Origin: Enchytraeus crypticus
Taxonomy: Eukaryota > Annelida > Clitellata > Enchytraeida > Enchytraeidae
NCBI GenBank assembly: GCA_905160935.1
Contig: CAJHZI010000495.1
Coordinates: 892,501 to 956,500 of the forward strand
DNA length: 64,000 bases
Direction of reading: 5' to 3'
Part shown: positions 1 through 64,000 of the stretch, in pieces
Layout of the letters: every line of letters begins with the position of its first letter
Numbering within the stretch: the first letter of the stretch is position 1
The notes under the pieces: generated by a model
What the model was told of the DNA's origin: nothing
The model's input: only the letters and a program-made list of their open reading frames with translations
The model's database searches: none
Made by a program: the position numbers and the translations under genes

Positions 1-299
1 TGTTTCTATTCAAAGACTTTCCGTTGTTTAGTTGCCAACTACTCCTGAGTTAATTTGTAGAATATCTGGAGTTTGTTGGAGCTCTGCAATTTCATAATTG
101 TGCGTATATTTTTACTATTTTTCTTAAATTCGGTGATTATCTAGTAGTTACATTGTTGTGTAATTTTCATTGTTGAGACATTGCTTGATCGTGACTAAAA
201 GCTGGTGTAATTTATGGTTTATAAGAAATTATGCCGATGTTTAGTACTTCTGGTTTGAAGCCATTCTTACCATACTTGAGCATACAATACCAAGCCTTT

Positions 300-540
300 C
301 TGGGAGTTGAAGCTGGCCTTACTCTCTCTATCTCTCTTTCTCTCTCTCTCTCTCTCTCTTAGTGCACTGCCTACTGGCAGGTCCATGGTAGATAGCGCCT
401 CAACTCTTCTCTGTCTTCCGCTTTCCTATTTATGTCCACATATGGATGGATCTTTAAATCATCTAACATACCTAATCTCGGCCTGCCCCTGCCTCTTTTC
501 CTTCCATTCTACCTTCTATGACCTCTTTTAATAGACCTTC
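300..540 (-). mobile_element. LINE-GA 3' fragment
   Basis: On the minus strand this is the 3' end of a non-LTR retrotransposon family that recurs in the window. It ends with the characteristic CCAGTAGGCAGTGCACTAAG followed by AG dinucleotides (seen here as the CT tract near 325-358). It matches the better preserved copy at 26190-26690, which still encodes part of the reverse-transcriptase C-terminal region. It is strongly 5'-truncated. Confidence 0.7.
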
Positions 541-1732
541 CCCCCTATAGGATATGTCCTATCCAACTCTTCTTCGTATTTCTTAATACATTTATCAACT
601 GTCTATCTGTACCGACTCTCTTCAGAACTAAACAAGCTATACTTGGCAAAACGCTAGAGAGAGAGAGAGATATGTCTGTTGTTCAGAAAGTATACTGATA
701 CCTGTAGGTTCAGTATTGTTATTCAAAATGAATAGTAAAGCTGATATTGAATATGATACAGTCTTCAATGAGTCAAGACTGCATTTATGCCGCTACTGAA
801 TATTGAACTGACAACGTCTGGTTTCCAGAGCCCGCTATCCTGCTATTTGACCATCGAATCCCGTTAAAACACGGACTCTAAGGACTCGACATCCCTTATC
901 ATCATTGTTTAGTGTTGTTGTGATGATGTGATACTGAGTGTACTATGTAATGTGACTGAGTTCTGACTCCTCCTAACATTTCTGTCTGCTAAACGTTACA
1001 GCTGAGCCCAAGCATTTAATGTCAGTGCTTAATGTCATCTTATCAGCGCGATACGCTTACCCGATGTGACGCAAAGTTCTATCATTTAAGTGACAGTTTA
1101 AATTAGGCAGTGTAGAATGTTGCTTTGTTTTAAAGTCTGTTCTGTACTGTCACGAAATCATAGATCTCCTATATCCCAGTGTTTGTACGACATCTTTAGC
1201 CCAGTGTTTATACGACATCTGTAGCTCAGTGTATGTACAACATCTTTAGCCCAGTGCATGTACAACATATTTAGCATAGTGCTTGCACATCGTCTTTAGC
1301 TCATCTGTTGTTCAGAATCTGCCAATCTTTGTTGACTAGCTTATGTCTAACCTCTTTATAATTGCTTGAGACACTTAGTTCTATAATGTCTTGATATCCT
1401 ACTGCAATGCAGTCGCCAGCTCTGATTTTATATTCTAAAGCAATTGCAACAACGAAAGTGATTTGTTAATTTGATTTAACGGCGATAATCTAATGATCTT
1501 TGGCATAATGTTTCTGATTTAGGTCATTCAATTTAATCGTATGATGTAGATAATCGGTGGTGATTAAATGATCTAATTTATTAAAGTACCGACTTGTTAC
1601 CTGTAGTCTATCATGTAATCTCGTTTATACGGATAATGATCTGAAATATCTAATGTCCGCGCCGCCACGTCACAATCATGTGATGAAGCTATATTCTCAA
1701 TCCAAATCGCTTATCGTCTACATTAGTTTTGC

Positions 1733-2190
1733 TTGCTGGCTCTATATTAACGGAGCGCGTAATTGCACGTTCTGTTTGTTGGCTCTGTATTAACGGGGCA
1801 CTTATTTGCACTTTTTGCTTGCTTGGGTCCATATTAACGGAGCGCATAATTGCACGTTTTGCCTGCTGGCTCTATATTATCAGAGCACGTAATTGCACTT
1901 TTCGGTTGCTGGCTCTATATTAACGGAGCACTTAATTGCACGTTTTGTTTGCTGGCTCTATATTAGCGGAGCACGTAATTGCACGCTTTTTTTGCTGGCT
2001 CTATATTAGCGGAGCACGTAATTGCACGTTTTGTTTGCTGGCTCTGTATTAGCGGAGCACGTAATTGCACGTTTTGTTTGCTGGCTCTATATTAGCGGAG
2101 CACGTAATTGCACGTTTTGTTTGCTGGCTCTGTATTAGCGGAGCACGTAATTGCACTTTTTGCTTGCTTGGCTACATTTTAACGGAGAAC
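1733..2190. repeat. 43-bp minisatellite, about 10 copies
   Basis: A unit containing GCTGGCTCTATATTAGCGGA followed by GCACGTAATTGCACGTTTTG recurs every 43 bp (for example unit starts at 1951, 1994, 2037 and 2080). Left-hand copies are more diverged than right-hand copies, which suggests recent expansion on the right. The short open frame across it is a by-product of the repeat. Confidence 0.9.
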
Positions 2191-2544
2191 GTAATTGGCA
2201 TGTTGTAGTTGTCTATTTATTTATTTGTATATATTTTTGGTATTTACATGCACCGCTGAGTTGTGATTAAACGAAGATGTAAATGTTAGATGTAAGAGTA
2301 TTCTCACACAGTTTCTCGCTGTTAGTTGATGAATCGCGTGCCAAGATAATGTAGACTTCATTATGTAACGCATCGACTGTGTATTGGTGAATGTGTTAAT
2401 TATTCACGCTGCACGTTGTATTTTGTCATGGTGTCACGTTTTCTTTCCAATGTCGAATAAATGCCGGTTTCTGCGTCTATATATTAGTTAGATAATTATT
2501 AAAATATGCTTCATATATTTGTATCTATATAATATACAAGTGTG

Positions 2545-2604
<60 letters not shown>

Positions 2605-2666
2605 GTATATATTATTTGTATATATATATATATATATATAGATACTGTATATATATATATATATAC

Positions 2667-2700
<34 letters not shown>

Positions 2701-2708
2701 TATACACA

Positions 2709-2762
<54 letters not shown>

Positions 2763-2811
2763 ATACAGATACTGTATTTATACTGTATTAATAATATATA
2801 GGCCTACATAG

Positions 2812-2860
<49 letters not shown>

Positions 2861-3000
2861 GCATATATGTATATATGTATATCTGTGTTGTTGCTGTATT
2901 TTATATACATGTATATATAATGTTTTATGTTTGCATACTTGTATGTGTATAATTAACATAATATATACCATAGTATATAGCGTAACATGTGTATAATATA

Positions 3001-3036
<36 letters not shown>

Positions 3037-3080
3037 CTATATATATACTGTATATATATATAGGCCTATACCTATACTGT
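2545..3080. repeat. AT dinucleotide microsatellite cluster
   Basis: Several long alternating AT runs are broken by short islands such as ATACTGTATATA. Open frames here give only Tyr-Ile repeats and are not genes. Similar AT tracts recur at 6488-6530, 6895-6975, 15189-15224, 17050-17305, 31945-32115, 39605-39773, 48340-48412, 55830-55886 and 55955-56115. Confidence 0.95.
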
Positions 3081-3544
3081 ATATAGACCGCATATAGTAA
3101 TATAGATGTGTATTTTGTATGTACGCATACATTCATACAGTATGAATGTTTATACATACATATACATTATTTATGTAGTTATGCGTCATATCTCAACTGT
3201 AATATCGATGTAGACTTTAATAAATTGATTACGAGTAAAACTTTGAGTGTTTTTACCATTCTTTATAGTAATGTAAGTGGATGAATCTTGAAGGAAGTAT
3301 TAACGTGCACTGGGTCTTTTTACACTTTGTCTAGACCTGTGGACTAAAAGTAAAAACTCTTTTCTCGCTTTGTAAAACAACGGGACCAGTGAATTCTGAG
3401 ATCGAACTTGACACGGCAATAGAAATTGGCGGAGGTTATTATTCTTATTTTATGAGAAAATTTTACTCTAGGTAAAAGAACGCGGGATTTGATAAATTAT
3501 TGACACTTGCTTCTGTTGCTATTATTATGATCATATTACTATTA

Positions 3545-3765
3545 CTTTTGAAAATAACGTCAGAAAGGGCGTTAGGTTGGTAAGCGCCTAGTCTCCAGAT
3601 ATTGCTACAAAAATTTCTAAAACGAATGAAAAGGAAAAATGTATATTCGTATCCAGACCCTAGTTAAACTAATATTTAAGATGAGAAGATGATGATGACT
3701 ACTGGTACTTTTGATGTGGAGATAAGCTTCATATACCCACCTCGGTTGTCCCGCTGCTTCTAGTC
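3545..3765 (+). mobile_element. SINE-D copy
   Basis: This is a diverged copy of a short repeat family. It has an internal segment about gcgttaggttggtaagcgcc, then a segment around GACCCTAGTTAAAC, and ends in GATGATG repeats. Other copies are at 11320-11400, 18095-18245, 19280-19575, 22865-22975, 36090-36155, 50495-50695, 54600-54880 and 60365-60510. I do not recognise its RNA ancestor. Confidence 0.6.
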
Positions 3766-4139
3766 TTTTCCTTTCCAGATCATTCCTGCCGTCATTGTGA
3801 AATAAACTGCAAATTAAACTCGATCCAGAATCGAATCCCGAACCACATTATCTAAAACCTAGCATCTATACCATTACGCCACTGTTGCTTCCGATTGAAC
3901 CCAGTTGAATGAATGTCAACATATCTTACTAGAAAATCGTTATCCTATAGCTGCTATTTACTCGGTGAAACAGGAAAGGAGTTTCTTTCTTGTACATATA
4001 AACTGCAAATAAATTAACTCCACAGTTACGAATTAATCCTAATGGCAATTAAAGACGGAGTTGAATATGGTGCCTTTGTAAAACATACCTAGATACACGA
4101 TTAATCTGACAGGTACCGAGAGTATACCTGGTGAAGTGT

Positions 4140-4310
4140 ATTGACAATATTCTTCCGACATCGCCACTGGCTCCAGCCAGTGGCGATGTAGGTAATATAT
4201 TCGACCGCGGATCAGTTTGTGCGGGGTTCAAATCTTGGGCTTTTCCGTCACTGACATCGCTTTCGAGTGAGGAAACTGACGTTAACCTTAGCTTTATCAG
4301 CTTTTTGCTA
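4140..4310 (+). mobile_element. SINE-A copy with inverted head
   Basis: This is a tRNA-derived SINE. An A-box-like TGGCGATGTAGG is followed by a B-box-like GGTTCAAATC, then the family tail CACTGACATCGCTTTCGAGT and GAGGAAACTGACGTTAACC. An inverted copy of the first bases sits in front, giving a perfect 15-bp hairpin at 4158-4189. Confidence 0.75.
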
Positions 4311-4839
4311 CGTAGATTTGAATACAAGACTTCGGTCACTTTCATGGAAGAGCAGCACGCTAACCTTTAGACTAAAACCTAATTGCAGATTTTTATGGTT
4401 TGTCTAAATGTAAGTCTGGAGTATTGCATTTCTAAGTACATTTCAGAGGAAAAAGGTTTACACGCATTTATAACCTGGACTGCTTAAAAATGAAAATGAC
4501 GTTTTAACGTGATGTAAGTCAGTAATTATGCAGGCATCGTTATCACGCATAGACTTCATTATCATTTGTGCAGCAAAGTGTGCTTACGAATGTCAAAACC
4601 ATAGCAGATGAAATTTTAATTTTAACTGTAGTGAGTTAGGTATATTAAGAAGGGGGACGGACGGCTGAGTGTTCCATAATTAATTTAAAAAAATTTCTTG
4701 CGATGTTTTAAATGATGTAATTTTAAAGCCATATTTGGTAGAGTGGTGGTCTTAAATTTTACGTTCCCCCCAGAAAGACTTGTGGCTTCAGAATGCTGTT
4801 AATAAAATCCTCTGTTTTATTTCGTTCTTCATAAATTAC

Positions 4840-5055
4840 TCTTACATCGACGAACAAGTCGAACACTTGTCTATCTTCTGGTTGTAGGGTTCGCTACGTA
4901 GTCGAACAAATCGAACACTGGTCTATCTTCTTAGTATGAGGTTCGCTATGTAGTCGAACAAATCGAACACTGGTCTATCTTCTTAGTATGAGGTTCGCTA
5001 CGTAGTCGAACAAATCGAACACTGGTCTATCTTCTTAGTATGAGGTTCGCTATTA
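4840..5055. repeat. 52-bp tandem repeat, about 4 copies
   Basis: A unit with GTCGAACAAATCGAACACTG followed by GTCTATCTTCTTAGTATGAG and GTTCGCTACGTA recurs about every 52 bp. The first copy is the most diverged. No coding potential is seen. Confidence 0.85.
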
Positions 5056-5409
5056 CTTAGTTTGACCTTTAACGTTAGTCATTAAAGTTATATAACATAC
5101 TGTGATATTTTTACTTAGATTTTGTTAATTTTTCTTGTTTATTTAAACTTATACTGTATATTGTCAATGGTTAGGCCCTACATGTATGTAGCAAACATAG
5201 CAGCTTCATGAAAACCTACAGAGGTATTGAGACGTATAATTGTTATTGTAAGTTATTATTTTTAAGACTGCTCAGACATCGCCAATAATTAATTAACTAG
5301 TCGATCAATTAATTAATTAATTAATCAATCTTGATGTAAAATTATAACGTATGCAAATAATATCGTGCCTAAGCTAGAGAAGAATTAGAAGTTAGCATAT
5401 GACAAATGC

Positions 5410-5535
5410 TAAAGCCGCGTTAAACGTCAGTTTCTAGCTACATAGCAGGTCAGTGACGAGGAGTGCACTGGATTTGAACCTGCAAATACTGATCCGCCGT
5501 CGAATAGCATGCCAAGAAGCCATCCGCTCAGTCAA
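5410..5535 (-). mobile_element. Diverged SINE-A copy
   Basis: Read on the minus strand, this has the SINE-A order: head, GATCAGTATTTGC-like stretch, GGTTCAAATCC box, then the CACTGAC...GAAACTGACGTTTAAC tail. It is older than the other copies. Confidence 0.55.
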
Positions 5536-6285
5536 AACGAAAGTCGGCCGATTCTGATAGTGTTAAGAATCTAAACAGGAGCATGACATTTTAATAAAAT
5601 AAGCAATTCTACATTTAGGCCTACATTAACTCAACCTATGATCTCGTCATTTGCCGGCTAATCAACCAGAATAGTTCACGTTGTAACAATACCCTGCGCA
5701 GATTGTAAAGTAGTATAACGGCCTGTGACCGATTATACATTGCTTTACAAAATCCTGCCAAATTACTATCAGTTCTTTCCATGATCTATCATATATTTGC
5801 TGTTGATAGCGCCAATTGACAGCAAGTTCCAATATATGATTAACCTTCCATTGGCCCAAGGGGACATCCGTAGTATGCTGACTGACCTAGAATTGGATTT
5901 CAGGCCACTTGCATCCGAGGGGAACATTCTAACCATTACGCCGTATTCATATATTTTTACCCAAAGTAAATCTACATTATGATCTCTAGTCAATTAAGCT
6001 TTTATGTGCTCCTTTTGAAGGCAAGTCCAAGAAATTAATTTCTTGGATTCAGTCTACAGGTCATTACGGATATATATTATATATATATCATATAAAAAAA
6101 TATATATATAGTATATATATATAAATATATATATAGTCATATAAAAAAATTTATGCATGAGTAATCCTTAAGCTCAATTCAAAATATTTTAAATAATGAC
6201 TCTGGCTTGCATAAGATTAGAATTAAAAAGTACTGATGTCATAGCTTGGCATTCTACCAAACAGCCACTACTTCCTCTTTTGCAA

Positions 6286-6391
6286 ATGACTGGATTTGGT
6301 CATTGGAGTGGAGTGGATCTAAGGTTGATGGTGTTGGTTGCGGGTTTATTTCTAGGTCTGGCAGGGCTGCCTGTGGAAGGACAAGAGTCAG
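6286..6391 (+). CDS. Receptor exon 1: signal peptide
   Basis: The exon runs from ATG to the donor TCAG|GTAGGT and ends in phase 1, the phase every LDLa exon needs. It encodes 35 residues with a basic residue (Arg) just before the hydrophobic core [15 protein letters not shown] and a likely cleavage near VEG-QES. An in-frame ATG at 6196 exists upstream, but 6286 gives the more typical signal peptide. A longer N-terminus or an upstream untranslated exon cannot be excluded. Confidence 0.7.
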
Positions 6392-6482
6392 GTAGGTTGA
6401 CGAAGCCAATAGGTCTGTGGATTTTGAAATAATGTTTTAATACAATTGTCCACCTTTTCCGAATTTGATAAAAATATTTAGG

Positions 6483-6531
<49 letters not shown>

Positions 6532-6932
6532 GGGCATTTGAATTCTCAGAATATGAGGTATGGTTGCGACTATTTTAGATCAAATTTAAAATGGCCATGC
6601 GCATTTTCTCATTTTTAACATGATCTGGAAACTAGAGGTGTTTAACAACTATCTCGAACATTCTAATGCTTCGCATATAAAAATTCACAATAATAACTTT
6701 ATGCTAAAGTCCATAATGATTTAATCTGACTTAATTCGTTCTTAAATCAGATGGAACGAAATTTCAGTGAAATTGCCATTTACCACATGGCTGTAATATC
6801 TCATATTCAAAATATTGAAATTAAAATTTGCGTGAGTTTATATTCTGTGGCTCAATTTATGTTATGGTATGTTATGTTAAAATGATTTTTAGCCTATATA
6901 TATATATATATAATGTATATATATGTGTGTAC

Positions 6933-6976
<44 letters not shown>

Positions 6977-9900
6977 TAGATAGATATATACATGTATATA
7001 CATTATACATATAAGCTGTATCAATGTCATAGCCAACTGAGGTTCAATCTTGGGAGGCACTTTATTATTGGGGGGCACTGTGGGGGAGGCACACACTTTA
7101 TACAATATGTGTTACTTATATTTTGTGCTTAATACAAAATGTTACATGACATCTTGAGGGGCACATTCACCCTTACTGCGCCACCGAACTGTAGATATGA
7201 AGCTCTACAACGCTTCTCACGAAATGTTCCTCAACGATGAAAGCGATGTCACTGACATCACTTTCGAGTGAGGAAACTGACGTTAACATTAGATTTTTAC
7301 TAGCTTTATCAATGTATCTGCAGGTATCTCGACGTTCTACTGCGCAGCGGACAACATTGAAATATCTCGCGTGTTCGTATGTGACGGGTATCCGTATTGC
7401 TCTGACGGTGCAGATGATAGAAACTGCGGTACGAATAATGCTTACAGTATAACAATACTATTCTTCTACGTATATTCCGTCTGTACTGCAGTATGATAGA
7501 AGACTTGTAGAGTTTTGCATTTGACTGCATAGTTTATGCAAATATACGCAAATGATATTTAGCATATGTCATTTAGAATGTCTCAGTAGCGTAGGGGTAA
7601 ATTCATGAAGTTTTAAATGACAAATTCTGAGATGAATTTAACTCTCGTGGGTTCGAATCCCGAACGCACTGATCTGAGAGTAAAATCTCAGACATTCACT
7701 GGATATACGGAAATGGTTTAAATTGCCTAAAGGTTTAAGCAAGTGGTAATAAAAGTGATAGATATCAACATAATTGATAATTAATCATAATTGATAACAT
7801 AATTTATCAACATAACATTTCACTATAATGCGTGTTTTACTTTACAAATCCAATGCACAGTAATAAAGTACTGCATTATCTCGGGCTTGAAAGCGCCATG
7901 AGCGTGAAGGCTGTAATTAGTGATCCAGGCGTCTTGAAGAAAAGCGTAGATTTCCTGACTTTATTACTAACACACTGCACTTATCTAACTTGCTGCTAAT
8001 TTATTTGGAACAAATTTTTATATTGCAATTTAGCACTAAACAAATAACGGCTAAAGTATCCCAAACTACTTGATTAGAAAACTCACTCTTGGTCTGGTAA
8101 AACTTCACAAAGGGAAGCTGGATATGTGAATTTAAAGTTAAAATATCATTCTATATCGTACTAAACCTATTTGAGTATGGGATTTAATTTAATTTAGATA
8201 CCTGCCAATCTTGCGGAATTCTGACTTTTCTCTGCAACTCAACTAAGATCTGCATCGCCAGTTCTCAGATTTGCGATGGAATTAACAACTGTGAGGACAA
8301 CGAGGATGAAGCAGACTGCGGTACGTGACTGAACTCTCTAATCCTATTGCCCTCTGAGTAGTAGTGGATTAGTTGCATACGATAAATTTATTGTGTCAAA
8401 AGCTTTATAAAATCTTCAAAACAAAAAAAATAAAATAAAAGTAAACAAGCATTATAGTGAATAATCAACTGTGTTGATATCTATCACTTTTTAATACCAC
8501 ATGTTTAAGCCGTTAGCCAATTTAGACCATTTTCCGTATAACCAGTCCAATGAATGGCCGAGATTTACTCTCAGATCAGCGCGGCCGGGATTCGAACCCA
8601 CGAGGTTGCAATTATCAAAAAATCGCAAATGAAGGTTTACGTTCCAAACGTACGACTCGTATTATATTTATTGCCTCGCTTATGCTACAATATTTTCTAT
8701 AGTCAAACACTTAATTTTTGTATAATTTTTCGATTTATTTGAATATAAATACATTCTTGACATAATAATAAAAACGGTTTAATGTCCGTTTCCTCATAAA
8801 AGGATGATGTCAGGGACGTTATGTAGACATATTAATAACGACATATTAATAACGTATAGGTCTAATTTAAGCATTAGGGTTAGGTTAGGGTTAGGGTTGG
8901 GGTTTGGTTAGGGTTGAGGTTAAGGTTAGGGTTATGGTTAAGGATAGGGTTAGTGTTAGAGTTAGGGTTCAGGGTTAGTATTTGAATACTTTGGACATTT
9001 CATGGGAAGATGCTGTGAGGGTTGCTAAAGACTGAAAGGACTGGAGGAATGTTGCCGCCCTATGTTCTCTTCAGAACCCAGGGAACTGATGATGATAATA
9101 ATTTAAGCGAAGTTATACATGTGATATTTCATTGTTTTTTTTACAAATCTAAATAAGGGACTCAATATTTATTTCAGAAACTTGTCGCGGAGCAGAAGAT
9201 AAGATTTATTGTAACGACTCCACCGGATGCATTAGTAAGCATTTTCTGTGCGACGGGCATTGGGACTGTGGATATGGAGCAGATGAACTGGATTGTCGTA
9301 TGTTAAACTTCTACTAAACTTTATTTTACTTATTTTACCAAAGCTTAATTTACCAAAATTTGCCGTAATACCAAACAAAAAACTTCATTTTACCAAAGTC
9401 ACCAGAGGTTAGAAAGACATATAATTTATAGTGTTTATATATTTGTAGTGTTTATATAATATCAACTTTGGTCCCTTTTACTATGTTTGCCATATTGCTT
9501 TCTGTATATGAAGAGTATGGTTTTAAACGTCATATTTTTTCTCTAACTACTCATAATAACTAATCCTTAGCCAATCCTCTAACTAAACATTTTCCTTAAT
9601 TCCCTATTTGCTACTGGACATGGATAATTTTCATATCAATGGACAAAATAAATATTATATAATATTGTCTTCGGACTAGTTTTCTGGATTTTGGCATTTT
9701 CACCGTTTTTGGCCATTATTTTACCGGCTTGACTTGTTTCAATGTTGTTTGATGTTGTCGGGGACTTCAATTGCACTATAGGTGGTGTTATTATTATTAT
9801 TATATCATAGTAAATACTGCATAACTCAATGCTAGAGATTTCAATTTTCTCTACATTCTATCTATAGTGTTCTTTTAAAGTATTCATCTGATTCAATGAG

Positions 9901-12900
9901 AAATCATCCTTATCTATTTGCTACTGGACATTGATAATTTCCATATCAATGGACAAAATAAATATTATATAATATTAAATAATGGACCATCTTGTCATAA
10001 GCAGAATCCCCCAAAAATAATGCTATATCGCAAGGAATGTTATAGATGATTTAAAGATCCACTCGTATGTGGACTTGAAGAGGAAAACGGAACAAAAAGA
10101 TGAGTAGATGCGTTATATACCATGGACCTGTCAGTAAGCAGTGCAGTAAGAGAGATAGAATTCCATATTTGTCGACAAAAAATATTTTGTGTTTATTGGC
10201 AGAAACGTGTCGAGGTCTACCATCAGATTTTGTCTCCTGCAATGACTCGAGGTCGACGAGATGTATTCCCAACTCTCGTCTCTGTGACGGACTTCCTGAT
10301 TGTGACAACTCCGCCGACGAATCCTTGTGTGGTGAGTCCTTACTAGCAGGATTCTCTCTCTCTCCCTCTCTCTCTTAGTGCACTGCCTACTGGTAGGTTC
10401 ATGGTATATAACGCCTCTACTCATCTCTATCTTCGGGTTTTCCTCTTCATGTCCACATACGAGTGGATCTTTCAATCATCTATAACATTCCTTTTGATAT
10501 ACGATTATACCGAGGAAGGCAGAGGGGGCCCACCATGTTATAAGCAGAATCACCCAAGAATAATGGTATACCAGGATTCGCATTAGTCTAATTCCGTTCA
10601 TTATCTACTTACATATTTAAGAGTATTTAACTAAATCTATTGCAAACTACGAGATTTTGTCTTATTCATATGTCATTTCGCTTGATAATAAGTCATAACA
10701 ACCCACATAGAAATATTTGGTGAACATCATATACAGTCATTTTACGCCGGGTTGTTGCAGGAGACTGTCAGTATGCGGCTGGAATGACTTCCTGTAACTC
10801 CACGTCGATGTGTATCAGGGAAGAGAGAAGATGTGATGGATACGTGGATTGTCCGGACTCAACTGATGAAAACAACTGTGGTATCCAAACATCTAAACAC
10901 AACACTGCTTCTGCTTTACTAATCGTTTCACATCAGTGATTTGACTAGTAACCACTAGTACTTTATATATAGTGACTATACTAGTACTAATGGTACTATT
11001 GACTAGTATTAGTAGTACTATTGATTACTAGTACTAGTTGTACTATTGACTACTAATACCAGTAGTACTGACTACTAGTCATCGCATATAGCGCTTAAAT
11101 TTTTATTTTAGCCTCCCTTTTCCTCCACATTTCCGCATGGGATCTACTATTCCATATAGACCCTAATTTTAAATGTAAACAACGAATTAGGTACCGTTAT
11201 TACACAATTCAAACTAAGCAGCAGACTCATTACGTAGATACGGTAGAAAAGTCGTCATTTCCTAACAGGACATGATTGTACGTACACGCATAACATTGCA
11301 CATGTTTCACGGGATCTGTCAGGGTTATTGAAGAATAGATCAACCGTAAACTTCAAGTGTCTTAAGAGGCGATTAAGCAGGAACTGAGAAAAGTAAAGGG
11401 AAATTGCCTCAGGAATCACATTTTTCCCGAGACATGGGCTACATTAGGATGTGAATAAAACGTAGATTTTCTGTAGATGAGTTAATTTGTTAATCGATGA
11501 AGAGTGAGAACAGTATGTTGGTAGGAATATGTGCCTTGGACTTTTCAATTTTCCGAACACTTGATAAATAAAACGATATGTACACGAATTGTAGAATCCT
11601 GTCAATCCGGACTCGCTCTCTGTCAATCAACCGGCATATGTATCATGGACTTCGATTTCTGCAACGGCTTCAACAATTGTGGTGATAATGAGGATGAATT
11701 AAATTGTGGTAAATGTTGATATTGATCATATTTATTATGCTTATCAATCTATATATAGAATAAACGATTAATCAACCAACAAACCAATTCATTTATTATT
11801 CAATAATCCCATAAAGAAATCAGTCAATGAGCCGAGCAATTAACGAACTGAAATGCAATCATAGAACTTTAGCTGCAGTTTACGCTGTTAGCAGAGGAAA
11901 ATAAAAAAATTTCTGGAGTGATTTAGACTAAATCTCATCTAACACTGTATATTTCAAAATCCTGTAGTTCTGTACTCTTTCTCTAACATTGTTATTATAC
12001 AGTTCAAATTCAACATCTCGACGGAAGACAAACTGTAGTTTGTGGTAGATAGGATTCGCTGAAATTATTATATAATTTTTTATCTCTTTTCACTGTAGGC
12101 ATAGCTCCTTATCTTGCAATTTTACTTATTAACGCGTAGCATTCAGGGCTATGAACTGAAATATTGTGCATTCAGGGCTATGAACTGAAATATTGTGCAT
12201 TCAGGGCTATGAACTGAAATATTGTGCATTCAGGGCTATGAACTGAAATATTGTGCGTTCGTGGATAAATCTGCAAAGGATGGCTTTGATCGGTCGTCAT
12301 TTGATTGGTCAGATGCCATCAGGACCAGCACTCCTACCTTTTTTCAAACCATAGCAAATATCCTGAATACGTTAAACAGATATACTAAACTCAGCAGCAT
12401 TAGCCTTAGTTATCTCAACATTATTTAAATGCTCTAGAAAAGATTGCTTATCAGCACTGTAATCACAGCAATTATATAAATCATTATAATAAATCCTCCA
12501 TCGATCAACTATTTCTTTATCACCTATACAGCCAACAATAACATGTGCATATTTACTTGCCTTTGTATTATTAGAGTTATATATATCCTTTCAAAAAGTA
12601 GAATTATTTTTAGATATAGCCTAAGCGTACGCATCAGCTCTAAGAGATGATTCATTCTATTTACAAAAACGTAAAGCCATTTTAAACTGAGCTCTAGTAG
12701 ACTTCATTTCATAAAAATTGGACGATGTCTAGGTTTACCATGATTAAACTATTTCAAATAGGCTTGCCTAGCTATTGATTGTTTATCCTTCCATAATCAT
12801 TCCACCCTGGAACTGGAGATTTCATAGAAGAAATAGACTTATGAGGAATACACATGTTACAAGAATTACAAATACTAGAGATTATGCTGTGATGGTAATC

Positions 12901-15184
12901 ATCAATCGCCTTCACAATATCTAGTTTATTAGTACTGTTAAATGATTACGTGTCTTTTTGTATGGTCGTTCTTAATTTAATTAGTTAAATTATTAAATTA
13001 TTATGATTGTAAATGCTCAGCCAGCTGTCGTGGAGACTCCGTCCTATGTAATAGAACTCTCAGCCGTTGTGTGCCTGTAGGCACTCTCTGCGACGGGATC
13101 AATGACTGTGGTGATAACGAGGATGAAGAGGACTGCAGTAAGCTAATCAATCAATCATACGTATGGAATTAATAAATCAATCAATCATATGCAGGCAGTC
13201 GATAGATAAATCATATCTAGGCAAACAATGAGTCAGTCAATCGTATGCAGGCAATCGATAAGGCAATCAATCGTATGCAAGAAATCAATAATCATCATTC
13301 AATCATAATCATCAGTAATAATAATCATCAGTCAATCAATCATTTGCAGGTAATCGATGCCAATCAATCATTTGCAGGTAATCGATAAGTCAATCAATAG
13401 TATACAGGCAATCGGTAAGTCAATCAATCATATACAGGCAATCAATAAGTCAATCAATTGATGTGATTTCATACCATAGACGGGCTTATTTCTGCGTATA
13501 CTTGCAAAAAAGTTGTTTAAACGCTATCTCACTGTTCCCAAAACAATGCTAATATTATAACTCGTGCTGTATTGAGCGATATAATTACATAATTCTTAGT
13601 ACTTACTTCTTATTTAGTTTATTATTTATCAAAATGATATTTCTAAAGGTTATCGATTGATGGATTAAAGGTTATTGATTGATTAAAGGTTATTCATTGA
13701 TTGCTCACTAGGTTCTTGCAGGAACAGGTATTGGTATAGGAATTGCGGGGGCGGGGTTTCTCAATGTGTCGCCGAGAATCGATTGTGTAACGGGATAATT
13801 GATTGTCCGAATGGAGGAGATGAAAGTAGTTGTGGTTGGTTTCAATTTATGTCATTTAATATTGTTTTAAATATTAAAATTTATTTTATTTTTGTTGACA
13901 ATTTTCATTGACTGTCGTTTTAACAAACACGCATTATAGTGAAGTGATCAACTTTGTTGATATGTTGATATCTATCACTTTCAATGTTATAAACATCGTA
14001 ATAAACATTAAACCTATGTTACTAAGATTTCATGAAATTTGTGCAAAACATTTGGAGCGATTCAATCCTACTCTAAATTGTAATCAATTGCATTGTGTTT
14101 CAAATGTTATTTACTAATCTCAGCGATATGGATTAGCTATTAAACTATAACAAATTAGCAATAATAATTTCACTTGAATGTCAAATTTGTGACCACCTTT
14201 TATATCTTGATATTTCTCCCGTAGAAGCTGATGATTACATACGGCTGCAAGACATTTTACCATTTCCTGTCTTCTAATTACAAAGAAACACATTGAAAAC
14301 GATTGTTTTGCGCTGCTAAGATCAAACTGCTAGGATCGACAATATAAAAACAGCATTTTTGTGTCAACAAACTGCGTCCGGCCTTCTTCTTCTAGTATCT
14401 GTTTACTTATTTCCTATTGGCTATGTCGTTCAATCTTGGCAATGAATAGTCACACTTTTACGTGGAATACCGCCATTTTTGTTGTGATATTCAGAGAACT
14501 GCGGTGGTCTGGCGGATCAGATCTTCTGCAACGGTACGAGATCTAAATGTATTCCACGCTGGACTCTTTGTAACGGTGGGAATGACTGCGGGAATTGGGA
14601 AGATGAACAGAACTGTGGTAAAATCATTCATTCAAAGCTTTAGCATTATGAATCAAAGGTTTTGGAATTCTCTCTGCCTCCAGATCTTTGCTCATGTTCT
14701 ACTACTTTCACTTTCCGTTGTAGGTTGAAAACATATCTCTTCCTACCATAGACTATTTCAACTTGCCTGACTGTTTCTTTATCACCGGACCGGTACCGTT
14801 TAGGATCTTTTTCTTCCTTTTAAGCACATGTTTTTAGATCTTTTGGGGTGAATCGATTTTTAGTGACATGTGATGGGGGGAAGTCCCTGACATCATCCTT
14901 GTATGAGGAAAAGGACGTTAAGCCTTTATTATGATTATTATTAAATTAAATAATTAATCTTATTTGGCAAAATATTATATTATTTAAGTATGTTAGTGAC
15001 TTTGCAAGAATGATAGAGAACTGACAAAACCTCTTAGCCGATTGCATGTAAGCGGTAAATCTTTTCAGTTACAACTGATCAAATCCCTTTAGATAAAAAT
15101 TTTGGAATTTAGATTTTTAGTGTTGTGAATTTTCGCTGCTCTACTGTAGTCGCCGCTGATGAATCGATACAGTTCTCGGTTGTT

Positions 15185-15226
<42 letters not shown>

Positions 15227-16525
15227 TCGTTTCTATTATCCTTAAAATAGGCAAATTATGATTATTAGTAACCGTTGCCCTTGGATGGCGCATCGATTGC
15301 AGCCAGCGCTTATTTAACAATAATCTTCCAAAAAACTATCTACATTCGGTCTTCTGACCGCCATCCAAAAACTAACCCAGCCGGATAAGGTTTAACTTCG
15401 TTTATTGAAAAGCAAAACCACGCTCCTTTAGGTAGTATATCACTAACGAGTGGTTCACAAGTAAAGTTTTTGGCCTACTTTAAGTACAATTACGACGATT
15501 AAGTCATAATCTTTGAACTGAGTAACTGAGTATAGTTAGAGATTTTGATAATATTGCGCAAATTATTAAACAAATCAAATAATTATAATTTACACATTTA
15601 ATCTGCTAATCAGAAGAACACTATAGTGACTGCGTAGTTTCATTTTGACTTTAATTTTTCTTAAATTTATTGTCGATTTTTGTGATTACAGAGGACTGTA
15701 ATGGTGATACTAACCTAATCTATTGCAAGGCGCTGTCTTACTGTGTATTTAAGGTGTTCTATGATAAGCAAGTGTGCGGTATTACACCAGGTTGACTCCT
15801 ATATATAATCCTCTTATTAAATTAAAGATATAGAAGTGATTAATCGTTTCTCTTTAATGAGCCAATATACGACAATAGTATTTTCTTGAGTTGATGTTAT
15901 GATATAGTTGATCAAAGAAGAGTGGAGGCGTTATATACCATGAACCTGCCAGTAGGCAGTACACTAAAAGAGAGATTTAATCCAGTTAAAGGAATCAACG
16001 GAGAAGTCTGGGATTGGGCTGGTAGATCCACTGTTTTTCCTCTGTTGTCAATTCTGGTTTATTTTAGTTAATTGCGTGAAGAAAAACTGATGTAATAAAT
16101 TAAGACTTGGCTGATTAATTCAATTTTTAAAACTAATAAATACGTTAGGTCTAGTACTAAACTGCTTTAAATTAAACTGTCAAATAGTAAACTGATTTAA
16201 ATTAAACTGTCAAACTGTCAAATAATTTGTTGACTGATAACAAACCTATTTGAATTTCCTGATAATTCTTTATCCAGCTGCGTGCAGTTTGAGGGTCGGC
16301 TTTGTTGCATGCAATAATTCTAACGACATCTGCATACCAGAGAGCGCTCTATGCAACGGCATCAACGACTGCGAAAATTGGGAGGATGAAAAATTCTGTG
16401 GTATTTTAAAGAACAATATTAACCATTAATTAATCGCAAATTTTTATAGTAATAGTGCCGATGTGGAAATCTATAATATCTGAAGGTTTTATCTATTAGA
16501 GCCTTTAATGTCGGATATTAAGTAC

Positions 16526-16586
<61 letters not shown>

Positions 16587-17067
16587 GCTATCAGGATGAA
16601 TTTGAATGTTGAGGGGATCGGGAATAGGTTGGCTCAGTCGAGATTGAGATGATATGGGCATATTGTGAGAAAGGCAGATGAGGATGTAGTAATGAGAGCT
16701 TGGAGGGAAGAACTGAATGTTAAGCTAGAGAGAGATTGACCGCAGTTGACGTGGGATGCGGTGATTAAGAAGGACATGAAAAATAGGGGATTGACTGTAT
16801 AAAGAATTTTTCATGCCTACAGCCCTAGTTGGATGCTTAGTTATGATATATGTACTGAATGCTGTACTTTATTATATCAGAAAACTGCCGTGAAAAGACT
16901 GAGCATGTGCTCTGCGAGGGAACAAACTCCACCTGCATAAAGACGAATCAGATTTGTAATGGAATTAACGAGTGTGGGAACATGATGGACGAACAGGATT
17001 GCGGTAAATATTTTAAAATTTGCATAGCATATAGAAATAGCAAGTATATATTGCATAGCATATATAA

Positions 17068-17099
<32 letters not shown>

Positions 17100-17185
17100 T
17101 TATATACATATATATATACATATAAATATATATATATATATCTATATATATATATATATATGTATATATATGGACATATATATAC

Positions 17186-17217
<32 letters not shown>

Positions 17218-17261
17218 ATTATATATATATTATATAGATATATTTATATATTTATATATAT

Positions 17262-17308
<47 letters not shown>

Positions 17309-20300
17309 CATAACATAATTTAGCATAACATAACATAACATAGCATAACTTAACGTAGCATAACATAACACAGCATAACAGAATAAAACGTAACATAGAA
17401 CATATCCTTAAACATAACAACAAATCTTGAGGCTAGTTAATTAAGATCTATAATTCATCACTGTATGGCCGATAGATTTTCACATATAATTTTTGTGTAC
17501 TTTTCAAGATGATGATGATGATGATGATGCTGATGACGACTAAAATGATGATGATGACGTGATGATAATGATGATAATGATGTTGATGATGACGATGACG
17601 ACGATGATGATGATGTCATGATGATGACGACGACTATGACGACGGCGATAACGACGACGATGATGTGATGATGATGAAGATGATGTATGTATTGTCACAT
17701 ATACTCGCAGAACGATGCGCTGGTATGCTGAACCTGATTCCCTGCAACAGCACAACACTGAAGTGTATCACTCGTGATCAGTTTTGTGATGGTCAGAGTG
17801 ACTGTCCCAACAGCGAAGATGAACTCAACTGTGGTTACTAATCCGCTCAGATTTTAATATAGTACATAATAAAATTTAATAAAATTTAATAATAAATAAA
17901 TATTATAAATGTAAGATTTTAATATAGTACATAATATTAATATATATAATTCTCAATATATTCTAGGCAAAAAATAAGCATAGTGTTAGAGAGTGCAATT
18001 TCTTAGTCATGCTGTTTCAAAAGTTTCCTTGATCTGTAAGAGTTGTTAAACCATTTCGGTGTTCTAACGAAATAAATTATCATCGTCATCATCGTCATCG
18101 TCATCATTATTGCCCTTTCTTACGCTAGCTTGGATCTTAGTGCTTTGTCACCTTTTACGACAAGTGACAAGTTCATTTCGCGGTTTGGTCTAATCTTCAG
18201 CAATCCGGACACAACAAAGTTTGTTAGGCATAAGTTCTAAGCAGAGAAAGAAGTGAAATGCACTACTTGCTGGAGCCAGTGGCGATGTCGGTAAGATACT
18301 CGACCGCGGATCAGTATGTCCGGGGTTCAAATTCTAGGCTCGCCCGTCACTGATATCGCTTTCGAGTGAAGCAACTGATGTTAACACTAGCTTTTTTAAT
18401 TTTGCTCACAAATTTCTATTCTGAGCCTTTGTATCCTCAAAAGAGAAATGCAAAGTTACCCATCTGTTATTCGTATATTCTAGTTATGCTTTATATTAAT
18501 TTTCGGAAAATTTTGTGACAAGCTCTCAAAATGTGTAATATATCAAGCTTTAGATTACTGATCTGCTTAAATAATTGGAGTTATAGGCTAATTACTTTAT
18601 CATAGAAATCATGCTACTGTTAGCTATGTTTATCCACCTGCTTTAGTCGCCTCCTAAAGAATGAATTCTTAAAGTTAACCTGGGTTAACACCTAAGCAAA
18701 GTATATTTCATTTCTGGACCTCCCGAGAATTATTGCGTTTTGTAACTACACATTAAGAATGATTTATCGAAGACTCTGCGCTAAAGAAATTTTGAAGGAC
18801 GTCCCTAATAAAAAGGTGAAAACATATTGGAGAAGATGCAGTTATTCACATTATTTGCATAATGGTAAATTTTTACCAAATGCTAAAGCACAAATTTAAA
18901 CACAAATCTTGTAATCTCTTTCATCTATCAGTGACTCCTTTAATAGAAACCGAATATTTAGTATTCAAATAAATGAGCCGAAGTTTTGCTCTCAAAGAAT
19001 TTTTGAGAAGACACTTTTTTAAAAATTTATTTTTAAATTTGCAGACACCTGTAGAGATAAGCTCGACTATGTTAACTGTAATTCAAGCAGAAAGGGAATG
19101 TGCGTACACAACAGCTGCCTGTGTGATGCCAGGAGAGACTGTCCCAATGGAGCAGATGAGATTGGATGTGGTTAGTTCACTTCGTCTAACATCATCATCA
19201 TCATCATCATCACCGTCATCATCATCATCGTAATCATCATCATCATCATCATTATCATCATCATCATCATCATCATCATCTTATTCATCATCTTCTCTTG
19301 AATCCCAGTTTAACTAGGGTCGGGTTGCGAATAGACTGTCTCAAATCCTTTCAGTCCTACATCACATCATCCATCAGTCAATCCCCTATTTGAGACTTTT
19401 CCATTCGTTTAGTTTTGTAGCAATTTCTGGAGCCTAGGCGCTCACTAACCGAATGTCCTTTCTGACGTTAGTGTGGATCTTAGTGCTTTAGTCGCCTTCT
19501 TCGGCACGTGCAGTCACCGGCTGGTCAATCCTTCAAACAATCTGCACACAACACGGGGATCTAAGCAGCTGAAAAATAATATAGAACTTGTGCAGCTAAG
19601 GAGCTGAACAATTTCTATAATCTTCTAACAGAATATTTTTAATGGAAATTGCTATCACGACCCTTGTTTAACTTGTACTGGCTGGAGCCAGTGGCGACGT
19701 TGGTAAGATATTCGACTGCGGATCAATATGTGCGGGTTAAAATCCTGGGCTCGCCCGCCACTGATATCGCTTTCGAGTGAGAAAACTGACGTTAACCTTA
19801 GCTTTACCAGGTTTTACTGACATCGCTTTTGAGTCAGGAAATTGACGTTAATCTAAGCTTTACCAGCTTTTACTTTGCAGAAGACTGTCGAGGACTGGCT
19901 CGGGTGTTTTGTGGAGGAACGACATCTTCATGTGTAGCCTCTCACGTTCTCTGTGACGGGGTGAACGACTGTGGTAACTGGGCCGACGAGATCAACTGTG
20001 GTATGCAATACTCTCTCTCTCTCTCTCTCTCGCTTAGTGCACTGCCTACTGGCAGGTCCATGGTATACATGTATAACGCCTCCACTCATCTCTATCTTCC
20101 GTTTTCCTCTTCGAATGTCTCAATAGCGTAGTGGTAACGTCATGAAGTTTTAAATGACAGATCCTGAGGTGTATTGAACCCTCGTGGGTTCGAATCCCAG
20201 ACGCGCTAATCTGAGAGTAAAATCTCGGACATTCACTGGACTGGTTACACGGACAATGGTCTAAATAGCCTAACGGTTTAAACATGTGGTACTAAAAAGT

Positions 20301-23300
20301 GATAGATATCAACATAGTTGATTATTCACTATAATGCGTGTTTTTTACTTTTTTTCACTGCCACATACGAATGGATCTTTGATTTAAAGATCCGTTCTTC
20401 CAATCATCCAATCATCTATAACATTCCTTTTTAAAACCATTATTCTTGGGGGATTCTGCTTATGATGAGGTGGGCCCCCTATGCCTTCCTCATCTACGAC
20501 TAACATTTACTGGGCAGGGGCGTCACCCCGGAGAAAACAATCCTGTTTACCCATGCAATACAAGAGTCAAATATTACAAACAAATCAATAACAATCAACA
20601 AATCAAATATTACAAACAAATCAATAGCATACAACGAGTCTAATAATAAAAATAAATCAGTAACATACAACAAGTCAAATAATAAAATAAATCAATAACA
20701 TACAATTAATAAAATAATAAAATAAAGTAATAACATACAACGAGTTAAATCATCTTAAAACTAAATCAATAACAATAATAAACACTACCAATAAACAGTA
20801 AAAATGAATAATTAAAAGTAAAAAGTTAACATTAACGTCAGTTTCCTCACTAATAACAAAAATAAAAAATACTAATATACAATAACAATCAATAATTAAA
20901 AAACGGATAAAGTCAACGTCAGTTTCCTCACTCGAAAGCGATGTGATTGACGGGAAAGCCCAGGATTTGAATCTCGTACATACTGATCCGCGGTCGAATA
21001 TCTTACTGAAATCGCCACTGGCTCCATTCAGTAAAAAGAAACAATTAATAGTGATTGATAGAAATTTAATATGATGATACCAGCCTCACCCTACAACATT
21101 CATTAAAATGACAATTAATTATTGAATACTAGATTTGTTTCAAAATGTGGTTGTAGTTGATATAATATACAGAAATTATCCGTTATATTTATAATTTACT
21201 ATATGACTTCTTTTATTGATTGATTGATTTATTGACTGAATTTTTAAGCTTGTGCTGATATAGTATATTAAATATCTTATAAGATGTATGTATTGATTTA
21301 TTGACTGATGACTTGCTCGATTGATTATCCGATATTGTAATTTATTCATATAGGCCTATTGATTGACTGAACTAATGTTCAGGTTACAGCTGGTGTAAAA
21401 TATTAGAGAATCCTGTACGATGTAATGGCACGTTCAACATATGTGTGGCACCAGTACAAATCTGTAACATGGTCAATGACTGCGGGGATTTTGAGGATGA
21501 AAGCTATTGTGGTTTGTCAATCTTTTATAATTTTAATTTGATCAATTTGGTAACATATTATCCTTGTCGGCCTTATTGTTGTATTTGTGGAAAATTCTAG
21601 AATATCAGATTTCCTTGAAGTTCATTTTAATAGTGGTTGTAGTAATAATAATATTGGTTTAACGTCCGTTTCCTCATCCAAGGATGATGTCAGGGACGTA
21701 GATAAATTAAAGTCACTTCCCTGCCCAGAAATGAAACCAGCATGTTGAATCAATAGAGTTTTGCTCTTAGAGCAAAATGACTCATAGGTATGAATTTTGT
21801 CTTATGGAATCCTGTCTGCTTTCATGTAGATTGACTATATCTAAGCTTAAAGCGTTCATCAGCAAAGGGTCATTCAAACCAATCTTATATTTCCGTAGCG
21901 ACTATTTCGGATTTCCGACTATTAAATAAGTTGTCAATAACGAATGCGGATGATCTACTGTAAGTGAATCAATTATATAAGTGGCGAAGTTACCAATGGA
22001 CTAGTAAAAATTGCAAACTCTGTGTCACTAATGGTCAAATTTACTACTGAGATAATCAAGTGTTTAAACTTCAACAGTTGCGTAAACAGCTGATTAGTGA
22101 CTTGAGTTTATGATACGTAATAGAGATCAATATGAACGAATGTTTCATTAGAATAATCGTTTGTTTTAAGATTACATATCAATAGAGAATAGAATGATCG
22201 AGGACCTGACAAAGAGAGTGGGAGGAGACCATAGACTACCTCCTCACAGATACTTCGCTGCCTATCTGGCAGTTGATATCAAATTTCGGCTGATGAGTAT
22301 CAACGATTTGGTAATTTCTCTCTGTAATATTCAAGGCGCCTAGTTTATTGCTTCTCATTATGAGATCCTGGGCATACTAGGAATCTCCTACGAACATCCT
22401 ATGATGAACATTTAAAGAGCAGTACTGTGAAATTGAGACAGATTGTGAAAAACTATCATATTATCTGTTCTGAACCGGTGGCTTGTTGGCACATTCTGCG
22501 ACACCGGATCAGTACGTGCAGTGTTCAAATCCAGTGCTCTCCCCTTCACTGACTTGCTATTAGAGCAGGAAACTGACGTTAAACTTAGCCCTTGCCTTAA
22601 TCATAAACAGTCTATTTGAGAAATCGATAACTATTACTAAGCTATATAACTCAATTTAACGTTTGTTTCGGAACAACTCTCAGAGACAGTACTGCAAGGC
22701 TTTGAACTCACGACCTCAAAAGGTCACGAGTTCAAAACGTGAACTCTTGACCTTCGGTAAACTCAAACTCGTGAACTTTGGCTTTGCGGTCAAACGTGCT
22801 ATCAACTTGGACACCAGTAGGTACAGACTAACTTCTGATTAAGTATATTTATCTAAGAATGCTAAAGAAATTTAGGGGATTAATTGATCCCAGTTAAACT
22901 TGGATTCAAGGGAAGAATGATGAATGGATGATGATGATGACGATGACGATGACGGTGATGATGATGATGATTCTTGAATTTAATTTCTTGATATCAACAA
23001 TTCGTCCATTCTGAGATTTGAAGTTGACCAAATATATATGCTTTTCTCTTTATCTCAGAAATCTCTTTAATGTTAATAATATTATTATTTATTATACTAG
23101 TAATGTTGTTGTGCTACTTATGCACGAATGTTGTTGTTGTTGTTGTAGTAGTCGTTGATGTTGTTGTTGTACTACGCAGGATGAACGAAACGAGGCACTA
23201 TATTCAAAGGTTATAATTGATTTGGTAAGTTGACCTTACATGTATATCAGAATTAGTATTGAAATAAAACGGTTTTCTTTTACGAATGCGCTCTATTCGC

Positions 23301-26300
23301 TTAATTATTTTAATTTAGCTCTTACACTTTTTCCAATTTTCCTCTTGTTACACGAAAGATCTACTGGTTTTTAGATATTTTTTCTTTCTTTCTCAGTTCA
23401 TTTTCCGTATAAAAAATTTCGCCTCTATGATTGTTGGCAAAAATAATTTTTCGTAAAACACAACTATGCATCAAACAGATCAATAATTTCACGACGCTTA
23501 GCACACTAGGCGTTTAATATGTACTGGGCAATATGCATACCGCTTTTGTAGGCCTATTATTTGTTTAAACGGGATTTTAATTCAGACCCAAATCGTTCAT
23601 ACGTTCTTTCGTATAGGAGACACCAACCTTAACTTAATCGTCATTCTGTAGACACTTTTATTTTAATTCTTTTTATAATATGATTTTTATTCTCATAAAT
23701 AATTGTAATTAATCTAAACTCGGCGCAGTTTGTGTTAACAATTTTCCTTAAGTATTCTAAAACAAGCAGTCACTTTATATTATCTCTTGAATTTAAACTC
23801 AATAAATATTAATATTTATAAAGAAGATGCATGAAGACGCTCCTGTCATCTCTTATAAAAATTCGTTTAACTGGGACACTAACTATGTTGATATTCTAGA
23901 GCTGGCAGGATGATTTTAGATTCTGGATCGAGGCAAACTACAACAGGGATTCAGTTGGGATCTCAGACAAGAGGCTGTGGAAACCAAATCTTGGCCTAAC
24001 CAACAGGTTTTCTTTTATGCATCTTTAGCTTTAAACATAACATAACCTAACGACACACTGGGTCAGGAAGCACATATGCTTGTTTAAGGTCCTCCTTCCT
24101 CTCCATGGTTATTAACAATCGTTGCCTTTTGATGGCGCATCAATTGCAGCCGGCGCGGCTTAAGAATAACTTTCCTTCACCCTGGGATAGGTTCCTTCAA
24201 ACCTGTCAACACTTGGTCTTCCAATGTGGTCACCCAAAAAGTACTAACCGAGGCCGATGTAGCTTTACTTCGATTATTGATGCTCTACTAAACCAAGTGC
24301 GCTAATCCCGACGTTGTGTGACGCACTCCTTTAAATATTGTTGCTGCTGAAACGAATTTATTTTATTTATTTATTTATTTATTTATTGCTTTATTTCAGG
24401 CGTAAAAACCCATACATGAATCTTGCACATAGAACAATGCAACAAAAACCAGAAAAGCAAATAGGCTGCGCATAAATTGAGCTATAGGCCTAAAACAATT
24501 ACTTATAGAATTAGGCATACAAGGCTATAATAGGCTCAGAACATCAAAACACTTAACTAGCATATTAGCATTATCCAGCAAGCACATTCTAAACTTTAAT
24601 CTGTAATTTGAAAGGATAGTATCAAAACTAGGCAATCCAGTTTCTAGCAGCGCGATGGTTAGGCTGCTGTAACGTTTGTATCCAAAAAATATTTTAATAC
24701 ATTTATTATAGCAAGATCGAAACTTCTCTATTGAACCTATTGTAAACGACGACCATAGTGCCACATCATAGAAGCACATACAATAGGATTTGAACAGGAC
24801 CTTCTTAACATTAAGAGAGCAATAAGCAAATCTACGCTTTAATATATTCGTACGCATAAACATACCACGTATTTCACGCTGTATATCGTTATTATCACAA
24901 CCATCATTGGTTATAATATGACCTAAATATTTAAACTGCGTTACATAATTAATAAAAGAATTGTCCAACTTAAATCTTGAAAATTCCTCTAATACACTCC
25001 AATTTCGATCCTTAGGAGCAAATATCATGGCGACAGTTTTACTAATATTAAAAGACATGTTAATAACTTTAGCGTTAAACTGTAAAGCTCTCCACGAAGG
25101 AGCAATGAGAACGATATCATCAGCATATGCAAGAATGTTAATTAATCTATTATTAATTGCACAACCAATCCCGGTATCTACTACAGCTCTAACCATATCG
25201 CGTATATATCTAGAGAACAAATACGGTGAAAGTACACTTCCCTGACGCGTACCATTTCCAATGTGAAAACAAGTAGAAACAGAATTACGCCATCGAACAA
25301 AGCATTGCTGTTTAGAATACCAGAATGCAAGAATAAATATAATACTGATGTTAATGTTATCGTCTAGTAATTTTCCAAACAATTTCCAGTAATTAACTTT
25401 ATCGAAAGCTTTACTGAAATCAACAAAACAGGTAAAAACATGACTTCCATGATGTCTATAATACTTGATAGTCTGCTTTAGTACATGAGTACATAATCCG
25501 GAGCAACATGTTTAAATGAACGTAGAGACTAGGACACGCGAATATGGATAAGATACTTTAAATTAGCTGTGAAATTCGGCAGACTGGTAGGTTAAATTGC
25601 CGACAATATTTATGATTGTTAAGTAAACTATTTCGGCTGACATTGCTTCTACATGTAACTTCAACAAAAGAGTGGTGATGACATTCAGCTTTGCTCAGTC
25701 ATGCTAGATGATGACGACGATGAGCTTATCTTTTGACTGAATTTATGAATCAATCAGTCAATCAATCAATCAACTGATTAGGCGCATTACTAATCACTTT
25801 ACTTTATTAATTTGAATTTAATTAATTTAAATTATTTTAATTTCTTACTTTGCTTTATTTTGTCGTACAATTTTAGCATCGATGATGTCTACGAAGATCT
25901 CTTCCGACCAAAGACAAACAAGATTCTTTTAAGAAACAATGGACTTTCTGCCATTCGATTTCTGGGAATTTCCAGAACTAGATGTCAATTGGACATGACG
26001 TATTTCCCATACGATAGTCAGGCATGCTACATAGAAATATCCCTATTCGACAGCAACTACCCCTACATACAATTCCTCTATCCTCCTCAGTCTATCGATA
26101 CTGATTTCTATGCGGAAAATACGCAGTGGACCCTCATAGACACAAAGACTGCGGTGAGCACGACCGTAATTAAACTCATTTAATTAATTATACTCTTTCT
26201 CTCTTAGTGCACTGCCTACTGGCAGGACCATGGCATATAACGCCTCCACTCTTCTTTGTCTTCCGCTTTCCTCTTCATTTCCACATATGCGTGGGTCTTT

Positions 26301-29300
26301 AAATCATCTAACATACCTAATCTTGGTCTGCCTCTGCCTCTTTTCCCTTCCATTCTACCTTCTATGACCTCTTTTAGTAGACCTTCCCCTTAGAATGTGT
26401 CCTATCCATCTCTTCTTCCTATTTCTTAATACATTTATCAGATGTCTATCCGTACCAACTCTCTCCAGGACTTCCTCATTTGTAACCTTTTGAGTCCAGC
26501 TAATCCTCTCCATTATTCTCCAAATCCACAGTTCTAATGCCTCCAGTTTCCTAAGATCTTCCTTACTTAAGGCCCATGTTTCATTATACACTTCAATGGA
26601 AAAATGTTTGTGTCGAAATGGTCCAGTTTTAGGTGAAAACTTCTTGAGAAGTGCCAAACTTGTACGCCTTTCAATCAATCAATCAATAACTAATCAATAT
26701 CTATCATCAGCTTTTGTCATGTGCGTTTATATACGGTTGTTTGCTTATCGCATATAAGTTCAATAGTCAAAGTTCTGTAGGCCTGTGAAATAAATTATTG
26801 AAGTCAAATTTCTTTCAATGATACTGACTTTGAGCAAAATACATGTTCAGAGGTAGTTGAAAATTTAGTTAATTAACCTTCATCTTCACAGGTCTAGTCA
26901 CATTGATTTGTTCTGCATTTAGTAAAGACTTAAATGCTGTAACAATGGTGAACTAAAAAAATCATGTACATATGCGCCTACATTTGCGAATTGTGCCGCT
27001 ATGAATTGTCACACAATAAATTATAATCTATAAATTGTCATGCAGTTAATTATCATCTCTAAATTGTCATACAATAAATTGTCATCTATAAATTGTCATG
27101 CAGTTAATTATCATCTCTAAATTGTCATACAATAAATTGTCATCTATAAATTGTCATGCAGTTAATTATCATCTCTAAATTGTCATACAATAAATTGTCA
27201 TCTATAAATTGTCACACAATAAGTTATCATCAATTGTCATACAATCAATTATCATCTATAAATTGTCATACAATAAATTGTCATCTATTGTCATACAATA
27301 AATTATCATCTATAAATTGTCATACAATAAATTATCATCTATGAATTGTCATACAATAAGTTATCATCAATTGTCATACAATAAATTATCATCTATGAAT
27401 TGTCATACAATAAATTATCATCTATGAATTGTCATACAATAAGTTATCATCTATGAATTGTCATACAATAAATTATCATCTATGAATTGTCATACAATAA
27501 GTTATCATCTATGAATTGTCATACAATAAATTATCATCTATGAATTGTCATACAATAAATTATCATCTATGAATTGTCATACAATAAGTTATCATAATTG
27601 TCATACAATAAATTATCATCTATGAATTGTCATACAATAAATTATCATCTATGAATTGTCATACAATAAGTTATCATCTATGAATTGTCATACAATAAAT
27701 TATCATCTATGAATTGTCATACAATAAATTATCATCTATGAATTGTCATACAATAAGTTATCATCTATGAATTGTCATACAATAAATTATCATCTATGAA
27801 TTGTCATACAATAATTATCATCTATGAATTGTCATACAATAAATTATCATCTATGAATTGTCATACAATAAGTTATCATCTATGAATTATCATGCAATGA
27901 ATTTTTATGCATTTTCATAAAATCCAGTAATTTATCTAAGTTTTAAATTGACAGTGTTTTGTCTGGAATCAAAGGCACGTCTTCCGTGCCGTCATATATC
28001 TGAGAAGAAAGCCACTCTATCACTTGCTAAGCATCATCGTTCCCACAACGCTGAAGACTCTCTTGACAGTCTTGGTCTTTCTCATCCCCTACGAGACCCT
28101 AGAGAGATTGAGCGTCCAGATCACACTGCTCATGGCCCTAGTGGTTGACCACCTATCGCTGATGGAGAATATGCCGAAAACATCGGGACACTTTCCTCTC
28201 TTTGGTAATTTTATTTAGATTATTAATATTACTGCTGTTATATATCGTCTTCTTCTTCCCTTTAATCCCAGTTTAACTAGGGTCGAGATACGAATTGTTA
28301 CATACCCTAATAATGCTATAATATAATACAATTTTATTCAGATTATTAATATTATTATTATGTATCATAATATTATTATATTATATAGTATGTTCTGTAC
28401 AATATTATTATTCCCCGTGTTGTGCTCGGGTGAGGTTGGACCACTGCAGAATATGGCAACCGCAAACAATCTGCTGCGTGTTCGCAATAGGCGACTAAGG
28501 CAGGAGCTGAGGATGGCAAGAGGGGACCCACCTCACCATTAAATATTTCCCCAAGGATCAAATGGTAATTAATCCATTTAACTGAGGAAGGCAACGGGAA
28601 ACCATCTTAGAAGCCACACTTTTCCGAAGCTATAGGCTACATAAGGGATAAATAAAGAAGAGACTTTGTGAAGGGATTTACTTGTTGATCTAAGGAGTGC
28701 TCTCATGGAGCGAGAAAGCAGACATTGAGTATGAATATGTACCTTGAACCTGCCACTTGGCAGTGCACTGAAGAGAGAGGGAGAATATTGCTATATTTCA
28801 TATTATTATAAATCATTATAATGTTATTTTCCGAATTTTTTATATTTGAATTTATGATTTAATTGACGTTTGATGAAATTCAATATTGCATTCACGAAAG
28901 ATAAGGCCTTAATTTAGTTTGATTTTCTATGTTAATTATTCTTTAACTTACTGCGAATACGAAAATAATTTTACATTTGTATAGAATTAAGAGATATATA
29001 TACAGTTTTATATTTTAATAAAAGATTAAAACTAAAAGCTAAGCAGCAGAAATACGTAAAAAGTTTCAATAATTTCTTAGGCAGTCTACATGTACATGAT
29101 TATAATTTATTATTTGTATGTTGTTGAAATGAATGTTTCCAGAAATACGATTTAAAATTGATTACTTTTTTGTTAAGATTTTCCACTTGTAAGACTAAAA
29201 GGCAACGGATTGATATCATGGAATCCTGTTGGAAGCTAATTAACAAATTGTCTTTATGTGATTAGGATTTTACTTAATAAATCTAAATCGAATTTAAGTA

Positions 29301-29813
29301 AAATCAGTAATACACCTTATTGTAGCTTCTCAAAGCACACAGGAGCATTGAAATAATTGATAAAGTCAAGCCAATTAGACAATTTAAGAAATTAGCGAAA
29401 TGTTTGCGCTTATTTATGTTGTAGATATGTATTTATCCGTAATTATGGTGAGCACAGCTTTGGGACTTGTTCTTTCTGGAATAACTGGATTGCTCTACGA
29501 AACCTCATATCGTCGAATTCCCCTCAGAATTCGTCGCTTTATTATTCATACCCTGGGCCGCTATTGCGCTCTATCGAGAGCAACCAGAATGTGTGAAGCA
29601 GTGAAACTCAGTGACGAAAGTATTGCGAAAGAAAATCAAACGATAGCGCAGATATTGGACTTTCTACTATTTATTCTGTTTGGACTTTTCACGGTCACTT
29701 TCACGGTTGGAATTTTTATTGTGATAATTGTGAATAGCCAAGTCGTACCGCAGCCGATGGGTTATGATTTGGTAGTTAACGAAAGTCAGAGGTACCAGGA
29801 AAGTGCATTTTAA
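6286..29813 (+). CDS. LDLa-array Cys-loop ligand-gated ion channel subunit (22 exons)
   Basis: Joined from 22 exons by GT-AG sites and compatible phases, this gives 1049 aa plus stop. Residues 1-35 hold a signal peptide. Residues 36-670 hold 16 LDLa modules, each in its own phase 1-1 exon. Residues about 671-860 are a Cys-loop ligand-binding domain with the WKP loop A motif and a cystine loop C781-x13-C795 containing FPYD. Membrane segments TM1 (about 861-881, conserved Pro867), TM2 (about 889-907), TM3 (about 922-946) and TM4 (about 998-1023) follow, with a short loop of about 50 aa between TM3 and TM4. Such subunits assemble as pentamers in the plasma membrane and gate ion flow on ligand binding. 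A Glu at pore position -1' suggests a cation channel; this is inference, and the ligand is unknown. The loop C vicinal Cys pair of nicotinic alpha subunits is absent. The LDLa array would form a long extracellular, probably Ca2+-binding, stalk. The fusion rests on my exon joining; transcript evidence would settle it. Confidence 0.85.
7324..7428 (+). CDS. Receptor exon 2: LDLa module 1 (atypical)
   Basis: Acceptor CTGCAG and donor GCG|GTACGA are in phase 1-1. The module keeps cysteines 2, 4, 5 and 6 and the acidic end ([10 protein letters not shown]), but lacks cysteines 1 and 3, which pair with each other in LDLa domains. Their joint absence suggests a tolerated loss of one disulfide rather than random decay. 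A SINE-A tail ends just upstream of the acceptor. Confidence 0.75.
8198..8320 (+). CDS. Receptor exon 3: LDLa module 2
   Basis: Acceptor TTTAG, donor GCG|GTACGT, phase 1-1, 123 nt. Six cysteines are present with [16 protein letters not shown] carrying the calcium-cage acidic residues. A CNST sequon follows the second cysteine. An extra Cys sits near the start (TCQSC). Confidence 0.9.
8870..8985 (+). repeat. Interstitial telomere-like TTAGGG repeats
   Basis: About 18 degenerate units of TTAGGG (with TTAGGT, TTGGGG and TTGAGG variants) lie in a receptor intron. They sit between a minus-strand SINE-E end and a LINE 3' fragment. Decay shows age. Confidence 0.85.
8985..9105 (+). mobile_element. 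LINE 3' terminal fragment
   Basis: Translation gives [13 protein letters not shown][25 protein letters not shown], the W.D...A.DR..WR......C pattern common at the very end of non-LTR reverse-transcriptase proteins, followed by TGATGATAATAA. Confidence 0.55.
9178..9297 (+). CDS. Receptor exon 4: LDLa module 3
   Basis: Acceptor TTTCAG, donor GTC|GTATGT, phase 1-1, 120 nt. Six cysteines, with [16 protein letters not shown] at the end and a CNDS sequon after cysteine 2. Confidence 0.9.
10203..10331 (+). CDS. Receptor exon 5: LDLa module 4
   Basis: Acceptor TTGGCAG, donor GTG|GTGAGT, phase 1-1, 129 nt. A fully canonical LDLa with [16 protein letters not shown] and a CNDS sequon. LINE-GA fragments flank it on both sides within about 50 nt. 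Confidence 0.92.
10761..10880 (+). CDS. Receptor exon 6: LDLa module 5
   Basis: Acceptor TTGCAG, donor GTG|GTATCC, phase 1-1, 120 nt. Six cysteines, [16 protein letters not shown] with intact calcium-cage acids, and a CNST sequon. Confidence 0.92.
11595..11708 (+). CDS. Receptor exon 7: LDLa module 6
   Basis: Acceptor TTGTAG, donor GTG|GTAAAT, phase 1-1, 114 nt. Six cysteines ending [10 protein letters not shown]. The usual CDG is CNG here and there is no sequon after cysteine 2. Confidence 0.9.
12139..12255. repeat. 29-bp tandem repeat, 4 copies
   Basis: GCATTCAGGGCTATGAACTG plus AAATATTGT repeats four times in an intron of the receptor gene with almost no divergence, so the expansion is recent. 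The overlapping open frame is a by-product. Confidence 0.92.
13021..13137 (+). CDS. Receptor exon 8: LDLa module 7
   Basis: Acceptor GCTCAG, donor GCA|GTAAGC, phase 1-1, 117 nt. Six cysteines, [16 protein letters not shown] and a CNRT sequon. Confidence 0.92.
13138..13470. repeat. Donor-proximal CAATCAATCA-type minisatellite
   Basis: Degenerate units of about 30 bp built from CAATCAATCATATGCAGGCA and ATCGATAAGT begin within a few bases of the exon 8 donor. Several units contain GCAGGTAATC, which resembles a splice acceptor/donor junction and recurs in the golgin array at 63742-63930. Confidence 0.75.
13712..13834 (+). CDS. Receptor exon 9: LDLa module 8
   Basis: The acceptor CACTAG|GT is chosen because it supplies cysteine 1 and phase 1; a nearer TTGCAG would break the frame. 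The donor is GTG|GTTGGT, a weaker site. Six cysteines ending [16 protein letters not shown]. No sequon after cysteine 2. Confidence 0.82.
14495..14617 (+). CDS. Receptor exon 10: LDLa module 9
   Basis: Acceptor ATTCAG, donor GTG|GTAAAA, phase 1-1, 123 nt. Six cysteines, [16 protein letters not shown], and a CNGT sequon. Confidence 0.92.
14785..14950 (+). mobile_element. SINE-E copy
   Basis: A short retroposon with GTGAATCGATTTTTAGTGAC, then GTCCCTGACATCATCCTTGT and ATGAGGAAAAGGACGTTAAG, ending in ATT repeats. Other copies are at 55185-55355 (+), 30070-30180 (+), 8765-8830 (-), 21650-21720 (-) and 34635-34700 (-). The last 40 bases resemble the SINE-A tail. Confidence 0.65.
15270..15435 (-). 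mobile_element. SINE-5S copy (diverged)
   Basis: This is the most diverged of three copies of a repeat whose body resembles 5S rRNA. The CATCCAAAAACTAACCCAGCC stretch, read on the plus strand, corresponds to the 5S segment around its internal C box. Better copies are at 24045-24315 and 44690-44975. Confidence 0.55.
15692..15778 (+). CDS. Receptor exon 11: LDLa half-module (module 10)
   Basis: Acceptor ATTACAG, donor GCG|GTATTA, phase 1-1, but only 87 nt (29 aa). It keeps cysteines 1 to 3 (EDC, IYC, SYC) and one later Cys, and lacks the CDG...DC..DE lobe that binds calcium in LDLa domains. The exon stays in frame, so it is either a reduced module or a dying exon that is skipped. Confidence 0.65.
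16278..16400 (+). CDS. Receptor exon 12: LDLa module 11
   Basis: Acceptor ATCCAG, donor GTG|GTATTT, phase 1-1, 123 nt. Six cysteines, [16 protein letters not shown], and a CNNS sequon. Confidence 0.92.
16590..16855 (+). mobile_element. Decayed LINE reverse-transcriptase C-terminal fragment
   Basis: Conceptual translation gives NRLAQSRLR[12 protein letters not shown], then a [10 protein letters not shown] stretch and [15 protein letters not shown]. This is the C-terminal signature common in non-LTR reverse transcriptases (RLRWYGH ... W...VKEDL...GL). Internal stops show that it is dead. An ATT microsatellite precedes it at 16525-16590. Confidence 0.65.
16881..17003 (+). CDS. Receptor exon 13: LDLa module 12
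   Basis: Acceptor ATATCAG, donor GCG|GTAAAT, phase 1-1, 123 nt. Six cysteines, [16 protein letters not shown]. The sequon NST lies three residues later than in the other modules. Long AT repeats start about 40 nt after the donor. Confidence 0.92.
17711..17833 (+). CDS. Receptor exon 14: LDLa module 13
   Basis: Acceptor CTCGCAG, donor GTG|GTTACT (weak), phase 1-1, 123 nt. Six cysteines, [16 protein letters not shown] and a CNST sequon. A GAT/GAC triplet tract (17505-17685) precedes the acceptor. Confidence 0.92.
18265..18400 (+). mobile_element. SINE-A copy
   Basis: A nearly complete tRNA-derived SINE. It has CTGGAGCCAGTGGCGATGTC, a GGTTCAAATTC B-box-like stretch, then the CACTGATATCGCTTTCGAGT tail. 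A SINE-D copy in opposite orientation lies just upstream (18095-18245). Confidence 0.8.
19045..19170 (+). CDS. Receptor exon 15: LDLa module 14
   Basis: Acceptor TTTGCAG, donor GTG|GTTAGT, phase 1-1, 126 nt. Seven cysteines (an extra one in NSCLCD), ending [16 protein letters not shown]; the Gly of CDG is Ala. CNSS sequon. ATC repeats and a minus-strand SINE-D copy (19280-19575) follow the donor. Confidence 0.88.
19675..19870 (+). mobile_element. SINE-A copy with duplicated tail, abutting an acceptor
   Basis: A complete SINE-A is followed by a second copy of its 3' tail (19806-19869). That second tail ends in CTTTACCAGCTTTTACTTTG directly before the AG of receptor exon 16, so SINE sequence supplies the pyrimidine tract of that splice site. 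Confidence 0.8.
19881..20000 (+). CDS. Receptor exon 16: LDLa module 15
   Basis: Acceptor TTGCAG, donor GTG|GTATGC, phase 1-1, 120 nt. Six cysteines, [16 protein letters not shown]. There is no sequon after cysteine 2 (CGGTTS). Confidence 0.92.
20010..20560 (-). mobile_element. LINE-GA fragment split by a SINE-B insertion
   Basis: The minus-strand LINE-GA 3' end (20010-20111) is interrupted by a full SINE-B copy in plus orientation (about 20112-20358) and resumes with CCACATACGAATGGATCTTT. SINE-B has an A-box-like TAGCGTAGTGGTAACG, a B-box GGGTTCGAATCCC and a 3' end near ATTCACTATAATGCGTG. The LINE is therefore older than the SINE insertion. Confidence 0.75.
20560..20825. repeat. Degenerate AAATCAATAACATACAAC repeat
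   Basis: Irregular units of about 30 bp, rich in AAATCAATAACATACAAC and AATAATAAAA, lie in an intron of the receptor gene. Nothing coding is seen. Confidence 0.6.
20830..21030 (-). mobile_element. SINE-A copy
   Basis: Minus-strand SINE-A: TGGAGCCAGTGGCGATTTCA at the right end, a B-box-like GATTCAAATCC, and the tail toward 20900. A detached second tail piece lies at 20830-20855. Confidence 0.75.
21383..21511 (+). CDS. Receptor exon 17: LDLa module 16
   Basis: Acceptor GTTCAG, donor GTG|GTTTGT, phase 1-1, 129 nt. Six cysteines, [16 protein letters not shown] and a CNGT sequon. This is the last module before the channel domain. Confidence 0.9.
22186..22310 (+). CDS. Receptor exon 18: start of Cys-loop ligand-binding domain
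   Basis: Acceptor TCAATAG accepts phase 1 from the last LDLa exon; donor TTG|GTAATT leaves phase 0. The 41-residue stretch has an N-terminal helix-like IEDLTKRVG and strand 1 [14 protein letters not shown], which matches the V-x-F-x-L...SI-D pattern at the start of Cys-loop receptors. It was too short to stand out as an open frame, but its phase fits both neighbours. Confidence 0.8.
22475..22600 (+). mobile_element. SINE-A copy
   Basis: A diverged plus-strand SINE-A with GGATCAGTACGTGCAGTGTT, a TTCAAATCC box and the GGAAACTGACGTTAAACTTA tail. A SINE-D 3' end follows at 22865-22975. Confidence 0.65.
23909..24006 (+). CDS. Receptor exon 19: ligand-binding domain, loops D and A
   Basis: Acceptor CTGGCAG in phase 0 and donor CAACAG|GTTTTC leaving phase 2. 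It encodes [20 protein letters not shown] and [12 protein letters not shown], which corresponds to the loop D strand and the loop A motif W-x-P-D/N of Cys-loop receptors. The split codon AG|C joins perfectly to exon 20. Confidence 0.82.
24045..24315 (-). mobile_element. SINE-5S copy
   Basis: On the minus strand the body reads ATTGAAGTAAAGCTACATCG, then GCCTCGGTTAGTACTTTTTG and GGTGACCACATTGGAAGACC. This follows 5S rRNA from its A box (AGCTAAGCAGGGTCGGGCC) through the intermediate element and C box (GGTTAGTACTTGGATGGGAG). That supports a 5S-derived (SINE3-like) promoter. Confidence 0.7.
24355..25515 (-). mobile_element. 5'-truncated LINE with reverse transcriptase and AATA tail
   Basis: The minus-strand frame is open from about 25510 to the stop at 24525. 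It holds [13 protein letters not shown] (first catalytic Asp), [13 protein letters not shown] and LAYADDIVL (catalytic YADD), then the thumb and C-terminal region. Upstream of 25515 the frame closes, so endonuclease and the rest are missing. The 3' end is CCTGAAATAAAGCAATAAAT with an AATA-type tail. It lies antisense inside a receptor intron. The frame is intact, so it is a fairly young truncated insertion. Confidence 0.88.
25877..26153 (+). CDS. Receptor exon 20: ligand-binding domain with the Cys-loop
   Basis: Acceptor ATTTTAG, donor GCG|GTGAGC, phase 2 in and 0 out. It carries the signature [15 protein letters not shown], in which two cysteines are 13 residues apart around the FPYD tip that contacts the membrane domain in this family. 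After it, the strand WTLIDTK leads toward loop C. Confidence 0.93.
26190..26690 (-). mobile_element. LINE-GA fragment with reverse-transcriptase C-terminal region
   Basis: The best LINE-GA copy. The minus-strand frame 26355-26678 contains [31 protein letters not shown] and [11 protein letters not shown], a widespread non-LTR reverse-transcriptase C-terminal signature. The element ends in CCAGTAGGCAGTGCACTAAG and a short AG tail. It is 5'-truncated. Confidence 0.8.
27005..27895. repeat. 29-bp minisatellite, about 30 copies
   Basis: Units of AATTGTCATACAATAAATTA plus TCATCTATG (with variants AAGTT and a shorter left-hand type) fill 890 bp. They end 60 bp before the acceptor of receptor exon 21. 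Direct repeats have no spacers, so this is a minisatellite and not a CRISPR array. Confidence 0.95.
27955..28204 (+). CDS. Receptor exon 21: loop C, TM1 and TM2
   Basis: Acceptor TTGACAG in phase 0 and donor TTTG|GTAATT leaving phase 1. It encodes a short loop C ([10 protein letters not shown]), the pre-TM1 [11 protein letters not shown] typical of nicotinic-type subunits, TM1 with the conserved Pro ([11 protein letters not shown]), and TM2 ([20 protein letters not shown]) ending MENMPKTS. Glu at -1' and Glu at 20' match cation-selective members; Gln 4', Met 9' and Asp 14' do not match common members. Confidence 0.92.
28720..28790 (+). mobile_element. LINE-GA terminal fragment
   Basis: The end CTTGAACCTGCCACTTGGCA followed by GTGCACTGAAGAGAGAG matches the LINE-GA 3' end. 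Shorter copies of the same end are at 10040-10155 (+), 10345-10575 (-) and 15920-15975 (+). Confidence 0.65.
29425..29813 (+). CDS. Receptor exon 22: TM3, short cytoplasmic loop, TM4, stop
   Basis: Acceptor GTTGTAG accepts phase 1. TM3 is [21 protein letters not shown] basic amphipathic segment ([15 protein letters not shown]) resembles the MX helix of nicotinic subunits. TM4 is [20 protein letters not shown]. The protein ends after a short extracellular tail with an NES sequon. The TM3-TM4 loop is about 50 residues, shorter than in vertebrate nicotinic subunits. Confidence 0.92.
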
Positions 29814-31534
29814 CTCTCGCTCGACGCCATCTTTTCTTGAACACTAACATTATAAAAGGCTAATAATTACTTATTGATTTATTGCAAGAAGAAGTCTATC
29901 TCTCACTTTACTGTATTGTCTTGTGGCGGGCTCACGGCAAAAACTCTCAAATAATACGGTCCTCTGTTTTCCAATTCATAGCCACATAAGACTGCATTAA
30001 CTTGCCAAGTTTCGATCATTCCTTCGTTCTTCTCCATTATACCCTCTACTAGTTTGTTAAACAAGTGATATGTGATGTTTGGACTAAGTGATGTGTTCTG
30101 TGGGGAGGTCCCTGACATCATCCTTGGATGAGGAAACGGAAGTTAAACCTTTATTATTATTATAATTGTTATTATTATTAACCAGTCATAGCGGCTCAAT
30201 TTAATGTAATTAAATTGGTCTAGAAATAAAGTTCTAATGCAATCTTGAATAGACATTGGAGATATATTATAGTGCAACTGATAGCAAACTAGTATTAGGG
30301 TCCTATACAGACTGTATAGGGTCCTATACAGACTATATAGGGCTCTATCCAGACTATAGAGAGAGACTATATAGACTATATAGGACCCTATATAGACTAT
30401 ATGCACATGCATTACTGAAATTTTGCAAATCACTAGAGAGAGAGAGAGAGAGAGAGAGAAAAAAAAAAAAAAAGGAGAAGATATACTGTATAATGTATAT
30501 TGCGAGAGAAAAGAGAGTAGTTAACTTAAGTTTATTTTGACTTATACATTTAATTAATTTTGTTATTATTTCTATATTTCATTATTCATATACAATTTAG
30601 TGGCAGTTGAAACTTCAGCTTTGCTATGGAGTTAACTATCAATTAATATTTCTTGTATTCGAACAGCATCAAACGTTCAAAGTAGGAGAAAAGCTAAACC
30701 AAAAGTCATATAGGCCTTCTTATGAGGAGAGTTTCATATACTTCTCTACAATAAAACTAAGTCGTCAAAAATCGCTTCATTTTCTCTGGTCTATAGAAAA
30801 AGATTAATTTCTGGTCATAATAAATAGCTGTATTCACTGTTGCGACATTTGTACACATAACTGTGTACAGTTGTGTACAGTGTAAATCCCGCTTGCATAC
30901 GCACCGGAAGCGCTATCGATGCACTGGATCAATGATTCGTTTAGAGCGGACGTGTATTAGCGTGGGAGGGACTGGCCGAAATTTCATCAAGAAATCGCTG
31001 TCTCGTTCTCTACCATTTACACTAAAAAATGCGAAATATACATGTTTGTATATTATGTTTATGTGCACTGAAAAATGTGAATTAGATGATCAGTGCCATA
31101 GAGTGAAGGTATCACTTCTATCAGTGCTATTACAGTGCAGGAATGGCTAAGTTGACGCTAGCCTAGAGGTCCGACGTTCTAAATAAATCCTGTCTAAATC
31201 CCTCGGATCTGTTCGACAAATTACCCAATCAAGTTAGCGATGCTGCGAAACTACACCAGACGAGCTCTTATCGCCTAATCTCTGCTAAATGTAGGCTATT
31301 TACGACAACGACCTACACGACAGCTCCTCTCGCGGCGTTTGCGTAATGATAAACGTTTCCTTGTTTTATGTTATGTTTAAACAAAGAACATGATTAGCAG
31401 AGGCTACACATGTTTCTGCTTAATTTAAAAAATCAGATATGTTTTAGATACTGGGTTTTTGTACTTAGTACTCTTTTCATACGCCGTGCAGAGTAGATTG
31501 CATAATGTAGTTAGGAATAGTCAATATTCTAGAC

Positions 31535-31670
31535 TGGAGGCAGTAGCGACGTCGGTAAAATATTGGACGGCGGATCAGTATGGGCGGGGTTCAAATTCTG
31601 GGCTCGTCAGTCACTGACATCGATTTCGAGTGAGGAAACTGATGTTAACGTTAGCTTTGACAACTTTATA
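31535..31670 (+). mobile_element. SINE-A copy
   Basis: CTGGAGGCAGTAGCGACGTC head, GGATCAGTATGGGCGGGGTT, TTCAAATTC box, then the GAGGAAACTGATGTTAACGT tail. Confidence 0.8.
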
Positions 31671-31943
31671 TAGTTCCTGAAGGTATTTTTATGACGCTCC
31701 TATTATTTGAACTCGGCCTACTGACATGCCTTACGGACATGTCCTAAACTAAACGCCATGTCCTAAATTAAACGCCATGCATTGCCGAACTTTGCAGTGA
31801 AATCTTACTTTTTATAATAAAGCAAAAAATCGATTTCAGCAGAAGAATTGCTATCTGTTAAAACGTAAAGTTGTTTTAAATAATAGCAGCTTACGCTATT
31901 CGCTTTTCATATCATACTTCTTGTGTATATATGATAATTAGTA

Positions 31944-31984
<41 letters not shown>

Positions 31985-32709
31985 AACGTATTATGTATAT
32001 ATACTGTATATATATATACTGTATATATATATATATATATACAAACGTATTATGTATATATACTGTATATATATATATACTGTATATATATATATATATA
32101 TATACATATATATATTCTACTAATTAGCATATATACATAAGAAGTATATATAGAAGTATAGGCTAATAAGTAGCCAGTTGTCAAATCATTTCAGTATTAT
32201 GCCTACATAGAGAAGTTATAAAGGTAGCAAAACATCTAAACATATGCTTCACAAGCACCACAGACAAGCATCGAAAACCTTTTTGCATAATTCTGCCCTT
32301 GAACTTAACATTGTGCAACTAAAACACTACAAAACAGTTTAACAGATAAAACTACAGTTCATATTCTAATCTAATATCCAATTCCAAATTCGATAGTAGA
32401 AGTCTATTCTGCAAGATTAGGGCTAGGTTCAATCACTATCAACACAATAAAACAATAATAAGACAAGTAATACAAGTTCAATAGATATATCACCGTGTTG
32501 ATTAGTAACACCGGTATTCTACGACGTTGTGGCAATGTGAAACAATACGTGACTTACAGTTACATATGCTGCTTAATAGCTCCACATCTTTTTAACTAAC
32601 GCAAATGTTAACTAAAGCTTTTGCTTCCATTGTTTAAATTATAGTCTACAATATTTGTATTGATTTTATACATTAATTCAGGTTGAAACTTTAATATTAG
32701 CTAATAATA

Positions 32710-32720
32710 TTTATTTTATT
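32710..32720 (-). terminator. Candidate polyadenylation signals of the SLC46-like gene
   Basis: Two overlapping TTTATT hexamers, AATAAA on the minus strand, lie about 85-90 nt after the stop at 32803. In AT-rich DNA this has limited weight. Confidence 0.4.
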
Positions 32721-32802
32721 TTATGTCATACTCCACTTTGCCGTAACATCATCCAAACTTTAATAATACATATTCAGAAATATATCTAACGAACAAACGC
32801 AT

Positions 32803-34404
32803 CTATCTGTATTCGAACTTTTCCAGAATATCTTTCTGCTGCCGCAAGTTGTCCAGAATGGTACCATCTGCTGCAGACTTCTGATATCTTTCCTTCAGAC
32901 CAGCATAGCCCGCTGAGGCAGACATTTGACCGTTTGACTGATAACCCATAGGCTGTACCGACTGATTGGTTTTCATCAGCTCAACATTATCTGTGGGATT
33001 TTTCCCTTCACCGTTGTGACAACACTGCTGAACGGCTCCAGATTCATCCAGAATCTTACTCTGAGCTGCCAGCTTCATATCCCTGCCCAGAAGAACCAAA
33101 GCACCAAAGAGTAGCACGAAGAATATGGCTTCAATAGCGAATGTGAATCCTTGGAGGATTTCTCTGGTGCTTTGATAGACGCTGTTGAAGATTACGACTC
33201 CCACTAGCTGTGCCACAGTCTCTGCACAACTCAGAAGAGAGAAAGCCTTTCCCATCTCACCCGGATCAACTGTTTTGCTGATGATAGCGTTGGTGCAGGA
33301 TAGGACCAGAACACTGGGACAGCCTGCCAGTGACGAGAAATAGACGCCTAGCGTTGAGCCGCTGAAGGCCAAGATAACCAACCGAAGGACCTGGAAAGCG
33401 ATCCCCGTCAGAACTAGCTGCATGTCCTTCAGTTGAAGGTAGTTGATGAGAATTGGGAGGAGGAAAAGGACTACCAGTCCGAGAGTTATATAGTCTACGG
33501 CGAGTAGATAGCCGTACATGTACTTGGGCCAGCTGAACAAAGGAGACTCGACCAGTAGTAGAGTTGTGTGCAGCTCGCCGGCTTTTGTTGCCTGGTAGAT
33601 GAATACCACGCAGAAGAGCAAGATAACGTGTAGCCTAGATCTATGGTGTCGATCTTTAATCAAGACTTTGATTGACTGCTGGATATGGACAACTCTAAAA
33701 GGAAATTTTCCATATTTGTCGACACTATCATCCGATTCTTCCCTTCCTTTCATGAAAAAGACCACCATCGCTATACAAGCTAGATTAAATATCGCCACTA
33801 AAGTGAATATAATCCCGAATCCATATCCCTGAAGCAATGCCCCAGCAAGCAGCGAACCCACGAAATATCCAAAATAGTTCATCGACATGATTTGTCCAAT
33901 CTTTTTCGTGCGACTTTCTTGGACCGACTCGTCGCATGTGTAGCTGTACAGCGCCATGGTAATGACGGCAGACTTTCCAAATCCTCCTCGAATGGCAGCT
34001 CCAATCATGACGAGGGAAAGACTCGGCGGTTTACTCCATCCACCGCTCATGCTCAGCAAGCACATCAGGTCCGCTAGGACAGTGGCCGCTAGGGTAAGCA
34101 GGACAGGGACTTTCCTGCCGATCACGTCACTCCAGGCTCCGCAGAAGAATCCGAGGACAATGGCGGGACAGTTCATGAGCACCTTGTAGATGATCATGTA
34201 GTCGGCGGCAGCCGATTCGACGTTGGATTCCTCGGTGGGTTTGTGGGAGAGGTTGAAGCATCGCTCAGTGGAGTTGGAATAGACTTCGACGCAAACTGTT
34301 TGGTAGATGAATAATCTAATGGATGGTTCTATTAGGGGCTCCCCGATCTTGAAGAGAAGGTAGACGATTTCTGCCATATGATCGCCGCAGCTCCATCCCA
34401 TCAT
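32803..34404 (-). CDS. SLC46-family (proton-coupled folate transporter-like) membrane transporter
   Basis: A single uninterrupted frame of 533 aa from the ATG at 34404; the frame is open further up but only from a TTG. It is a major facilitator protein. After the first membrane segment it has an extracellular loop with Cys and two sequons (NST, NLS). The TM2-TM3 loop motif GAWSDVIGRK (about residues 89-98) matches the D-x-x-G-R signature of SLC46 members. About 12 hydrophobic segments follow, with a hydrophilic mid-loop (about 220-260) and a polar C-terminal tail. SLC46 proteins move folates or other organic solutes, often with protons; the substrate here is unknown. The coding region has no intron, unlike both neighbours, and a TTGTTAG just upstream could be the acceptor of a 5' untranslated intron. 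Confidence 0.85.
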   Translation of the reverse strand: MMGWSCGDHMAEIVYLLFKIGEPLIEPSIRLFIYQTVCVEVYSNSTERCFNLSHKPTEESNVESAAADYMIIYKVLMNCPAIVLGFFCGAWSDVIGRKVPVLLTLAATVLADLMCLLSMSGGWSKPPSLSLVMIGAAIRGGFGKSAVITMALYSYTCDESVQESRTKKIGQIMSMNYFGYFVGSLLAGALLQGYGFGIIFTLVAIFNLACIAMVVFFMKGREESDDSVDKYGKFPFRVVHIQQSIKVLIKDRHHRSRLHVILLFCVVFIYQATKAGELHTTLLLVESPLFSWPKYMYGYLLAVDYITLGLVVLFLLPILINYLQLKDMQLVLTGIAFQVLRLVILAFSGSTLGVYFSSLAGCPSVLVLSCTNAIISKTVDPGEMGKAFSLLSCAETVAQLVGVVIFNSVYQSTREILQGFTFAIEAIFFVLLFGALVLLGRDMKLAAQSKILDESGAVQQCCHNGEGKNPTDNVELMKTNQSVQPMGYQSNGQMSASAGYAGLKERYQKSAADGTILDNLRQQKDILEKFEYR

Positions 34405-36234
34405 GTTTGTTGATCTAACAATTAACAAATAACAATAGGTCTAATAATAGGCCTAGAGTGTACACTGAATAAATGAGTAACCAATTAGCATACTCAATAA
34501 CTTACTAGCTTATTTAATGAGGTACAAGGAACCCTTTCCAAAAACGACGCAAACGAAACCAATGCCATTGAAAATACCGGACATTTATGCGACGTGCGTC
34601 GTGCTATTTTGCTGACCTAATTTAGCTTCAATCAATCAATCAATAAGAATTTAACGTCTGGTTCCTCGCCAAAAGGCAATGTCAGGGACGTCAAATCACC
34701 TTCAGCTTCAAGCAAATACATTTTGGGTCAATATTACCTAACCGCAACTAATTAATCTTTCGTAGATTTTATCTTCCTTTAAAAATAGTAAACAATATCA
34801 TAATCCTCAGTCAACATTTTTTGCTTTTAATGTTTCGAATCTATTTTGAGACATTGCAGTCATTTTGTCATAACGTGCAGATTAGAAGCACCAGAGGGCT
34901 CTAAAGTTCATTTGCCTGATCATTGATCATTCGATAAACAACACATTGCTCTTACTAACATTTATAAATCTAGTAGGGTGTGCGTCTTCTAAAAGCTGGT
35001 AAAGCTAATGTTAACGTCAGTTTCCTAACTCGAAAGCGATGTCAGTGACGGGTAAGCCCAGGATTTGAACCCCGCAGACACTGATCCGCGGTCGAGTATC
35101 TTCCCGCCATGGCCACTGGCTCCAGCTAGTTCTAAATCGATGCCTTCGAATTCATTCAAATTCCGATATTTCTGCCCTTGTTTAAAGACAGAGCCACAGC
35201 ACTGGTGAGTAGTAGTTATTAATGTTACAGTTAACTGCGTAGTTTAACTACCTAAAATTAGCTAATCTATGAAGTCTAGCTACTTGAAAACCATAAGTAA
35301 ATAGAAAGAAATTAGGCCTGTGGTTCACTTTAAAGTCCTACTAAAGTTGGAAATAACTAATTCAAATAACTAAAGCAGATTAATAATGCATAAAAGTTTA
35401 CCAACTTTAAAATAGTTCACTTTCTACGAAACAAACATTTTCAAAGCCAGACTCCTCATGAAAACCTCTATGTATTCTACTACTATCTAAAAAAAAAAAA
35501 AAAAAAGATATAACTAATAATGACGACTTAATAGATAAATCGTTCGATTTACTTAAAGGCAGCTAAAATAATTTACCTTATAGTAGTTAATAATAGCTAA
35601 ACTACGAAAAATTAGTTAAGCCAAAATATGCAAGTAGAAATATCTAATAGATCTATGCACATATAGATGTAGATTGCAAATATGCAATATACTGATTTCA
35701 GATTGGTAAAGACAAGCCTTGCGTCTCTACTCAAACTTTCTTGCATCCCTCAAGAAAAATAAAAATCGTTTTAGAGTCTGACGATCTCTGGCGGGAAGCG
35801 ACATGTGTTATATGCAGAAACGCAATTAAGCTGTCGTCTGCAGCAATCAGTGAATGATTGGGTTAGAGCTCTAAATGAACGCGTCAAAGCTGAATACTCA
35901 ATATTTCCTGATTAATAGCACCTAAAGGTCGAATATTCTCATTCCTCTCGTGTCATCTAGGCATCTCGTGTCATCCTGTCATAGACATTAGAAAACTGAT
36001 TGGCAAAATCTTCCATTTTTAATCTTTCTAGAACGTATAGGTTGCTGTACAAATAGTTCTGTATTTAATTTTATTGCTGCAGATATTACATGATCATCAT
36101 CGTCGTCATCATCTTCCCTTGAATCCAGTTTAGCCAGGGTCGCGATACAAAGATATTACGAGATAGAAACAAGGAAACAAATTTGGCTGCTAAAATAAAT
36201 AAACCAATAAACATGCGTTATAAAAAATGAAATA

Positions 36235-36415
36235 TGAATTAATCAACCGTGTTGATATCTATCACTTTCTAACACCAACTGTTTAAGCCGTTAGGTAATT
36301 TAGACAATTTTCCGTATAACTAGTCCAGCGAATGTCCGAGATTTTACTCTCAGATCAGCGAGGCTGAGATTCCAATCCACGATGGCTCAATTTATGGCCC
36401 TTACCTTCGAAATGT
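36235..36415 (-). mobile_element. SINE-B copy
   Basis: Minus-strand tRNA-derived SINE-B with GATATCTATCACTTTCTAAC, GAATGTCCGAGATTTTACTC and TCAGATCAGCG. Other copies: 7575-7815 (+), 8455-8610 (-), 13905-13990 (-, tail), 20112-20358 (+) and 45000-45175 (-). Confidence 0.75.
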
Positions 36416-37199
36416 TGAATCTTCTCTTACTGCTTGTGCCTTTTAAATTACAATTACTATACGTCTTCCGTGTTGTTCCTGAGCCACTGCTGAATCGACT
36501 AACCTTAGTCCGCACGCATCAGAAGAGGAGCCTAAGAAGAGAGTCAGTGAGGTAATTCGAAACCTCATCAGAAGTCGTATTTTCCAAAACTAAAGCATAA
36601 AATTTTGGCTGGCAAATATTTATTCTTTGCGATAGATCGAGCTGATCATCAAAAGAGCGCTCGATCTTTAGTGAGCTAGAAGTTCACTTGGAATATATAT
36701 TTTGAATTTGACAATTGGCAGGACACTTGAGAGGACGAGAGTATTGCTTGTAGCTTGGGAAAATACGATTTCAAATTGGATTACCATTGACTTCTTCATA
36801 TCCTGATTAGTGAATCCGCTAAACATGTTTGGTCTATGCTACACATCGTAATCAATGAACAACTGTTTCAGCTAAATATAAAGTAATTCGAAAACTTATA
36901 ACACAAGTAATTACTGTAAAATAGTTCCTAACAACAAAAGGTATCTCCAAGCTATACTCATCACATTAGATACAGCAATTATTCTGTCAATGAAGAATCT
37001 GGTATTCAGATGTTTACGACAACAGCGCACAGATTTAATGGTTCATCGACAGCGCTGGCTGTAAGTACAAGACAAACAAGAGTTTAGAGAGCTCTAGCTG
37101 CCAGTAAGAAACACATGATGAGTTCCTTGTGAAGAGCATGAGCTCTGCAATCATGCTCATATGTCATGTAAGGGTGGTTGTGGTTCGCTCATGATAATA

Positions 37200-37231
<32 letters not shown>

Positions 37232-38694
37232 AATAATAATAATTATAATAATAATAATAATTATTATTATTATTATTATTATTATACTAACTTTAAAGTA
37301 AATTGTAAACTACTTAAATTACTTAATTGTAAATAATGTAATAATACATAAAACTACATGTATAATAATATAATTAGTATTGAAACAACAAATGTATAAT
37401 AATATAATTAGTATTGATTCTAATTCTTAAATTCTTTCTTCTATTACTTAGGCCTGTTTCAGAAACACATGCCCTCTTATAAGATGTCATATTCAAATTT
37501 ACTGTATATTTCTTAAACTATCTGTCTATCTGTTTGTACGGGCTCTCTCAAGAACTTTATCTGTAATTTTGTCATTCCAAATAGGCCTAATCTTTTCCAT
37601 CGTTCTCCATAGCCACATATCCAGTGCTTCTTATCCACTTCCTATCCACCAAATGTCCATGAACTGAGACCAACACGTAAACCTCCATTCAGCTAGTACC
37701 CTTCCTTGGACTGACTACCCGGATTTTTCTTGCACCGTTTATGGACCCCCTCACTCTGCTCATCGGTTCTAATTTAGTTCCACAGTATTCGATGTTGTCA
37801 AGTGTAAGAATGCTACTGTGGACAACAGTAGCATTCTAATCGTACTGTTGTTGTTGTTGTTCTTATTTATCCATTATCCTCTTTCCTCGCCGATGATAGA
37901 TAGATTAGAACGATTTCAGTAAGAGTAGTTTGGCTAATTCGAGATTCGAACCTCCGAGAACCAATACTTCTCAGAGTCTGTCAATCAGTAACTACCAACT
38001 TAATTTCATAGCGCTTACTAAACCTTCACCAAATAGATATATTGAATGTAGTACAGTTAATTTAGTTATATTTAATAACTGAAAGCCTTGAAATAGTGCA
38101 CTTTTATAGTTCCATAAAATTAAACTACTTCATGTAGGCCTATTTCACAAAAAATATTACGTTACACTTAATGAAAATCCAAATGATAAAATCAAATATT
38201 ATTATTACAAATATTGAAAATATTACATGTATAAACAATTTTAAACTAATATATTAAAATATTTAGTACCATAGATGCCCTTTTCTCTCCTTTGCAGAGG
38301 CTATTAAAGAAGAATTACAGATTGCAATTACAATCCTATTCATTCTAGTACTTTCCTATTCTTAAGTATGTAACCTATCTTTAGTAGCCTATTCTTTCTA
38401 TAGGCGATAATTCAAATACAAACCTACTGATTTTGCGTAGGGCTTCCTTTAGTGAAGTCGACAGACGACTTTAAAGTTTGGATAACTACTTCTAAATGTA
38501 GCCTATTCCACGCGCTATAGATTTATAGGAGGCTGGATGAAGTAGTGTAGACTGTAGACAGAGAATGTTCGTAATGTTAGGTTGACCCACCCACGCGTAC
38601 AGCGTCATAGAGCGCAAGTTCTGAGCAAACAAACGTAGTGCAGGGGACAGCGTTTCTTTAGATATCAACTCCTAGCAGAGATTTATTAGAGGGT

Positions 38695-39180
<486 letters not shown>

Positions 39181-39609
39181 TTTTCATCCTTGGCGATTGT
39201 AATCGCTCAAGGCACACTTTCTAAATGTCTTTTATTTTACCTTCTATATCATCCCCCTCTAGAGTTAAATTCTGACCACTCCATTGCACCTCTATCGATT
39301 GACAATCAATGTCCCATTAAACGCTTATTGATCTATTGGAAAAAGCCGTCAACTTACATTTTTATTCCTAGGTCGTCGCCTTTGCGTATAAAAGACCTAC
39401 TAGGCCTATAGGACTTCACAATTTCAGACATATTCGATTAGGGCTAAGACTTAAAATATTATACTCTTATTTTTACGAATGGAACATTAGATATAAAGTC
39501 TTCGATAATCATTGAGTATTTAGTTAATTCATTAATATTCCATATATTAGCGTAGTACATATTATGCCATGGGTTTCAAGATAAAGATTGTAAAAGGACA
39601 CACACACAC

Positions 39610-39666
<57 letters not shown>

Positions 39667-39723
39667 GACATCGCCACAGGCTCCAGCCGTGTGTGTATAT
39701 ATGCGTGTTTATATATATGTGTA

Positions 39724-39773
<50 letters not shown>

Positions 39774-39775
<2 letters not shown>

Positions 39776-40224
39776 ATAAAGGTATGCGTGTCATTCGCCT
39801 ATCTACCTAGACTCGGTCTAGGGGAAAACTACTTATTAAGAAGTACAACACAAGGTAGACTGGAAAAACAACACTATACTTTTATGTTGCCTATTCGCCC
39901 GGTGCTCACAAAGTCACACATACAAACATACAAACAACACATACACAATACTATAATCTAAAGTGTACTTTACTATCTAAATAGTACTTAGCTTAGAAGG
40001 GGAGGAGTCCGAAACGCGGGAAGACAACAGCTAGCTCAGAGAACAAGGAGATCATAGAGAACCTCTCTCAAGCACCGACCGGAGACGAATAAGAAAGTTA
40101 AATCGTTCCGATTCACCAAGTCAACTCTTAAGGGACAAAGGTCGTTTTTCGTACTAAAGATAAATCTTTTTGTTTAAAGGGAGAAAGACACAAGAACAAT
40201 CCTACTAGATAATAGTACGATTAC
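39774..40224 (-). repeat. Putative 3' LTR (about 450 bp)
   Basis: The left end shares 110 bp with the segment next to the primer-binding site at 44273. The right boundary is inferred from a minus-strand purine tract AAGGGCGAGGG followed by TGTAATCGTACTATT, the usual polypurine-tract/LTR-start arrangement. The other LTR copy is truncated at 44383, so its length cannot confirm this. Confidence 0.55.
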
Positions 40225-41342
40225 ACCCTCGCCCTTAAAAGTTCGAAAATCAAGGGGAGACAAGAAACCCTAATAAGAGTCATAACTGGGGGAAAATCAA
40301 CAAGTCCAGTTAATTAAATAAGCGTACTGCGCACAAATAACTTCTCATCACAAAATAAGCTACAGGGGAAACAAGCAGAATAACATCTGCACACACAACA
40401 CGCGCAAACGGCGACAAAGTCAACGGCTCCAGGAGCAGGGGAAGAACAGCACGGCTCCAGCGAGGAAAACTCCAGGAGGACAACAAGCAGGACTCCAGAG
40501 ACGATAGGACACAGGGACGACCAACACAGCAGGTCAACAGACCTAACCTGTGAACAACACAATCAACTCTGATTAACTAAGTTGTACAGAGCACTATAAA
40601 ACTACAAGTTATTTTTCTTTTCTTAACAACAACTAAATAGCAGATGAAATACTAGAGACTAGGCTAAAAGACAAAGTCAATTTCAGACAAGGGAAGAACT
40701 TAGAAGAAAGAAAGCAACTAATTAACTATACTCTTGAAAATTCTAAACTCAAAGAACAAAGATCAAGAGAAGAAAAAAAATTAACAAAAATTAAAAAATC
40801 ATATTTCAGCTTCTAATCTATCTAATTTTCTAAACTCCTCCTCCCTTAAAAAAGAAAAGGAAAATAAGTACAAAAAATCAAAACTATGTCTGTACAGCTT
40901 AAAACAAAAACTGTGAACTAAAAGAAATTCAAGTAAACTGAAATGCTGAATTTAAAATTCAATCACATCTCATGTTACAACATCACTTTCTAGCGACTTC
41001 TTAAAATTAATATCAAATTGATATTCGTCAATTTATATATATAATAATATATAAATCTATTAAGCGAAAACTAACTTAATCAAGTTAACTAAACATCCAA
41101 AAAAATAAAATAATAAAATATTATTTTACCAAAAATAGAGGTTTAAATAGAATATTTAGCAATAATACTCAAAAGAAAATTATTAATAATAACTATAATA
41201 ATAAATCATCAGTGTGAACAACTAGTCAATATGACATCAATAAATCAATCAATGATTAACCAAGTTAATATAACATTAACCAATCAATAAAGAACACTAA
41301 TCAATGTCATACAAACTAATCAACACCGGAAACAATAAATAA

Positions 41343-42563
41343 ACTCAGTCAAGTAGCTGGGCGTGACAGAAGATCAGCCAAAATATTTAACTTGCCTGGT
41401 TTATATTTCATTACAATCTTATATTCCTGGATTTATCAAATCCAGCGCAGAATTTTTCTATTGTGATCCTTAATATGAGACAATGAAACAAGTGGACTGT
41501 GATCGGTATGTATGGCTACCTGCGAGCTACCAAAATACACTTGATAATAACGAACAGCCGTTAAAATACCGAACAACTCTTTCTCTATGGTAGAATACCT
41601 GACCTGATGTTTATTTAAGCTCTTGCTCATATAGCAAATAGGCAAAAATAAACCAGAGTACTCAGTACCATTGTCATACTCAAAGTGACCTAAGGACCCC
41701 CCCTCCCCCACAGAAAAACTCGAAGCATCTATGAAGATGTGAAAAGGACGGTTAAAGTCGGGCGATTGAAGAATAGGCTTTGAAGCTAACAAAGACTTTA
41801 AATGAAGAAAGGATTCAACAGCTTTGTCAGACCATACAAAAGCAACGTCTTTCTTCAAAAGGGCTGTCAACGGAGCAACAATCTCAGCCATAAACGGTAC
41901 ATAGCGACGATAGTAATTAACGACGCCAAGAAATTGACGCAGCTGCTTACGATCAATCGGTTGAGGAAACTTCAAAATAGCCTCTATCTTCGCTTCTACA
42001 GGTGAAATGCGATTGTTACCTATAGTATGACCTAAGTAAGTAACCTTAGCACTGCCAAATTCGCATTTCGACTTCTTAATAGTTAAGCCCGCTGATGCTA
42101 TGCGTTCAAAGACTGCTTGCAAATGCTGCAGATGCTGTTCCCACGTACCAGATGAAAACACTACGATATCATCCTGATATGCATCTGAAAACGCATTTAA
42201 GCCATCCAATATCAAGTGGACCAAACGCTGGAAAGTACTGGTCGCGCCACCCAATCCGAAAGGCATAACCAAGAACTCGAAAAGTCCTAACGGAGTAACA
42301 AAAGCGCTAACAGGGCGAGAACTCTGCTCTAATTCCACCTGCCTGTAAGCTTTGCTCACGTCTACTTTAGAGATAAACTTGGCCCTAGACACTTTCTCAA
42401 TAAGATCTTCTATGCGAGGAAATGGATATGAATCCAAATCCGGCACAGAATTGACCTTACGATAGTCAACACAAAACCTAATGGTGCCATCCGGTTTATC
42501 AACTAATAAAATCGGACTAGACCACGGACTATAACTACGAGTTATAATACCCAGCTTCAACAT
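41343..42563 (-). pseudogene. Retrotransposon reverse transcriptase-RNase H
   Basis: Contains the reverse-transcriptase core WSSPILLVDKPDGTIRFCVD, the palm VDVSKAYRQVEL, FLVMPFGL and the catalytic YQDDIVVFS, then the connection and an RNase H with FIDASSFSVG (first Asp) and TDHSPL. Two stops interrupt the end of RNase H (after HNRKILRWI), after which EYKIVMKYKPGKLNILADLL reads on. YQDD replaces the more common YLDD or YIDD. Confidence 0.9.
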
Positions 42564-42604
42564 AGAGTCAATCTCTGCTTTGATCTTCTCAAGCTTAATC
42601 GGGT

Positions 42605-43231
42605 TTACCCTGTAAGCCTACTGTCTGATAGGCTAGTACCAGGATGTACAGGAATCTTATGCTGGCATAAGGAAGTACGCCCAGGGATGTCCGAAAATAA
42701 GTGTGAAAACTTATCAAGAACAAGCTGCAAAGACTTGCGCTTTTCAAGATCTAAGTGAGAAAGATCAAACTTAAAGCCTGACTCCGAAAAAGACGGTAGA
42801 ATCGAATCTAACATGTCATTTTCAGGGTCTCTCTCCAGATCAACGTCTAAGTTGGATTCGAAACAAACGTCAAATCTCTCAACATATGACTTATCATGAG
42901 TCAACAACTCATCACGAGTGACAGGAAACTGACTCGTTAAACCACTGTCAGAAACAGTAACGTTAAAATCGCTCAAGTCAGCAGACAAAACTACCTGACT
43001 AAAATCAATACAATCACTGGCAAGATCATCACCAAAGGATGAATCTGCCAAATTAACATCAGAATCCACATGATCATTCACAATACTGTCATCATGAACA
43101 TCTGATTCACACAAGATATCAATATCTCTACCTGCGCCATCTGTCGAGCTATTAGTAGTTAATAACCACAAATCATTAGCCAACAGAAATGACACACCAC
43201 GCGGTAACGTCTTGACAAGACCGACTTGCAC
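42605..43231 (-). pseudogene. Retrotransposon protease-reverse transcriptase linker
   Basis: A separate minus-strand frame, very acidic and Asp/Ser-rich, ending in KFSHLFSDIPGRTSLCQHKI and PVHPGTS. That is the usual lead into the reverse transcriptase of Ty3/gypsy elements. A stop or shift near 42600 separates it from the catalytic frame. Confidence 0.75.
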
Positions 43232-43284
43232 AATTCCGAAATAAAGATTCGGAATGTCTATCCTACAGTTAACTAATGGTTCCT

Positions 43285-43863
43285 TTATTTCCTACCTGAA
43301 ATGCCCCTAATCAGCCTCACATCACCAATAAATTCGTAGAACGAACTGGGGACACTCTCGCTGAGGAGTAATAGTATCGCACCAGTATCACGAAGAGATA
43401 GGATAGGCAGGGACTGACTATCTTCAGATAAAAGAGAAATCGATTGAACAAAAGGTTTGAACAACTGATGAACCGTATCCAAGTTATCAAAACCATTTTT
43501 TAATAGTGTATCATTATTAACTGCATTACTGGACACAATTCCCACAATAATAGAATGTAAGCTATCATCTGTAACAGAATTAATAGAATCAATCAGGTTG
43601 ACGTCAAACTGTTGACAATCAGTGTCAACACAATCAACTGAATGTACTGACTTCCTAGAATCATACTGGGAATTAGATTTAGTTTTCTGATTATTCTGAT
43701 TATTCGACTTACGCTGCACTAAGTAAGTATTGTCATTATTAGACTTCTTGTTAGATGATCTACATTCAAAAGCTCTGTGACCAAATTTATCGCAAATGAA
43801 ACATTTACCTTGAAATCTAGTGTAATTGCCCTGTTTAGTCTTAGACTGATCTGAATTGGACAA
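43285..43863 (-). pseudogene. Retrotransposon nucleocapsid and protease
   Basis: Contains a CCHC zinc knuckle CFICDKFGHRAFEC and, about 150 residues on, LRDTGAILLLL with the DTG(A) of a retropepsin active site. The protease continues in another frame, so a frameshift lies near 43285. Confidence 0.8.
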
Positions 43864-44024
43864 TTGTTCAGCACTACTGCAGTAGATCTGTTCATGTTCG
43901 TATGATTATGTTTCTTAGCAATGAATTTATCACAATTATTAGCTGAGAATGTTTAGATTTAGAATTATTAGAACTTTGCAACAAGTTCACATACATGAGA
44001 CTCTGAGCTTGATGTTGAGTAACG

Positions 44025-44240
44025 GACTGCTTCTGAAGTAAGTGTCTGTCTGTCGCTTATCTAGAATCTAATTTCTCTGCTAATTGATGAATAGTGTCGT
44101 ATTTCTGATCGGAAGCATAACGCTGGAGGTCTAATGAAAGTTGACCGAAGAGTTGCTCTTCAAGAATCAAGTGCTTAATACGATCTACACTATCCATAGC
44201 ATCTCTAGACTTAAGCCTTAAATCTAACTTCTGCGAGAGG
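44025..44240 (-). pseudogene. Retrotransposon gag fragment
   Basis: Minus-strand translation gives DSVDRIKHLILEEQLFGQLS then LDLQRYASDQKYDTIHQLAE, which follows the L-I-L-E-Q-F...LP-D-L...A pattern of gypsy gag C-terminal regions. It starts almost at the primer-binding site, so the N-terminal part of gag has been deleted. Confidence 0.65.
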
Positions 44241-44272
44241 TCCCGGGTTCAGATCCCGAACGAGCCCCCATA
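44238..44272 (-). other. Primer-binding site of the LTR element
   Basis: The minus strand begins TGGGGGCTCGTTCGGGATCT directly after the LTR. Its complement looks like a tRNA 3' end (T-arm GGGTTCAGATCCC, then acceptor strand and CCA). The match to tRNA extends over about 33 nt, longer than the usual 18. Confidence 0.65.
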
Positions 44273-44384
44273 TAAAGGTATGCGTGTTATTCGCCTATCT
44301 ACCTAGACTCGGTCTAGGGGAAAACTACATAATAAGAACTACAAAACAAGGTAGACAGGAAAAATAACACTATACTTTTATGTT

Positions 44385-44530
44385 GTTTCTAGTATGGTAG
44401 GAGCAATGTGACACCATTGTCTAGTAGGGTAGGAGCAATGTGACACCATTGTCTAGTAGGGTAGGAGCAATGTGACACCATTGTCTAGTAGGGTAGGAGC
44501 AATGTGACACCATTGTCTAGCCTAGAGCAG
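44385..44530. repeat. 32-bp tandem repeat, 4 copies, at the broken LTR
   Basis: TCTAGTAGGGTAGGAGCAAT plus GTGACACCATTG repeats nearly perfectly, starting where the right LTR loses similarity to the left LTR. Confidence 0.9.
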
Positions 44531-44689
44531 GAGCAATATGCCATCCTAGCCTCGATCAGATTCGATTAATAACTCATCTGTGCTTACTGGCCCTGTGTGT
44601 CGTTATACATGTTATGTTATGCTTTAATTGCATATAAATATATAATCTTCAATCATACTTATACGTTGCAACGTAGGCCTAACTAACGT

Positions 44690-44975
44690 TAATTATAACG
44701 GCACACTGGATAAGGAAGCACAAATACTTGTTGAAGACCAATTTCCACCTTCCTCTCGGTGTTTATTAGTAATCTTTGCCTTTTGATGGCGCATCTATTG
44801 CAGTCGGCGCGGATTTAAGAATAACCTTCCATCACCCCTGAGATTTTCTCCTTCAAAGCTGTTAACACTCGGTCTTTCGAGGTAGTCACCCACCAAGAAC
44901 TACCTGAGGCAGATGGAGCTTAACTTCGATTATTGACGCGCAACTAAACCAAGTGCGCTAAATCCCGCCGAAAAA
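44690..44975 (-). mobile_element. SINE-5S copy
   Basis: The minus strand carries a 5S-like body (GAAGTTAAGCTCCATCTGCC, then GGTAGTTCTTGGTGGGTGAC) followed by a unique 3' part including GATGCGCCATC. It agrees along its length with the copy at 24045-24315. Confidence 0.7.
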
Positions 44976-44999
44976 CAAATAGGCTCAATTAATAGCACG

Positions 45000-45175
45000 C
45001 ATAATAGTAATATGATCAACCATGTTGATAACTATCACTTTAATACGTCATGTTTAGACCGGTAGGCAATTTAGTCCATTTTCCTTACAATTTCTCCATT
45101 TAAAATTTAATGATGTTACGAGACGTCATCAATTCTACTCCTTTACTGTGCGCTATTGAGACATTCTATTCAGAT
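45000..45175 (-). mobile_element. SINE-B copy
   Basis: Carries TGATCAACCATGTTGATAAC, TATCACTTTAATACGTC and later GACGTCATCAATTC, in the order expected of a minus-strand SINE-B, with internal loss of the B-box part. Confidence 0.6.
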
Positions 45176-45229
45176 AAAGGTCTTTAGCAAAGTTAATCAA
45201 AAACTGTGGTTTAATTTATCTAAAAACCT

Positions 45230-45505
45230 ATATGGGTAAACAGGATTGTTTTCTCAGGGAATGACGCCCCTACCCAGTAAATGTTAGTCGAAGCTGAGGA
45301 AGGCACAGGGGGCTCATCTCGTCATAAGCAGAATCCACCAAGAATAATTGTACATCATAAGAAATGTTATGGATGATTTAATGATCCACTCGAATGTGGA
45401 CGTGAAGAGGAAAACGGAAGAGAGAAAATAGTGGAGTAGTAATATACCATGGATCTGCCAGTAGGCAGTGCACTAAGAGAGAGAGAGAGAGAGAGAGAGA
45501 GATAA
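45230..45505 (+). mobile_element. LINE-GA fragment
   Basis: A plus-strand copy with GAGGAAGGCACAGGGGGCTC, GTGGACGTGAAGAGGAAAAC, then CCAGTAGGCAGTGCACTAAG and a clean AG tail. It shows the 3' terminus of the family well. Confidence 0.8.
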
Positions 45506-47728
45506 GTATAGTAGTAGCCTATTTGGCTTCAAACGAGCATCTTGTGTTTTCTGAACCAGTGTATTACGTTATAGTCTAACATTTTTTATGGGGCACCTCG
45601 TTCCCAGATGTTTATTGTTGCTGAGTTGGCAAATGTAAATAAAAGTTTATTTTGATCTAATATTTACGATTATTAGTCACATTTCCTTACCTTTTATAAA
45701 AAACTTGTCATTTTATTTTTGAATATTCATTGCATTCTTTTGATGGGCTATTTTAACTGATAATGCCGATAATGCTCTCATTATCACTCATTGGGTGTAG
45801 CTGGAGATGCAAAGCTTATTTTACTCGGCTTTTAGTTAGGAAACCTAAAACGAGTTAAATCTGCTATTATCAATGTGCTAATAATAATTTAGATTGATTT
45901 TAACAGATGGAAACTGAAGGGTGAAAACTTTCCTAAAGTCTAAATTTTGTATGTGCTTGGAAATTGAAATATGCTAGCAATATATTAGGCCGTATTTTTT
46001 TTTACTGGATTGAAGCTTACTAACCTTATTTCTAATTGTATTAGTCATATAATTTGACAATTGTAGACAACGAATATTTTTGTTAGGAGTTATATCAGTA
46101 CTACTTGCGATTTAATTTTATGATTCTGCTTATACAACATAATATAAAGTATGATACAATATTATAGTATAATGGCCTGATACGATTTATGTAATCATAA
46201 CAGGATAGTGCTCTCATTAGGAGCTTTAAAATATGTACGAAATGAATAATATGATTAATAAAAAATAATAGCACATAATAATAATAATAACTCTCTTGTG
46301 GGCTACTAATAATATTGTAGCACGCAATATGAGTTCACGAGCTACATTCAGCTCTCAAGCTGTAGTTTTGACAACTCTAAGCTTAGTAAGCTAAATATAG
46401 ACTATGTATAAATCCTGAACCTGTATTGCTGTAGAGATTTTTAACAACTAACTTGACGCAGAAGGGTTAGTAAATTTAGAAGTTAATTATGGGGTAAATT
46501 TAATGAGAGATCATTCAATAATATTAGGAAAATGCAAATGCATGCTATAGACCTTTTATAATAGGTAGTGGCAGCACTGCTCAAATAGTAAATAAAGCCG
46601 CGTGTGGGAGTGGGGAGGGGTTGTGTTTACATTCACAGCAGGCAGAGTTGAATATATACTCATATATTAAATTATGTATTTCTTAATATATTATCAGAAT
46701 GACATTAAATGAATTTTAATAAAACTATATTTCAATTACTTATCAAATGACAGCAAAATAACGTCCCAATTTACATTTAGTAAATGTCTAGATAAAATAT
46801 TTAAACAGGATATCTAAAGTTTAAGGGATATTTTACATTATAAATTGAAGCCGTAAAAACGGATTCCACAGAAGGCACCTCCTATTATTTCGTTCAGGGT
46901 GATTTTTCAAAGTAAATAAGTTTTATAAAAGGTCTCTACGTAATGTAGGGGCTAGTATAAACATATTTGGTAAATTTATCAATTTCACAGTTCTGTCTCT
47001 AGTTGCTCATTCTGAGCGAATATGAAATAATTGTCTGTCTGCTTTGCCATCAGAATTTATATGGAAATATTATTGGAGTTGTAGTCTTCAGATCTTTGCT
47101 TCTAGGTGTTTGGTATCTTATTGGTTTCCTGGCTTTCTTTCTTTGATTAATTATGAACTGCTGCACTTGTATATGAAAACTATATATATAATATTTTCCC
47201 ATCTTACACATAGTAATTAATAATTGTAAATTAAGCACAAAAACACCCATTTTTGATTTTTATATCTCTTGGGTTATATTTTCTGCTTCTAAAATTATGT
47301 AAATAAGCTTGGTTGCATATAATATTGTCTAAATAGTACCTTCTATTTACAGATTAGTGATTTTGCTAGATCTGTGTTATTTAGTATTTATCTGCTAAGT
47401 TGTTTACTGTTTAATATTAACTTTGTAATCTGAAACAGTTGGAATAGTCAAAGGTGTAACCCAGAATAGTAGTGTAGAAATACTTACATTTATTCCCCTA
47501 AACGAATTTAATTGAAAGTAGCAGCTCTGTGTAAAACAGTGACTATTGATTAACAGACATTTATTTAGGCAAGTTAGTAGATAATTAGTTGATAACTAGT
47601 AGACTAAAGTTGATCTATATACAATGCATGACGATGCATAGAATTTGATAATTCAACAACATCATCATCTTCTAACCACCCGTTGCTAGTCGTCCAAACG
47701 GCTACAGGTTTTGAAAGGCGTCTCATTA
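45506..47728. other. Unassigned stretch upstream of the golgin gene
   Basis: AT-rich DNA with no recognisable repeat of the families above and no supportable exon. It must contain, or precede, the promoter of the golgin gene. The first coding exon could be preceded by an untranslated exon, because CTACAG at 47702-47707 could be an acceptor. Confidence 0.5.
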
Positions 47729-47900
47729 ATGGATAAGATAGAGCTGTCCCTGAATCAGGTGAATTTTGATGAACAGACTCTCGCAGACAGTTCGGCAGAG
47801 GATCTTCACTCGTTCAGTAACGTCGTGTCGTACGACGCAGACTTTGAACACTTAGCAGGCGGAGCTCCTGTAACCAGCAGAAAGCTAGCTGCCTATAAAG
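47729..47900 (+). CDS. GOLGA3: Golgin exon 1 with GC donor
   Basis: ATG at 47729 follows an in-frame stop at 47687, and the frame between has no other ATG. The exon encodes [16 protein letters not shown] and an acidic Ser-rich stretch. The only donor that keeps phase 1 with the next exon is AAAG|GCAAGT, a strong GC-AG-class site. Confidence 0.75.
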
Positions 47901-48335
47901 GCAAGTGGACGTCGTATCCATAGTATTGATTGTAATCGATGGTTATTATTATTTTCAAGGTAGATGTGAAGTAGGCTTCGATAAATTTATTGCTTTGAGT
48001 AACTAATTATAGTAGAATGTAATAGTACTTACAAAGTAGATATGGTGTGGGCTTTTTTAAATTGATTGTATTTAGAATTTTGTGTGCTAATTTTGTTGCA
48101 TTGTTTGCTTGTTTTATTGTGGGGCTTCTTCAATAAAATTAGCACTTCACGAGTGTTTCCTTTTCTGGACACCATATATGTTTAGCAGTTTTATATATCT
48201 TTAGAAGTTTGGATAAACTTGGTGATTGTTTGCTTGAAAGATCTGCGCATTGGCATAGTTTTAACTGTCAAAATGTTATGATTTGGTAAAGTAAACGTTA
48301 GCATATTTGTTAAAGGATTGCTCTGTATGATACAC

Positions 48336-48413
<78 letters not shown>

Positions 48414-51400
48414 GCATTCGCTGTAATTTACTTGTTATGTGTAAGTGGATGATCAGTGATTTGATTTCATTTATACATACAACAATAGTTATTGGATCTT
48501 GATCCTAATTAAAAGGGGTCTGTGAATCTTCGATTGACAGTAGGTTACGTAGCTCGGTCATGCTTGGCCACTTCTACGAGGGATGTGCTATATTGTGGAA
48601 AGCATCAATTCATAAGTATATGAAAGTTATTGACATCGATAAATAATGCTACAACGATAATACAGTAATGTTTGATGTTATCTTTGATGACTGTAGCACT
48701 CTAATTGTTGTTACTACTATTAGCAGGTGCTACAGTTGGTTTTGGCCTTTGCACTTTATTCATCTTTAGAATTAACTCTATATAGTGCTTTGTTGCTGTG
48801 TTTACAATTTAATTAATACTATATAGCAATTTCTTTGGACTCATTGGTGAATTCAAGGACAATTTTACATTGAGTGCTGCGCAATTTAGATATATGTAGT
48901 GCGATAAAATACTGGCCATTTAGTCTTCAGCTTATCATTTCTATGATAAAATTGATGGTAATTGGCAGCTAGTTATTAGAATTAATGGTGTGTGGTTGTT
49001 GCTTAGTTAAAGTCTGGCTGGGAATAGTGTCATTAGACGATTGAGTTTTTATTGTTTGCAGAACCTACCAGTCCAGTGTTGGATGGACTGTCAACTGGAT
49101 TTCAGTTTACACGAGAAGAAGAAGAACTCAGACTTTACAGTCTGTCTAAGCGCAGTTTAGCGCCTAATTCTGATATTAGATCCGGTATGATTCTGCATTT
49201 TCTTTGTATAGAATTTGTGTTATTAAATCACCAGGTATAATGTTTATATATTCATGTTTTATTTTGGCAGGTCACTTTAGAATATATGTAATCTTTAAAC
49301 TGATGCAAAGTGCAGTGTTGGGATTGTAATAGGCAACTGATAGTCATTAGAAGCTAAGGAAGATAAACCATTTCTAAGCTTGAGTTAACATCTAATACTG
49401 CTCATAAATCAACATGTATTTGCCTTTATGAAAACTTTATAGTAGTATATAATTCATATTATATATTTTATTATCATGATTGAAGTTCCAGCATAGATGC
49501 TAGATTGGTAGATATTGTTACATTTTGAACTATTAAAGTGCTCAGTATCTAGTATTTTTCTTATATTATTATTTAATTATATGTTTAGATATGAACGGCT
49601 CCAGAAGGGAGTCGGGTGGAATGGACGCCATTCATCCTTCACTGCCAGATAACTCTCGGGTAAGTATCATAGGATACAAGTGGTCTGGGTTCAGAGCCCA
49701 AGTCAGTCGAGAAATGATGGATATCCCCTTCGGCCCTTGGAAGGTTAATCTTGTATTGGAGATTGCTGCCAATTGGCGCTATCAATAGCAAATATATCGT
49801 CGGCGATACTGCAAAACCTCTCAAGTGGGTTTTTACTATTTGTTCAGGAAATGCAAAAAACCAAAAAGTTATGTTGACGAGTATTTGCGCCTTCAACTTC
49901 CTTGATGAAAATGGGATTGATAAATAATACTCTCGAATACAAGTTTTTGCAGGTTGTTGTAGACTGTGAAGACCGATATTTTGATGCAATAATATAATTT
50001 TATGAAAAGACCTACTTACAAGGTTTTGCAATTTCACCGACGATATGATTAACCATGTAAAGGATTTAATAACCTTCCAGTAACCTGTAAAGCGGTCTCG
50101 TAGAATGGACACCGGCTATGACACTGCTATAGAAATTGTTGGAGATTATTTTTAATATTATTAGTACATTCTCTGACTCAGACTTTGATAGGCTAGGTTT
50201 GACATCTGCTTCCAAATTACGAGGTATATATGTCGGTGTTGAAACTCAAACCTAAAGCTCAGGGTTACCACTTATCTCCTCTGTTGTATGAAATGTTTTA
50301 CCGGAATTTCTGAATTTCTTTCTTAGAAGCTCCAAGAGGTGGTATATATATTTTTTATGTAAACATCCCTTTTCTTCGTGTTTCTGTAGTAATTCTCTTT
50401 CCTTCTTTCATTAAAATGGCATACTACAATAAAGATGCTATTGGGGAAGTTCTGACAAATTCTCTACTGAACTAGTGGTATTGATAATTATATTAATATC
50501 ATTATCATCATTTTCCCTTGAATCCCGGTTTAACTAGGATCGGGATACACATAGACTGTCTCAAATCCTCTCAGTCCTACGTCATATCATCAGTCAATCC
50601 CCTATTTGAAACTTTTCTATTCGTTTAAATTTTTGTAGCAATTTCTGGAGCCAAGACGCTCACCAACCGAATGCACTTTCTGACGTTGGTATAATTATAT
50701 TTCTATATTTATAATAATAATTATAAATATATAATAATTATATATTTATAATAATAATTATAAATATATAATAATTATATATTTATAATAATAATTATAA
50801 ATATATAATAATTATATATTTATAATAATAATTATAAATATATAATAATATATTATATATTTAATTATATATGATTATATTTCTAACTTAATTTAAAATT
50901 TATTATTTTATAATCCGCAGCATGGAGACACAGGTCATCAGTTCAGCAGTAAACCTGCCGATACTTTCACTGCCTTTACTGAAACAGTCGAAGCTTTAGC
51001 CTTACAAAAGTCTGTGATAGGTACTGATCTTAATTTTTAAAATTGGTTTTTAGTGTTTTATAGCCTCGACTAAAATATAACTTTAATTTTTGCTATTGAA
51101 GGAGAATTTCTTTTAATATTGACCACGGGGCCAAATTTGAAGCTCTGAACGTAAAATTTAAATTATAGGAAAAACTTTTTTTGTTACTGAGAACACTTTT
51201 TACAAAGCAGTTAAATGTAATGCGATGATAACTGGAGAAATAAAATTGTGCCTGTCTGAACCTGTAGTAGATCATAAAATTAATATAAATCGTTATAAAT
51301 ATTTAGCATGGATGTTAAAAAGAAACCCACTGAAAGATCTTTGTGCTTCTGAATTGAATCTTGAAAAGAACTGATAATAATGATGATGAAGATGATGATC

Positions 51401-54400
51401 ATAATAATAATAATAATAGTATTAGTAATAGCAATAATAATAATTATAGTAGTGAGGTTGTTGAGTTACAGTGCAGACACGTTTTTTACACGCTGGGAAT
51501 CCTAAAAGTAAAGCTGACAAAAACATTTCTTTAAAACCAAATATTAGTAATTATTATTATAATACATATATAAAAGCTGAAATTAATCTTCAAAATGAAC
51601 ACTGTAATTAGCTGACCAACGCATTGCCTGATTGATTGACTGTTTGACCAATTGTTTCATGAATAATTGAAGACTAATTGATCGGTGGATTGATTGAATG
51701 TCCAGGTAATCCAAGCATCACACCTGCATCAGCCGATGAAGTGGCTAGAGTGATAGCTGAGACCCAAGCCAGGATGCTACGACAATCTGGTTCACAGGTC
51801 AGCTCATCTGCTTCCTGTTCTTCTTTATATCATGCTATGCATATTCTGCAAGCTGTGTAGATATAAGTGCCGTACATCATCGGCATTAGCATGATACCAT
51901 TGTAAGCTAATCTATATAGAGCCAGACTTCTGCACTGGATTGCTATTAAAGTTGTGAATTGTAAAAATCGCCATTAAGGCTGCTGTAGTTGCTAATGAAA
52001 TTATCTAGTGATAATTTAATTATCCAATTATTATTTAATTAATATAATTATGATTTAATTAATGCTCACTTTCTGTACCATATAGAGTTAATTTAATATC
52101 CTTTAATAGAATAGTATTCTATTTATAACGTTTGAGTAAGCATTCTACTTTTGTGTTTTAGACAAACTACAGAAGAGCGTCTAATTCTTCTGACCCAGCC
52201 AATGACAGGATGTCTCACAACAGCGCTGCCCATTCAACAGAAAACTCTCTTCTTGAGATGACGGTACACAACCAATCAATCATTCATGGTAACTCTGTCA
52301 ACAACGGCGAATCCATGTCGCTATCGAAGGGTTCTGATATAGATATAGCAGATGGTAACCTAGGCTCTCTTTCTATAGCTGGTAAAGAATTGGTGCGCAT
52401 GAGACCAGACGACATCAGTCGAGAAGGCAAGAAATCGTCTGCATCAACTGTTGCAGCAGATTCTGGCCTCGAGTCCAGCGAGAGAGTTCCTACAAATCCC
52501 GGGCAAAGAAAAACAAGAACAACTTCAGACAGCAGCGTAGAGTCGATTAGTTCAACCAAATCTAAGCAGAGCATGAGCAATGCTAGTGGTAGGAGCGATG
52601 GACAGGAAGAGGAGAGTTTATCAGAGAACGGCAACATTGGTTCTCTGTCGATAGCCGGTAAGGAGCTGATACGAGTTCGTGCGGATGGAATCAGTCGTGA
52701 TGCGAAGAAATCATCGGGTTGGTTTTGGGGAAAATCAGATACTCAGGATTCTAGTGCAAGCAAGCAAAAGAGCAAGACCAAGGCTAACGAATCATCCGAA
52801 GCTGATGCTGGGAAACAGAATAATAAATCTAAAACTAACGGTACTGGTAGAAAAACCACAAAGAAGGACGAACTAGTTCCAGCCGGTGGTGAAAACTCAC
52901 AGAATAGCGAGGCATCAGGGAAGAATGTCGGTGAGCTTGATATTTCAATAAATTCAAATGACTCGGATAACTCTATGCAGCCTTTTAGATCAGACTCGAG
53001 CCTCAGCATGGATGATGCCGATGGTGTCGCTCGTGGAACAGTCGTTACTTCCAGCCCATCAAGAGTCATTGAGTCAAGGAGCAGCACCAGTTCCATCGTT
53101 GAAGTTAAACCGGGTGAGGTGAAGACCACCTCAACCAGCTCAAAGGCAGACACGGTTGCCGAGACCTCCACAAAAGTCACGCAGAGAAAGAACTCGACGA
53201 GTAAAACCTTACCAAGCGTTACCAGCGCAGGAGAGAATGTCTCGGTGAACGCTACGGAATCGAAGTCGTTCCACGGGACAAACACGAGCGTGAGGATTGA
53301 TAGGAACGTGGAAGAGGTGAAGAGAGTTGTGGTGTCTAAGGAGGAAGTGCTGACGAGGTCTGCCCCTCAGACGCCTCAGAAGAGAGGTGTCGAGGTGGGG
53401 CAGGGTGAGGTAGGACAGCTGCTGAAGGATAAGGCAAAGCTTGAGGGGCAGATTGAGGTGCTCGAGGCTGAAAATAGAGAGATGTTGAGAGAGAGAGCCG
53501 AGTTGTTATCTAAGGTCGCTGGACTGAGCCAAGAACTGAGGTAAGAGCCTTGTTGCTTTTCGATAAATATATATTTAGTGTTTGATAAATATATGTTTAG
53601 TGTTTCATAAATATATATTTAGTGTTTGATAAATATATGTTTAGTGTTTCATAAATATATATTTAGTGTTCGATAATATACTGTATATTTAGTGTCAGAA
53701 CTATTTATGTTTGAGATCTTCACTGGGGAGGAAATGAAATCCTGAGGATGATTTTTATGATTACGTAGTTTTTAAACTGTTTATTTGTTTATCTCAGCAG
53801 CACAAACCTTTGCAAATACAAAAAATAAAGTAGTTAGCAAACTAGCAAGCAATATGAAAATAGGAATCTCGTATAAGGAGACTAGGCATTGTAGGAACTA
53901 TAAGCTTAGGACTATGCAGAAAAGATGATTCAATAAAAATCTAATATAACTAGTATAATATACTCATTGTGTTATAATGAGTATAAATATTATAAATTGT
54001 AGTGAAATAGATTATATTGTATTCAATAGGATTTTAGGTAATGCCATATTATGGTATTACCTAAAATCCTATTCAAAATTTCCACTGCTCTATTTAAATG
54101 AATTAAGCTAAGGAAGAAAATTGATATGTTATTCAACTGAGCTGTAGTATATCACAATGCTGATATAATGTCGCAGACGCTAAACTTGTCGATGTAATAT
54201 CATGTCGCGTGCAGCTCCAACAAGTCGAGCTCTCAGAACCTGATAGGAGATCGTGACGCTCTATCAGCAGACCTGGAGACTCTGCGACAGAACCGCGCCC
54301 GCCTGGAGGCTGTCATCATGGACGCTCACAAGCTGCTCGAAGAGAAAGATCAGGACTTGCTGACCCTGCAGAAAGACCTCGGTGCAGCAAGGGCTGCCGG

Positions 54401-55407
54401 GGACAAGTACCTTGAGAAACTGGCCGAGGTGAAGCAGGAGCTGAAGAGTAGGGAGGCCACAGGTAAGAATAATAATAATAATAATAATAATAGAGGTTTA
54501 ACGTCTGTTTCCTCACTCGAAAGCGATGTCAGTGGTGACAGGCTAGCCCAGGATTTGAATCCCACACCTACTGATCCGCGGTTGAGATATACGGGGCTTG
54601 ATCAACAAGCTATGTGTTTTGTACAGGTTGTTTGAAGAATAGATCAACCAGTGACTGCACGTGCGTAGAAGGCGACTAAAGCACTAAGATCCAAACCTTC
54701 GCCAGAAAGGGCATTCAGTTGGTGAGCACCTAGGCTAAAGAAATTGCTTTTAAAAAATTCCAAAATGAATGGAAAAGTAAGGGATTGACTTATGATATGA
54801 TTTAGGACAGAGAGGAATAGAGAAGGTCTTTTCGTATCCCGACCCTGTTGATACTGGGATTTAAAGGGAAGATGGTGATGATTATGATGAACATTAAGTA
54901 ATGAGAAGAGCAGATAAAAAATGCATCTGAATAAAATTTGTTTCATAGTGTTTTAATTTAATCTCCTCGAAGCTCAACACATTTTCCCAGCAGCGTTCAA
55001 GTTTACATTGGCAAGGAAGATTCATGAAACCCCTCTCACTAATTGTTTACTCATTTTGAGTAAATTGACAATACATCGCATGGGCTCAGATATATATCGT
55101 ATGTAATTTCAAGATTTGTGTTCAGTTATTTTAATTATTAATATTTAAACCGAATTTTTATTTAGTTTTGAATTTATACAATTTGAACCGGCACCATTTG
55201 GGATCTTTTTCTTTCTCTTCAGCACATGTTTTTCAGATCGTTTGTGGTGAATCGATTTGTAGTGACATGTGATGGGGGACGTCCCTGACATCATCCCTGT
55301 ACGAGGAAACGGACGTTAAACCTATATTATTATTATTATTATTATTATATTATAAAAAGATCGTACCAGAGTTGTCATTTTCGAAGGTAATGGTAGTGAT
55401 GATGATG

Positions 55408-55442
<35 letters not shown>

Positions 55443-55828
55443 TATGATACTGATCTTGGTGAGTTACAGTGTAAAAAGATAAAGGCAATTATTAAGGTGA
55501 TGTGATTGTTTCAGCGGACGACCTGAAGACGAAGATAACGGAGCTGTACGTGGAGTTCCAGACGACCAATCAGAATAGGATACTGGCGGTGAACGAGTAC
55601 GAGTCACTGCAGGGAGAGATGAAGGCTCTCGCTGCCACTAAAGACTGGTACAAGGTTTGTACCTCGTCGTCATCAGCTTCATCATCGTCATCGTCATCAT
55701 CATCTTCTTCATCTTCATCATGTGTATGTGTGTGCCTAGGCTCTAGCGGCCACTAAAGACTGGTACAAGGTTTGTATCTCGTCATCATCTTCATCATCAT
55801 CTTGTGCATGTGTGTGCATATGTCTGCG

Positions 55829-55893
<65 letters not shown>

Positions 55894-56053
55894 ATATTTT
55901 ATGTGTATATGTATGTATGTGTATGTAAATGAATATATGTACGTTTATGTTTGTATATATATATACATGTGTGTATATATATATATATTATATATATTAT
56001 ATATATATATAGATATATATATATATGTATATATATATATATCTATATATACA

Positions 56054-56117
<64 letters not shown>

Positions 56118-59100
56118 CTTTCTATGTGTCCCTATAAGTGCCTTGTACCTTGGGTTAACTCTGATTTTGCAATTATGTGCTATTTACATTACATAGCGTA
56201 TTTGCTATGCAAAATCGAAATTTTAAAATTAAATAAATAATCATTATCATCTTCCCTTGAATCCCAGTTTAATAATAATCGGATAAATTATTTTTAATTT
56301 ATGATTTAATAAGCTGATAAATTATTTTTAATTTATGATTTAATAAGCTGATAAATTATTTTTAATTTATGATTTAATAAGCTGATAAATTATTTTTAAT
56401 TTATGATTTAATAAGCTGATAAATTATTTTTAATTTATGATTTAATAAGCTGATAAATTATTTTTAATTTATGATTTAATAAGCTGATTAATTAGTTTTA
56501 ATTTATGATTTAATAAGCTGATTAATTAGTTTTAATTTATGATTTAATAAGCTGATAAATTATTTTTAATTTATGATTTAATAAGCTGATAAATTATTTT
56601 TAATTTATGATTTAATAAGCTGATAAATTATTTTTAATTTATGATTTAATAAGCTGATAAATTATTTTTAATTTATGATTTAATAAGCTGATTAATTAGT
56701 TTTAATTTATGATTTAATAAGCTGATTAATTAGTTTTAATTTATGATTTAATAAGCTGATAAATTATTTTTAATTTATGATTTAATAAGCTGATAAATTA
56801 GTTTTAATTTATGATTTAATAAGCTGATAAATTGTGTGATCAACAGCTAAACGTATACTGCGTGAAAACAGCAGCGTCGGTGTAGAATGTTGCTCTGTCG
56901 GATTACCTTTTCATTTTATTGGATTATATTTTAATGTAGAAATTGTTATTCTGTTATGATTTACTGACTGAAAGCACTTTGCATTTTATTGGATAATATT
57001 TTATTATGTAAGGTTTTATTCTGTTATCATCATCTATTGATTGAATTCAATGAAGAACTAACACTATTGTCTGCTGTAACTGCTTTTAATGTAATTGTAA
57101 CTTTATTGTTTCGTTATTTTTTTCTACAGGAGCAGCTACAAGCGTTCCAGCGAGAAAAGGTGGAACTGCAATCCGAAGTGACTCGAGTTAAGACTGAAAT
57201 GATATCTCAGGGTACGACCATCGAACATCTGCGTGCAGAGAACTCACGCATAAAGCGCTACGTGGGTGAGATGGAACAGAAGTCGTTGAGCGAGAAGCAG
57301 GGCCTAGCACGCCATCTGGAGATGATCGAGTCAGACATGATGGAGAGAGAGGCGGCTTTCGCTCAGCTGAAGAGAGAGAGACAACTGGTGGAGGTCGTAC
57401 CGAGCTCAGCGGACGAAGAGGAAAAGAGAAGTCTAATGGAAGATCTGGAATCTGCGCAGAGCGACACTCGACGCGCTCACTCGCAGCTAGCAGTGCTTCA
57501 GAGCGAGCACTTGGAGTTGTCGAAGCGTCTCGCTCTGTCTCAGGAGAGCATTCTGGAGCGCGATAGAATGATCGAGTCGCTGGAAAAGTCTCGCGAAGAC
57601 GTTGAGTCCCGCCTCGCTAAGTCTCAGCTGGAGACGTCCGGGCGTGACGAGCTACTGGAGAGGATAAGACACGAAAAGTCCACGCTGGAAGTGGAACTAG
57701 CGGCTGTAACGGAGGAGAAGAGAGTCTTCGATACTTCGCTGAAGTCGCTGAAGGACGACATGTCGAAGGTGGAGGCTAGTTTCCGGTCGATGAAGAATGA
57801 GTTGTTAGCCAAGCAGGGAGTGATATCAGAACTGCAGGAGGAGCTACAGAAGGTTCGCACAGGTTCAAGAAGCGAGTCAGTCGATGGATCAACACGACTG
57901 ATTGAGATAGCTAACGTTCACAGCTTCGCTCCGCCACGACACATCATGCAGGCGCTGACGAGATACGAGGTGGTCGAGACGCAGACCGATGCGGCACTCG
58001 TCGAGAGCGCTCAGCTTCTAGAGAAGATCTCTGAAGTGGAAGCACTGCAGCGCCAGGCAGAGGCAGTTAACGGTGAACTAGTCGATGTTAGAAAACAGCT
58101 GGATAGGTCGTTGATCGAGAAGAGAGATGTTGAAGAGAGCAAAGTAACGGCCGATAGAGAGCTGGTGCTTACCAAAGAACGTCTAATTGATGTACGTATT
58201 GAGCTTATGTTTAAATTAACGTCTTATCTACCTTCAGTCATTTTCTGTTTTGTATGGTGCAAACATAAAATTTTAAAAGCTTTCCATTATATAATTAAAT
58301 GATTAGATCTAACTTTAAAATAAATTTAAGTTTAACTGGTTTGTGTTATTATTGGCTGGAGCCAGTGGCGAAGTCGGTAAGATATTTGCCCGCGGATCAG
58401 TAGGTGCAGGATTCAAATCCTGGGCTCGCCCATCACTGACATAACCTTTCGAGTGAGGAAACTGACGTTAACCTTAGCTTTACCAGCTTTACCTTGATTA
58501 AATACTCTAGAACTGTGTATCAAAATCTATTTATGAAATTTTAAAAACTTTCAATTGTATATAATTAAATGATTAGATCTTACTATAAAATAAATTTAAG
58601 TTTAACTGGTTTGTGTTATTGTTAAATACTCTAGCACTATGTGCTACTGAATGTAGATGACGCTATGTGTGTAGGTGGAGATGAGGTTACAGCAGGCGAT
58701 GGAAGAGAGAGAGAACCTGGAGAGAGCCGTGATGGAGCAGAGGGAACGCTCTGCAGCGGAGGTGAAGGAATCGCTCCAGCTGCTCCAGGCCGCTCCTAAA
58801 GTCGACCCGGAAGCTTTGGAAAAATTATCTGCTTTACAAGCGGAGAATGAGGATCTGTTGAGGAGAATAGAGGATGTTAGAAGAGAGGGTGAGCGAGAGC
58901 TGAGTGAGCAGAAGCATGAGGTAAGTGGTCTGACTCTACTAGCAATGGCTGCTTATATAGTAATACAAGCAGTTATTGCTTGACGGACTCAACTAGCAAT
59001 GGCTGCTTGTAGAGTAATACAAGCTATTATTTCTTGACTGACTCTACGAGTAATAGCTGCTTGTAGAGTAATACAAGCAGTTATTGCTTGACTGACTCTA

Positions 59101-62100
59101 CAAACAATAACTGCTTGTTGAGTAATAAAAGCTTTTGTGCACTATATGACTTAATTACTTGTTTATTAAAATGCTCGACATTTAATACTAACATTTTGTA
59201 CTCTTCTGTAACAGTTAAAGATGTAAAGTAAAAGTCTATGTCAACGTCAGTTTCATCTCTCGAAAGCGATATCAGTGAAGGGAGCCCAGTATTTGAACCC
59301 ATGCATATAACCCACAGTGATCCGCTGTCAGATATCTTACCGACTTCGCTTCTGGCTCCAGTTATATCATTTCACTATTATTAATATTATTACGTTTGTA
59401 CTTAGAAATGCTGGTTAAACTGGGATTTAAGGAAAGATGATGATGATGGTGTACTTAGAAATGCTCTAAATGTTTTGTTACATGTTATGCGCCTGTGGTA
59501 ACTAGGTGATGAGATTGATGGAACAGACAGAGACACTTGAGAGGACACACAGAGATACACTTGGTAGGATGGAGACTCAGAACAATGAACTAACGCTTCA
59601 GGTGGCAGCACTGCAGGAGTCCAAGAGAAGACTCGAGACAGACCTAGAGGACGTGAGGAACAGAGCCACCATGGACCTCGACGCTGTGTCCAATCAATTG
59701 CAGAGCAACCTAGAGGTCAGTCTATCTTAGAGGTCATCCAAGAGGTCAGAGGTTATTCTAGAAGTCAGTCGTAGAGTTTATCCTAGAGGTCAGTCTATCT
59801 TAGAGGTTATCCTAGAGGTCTGTCTATCTTAGAGGTCATCCTAGAGGTCAGTCTATCTTAGAGGTCATCCTAGAGGTCCGAGGTTTTCCTAGAGGTCAGT
59901 CTATCTTAGAGGTTATCCTAGAGGTCAGAGGTTATTCTAGAAGTCAGTCGTAGAGTTTATCCTAGAGGTCAGTCTATCTTAGAGGTTATCCTAAAGGTCA
60001 GTCTATCTTAGAGGTTATCCTAGAGGTCCGTGTATCATAGAGGTTATCCTAGAGGTCGGTCTATCATAGAGGTTATTCTAGAGATCAGTCTATCTTAGAG
60101 GTTATCCTAGAGGTCAGTCTATCGTAGAGTTTATCCTAGAGGTCAGTCTATCTTAGAGGTTATCCTAGAGGTCAGTCTATCTTAGAGGTTATCCTAGAGG
60201 TCAGTCTATCTTAGAGATTATCCTAGAGGTCAGTCTATCTTAGAGGTTATCCTAGAGGTCAGTCTATCTTATAGGTTATCCTAGAGGTCAGTCTATCTTA
60301 TAGGTTATCCTAGAGGTCAGTCTATCTTGGAGGTTATCCTACAGGTCCGTGTATCGTAGAGGTTATCCTAGAGGAGCGTAGGCACTCACTAATCGAATGC
60401 CCTTTCTGACGTTGATGTTGATCTTAGTGATCTTTAGTCGCCTTCTACGACATGTGCAGTCACCGGTTGTTCAATTCCTCAAACAACCCGGACACAACAC
60501 GGGGATGTTATTATATATTTATATATACATTGTATTGTAATATGTTTTCGTGTAAGTGTCACTTTTGTATCTCTGACACTTTTGTATTAATATGTTTGTA
60601 TAGTGTATAATATATAAATAATATAATCGTGTATCTCCACTAATCTGTTTACTATAATAATCTTTATCGTTGTGTTTCTGTAGAGTGCTAGGAATGAGAT
60701 AGGGTCGTTGAAGATTTTCTATAACCTGTATCGTTGTATTCATGTGTCTATACTGTTTTCTATGTTGCTGTGTTTCTGTAGAGTGCTAGGAATGAGATGG
60801 GGTCGTTGAAGGTTTTCTATAACCTGTATCGTTGTATTCATGTGTCTATACTGTTTTCTATGTTGCTGTGTTTCTGTAGAGTGCTAGGAATGAGATGGAG
60901 TCGTTGAAGGTTTTCTATAACCTGTATCGTTGTATTCATGTGTCTATACTGTTTTCTATGTTGCTGTGTTTCTGTAGAGTGCTAGGAATGAGATGGAGTC
61001 GTTGAAGGTTTTCTATAACCTGTATCGTTGTATTCATGTGTCTATACTGTTTTCTATGTTGCTGTGTTTTTGTAGAGCGCTAGGAACGAGATAGAGTCGT
61101 TGAAGGAGAGCCGACGAGAGGTGGAGCTAAGGCTGGAGACGATTGTGAATCAGAAGAGGCTAGAGATAGAAGAGTTCATACACCGGACAACTGTGCTAGA
61201 GACAGAACTGCACACTGCTAGGACGTACATCGACGAGAAGCAAGCCGTGTATGAGGATACGCAGAGTCTAGCGATAGAACTCGAGAGAGAAAAGGGTCGT
61301 CTAGCAGGTATCAATCAATCAGTTAATCTTAGTGTAAAGCAAACTAGTCTCTATATTGATTTATTGATTGAGTTATTATTAATTTATCCATATTTGTGAT
61401 TGATTTTTTGATTGATTGATTTTTTGATTGATTGATTGATGTAGGTATTCTACAGAGCCACAGTGCTCTAAAGGAGCATGCGAGCACGCTGGAGCAGTCC
61501 CTGGCCAGTAAGGAGTCTTCAGTGGTACAGCTGAGCTCTCACGTGACCGATGAGATAGAGAGAAAGGAGAGAGAGATGAGTGAAATGAGAGAACAGGTCA
61601 AAGTTCTCGAGGAATCTCTGGCTAAAGAGCGACAGACTGCTAAAGATGCTCGAAAACAGGTGATACTTGCAGCCGTCACTCTTGTTTGGTAAGGCTAAGG
61701 CTAAGTTTAACGTCAGTTTCCTGCTCGAATAGCTTGTCAGTGACGGGGAGAGAACTGGATGGAGCACTCGAACTCTGACTGTAACACTAGCTGCCACACA
61801 CATTTTAAATGAAGCACAAAAAGGGTCAAATTATAATTTATGATGACATCAATTTGAACGGAGGATAACTTTCGGCCAATGTTTAGTTTGATGACACTTT
61901 TATGTAACTGTTAAAAATGATATTAAAGCTATATTCTCTTCTCTTTCAAGATTTTCTATTATTAGCATTTTTACTTTTGTGTATAGGATACTTGGATGCA
62001 ATAAATTTGCTACATTAATTCTAACTGAAAATTATATTAATAACGTGTTTTAAGATATCGAGCTGATAAATGTGGGCATATTTGTCTGCTACTCTGTTGA

Positions 62101-63741
62101 CTAAAGGATTGATTGATTAACGGATTGATTACTAATTGGTTGATAGATTGATTGACCGATGTATATACGTGTATGTATAATGCATATGTTGACTGAGCTA
62201 TGGATTAATTGACTAATCGATGAATAGAGTAATTGATCGATTGATTGATTGACTGATGTATTAATAGGTGGACTGATTTTGACTGAATGTCTGATAGATA
62301 AATAGCTTAATTAATTGATTGATTGATTGATTGACTGATGTATTAATAGGTTGACTGATTGATTTTGACTGATAGATAAATATATTGATTAGTTGATTCA
62401 TTGATTCATTGATTGGCAGCTGCTGACAGAGAAGGGCAGCCATGTTAAAGCTCGTCGAGAGCTGGAGCAGCTGACAGCAGAGCAGCAGCAGCTGAGCAAC
62501 GAAGTGGAACAGCTGAGGAAGACCTTGACTACGCTGACGGAAGAGCTGGAGACAGAGCGGAGCTCGGAGATGACGAGGAAGCTGGAGAGCGAGAGACTGA
62601 GCGGAGAACTGAAGACCGTCACTCTGGATAGGGACAGGCTGATGAGAGAGTCGATTGAGATGGAAGCCAAGGAAGCCACTATGAGAGAACAGATTCAGGT
62701 TTGTTCAAAACTTCCTGTTAGAAGTTTCTGTGTAATATCTGTGGAAAATCTATGTAATACTTATGTAATATCTGTGTAATATCTATGTAATACTTTTGTA
62801 ATATCTGTGTAATATCTATGTAATACTTATGTAATATCTGTGTAATATCTATGTAATACTTATGTAATATCTGTGTAATATCTATGTAATACTTATGTAA
62901 TATCTATGTAATACTTATGTAATATCTATGTAATACTTATGTAATATCTATGTAATACTTATGTAATATCTGTGTAATATCTATGTAATACTTATGTAAT
63001 ATCTTTGTAATATTCAGTTGTAATTTTTGATTCTGACATTTAGTTTGTCTTACGTAGTCATTATTTAGCATCTCTACAAAAGTTGTTAATAGTTCTTCAT
63101 AGATATATTTGTTTAATACATTTTCGTCTGCTGATACATATTTGTTTGAATTGGTAATATTGTACTATTGTGTTTTTTTAAATAAATTTTCATGTAATCC
63201 TTTCTTTTACTCTGTCTTGATTTATTTATTTTATTGTATTTTATTATTGAAGTGGTTTTGAAACCGTAACAGGCGATACTGGATGGTTTTTTTGGATGTT
63301 ATGTTATATGTTTGTGTAATTATAGTTCTATTGAAATTATTATAGTTTTAATTAAATTGTCCTCAAATTCAGGCCACTCTGCCCTCTCCCCCCCCCCCTT
63401 GAGTGCATTGAAATGAACATAGTTCTCTCTCTCTCTCTCTCTCTCTCTCCCTATCGGCAATCTTAAAGCATGATGTCCGGAAATCAGTGGCTTCATCGTG
63501 GCCTAGACACAATGCTGCCACTAACAATGGTGACAATGTTATAATTTATATGACTATAATGGTGACGTTCTAATTACATGTAGCAATTAAACACGGTTTT
63601 GTATGGTTGTTGATGCTTACTTAGAGCTTAGAATGGAGGCACTCAGAGAAAGTAACAGAACTAAAGGCCTCCAGTGATCGCATTCAGCTGATAGAAGAGA
63701 GGCAGAGATTTGATATGAATAATCTCTCTCAGACATTGCAG
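47729..63741 (+). CDS. GOLGA3: GOLGA3 (golgin-160)-like coiled-coil Golgi protein, C-terminus beyond window
   Basis: Fifteen exons join in frame to 1562 codons. A low-complexity, Ser-rich head (about residues 1-560) precedes a long coiled coil. The assignment rests on co-linear matches to human golgin-160 in the coiled coil: [18 protein letters not shown] against its [27 protein letters not shown] against GIEADMLDQEAAF; and [15 protein letters not shown] then [19 protein letters not shown] against LALELEHEKGKLTGL then AALREHNSILETALAKRE. Golgin-160 sits on the cytoplasmic face of Golgi membranes and takes part in Golgi positioning and membrane traffic. The human protein is about 1500 aa, so little should be missing beyond 63741. 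Exons are richer in G and C than their introns. The head is poorly conserved, so the start is less certain than the rest. Confidence 0.85.
49062..49184 (+). CDS. GOLGA3: Golgin exon 2
   Basis: Acceptor TTTGCAG, donor CCG|GTATGA, phase 1-1, 123 nt. Head-domain segment with an EEEEL run and SLSKRSL. Confidence 0.75.
49589..49659 (+). CDS. GOLGA3: Golgin exon 3
   Basis: Acceptor GTTTAG, donor CGG|GTAAGT (near-perfect), phase 1 to 0, 71 nt. Encodes [20 protein letters not shown], a polar linker. Confidence 0.75.
50921..51020 (+). CDS. GOLGA3: Golgin exon 4
   Basis: Acceptor CCGCAG, donor ATAG|GTACTG, phase 0 to 1, 100 nt. An AT-rich palindromic repeat precedes it (50695-50870). Confidence 0.75.
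51706..51797 (+). CDS. GOLGA3: Golgin exon 5
   Basis: Acceptor GTCCAG, donor CACAG|GTCAGC, phase 1 to 0, 92 nt. Encodes [20 protein letters not shown], a short helical segment. Confidence 0.78.
52162..53540 (+). CDS. GOLGA3: Golgin exon 6: Ser-rich head with internal duplication, start of coiled coil
   Basis: The largest exon (1379 nt, phase 0 to 2; donor CTGAG|GTAAGA). Two copies of a motif of about 29 residues, [10 protein letters not shown]...R.R.D.ISR..KKSS, lie at residues about 251-279 and 343-371; the second runs into a striking GWFWGKSD. A related basic segment GSLGLPAHPREKKTSKSSK exists in human golgin-160. Between them the chain is Ser/Lys/Glu-rich and probably disordered. The last 45 residues start the coiled coil ([20 protein letters not shown]). 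The antisense open frames over this exon are shadows. Confidence 0.88.
53560..53695. repeat. 22-bp repeat just after the exon 6 donor
   Basis: Six units of GATAAATATATATTTAGTGT plus TT or close variants alternate in two subtypes, starting 20 nt inside the intron. Confidence 0.85.
54215..54462 (+). CDS. GOLGA3: Golgin exon 7: coiled coil
   Basis: Acceptor GTGCAG completes codon AG|C; donor CACAG|GTAAGA leaves phase 1. Heptad pattern through [20 protein letters not shown]; human golgin-160 has the corresponding NMLEAKNASLASSNNDLQ. Confidence 0.9.
54495..54600 (-). mobile_element. SINE-A copy close to a donor
   Basis: Minus-strand SINE-A tail and middle (CGTCTGTTTCCTCACTCGAA, GGATTTGAATCC) starting about 30 nt after the exon 7 donor, followed by a plus-strand SINE-D copy (54600-54880). 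Confidence 0.7.
55515..55654 (+). CDS. GOLGA3: Golgin exon 8: coiled coil
   Basis: Acceptor TTTCAG, donor CAAG|GTTTGT, phase 1 to 0, 140 nt. Ends ATKDWYK, matching SVRQWYQ of human golgin-160. A duplicate of the exon end and donor lies 115 nt downstream (ends 55769). Confidence 0.9.
56270..56832. repeat. 35-bp AT-rich minisatellite, about 16 copies
   Basis: TAATAAGCTGATAAATTATT plus TTTAATTTATGATTT repeats with two alternating subtypes (AAATTATTTT and TTAATTAGTTTT) arranged in pairs, showing that multi-unit blocks were copied together. Confidence 0.95.
57130..58191 (+). CDS. GOLGA3: Golgin exon 9: main coiled coil
   Basis: Acceptor CTACAG and donor GAT|GTACGT, both phase 0, 354 codons. It opens [17 protein letters not shown] and continues with [19 protein letters not shown], the best match to golgin-160. 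A non-helical break at [20 protein letters not shown] and [16 protein letters not shown] divides the coil; this acidic/Pro-containing insert has no obvious match in the human protein I recall. Confidence 0.93.
58351..58496 (+). mobile_element. SINE-A copy with a paralogous empty site
   Basis: A complete copy inserted in one of two tandem duplicates of flanking intron DNA (58263-58350 with 58497 onward, against 58550-58640 without insertion). Comparison sets the element at about 146 bp, from GGCTGGAGCC to TTTACCTTG. Confidence 0.85.
58675..58920 (+). CDS. GOLGA3: Golgin exon 10: coiled coil
   Basis: Acceptor GTGTAG, donor GAG|GTAAGT, phase 0-0, 82 codons. Heptads through [16 protein letters not shown] and [20 protein letters not shown], separated by a Pro-containing AAPKVDPE. 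Confidence 0.9.
58930..59135. repeat. About 56-bp repeat next to the exon 10 donor, 4 copies
   Basis: Units with AGCAATGGCTGCTTGTAGAG and TAATACAAGCAGTTATTGCT start about 10 nt inside the intron. Divergence increases to the right. Confidence 0.85.
59235..59365 (-). mobile_element. SINE-A copy
   Basis: Minus-strand SINE-A with TGGAGCCAGAAGCGAAGTCG head, TTCAAATAC box remnant and GAAACTGACGTTGACATAG tail. A partial minus-strand copy also lies at 61695-61800. Confidence 0.7.
59506..59715 (+). CDS. GOLGA3: Golgin exon 11: coiled coil
   Basis: Acceptor AACTAG, donor CTAGAG|GTCAGT, phase 0-0, 70 codons. Begins [17 protein letters not shown] and ends [12 protein letters not shown]. The exon end and donor are the first unit of the array that follows. 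Confidence 0.9.
59710..60370. repeat. 30-bp minisatellite that multiplies a splice donor
   Basis: About 20 units of GAGGTCAGTCTATCTTAGAG plus GTTATCCTAG. The unit includes CTAGAG|GTCAGT, identical to the real exon 11 donor at its left end, so the intron offers a ladder of copies of its own 5' splice site. A SINE-D copy follows (60365-60510). Confidence 0.93.
60684..61075 (+). repeat. 98-bp tandem repeat carrying acceptor plus 30-nt candidate microexons
   Basis: Four copies precede the real exon 12. Each has TTTCTGTAG, 30 nt homologous to the start of exon 12, then 68 nt of intron. Copies 2 to 4 (30-nt blocks at 60782-60811, 60880-60909, 60978-61007) are followed by GTTTTC, so each is a complete candidate microexon encoding [10 protein letters not shown] or [10 protein letters not shown] in phase 0-0. 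Copy 1 (60684-60713) has lost the GT. All four keep a pyrimidine-rich acceptor. Confidence 0.92.
61076..61307 (+). CDS. GOLGA3: Golgin exon 12: coiled coil
   Basis: Acceptor TTTGTAG, donor GCAG|GTATCA, phase 0 to 1. Begins [20 protein letters not shown] and ends [14 protein letters not shown], matching LALELEHEKGKLTG of golgin-160. Confidence 0.93.
61445..61659 (+). CDS. GOLGA3: Golgin exon 13: coiled coil
   Basis: Acceptor GATGTAG, donor AACAG|GTGATA, phase 1 to 0. [20 protein letters not shown] matches AALREHNSILETALAKREAD of golgin-160 residue by residue, and the following [20 protein letters not shown] matches its LVQALQASLEKEKEKV region. Confidence 0.94.
62420..62698 (+). CDS. GOLGA3: Golgin exon 14: coiled coil
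   Basis: Acceptor TTGGCAG, donor CAG|GTTTGT, phase 0-0, 93 codons. Strong heptads ([35 protein letters not shown]). The antisense Ser-rich open frame is a shadow. Confidence 0.92.
62735..63010. repeat. TAATATCTGTG/TAATACTTATG repeat after exon 14
   Basis: Alternating 11-bp half-units (TAATATCTGTG, TAATATCTATG, TAATACTTATG) repeat about 25 times, starting about 40 nt after the donor. Confidence 0.9.
63625..63741 (+). CDS. GOLGA3: Golgin exon 15: coiled coil, last exon in window
   Basis: Acceptor ACTTAG, donor TTGCAG|GTAATC, phase 0-0, 39 codons. [20 protein letters not shown] resembles NLKWEVDQKEREIQSLKQQ of golgin-160. The remaining C-terminal exons lie beyond 64000. Confidence 0.88.
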
Positions 63742-63930
63742 GTAATCAATCAATCAATCAAACACCGCAGGTAATCAATCAATCAATCAATTAAACACTG
63801 CAGGTAATCAATCAATCAAACACTGCAGGCAATCAATCAATCAAACAAACACTGCAGGTAATCAATCAATAAAACACTGCAGGTAATCAATCAATAAAAC
63901 ACTGCAGGTAATCAATCAATCAAACACTGA
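63736..63930. repeat. About 26-bp repeat multiplying the exon 15 donor
   Basis: Seven or so units of CTGCAGGTAATCAATCAATC plus AAACA. The first unit begins in the last bases of exon 15, so CAG|GTAATC is repeated through the intron; one unit has GCAATC instead. Confidence 0.88.
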
Positions 63931-64000
63931 AGATAAATAATCAACCCTGTTTTCAGACCTGTGTGTTCTAAATAGCTGACTGCTGTTTGATGATCATCTA

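What the first reader, a model, noticed from the sequence alone, without database searches (positions are those of the whole stretch)
6286..29813. A Cys-loop ion channel subunit carrying an array of 16 LDLa modules
Seen directly: 22 exons with valid splice sites and fully compatible phases join to exactly 1050 codons, from signal peptide through 16 LDLa exons to a complete ligand-binding domain, four membrane segments and a stop. Known: Cys-loop subunits normally have only the ligand-binding domain outside the membrane, and LDLa arrays belong to lipoprotein and scavenger-type receptors. Inference: this is a channel with a long extracellular adhesion or ligand-capturing stalk (about 635 residues), which could link lipoprotein, matrix or Ca2+ sensing to ion flow. 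I know of no characterised channel with this layout, though uncharacterised relatives may exist in databases.
Basis: partly seen in the sequence, partly recalled or inferred. Interest (0 to 1): 0.92.

Follow-up and report, generated by a model that had tools for sequence, protein, structure and literature searches.

The report
Ion-channel subunit with an LDL-receptor stalk
This animal gene joins a long chain of sixteen LDL-receptor-type modules to a nerve-receptor-like ion channel, and the same genome holds further genes with this layout, although extra N-terminal domains had been described as absent from animal channels of this kind.

Summary
Window 6286-29813 (+) encodes one open product: signal peptide, 16 LDLa modules (14 with six or seven Cys, 2 degenerate), a Cys-loop ligand-binding domain, M1-M4 and a stop. 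There are 23 exons, not 22 (a 45-nt exon at 23180-23224 was missed), and exon 18 more likely starts at 22171 than 22186; the product is then 1,076 aa. The ligand-binding exon has 29 further matches at 35-45% identity. In 9 of 10 of these examined, LDLa exons lie within 20 kb upstream, 44 of 44 on the channel's strand; the tenth has one about 38 kb upstream. Exon phases and an unusual glycan site recur in the paralogs. So this is a gene family of LDLa-stalked, nicotinic-type subunits. Lipoprotein capture is not favoured: the lysine-docking aromatic is mostly absent. Most likely the array is a Ca2+-binding, glycosylated recognition or anchoring stalk on a cation-type subunit whose acetylcholine box has decayed. 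What it binds, and whether it gates the pore, is unknown. A 2022 paper states that N-terminal domains are not observed in eukaryotic homologs. No transcripts were available.

The parts
6286..6391 (+). Exon 1: start codon and signal peptide ([15 protein letters not shown] core), ends in phase 1
   Evidence: hydrophobic segment 7-33
7324..7428 (+). Exon 2: LDLa module 1, degenerate (4 Cys; Cys I and III both lost)
8198..8320 (+). Exon 3: LDLa module 2 (7 Cys)
9178..9297 (+). Exon 4: LDLa module 3
10203..10331 (+). Exon 5: LDLa module 4
10761..10880 (+). Exon 6: LDLa module 5
11595..11708 (+). Exon 7: LDLa module 6
13021..13137 (+). Exon 8: LDLa module 7
13712..13834 (+). Exon 9: LDLa module 8 (acceptor cactag|gttcttgc)
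14495..14617 (+). Exon 10: LDLa module 9; first row of the AlphaFold job
15692..15790 (+). Exon 11: LDLa module 10, degenerate (4 Cys; no Ca2+ half; weak donor)
16278..16400 (+). Exon 12: LDLa module 11
16881..17003 (+). Exon 13: LDLa module 12
17711..17833 (+). Exon 14: LDLa module 13
19045..19170 (+). Exon 15: LDLa module 14 (7 Cys)
19881..20000 (+). Exon 16: LDLa module 15
21383..21511 (+). Exon 17: LDLa module 16, membrane-proximal; 23/39 and 22/39 identical to the last recognised modules of two C207 paralogs
21512..22170 (+). Intron 17 (659 nt): joins array to channel; no convincing separate signal-peptide exon by eye and hydropathy
22171..22310 (+). Exon 18: N-terminal helix and first strands of the ligand-binding domain (140 nt; 22186-22310 is the alternative)
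23180..23224 (+).
23900..24006 (+). Exon 20: ligand-binding domain
25877..26153 (+). Exon 21: ligand-binding domain with the Cys-loop [15 protein letters not shown]
27955..28204 (+). Exon 22: loop C remnant, pre-M1 Arg, M1, M2, up to the start of M3
29425..29813 (+). Exon 23: M3, short cytoplasmic loop, M4, stop

Best explanation
Shown from DNA: one open gene model for a nicotinic-type (cation-type) Cys-loop subunit with 16 LDLa modules between the signal peptide and the ligand-binding domain, and paralogs with the same order and strand in this genome. Inferred origin: symmetrical phase 1-1 LDLa exons entered the phase-1 intron after the signal-peptide exon of an ancestral nicotinic gene, and the fused gene was then copied, often in tandem. 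Inferred working: each stalked subunit carries a roughly 640-residue, acidic (net charge -65), N-glycosylated, Ca2+-binding stalk on top of the pentamer, joined to the first helix of the ligand-binding domain with almost no linker. The stalk recognises an extracellular partner (matrix, neighbouring cell or soluble protein) and anchors or positions the channel; because the joint is tight, binding or Ca2+ may also bias gating, as the N-terminal domain of bacterial DeCLIC does. The pore is probably cation-permeable. The classical acetylcholine box is mostly lost, so the subunit probably works beside other subunits or answers another ligand.
For: Continuous frame over 23 exons. Pfam LDLa/LBD/memb. 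Closest solved chain alpha-7 nAChR, E 1.5e-33. Five hydrophobic segments only: signal, M1-M4. Own genome: channel paralogs; LDLa exons upstream in 9 of 10 paralogs, 44 of 44 on the channel's strand (binomial 1.1e-13 if exons were independent; by gene it is 9 of 9). Array query: 43 of 52 hits outside the window lie on channel-family contigs, and the next channel exon downstream is on the same strand for 41 of the 42 that have one. 36 of 38 regex-recognised paralog modules have a phase-1 donor directly after Cys VI, and 38 of 38 a phase-1 acceptor within 14 nt before Cys I. Shared sequon right after Cys II: 9 of 13 window and 31 of 38 paralog modules against 14 of 534 modules of 50 other LDLa proteins. 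Cation-type pore: E and R of the GE[K/R] motif kept as LER (motif: PMC4795631, passages). DeCLIC precedent (PMC9897478, PMC12664993, passages).
Against: No transcript or protein evidence. The acceptor at the array-channel junction is weak in either version. Exon 18 was recognised in 3 of 10 paralogs and exon 20 in some only. Two paralogs show a single LDLa exon in 20 kb, and C439 none. Positional kinship of the last module is seen in 2 of 9 paralogs; in the other seven the last recognised module is closer to another window module. Five channel-family contigs (C103, C655, C384, C378, C428) gave no array hit, though only 69 of 425 candidates were scored. One LDLa hit (C723:18571) has its next channel exon on the other strand. 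The binding partner, Ca2+ dependence, glycosylation, assembly and conductance are inferred. The LDLa domain of LEV-10 is dispensable for receptor clustering (PMC9083331, passages), so clustering is not a given for LDLa.
Confidence: 0.62

Rival explanations
1. Two neighbouring genes: a secreted LDLa-array protein and a separate channel subunit.
For: The junction acceptor is weak. Reading on through exon 17 gives a stop at 21598-21600, so a short LDLa-only isoform is possible. Two small open frames in the intron have some hydrophobicity (21777, peak 1.68; 22132, 17 codons, peak 2.22); no signal-peptide predictor was run. No RNA evidence.
Against: Only 659-674 nt separate the last module from the channel; the frame upstream of exon 18 stops at 22167; the 22132 frame ends within or next to exon 18, too close for an intron. 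The layout recurs in paralogs (35-45% identity in the LBD exon) with all 44 LDLa exons found on the channel's strand and 41 of 42 in the wider search. Last LDLa frame to exon 18 is about 0.5 kb in C235 and C722 and 2.5 kb in C172.
Confidence: 0.05
2. The stalk captures lipoprotein or another LDLR-type ligand and links it to ion flow.
For: LDLa arrays in LDLR-family proteins bind lipoproteins (PMC6966886, passages); the array is strongly acidic (net -65).
Against: The aromatic before Cys IV is present in 1 of 13 window and 7 of 38 paralog modules against 242 of 534 (Fisher 2.4e-5 pooled). Sequons sit right after Cys II in most modules. The full acidic set is present in 6 of 13 window modules, which is not lower than the 182 of 534 of other proteins, so that measure does not speak against it.
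Confidence: 0.12
3. A non-conducting or decaying subunit (decoy or pseudogene-like).
For: Acetylcholine box mostly lost: of the five box residues only the complementary-face Trp is unchanged in the alpha-7 alignment. Two modules are degenerate. Met at 9' and a charged residue at 14' of M2 (positions counted by me).
Against: Open frame across 23 exons with a single final stop. Cys-loop, FPxD motif, M1 proline and -1' Glu kept. The loop-B Trp is also missing in the 9 paralog LBD exons printed, so it is a family trait rather than decay of this copy.
Confidence: 0.12
4. Exon skipping tunes stalk length: every LDLa exon is 1-1, so any set can be skipped without a frameshift, giving isoforms with few or no modules.
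For: All 16 LDLa exons are phase 1-1 in the model; exon 11 has a weak donor and lacks half a module.
Against: No transcripts; symmetry is common for extracellular modules whatever their splicing. Compatible with the main explanation.
Confidence: 0.3

Closest known systems
Nicotinic acetylcholine receptor subunits (alpha-7 type), Cys-loop/pLGIC superfamily
   Same: LBD, 13-residue Cys-loop, FPxD, M1-M4, E/R of the cation motif; residues 28-367 of the channel half align to alpha-7 at E 1.5e-33; introns inside the LBD at places I recall from CHRNA7 (45-nt exon), and PMC6354393 says three introns are shared by all vertebrate nAChR genes (passages).
   Different: 16 LDLa modules before the LBD; acetylcholine box largely lost; no vicinal Cys pair; short M3-M4 loop.
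DeCLIC, bacterial pLGIC with N-terminal domains (PMC9897478, PMC12664993; passages)
   Same: Large accessory domain N-terminal to the LBD of a pLGIC; Ca2+ is involved; in DeCLIC the domain influences gating.
   Different: DeCLIC has two beta jelly-roll lobes, not LDLa; bacterial; no common origin of the accessory domains is implied. PMC9897478 says such domains are not observed in eukaryotic homologs.
Molluscan nAChRs with extra domains (PMC6896357, abstract and one section read)
   Same: Expanded nAChR families in lophotrochozoans; 41 genes in its Table 1 have 'other functional domains', of which dynamin and GAIN are named.
   Different: 'LDL' does not occur in its main text, but not all 41 are named there, so an LDLa case among them cannot be excluded; its expanded genes tend to be intronless, this family is intron-rich.
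LDLa-bearing auxiliary or organiser proteins: LEV-10, SOL-2, Neto (PMC9083331, passages) and LRP4 (PMC6966886, passages)
   Same: LDLa modules next to ionotropic receptors at synapses.
   Different: There the modules are on separate proteins, one LDLa with CUB domains or eight in LRP4; here they are fused to the channel. For LEV-10 the LDLa is dispensable.

Membership tests
Cys-loop receptor (pLGIC), cation type | LBD and four-helix transmembrane domain above Pfam cut-offs | tested here: met
   82.7 bits (cut-off 26) and 47.5 bits (28.1); M1-M4 as hydrophobic segments
Cys-loop receptor (pLGIC), cation type | Two Cys 13 residues apart around FPxD | tested here: met
   [15 protein letters not shown] in exon 21
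Cys-loop receptor (pLGIC), cation type | GE[K/R] motif before M2 | tested here: inconclusive
   LER: Glu and Arg kept, Gly replaced
Cys-loop receptor (pLGIC), cation type | Conducts cations as a pentamer | not testable with these tools
   needs expression and recording
Acetylcholine-binding alpha subunit | Aromatic box and vicinal Cys pair in loop C | tested here: not met
   alpha-7 alignment: W55 kept, Y93 to T, W149 to F, Y188 to V, CC to NQ, Y195 to F (numbering recalled)
LDLa module | Six Cys and the acidic Ca2+ motif, LDLa fold | tested here: met
   14 of 16 modules with six or seven Cys and invariant D-E; AlphaFold model of one module pLDDT 81, best matches are LDLa structures, TM about 0.7, but 0 of 109 at Foldseek E <= 0.001
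LDLR-type lipoprotein receptor | EGF and beta-propeller domains with the LDLa array, single membrane span (recalled) | tested here: not met
   only three Pfam families at E 0.01; four membrane segments
LDLR-type ligand-binding module | Aromatic two residues before Cys IV (recalled) | tested here: not met
   1 of 13 window modules
pLGIC with N-terminal accessory domain (DeCLIC type, by function) | Folded domain N-terminal to the LBD in the same chain | tested here: met
   gene model and paralogs; transcript not tested
pLGIC with N-terminal accessory domain (DeCLIC type, by function) | Accessory domain alters gating | not testable with these tools
   needs recordings with and without the stalk

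The most novel reading that the evidence does not exclude
This is a multigene family of recognition channels: tandemly expanded cation-channel subunits, each with its own glycosylated LDLa stalk of different length, in which what the stalk touches (another cell, matrix or a soluble protein), and not a small transmitter, decides where the channel sits and when it opens. It would be a fused receptor, auxiliary subunit and channel in one chain.
Probability: 0.25. Interest if true: 0.92.

Novelty: new variant of a known kind. Interest (0 to 1): 0.78.

Why it matters
Papers on this superfamily describe animal members as stereotyped in architecture (PMC549065, passages) and N-terminal domains as not observed in any eukaryotic homolog (PMC9897478, passages). 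Jaiteh 2016 set aside the ends of the sequences and named their domain architectures as work still to do (PMC4795631, passages). A family of nicotinic-type subunits with LDLa stalks gives that question an animal test case: does an extracellular accessory domain steer, anchor or gate a Cys-loop channel? It also suggests that the auxiliary LDLa proteins found beside synaptic receptors have a counterpart in which the module is part of the channel itself.

Tried and rejected
Rejected: further LDLa exons elsewhere in the window (none better than E 0.58). Less likely: 22186 as the exon-18 start.

Led nowhere: the large protein search with words from the channel half, candidates of about 589-1874 aa, gave no hit at E 1e-3 among 5772 candidates; the channel half alone gave 2 of 3981, the better a partial Lymnaea protein; words from the first 500 residues gave 50 of 2973, none listing PF02931. 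These searches need shared exact words, so absence there is weak. Rfam and tRNA scans of the window: nothing. The species was not identified.

Control not obtained: upstream DNA of ordinary nAChR genes could not be fetched. In its place I compared two coordinate tables by eye: none of the 150 scored PF00057 hits lies within 20 kb upstream on the same strand of any of the 150 scored PF02931 hits. This is a weak control, because those 150 LDLa hits are the canonical ones; none of them is on the window's or the channel-family contigs.

Analysis errors, replaced: one search used an option tblastn does not have and printed nothing (redone); one search stopped with an error; one search translated minus-strand loci on the wrong strand (redone). 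Rows dropped: modules that do not fit the Cys pattern (3 of 16 in the window, 6 of 44 LDLa exons in paralogs) are outside the sequon and aromatic counts; by eye one of the three window modules dropped (exon 15) also has the sequon.

Full report
Gene model. I rebuilt the gene from the sequence. It has 23 exons on the + strand from 6286 to 29813 with GT/AG sites throughout. Exon 1 codes for a signal peptide and ends in phase 1. Exons 2-17 are sixteen LDLa exons, each in phase 1 at both ends. Exons 18-23 code for a complete Cys-loop subunit. Leaving it out keeps the frame. Exon 18 has two possible phase-1 acceptors. The one at 22171 scores better than 22186 under a matrix made from the other 21 acceptors (1.9 against -2.0), though neither is strong (29% and 71% of all AG sites in the window score as high), and it makes an exon of 140 nt. 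In three paralogs the exon-18 acceptor that I judged best, of 3 to 6 open ones each, gives 140, 143 and 149 nt. With 22171 the product has 1,076 residues and one stop, at the end; with 22186, 1,071.

Domains. Pfam finds LDLa (E 2.7e-73, 12 stretches), Neur_chan_LBD (3.3e-23) and Neur_chan_memb (3.5e-12), and nothing else at E 0.01. The closest solved chains for the channel half are alpha-7 nicotinic receptors (E 1.5e-33). Hydrophobic segments are the signal peptide and four membrane spans only. A profile of the sixteen modules finds sixteen strong exons in the 64 kb, the next best at E 0.58; being built from them, it tests only for missed ones. Fourteen modules have six or seven Cys. The first lacks Cys I and III, and the tenth lacks its Ca2+-binding half; I read these as losses of disulfide partners together, which is inference. 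An AlphaFold model of one module (mean pLDDT 81, pTM 0.47) has LDLa structures as its best matches (VLDLR LA3, probability 1.00, TM 0.71, E 0.011; 0 of 109 matches at E <= 0.001).

One gene or two. Within the window: the last module and the channel are 659-674 nt apart; the frame before exon 18 meets a stop at 22167; the open frames in the intron do not look to me like a signal-peptide exon, though two have some hydrophobicity and no signal-peptide predictor was run. Against one gene, the junction acceptor is weak. The decisive evidence came from the window's own genome, 524 Mb in 802 contigs. The channel half gives 103 scored matches. Apart from the window, 29 are matches to the ligand-binding exon at 35-45% identity (my count from the table; one is partial, and two on C172 look like recent copies). 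I took ten of these and read up to 20 kb upstream of each. LDLa exons number 8, 1, 5, 6, 0, 9, 5, 7, 2 and 1: nine of ten hold some, 44 in all, every one on the channel's strand. Exons of one array are not independent, so the gene count, 9 of 9 on the same strand, is the safer figure. The tenth (C439) has none in 20 kb but has one on its strand about 38 kb upstream. A search of the genome with the LDLa array gives 16 window hits and 52 others (69 of 425 candidates scored). 43 of the 52 lie on contigs of the channel family; 42 of these have a channel exon downstream, and for 41 the next one is on the same strand. Thirty-three lie within 40 kb of it on the same strand; eight are farther, up to 181 kb, so these eight say little. 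Five contigs with channel-family exons (C103, C655, C384, C378, C428) gave no array hit.

Shared design. In the nine paralogs, 38 of 44 LDLa exons fit a six-Cys pattern. 36 of 38 have a phase-1 donor one base after Cys VI, and 38 of 38 a phase-1 acceptor within 14 nt before Cys I. The window's membrane-proximal module is most like the last recognised modules of the two C207 paralogs (23/39 and 22/39 identities; in one of the two it is the only module recognised), whose channels are the closest in the ligand-binding exon (45 and 44%). In the other seven the last recognised module is closer to another window module. Exon-18 equivalents follow the last LDLa frame by about 0.5 kb in C235 and C722 and 2.5 kb in C172. 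Exon 20 equivalents were found in several paralogs, not in all. A tree of the ligand-binding exon puts all 11 family rows together with only the partial Lymnaea protein among them; the ten ordinary matches of the same genome that I used fall outside. Support is modest (83/83); the Lymnaea row has a very long branch; the family alone is one group in 0% of 200 bootstrap trees because of it, and one clade is not rejected (p-AU 0.454).

What the stalk is like. Right after Cys II, 9 of 13 window modules and 31 of 38 paralog modules carry N-x-S/T, against 14 of 534 modules in 50 other LDLa proteins (Fisher 7.7e-40 for the pooled family). In the model this place is the turn between two short strands. 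The aromatic two before Cys IV, which I recall as the lysine-docking residue of LDLR modules, is present in 1 of 13 window and 7 of 38 paralog modules against 242 of 534. The Asp-Glu pair before Cys VI is invariant in 14 aligned modules; the full four-residue acidic set is present in 6 of 13, not less than the 182 of 534 of other proteins. The array has net charge -65. This fits a glycosylated, Ca2+-binding rod better than an LDLR-type ligand trap. The modules of one array are not independent, so the Fisher values overstate certainty.

What the channel is like. In the alpha-7 alignment the complementary-face Trp is kept, Tyr93 is Thr, Trp149 is Phe, Tyr188 is Val, the vicinal Cys pair is Asn-Gln and Tyr195 is Phe (numbering recalled). 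The loop-B Trp is also missing in the nine paralog exons printed (the tenth, C223, did not fit that script's pattern). Before M2 the sequence is LER; in metazoans GE[K/R] goes with cation selectivity (PMC4795631, passages). I infer a cation-type pore and a non-classical agonist site.

Origin (inference). PMC6354393 says that three introns are shared by all vertebrate nAChR genes (passages). From memory, CHRNA7 exons 2-4 have 140, 45 and 110 nt; here exons 18-20 have 140, 45 and 107. Phase-1 introns are over-represented near the signal-peptide cleavage site (PMC1626468, passages). Phase 1-1 LDLa exons could therefore enter such an intron without breaking the frame.

Literature. PMC9897478 and PMC12664993 (passages) describe N-terminal domains as a feature of some prokaryotic channels; the first says they are not observed in any eukaryotic homolog; in DeCLIC the domain influences gating and Ca2+ stabilises it. 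PMC549065 (passages) calls the architectures of known animal members stereotypic. PMC6896357 (abstract, one section and passages) reports 41 nAChR genes with other functional domains, naming dynamin and GAIN; LDL does not occur in its main text, but not all 41 are named. None of the papers listed by my searches for this layout describes it (listings only; open-licence papers only). Predicted database entries with this layout may well exist.

Verdict. The architecture and the family are well supported (about 0.93 that it is one gene, my estimate). The stalk's task is inference (about 0.45 for recognition or anchoring). The species was not identified; the large nAChR family, the TTAGGG-like stretch and the Lymnaea match suggest a mollusc or other lophotrochozoan (inference).

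Noticed in passing
window 32803-34440, - strand: A 545-codon open frame for a major-facilitator transporter (PF07690, E 8e-26).
   Followed up: partly
window 24525-25511, - strand: A reverse-transcriptase fragment (PF00078, E 6.6e-16) inside the intron between exons 20 and 21.
   Followed up: no
window 41436-43905, - strand: Retrotransposon-like frames with reverse transcriptase and RNase H, and a zinc knuckle just below its cut-off.
   Followed up: no
window 52162-62779, + strand: Several long open frames of coiled-coil look, perhaps exons of one large gene; no Pfam family above its cut-off.
   Followed up: no
window 26888-27901, 56137-56952, 59763-60463, 1781-2210: Minisatellites with 29-, 34-, 29- and 43-base units; the first lies in the intron between exons 21 and 22.
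   Followed up: no
window about 8875-8980: A stretch of TTAGGG-like repeats inside the intron between exons 3 and 4, like an interstitial telomere repeat.
   Followed up: no
G000 contigs C172 (2500 and 41103; 5251 and 43854; 18048 and 56727) and C223 (325168): LDLa and channel exons with the same or nearly the same scores, which suggests very recent copies or uncollapsed haplotypes.
   Followed up: no
G000, whole genome: 150 scored stretches (of 405 first candidates) match the neurotransmitter-gated LBD family above its cut-off; many are single exons, but the receptor family is very large.
   Followed up: partly
G000 contigs C103, C655, C384, C378, C428: Channel-family exons for which no LDLa array hit was listed; either beyond the search depth or stalkless relatives.
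   Followed up: no
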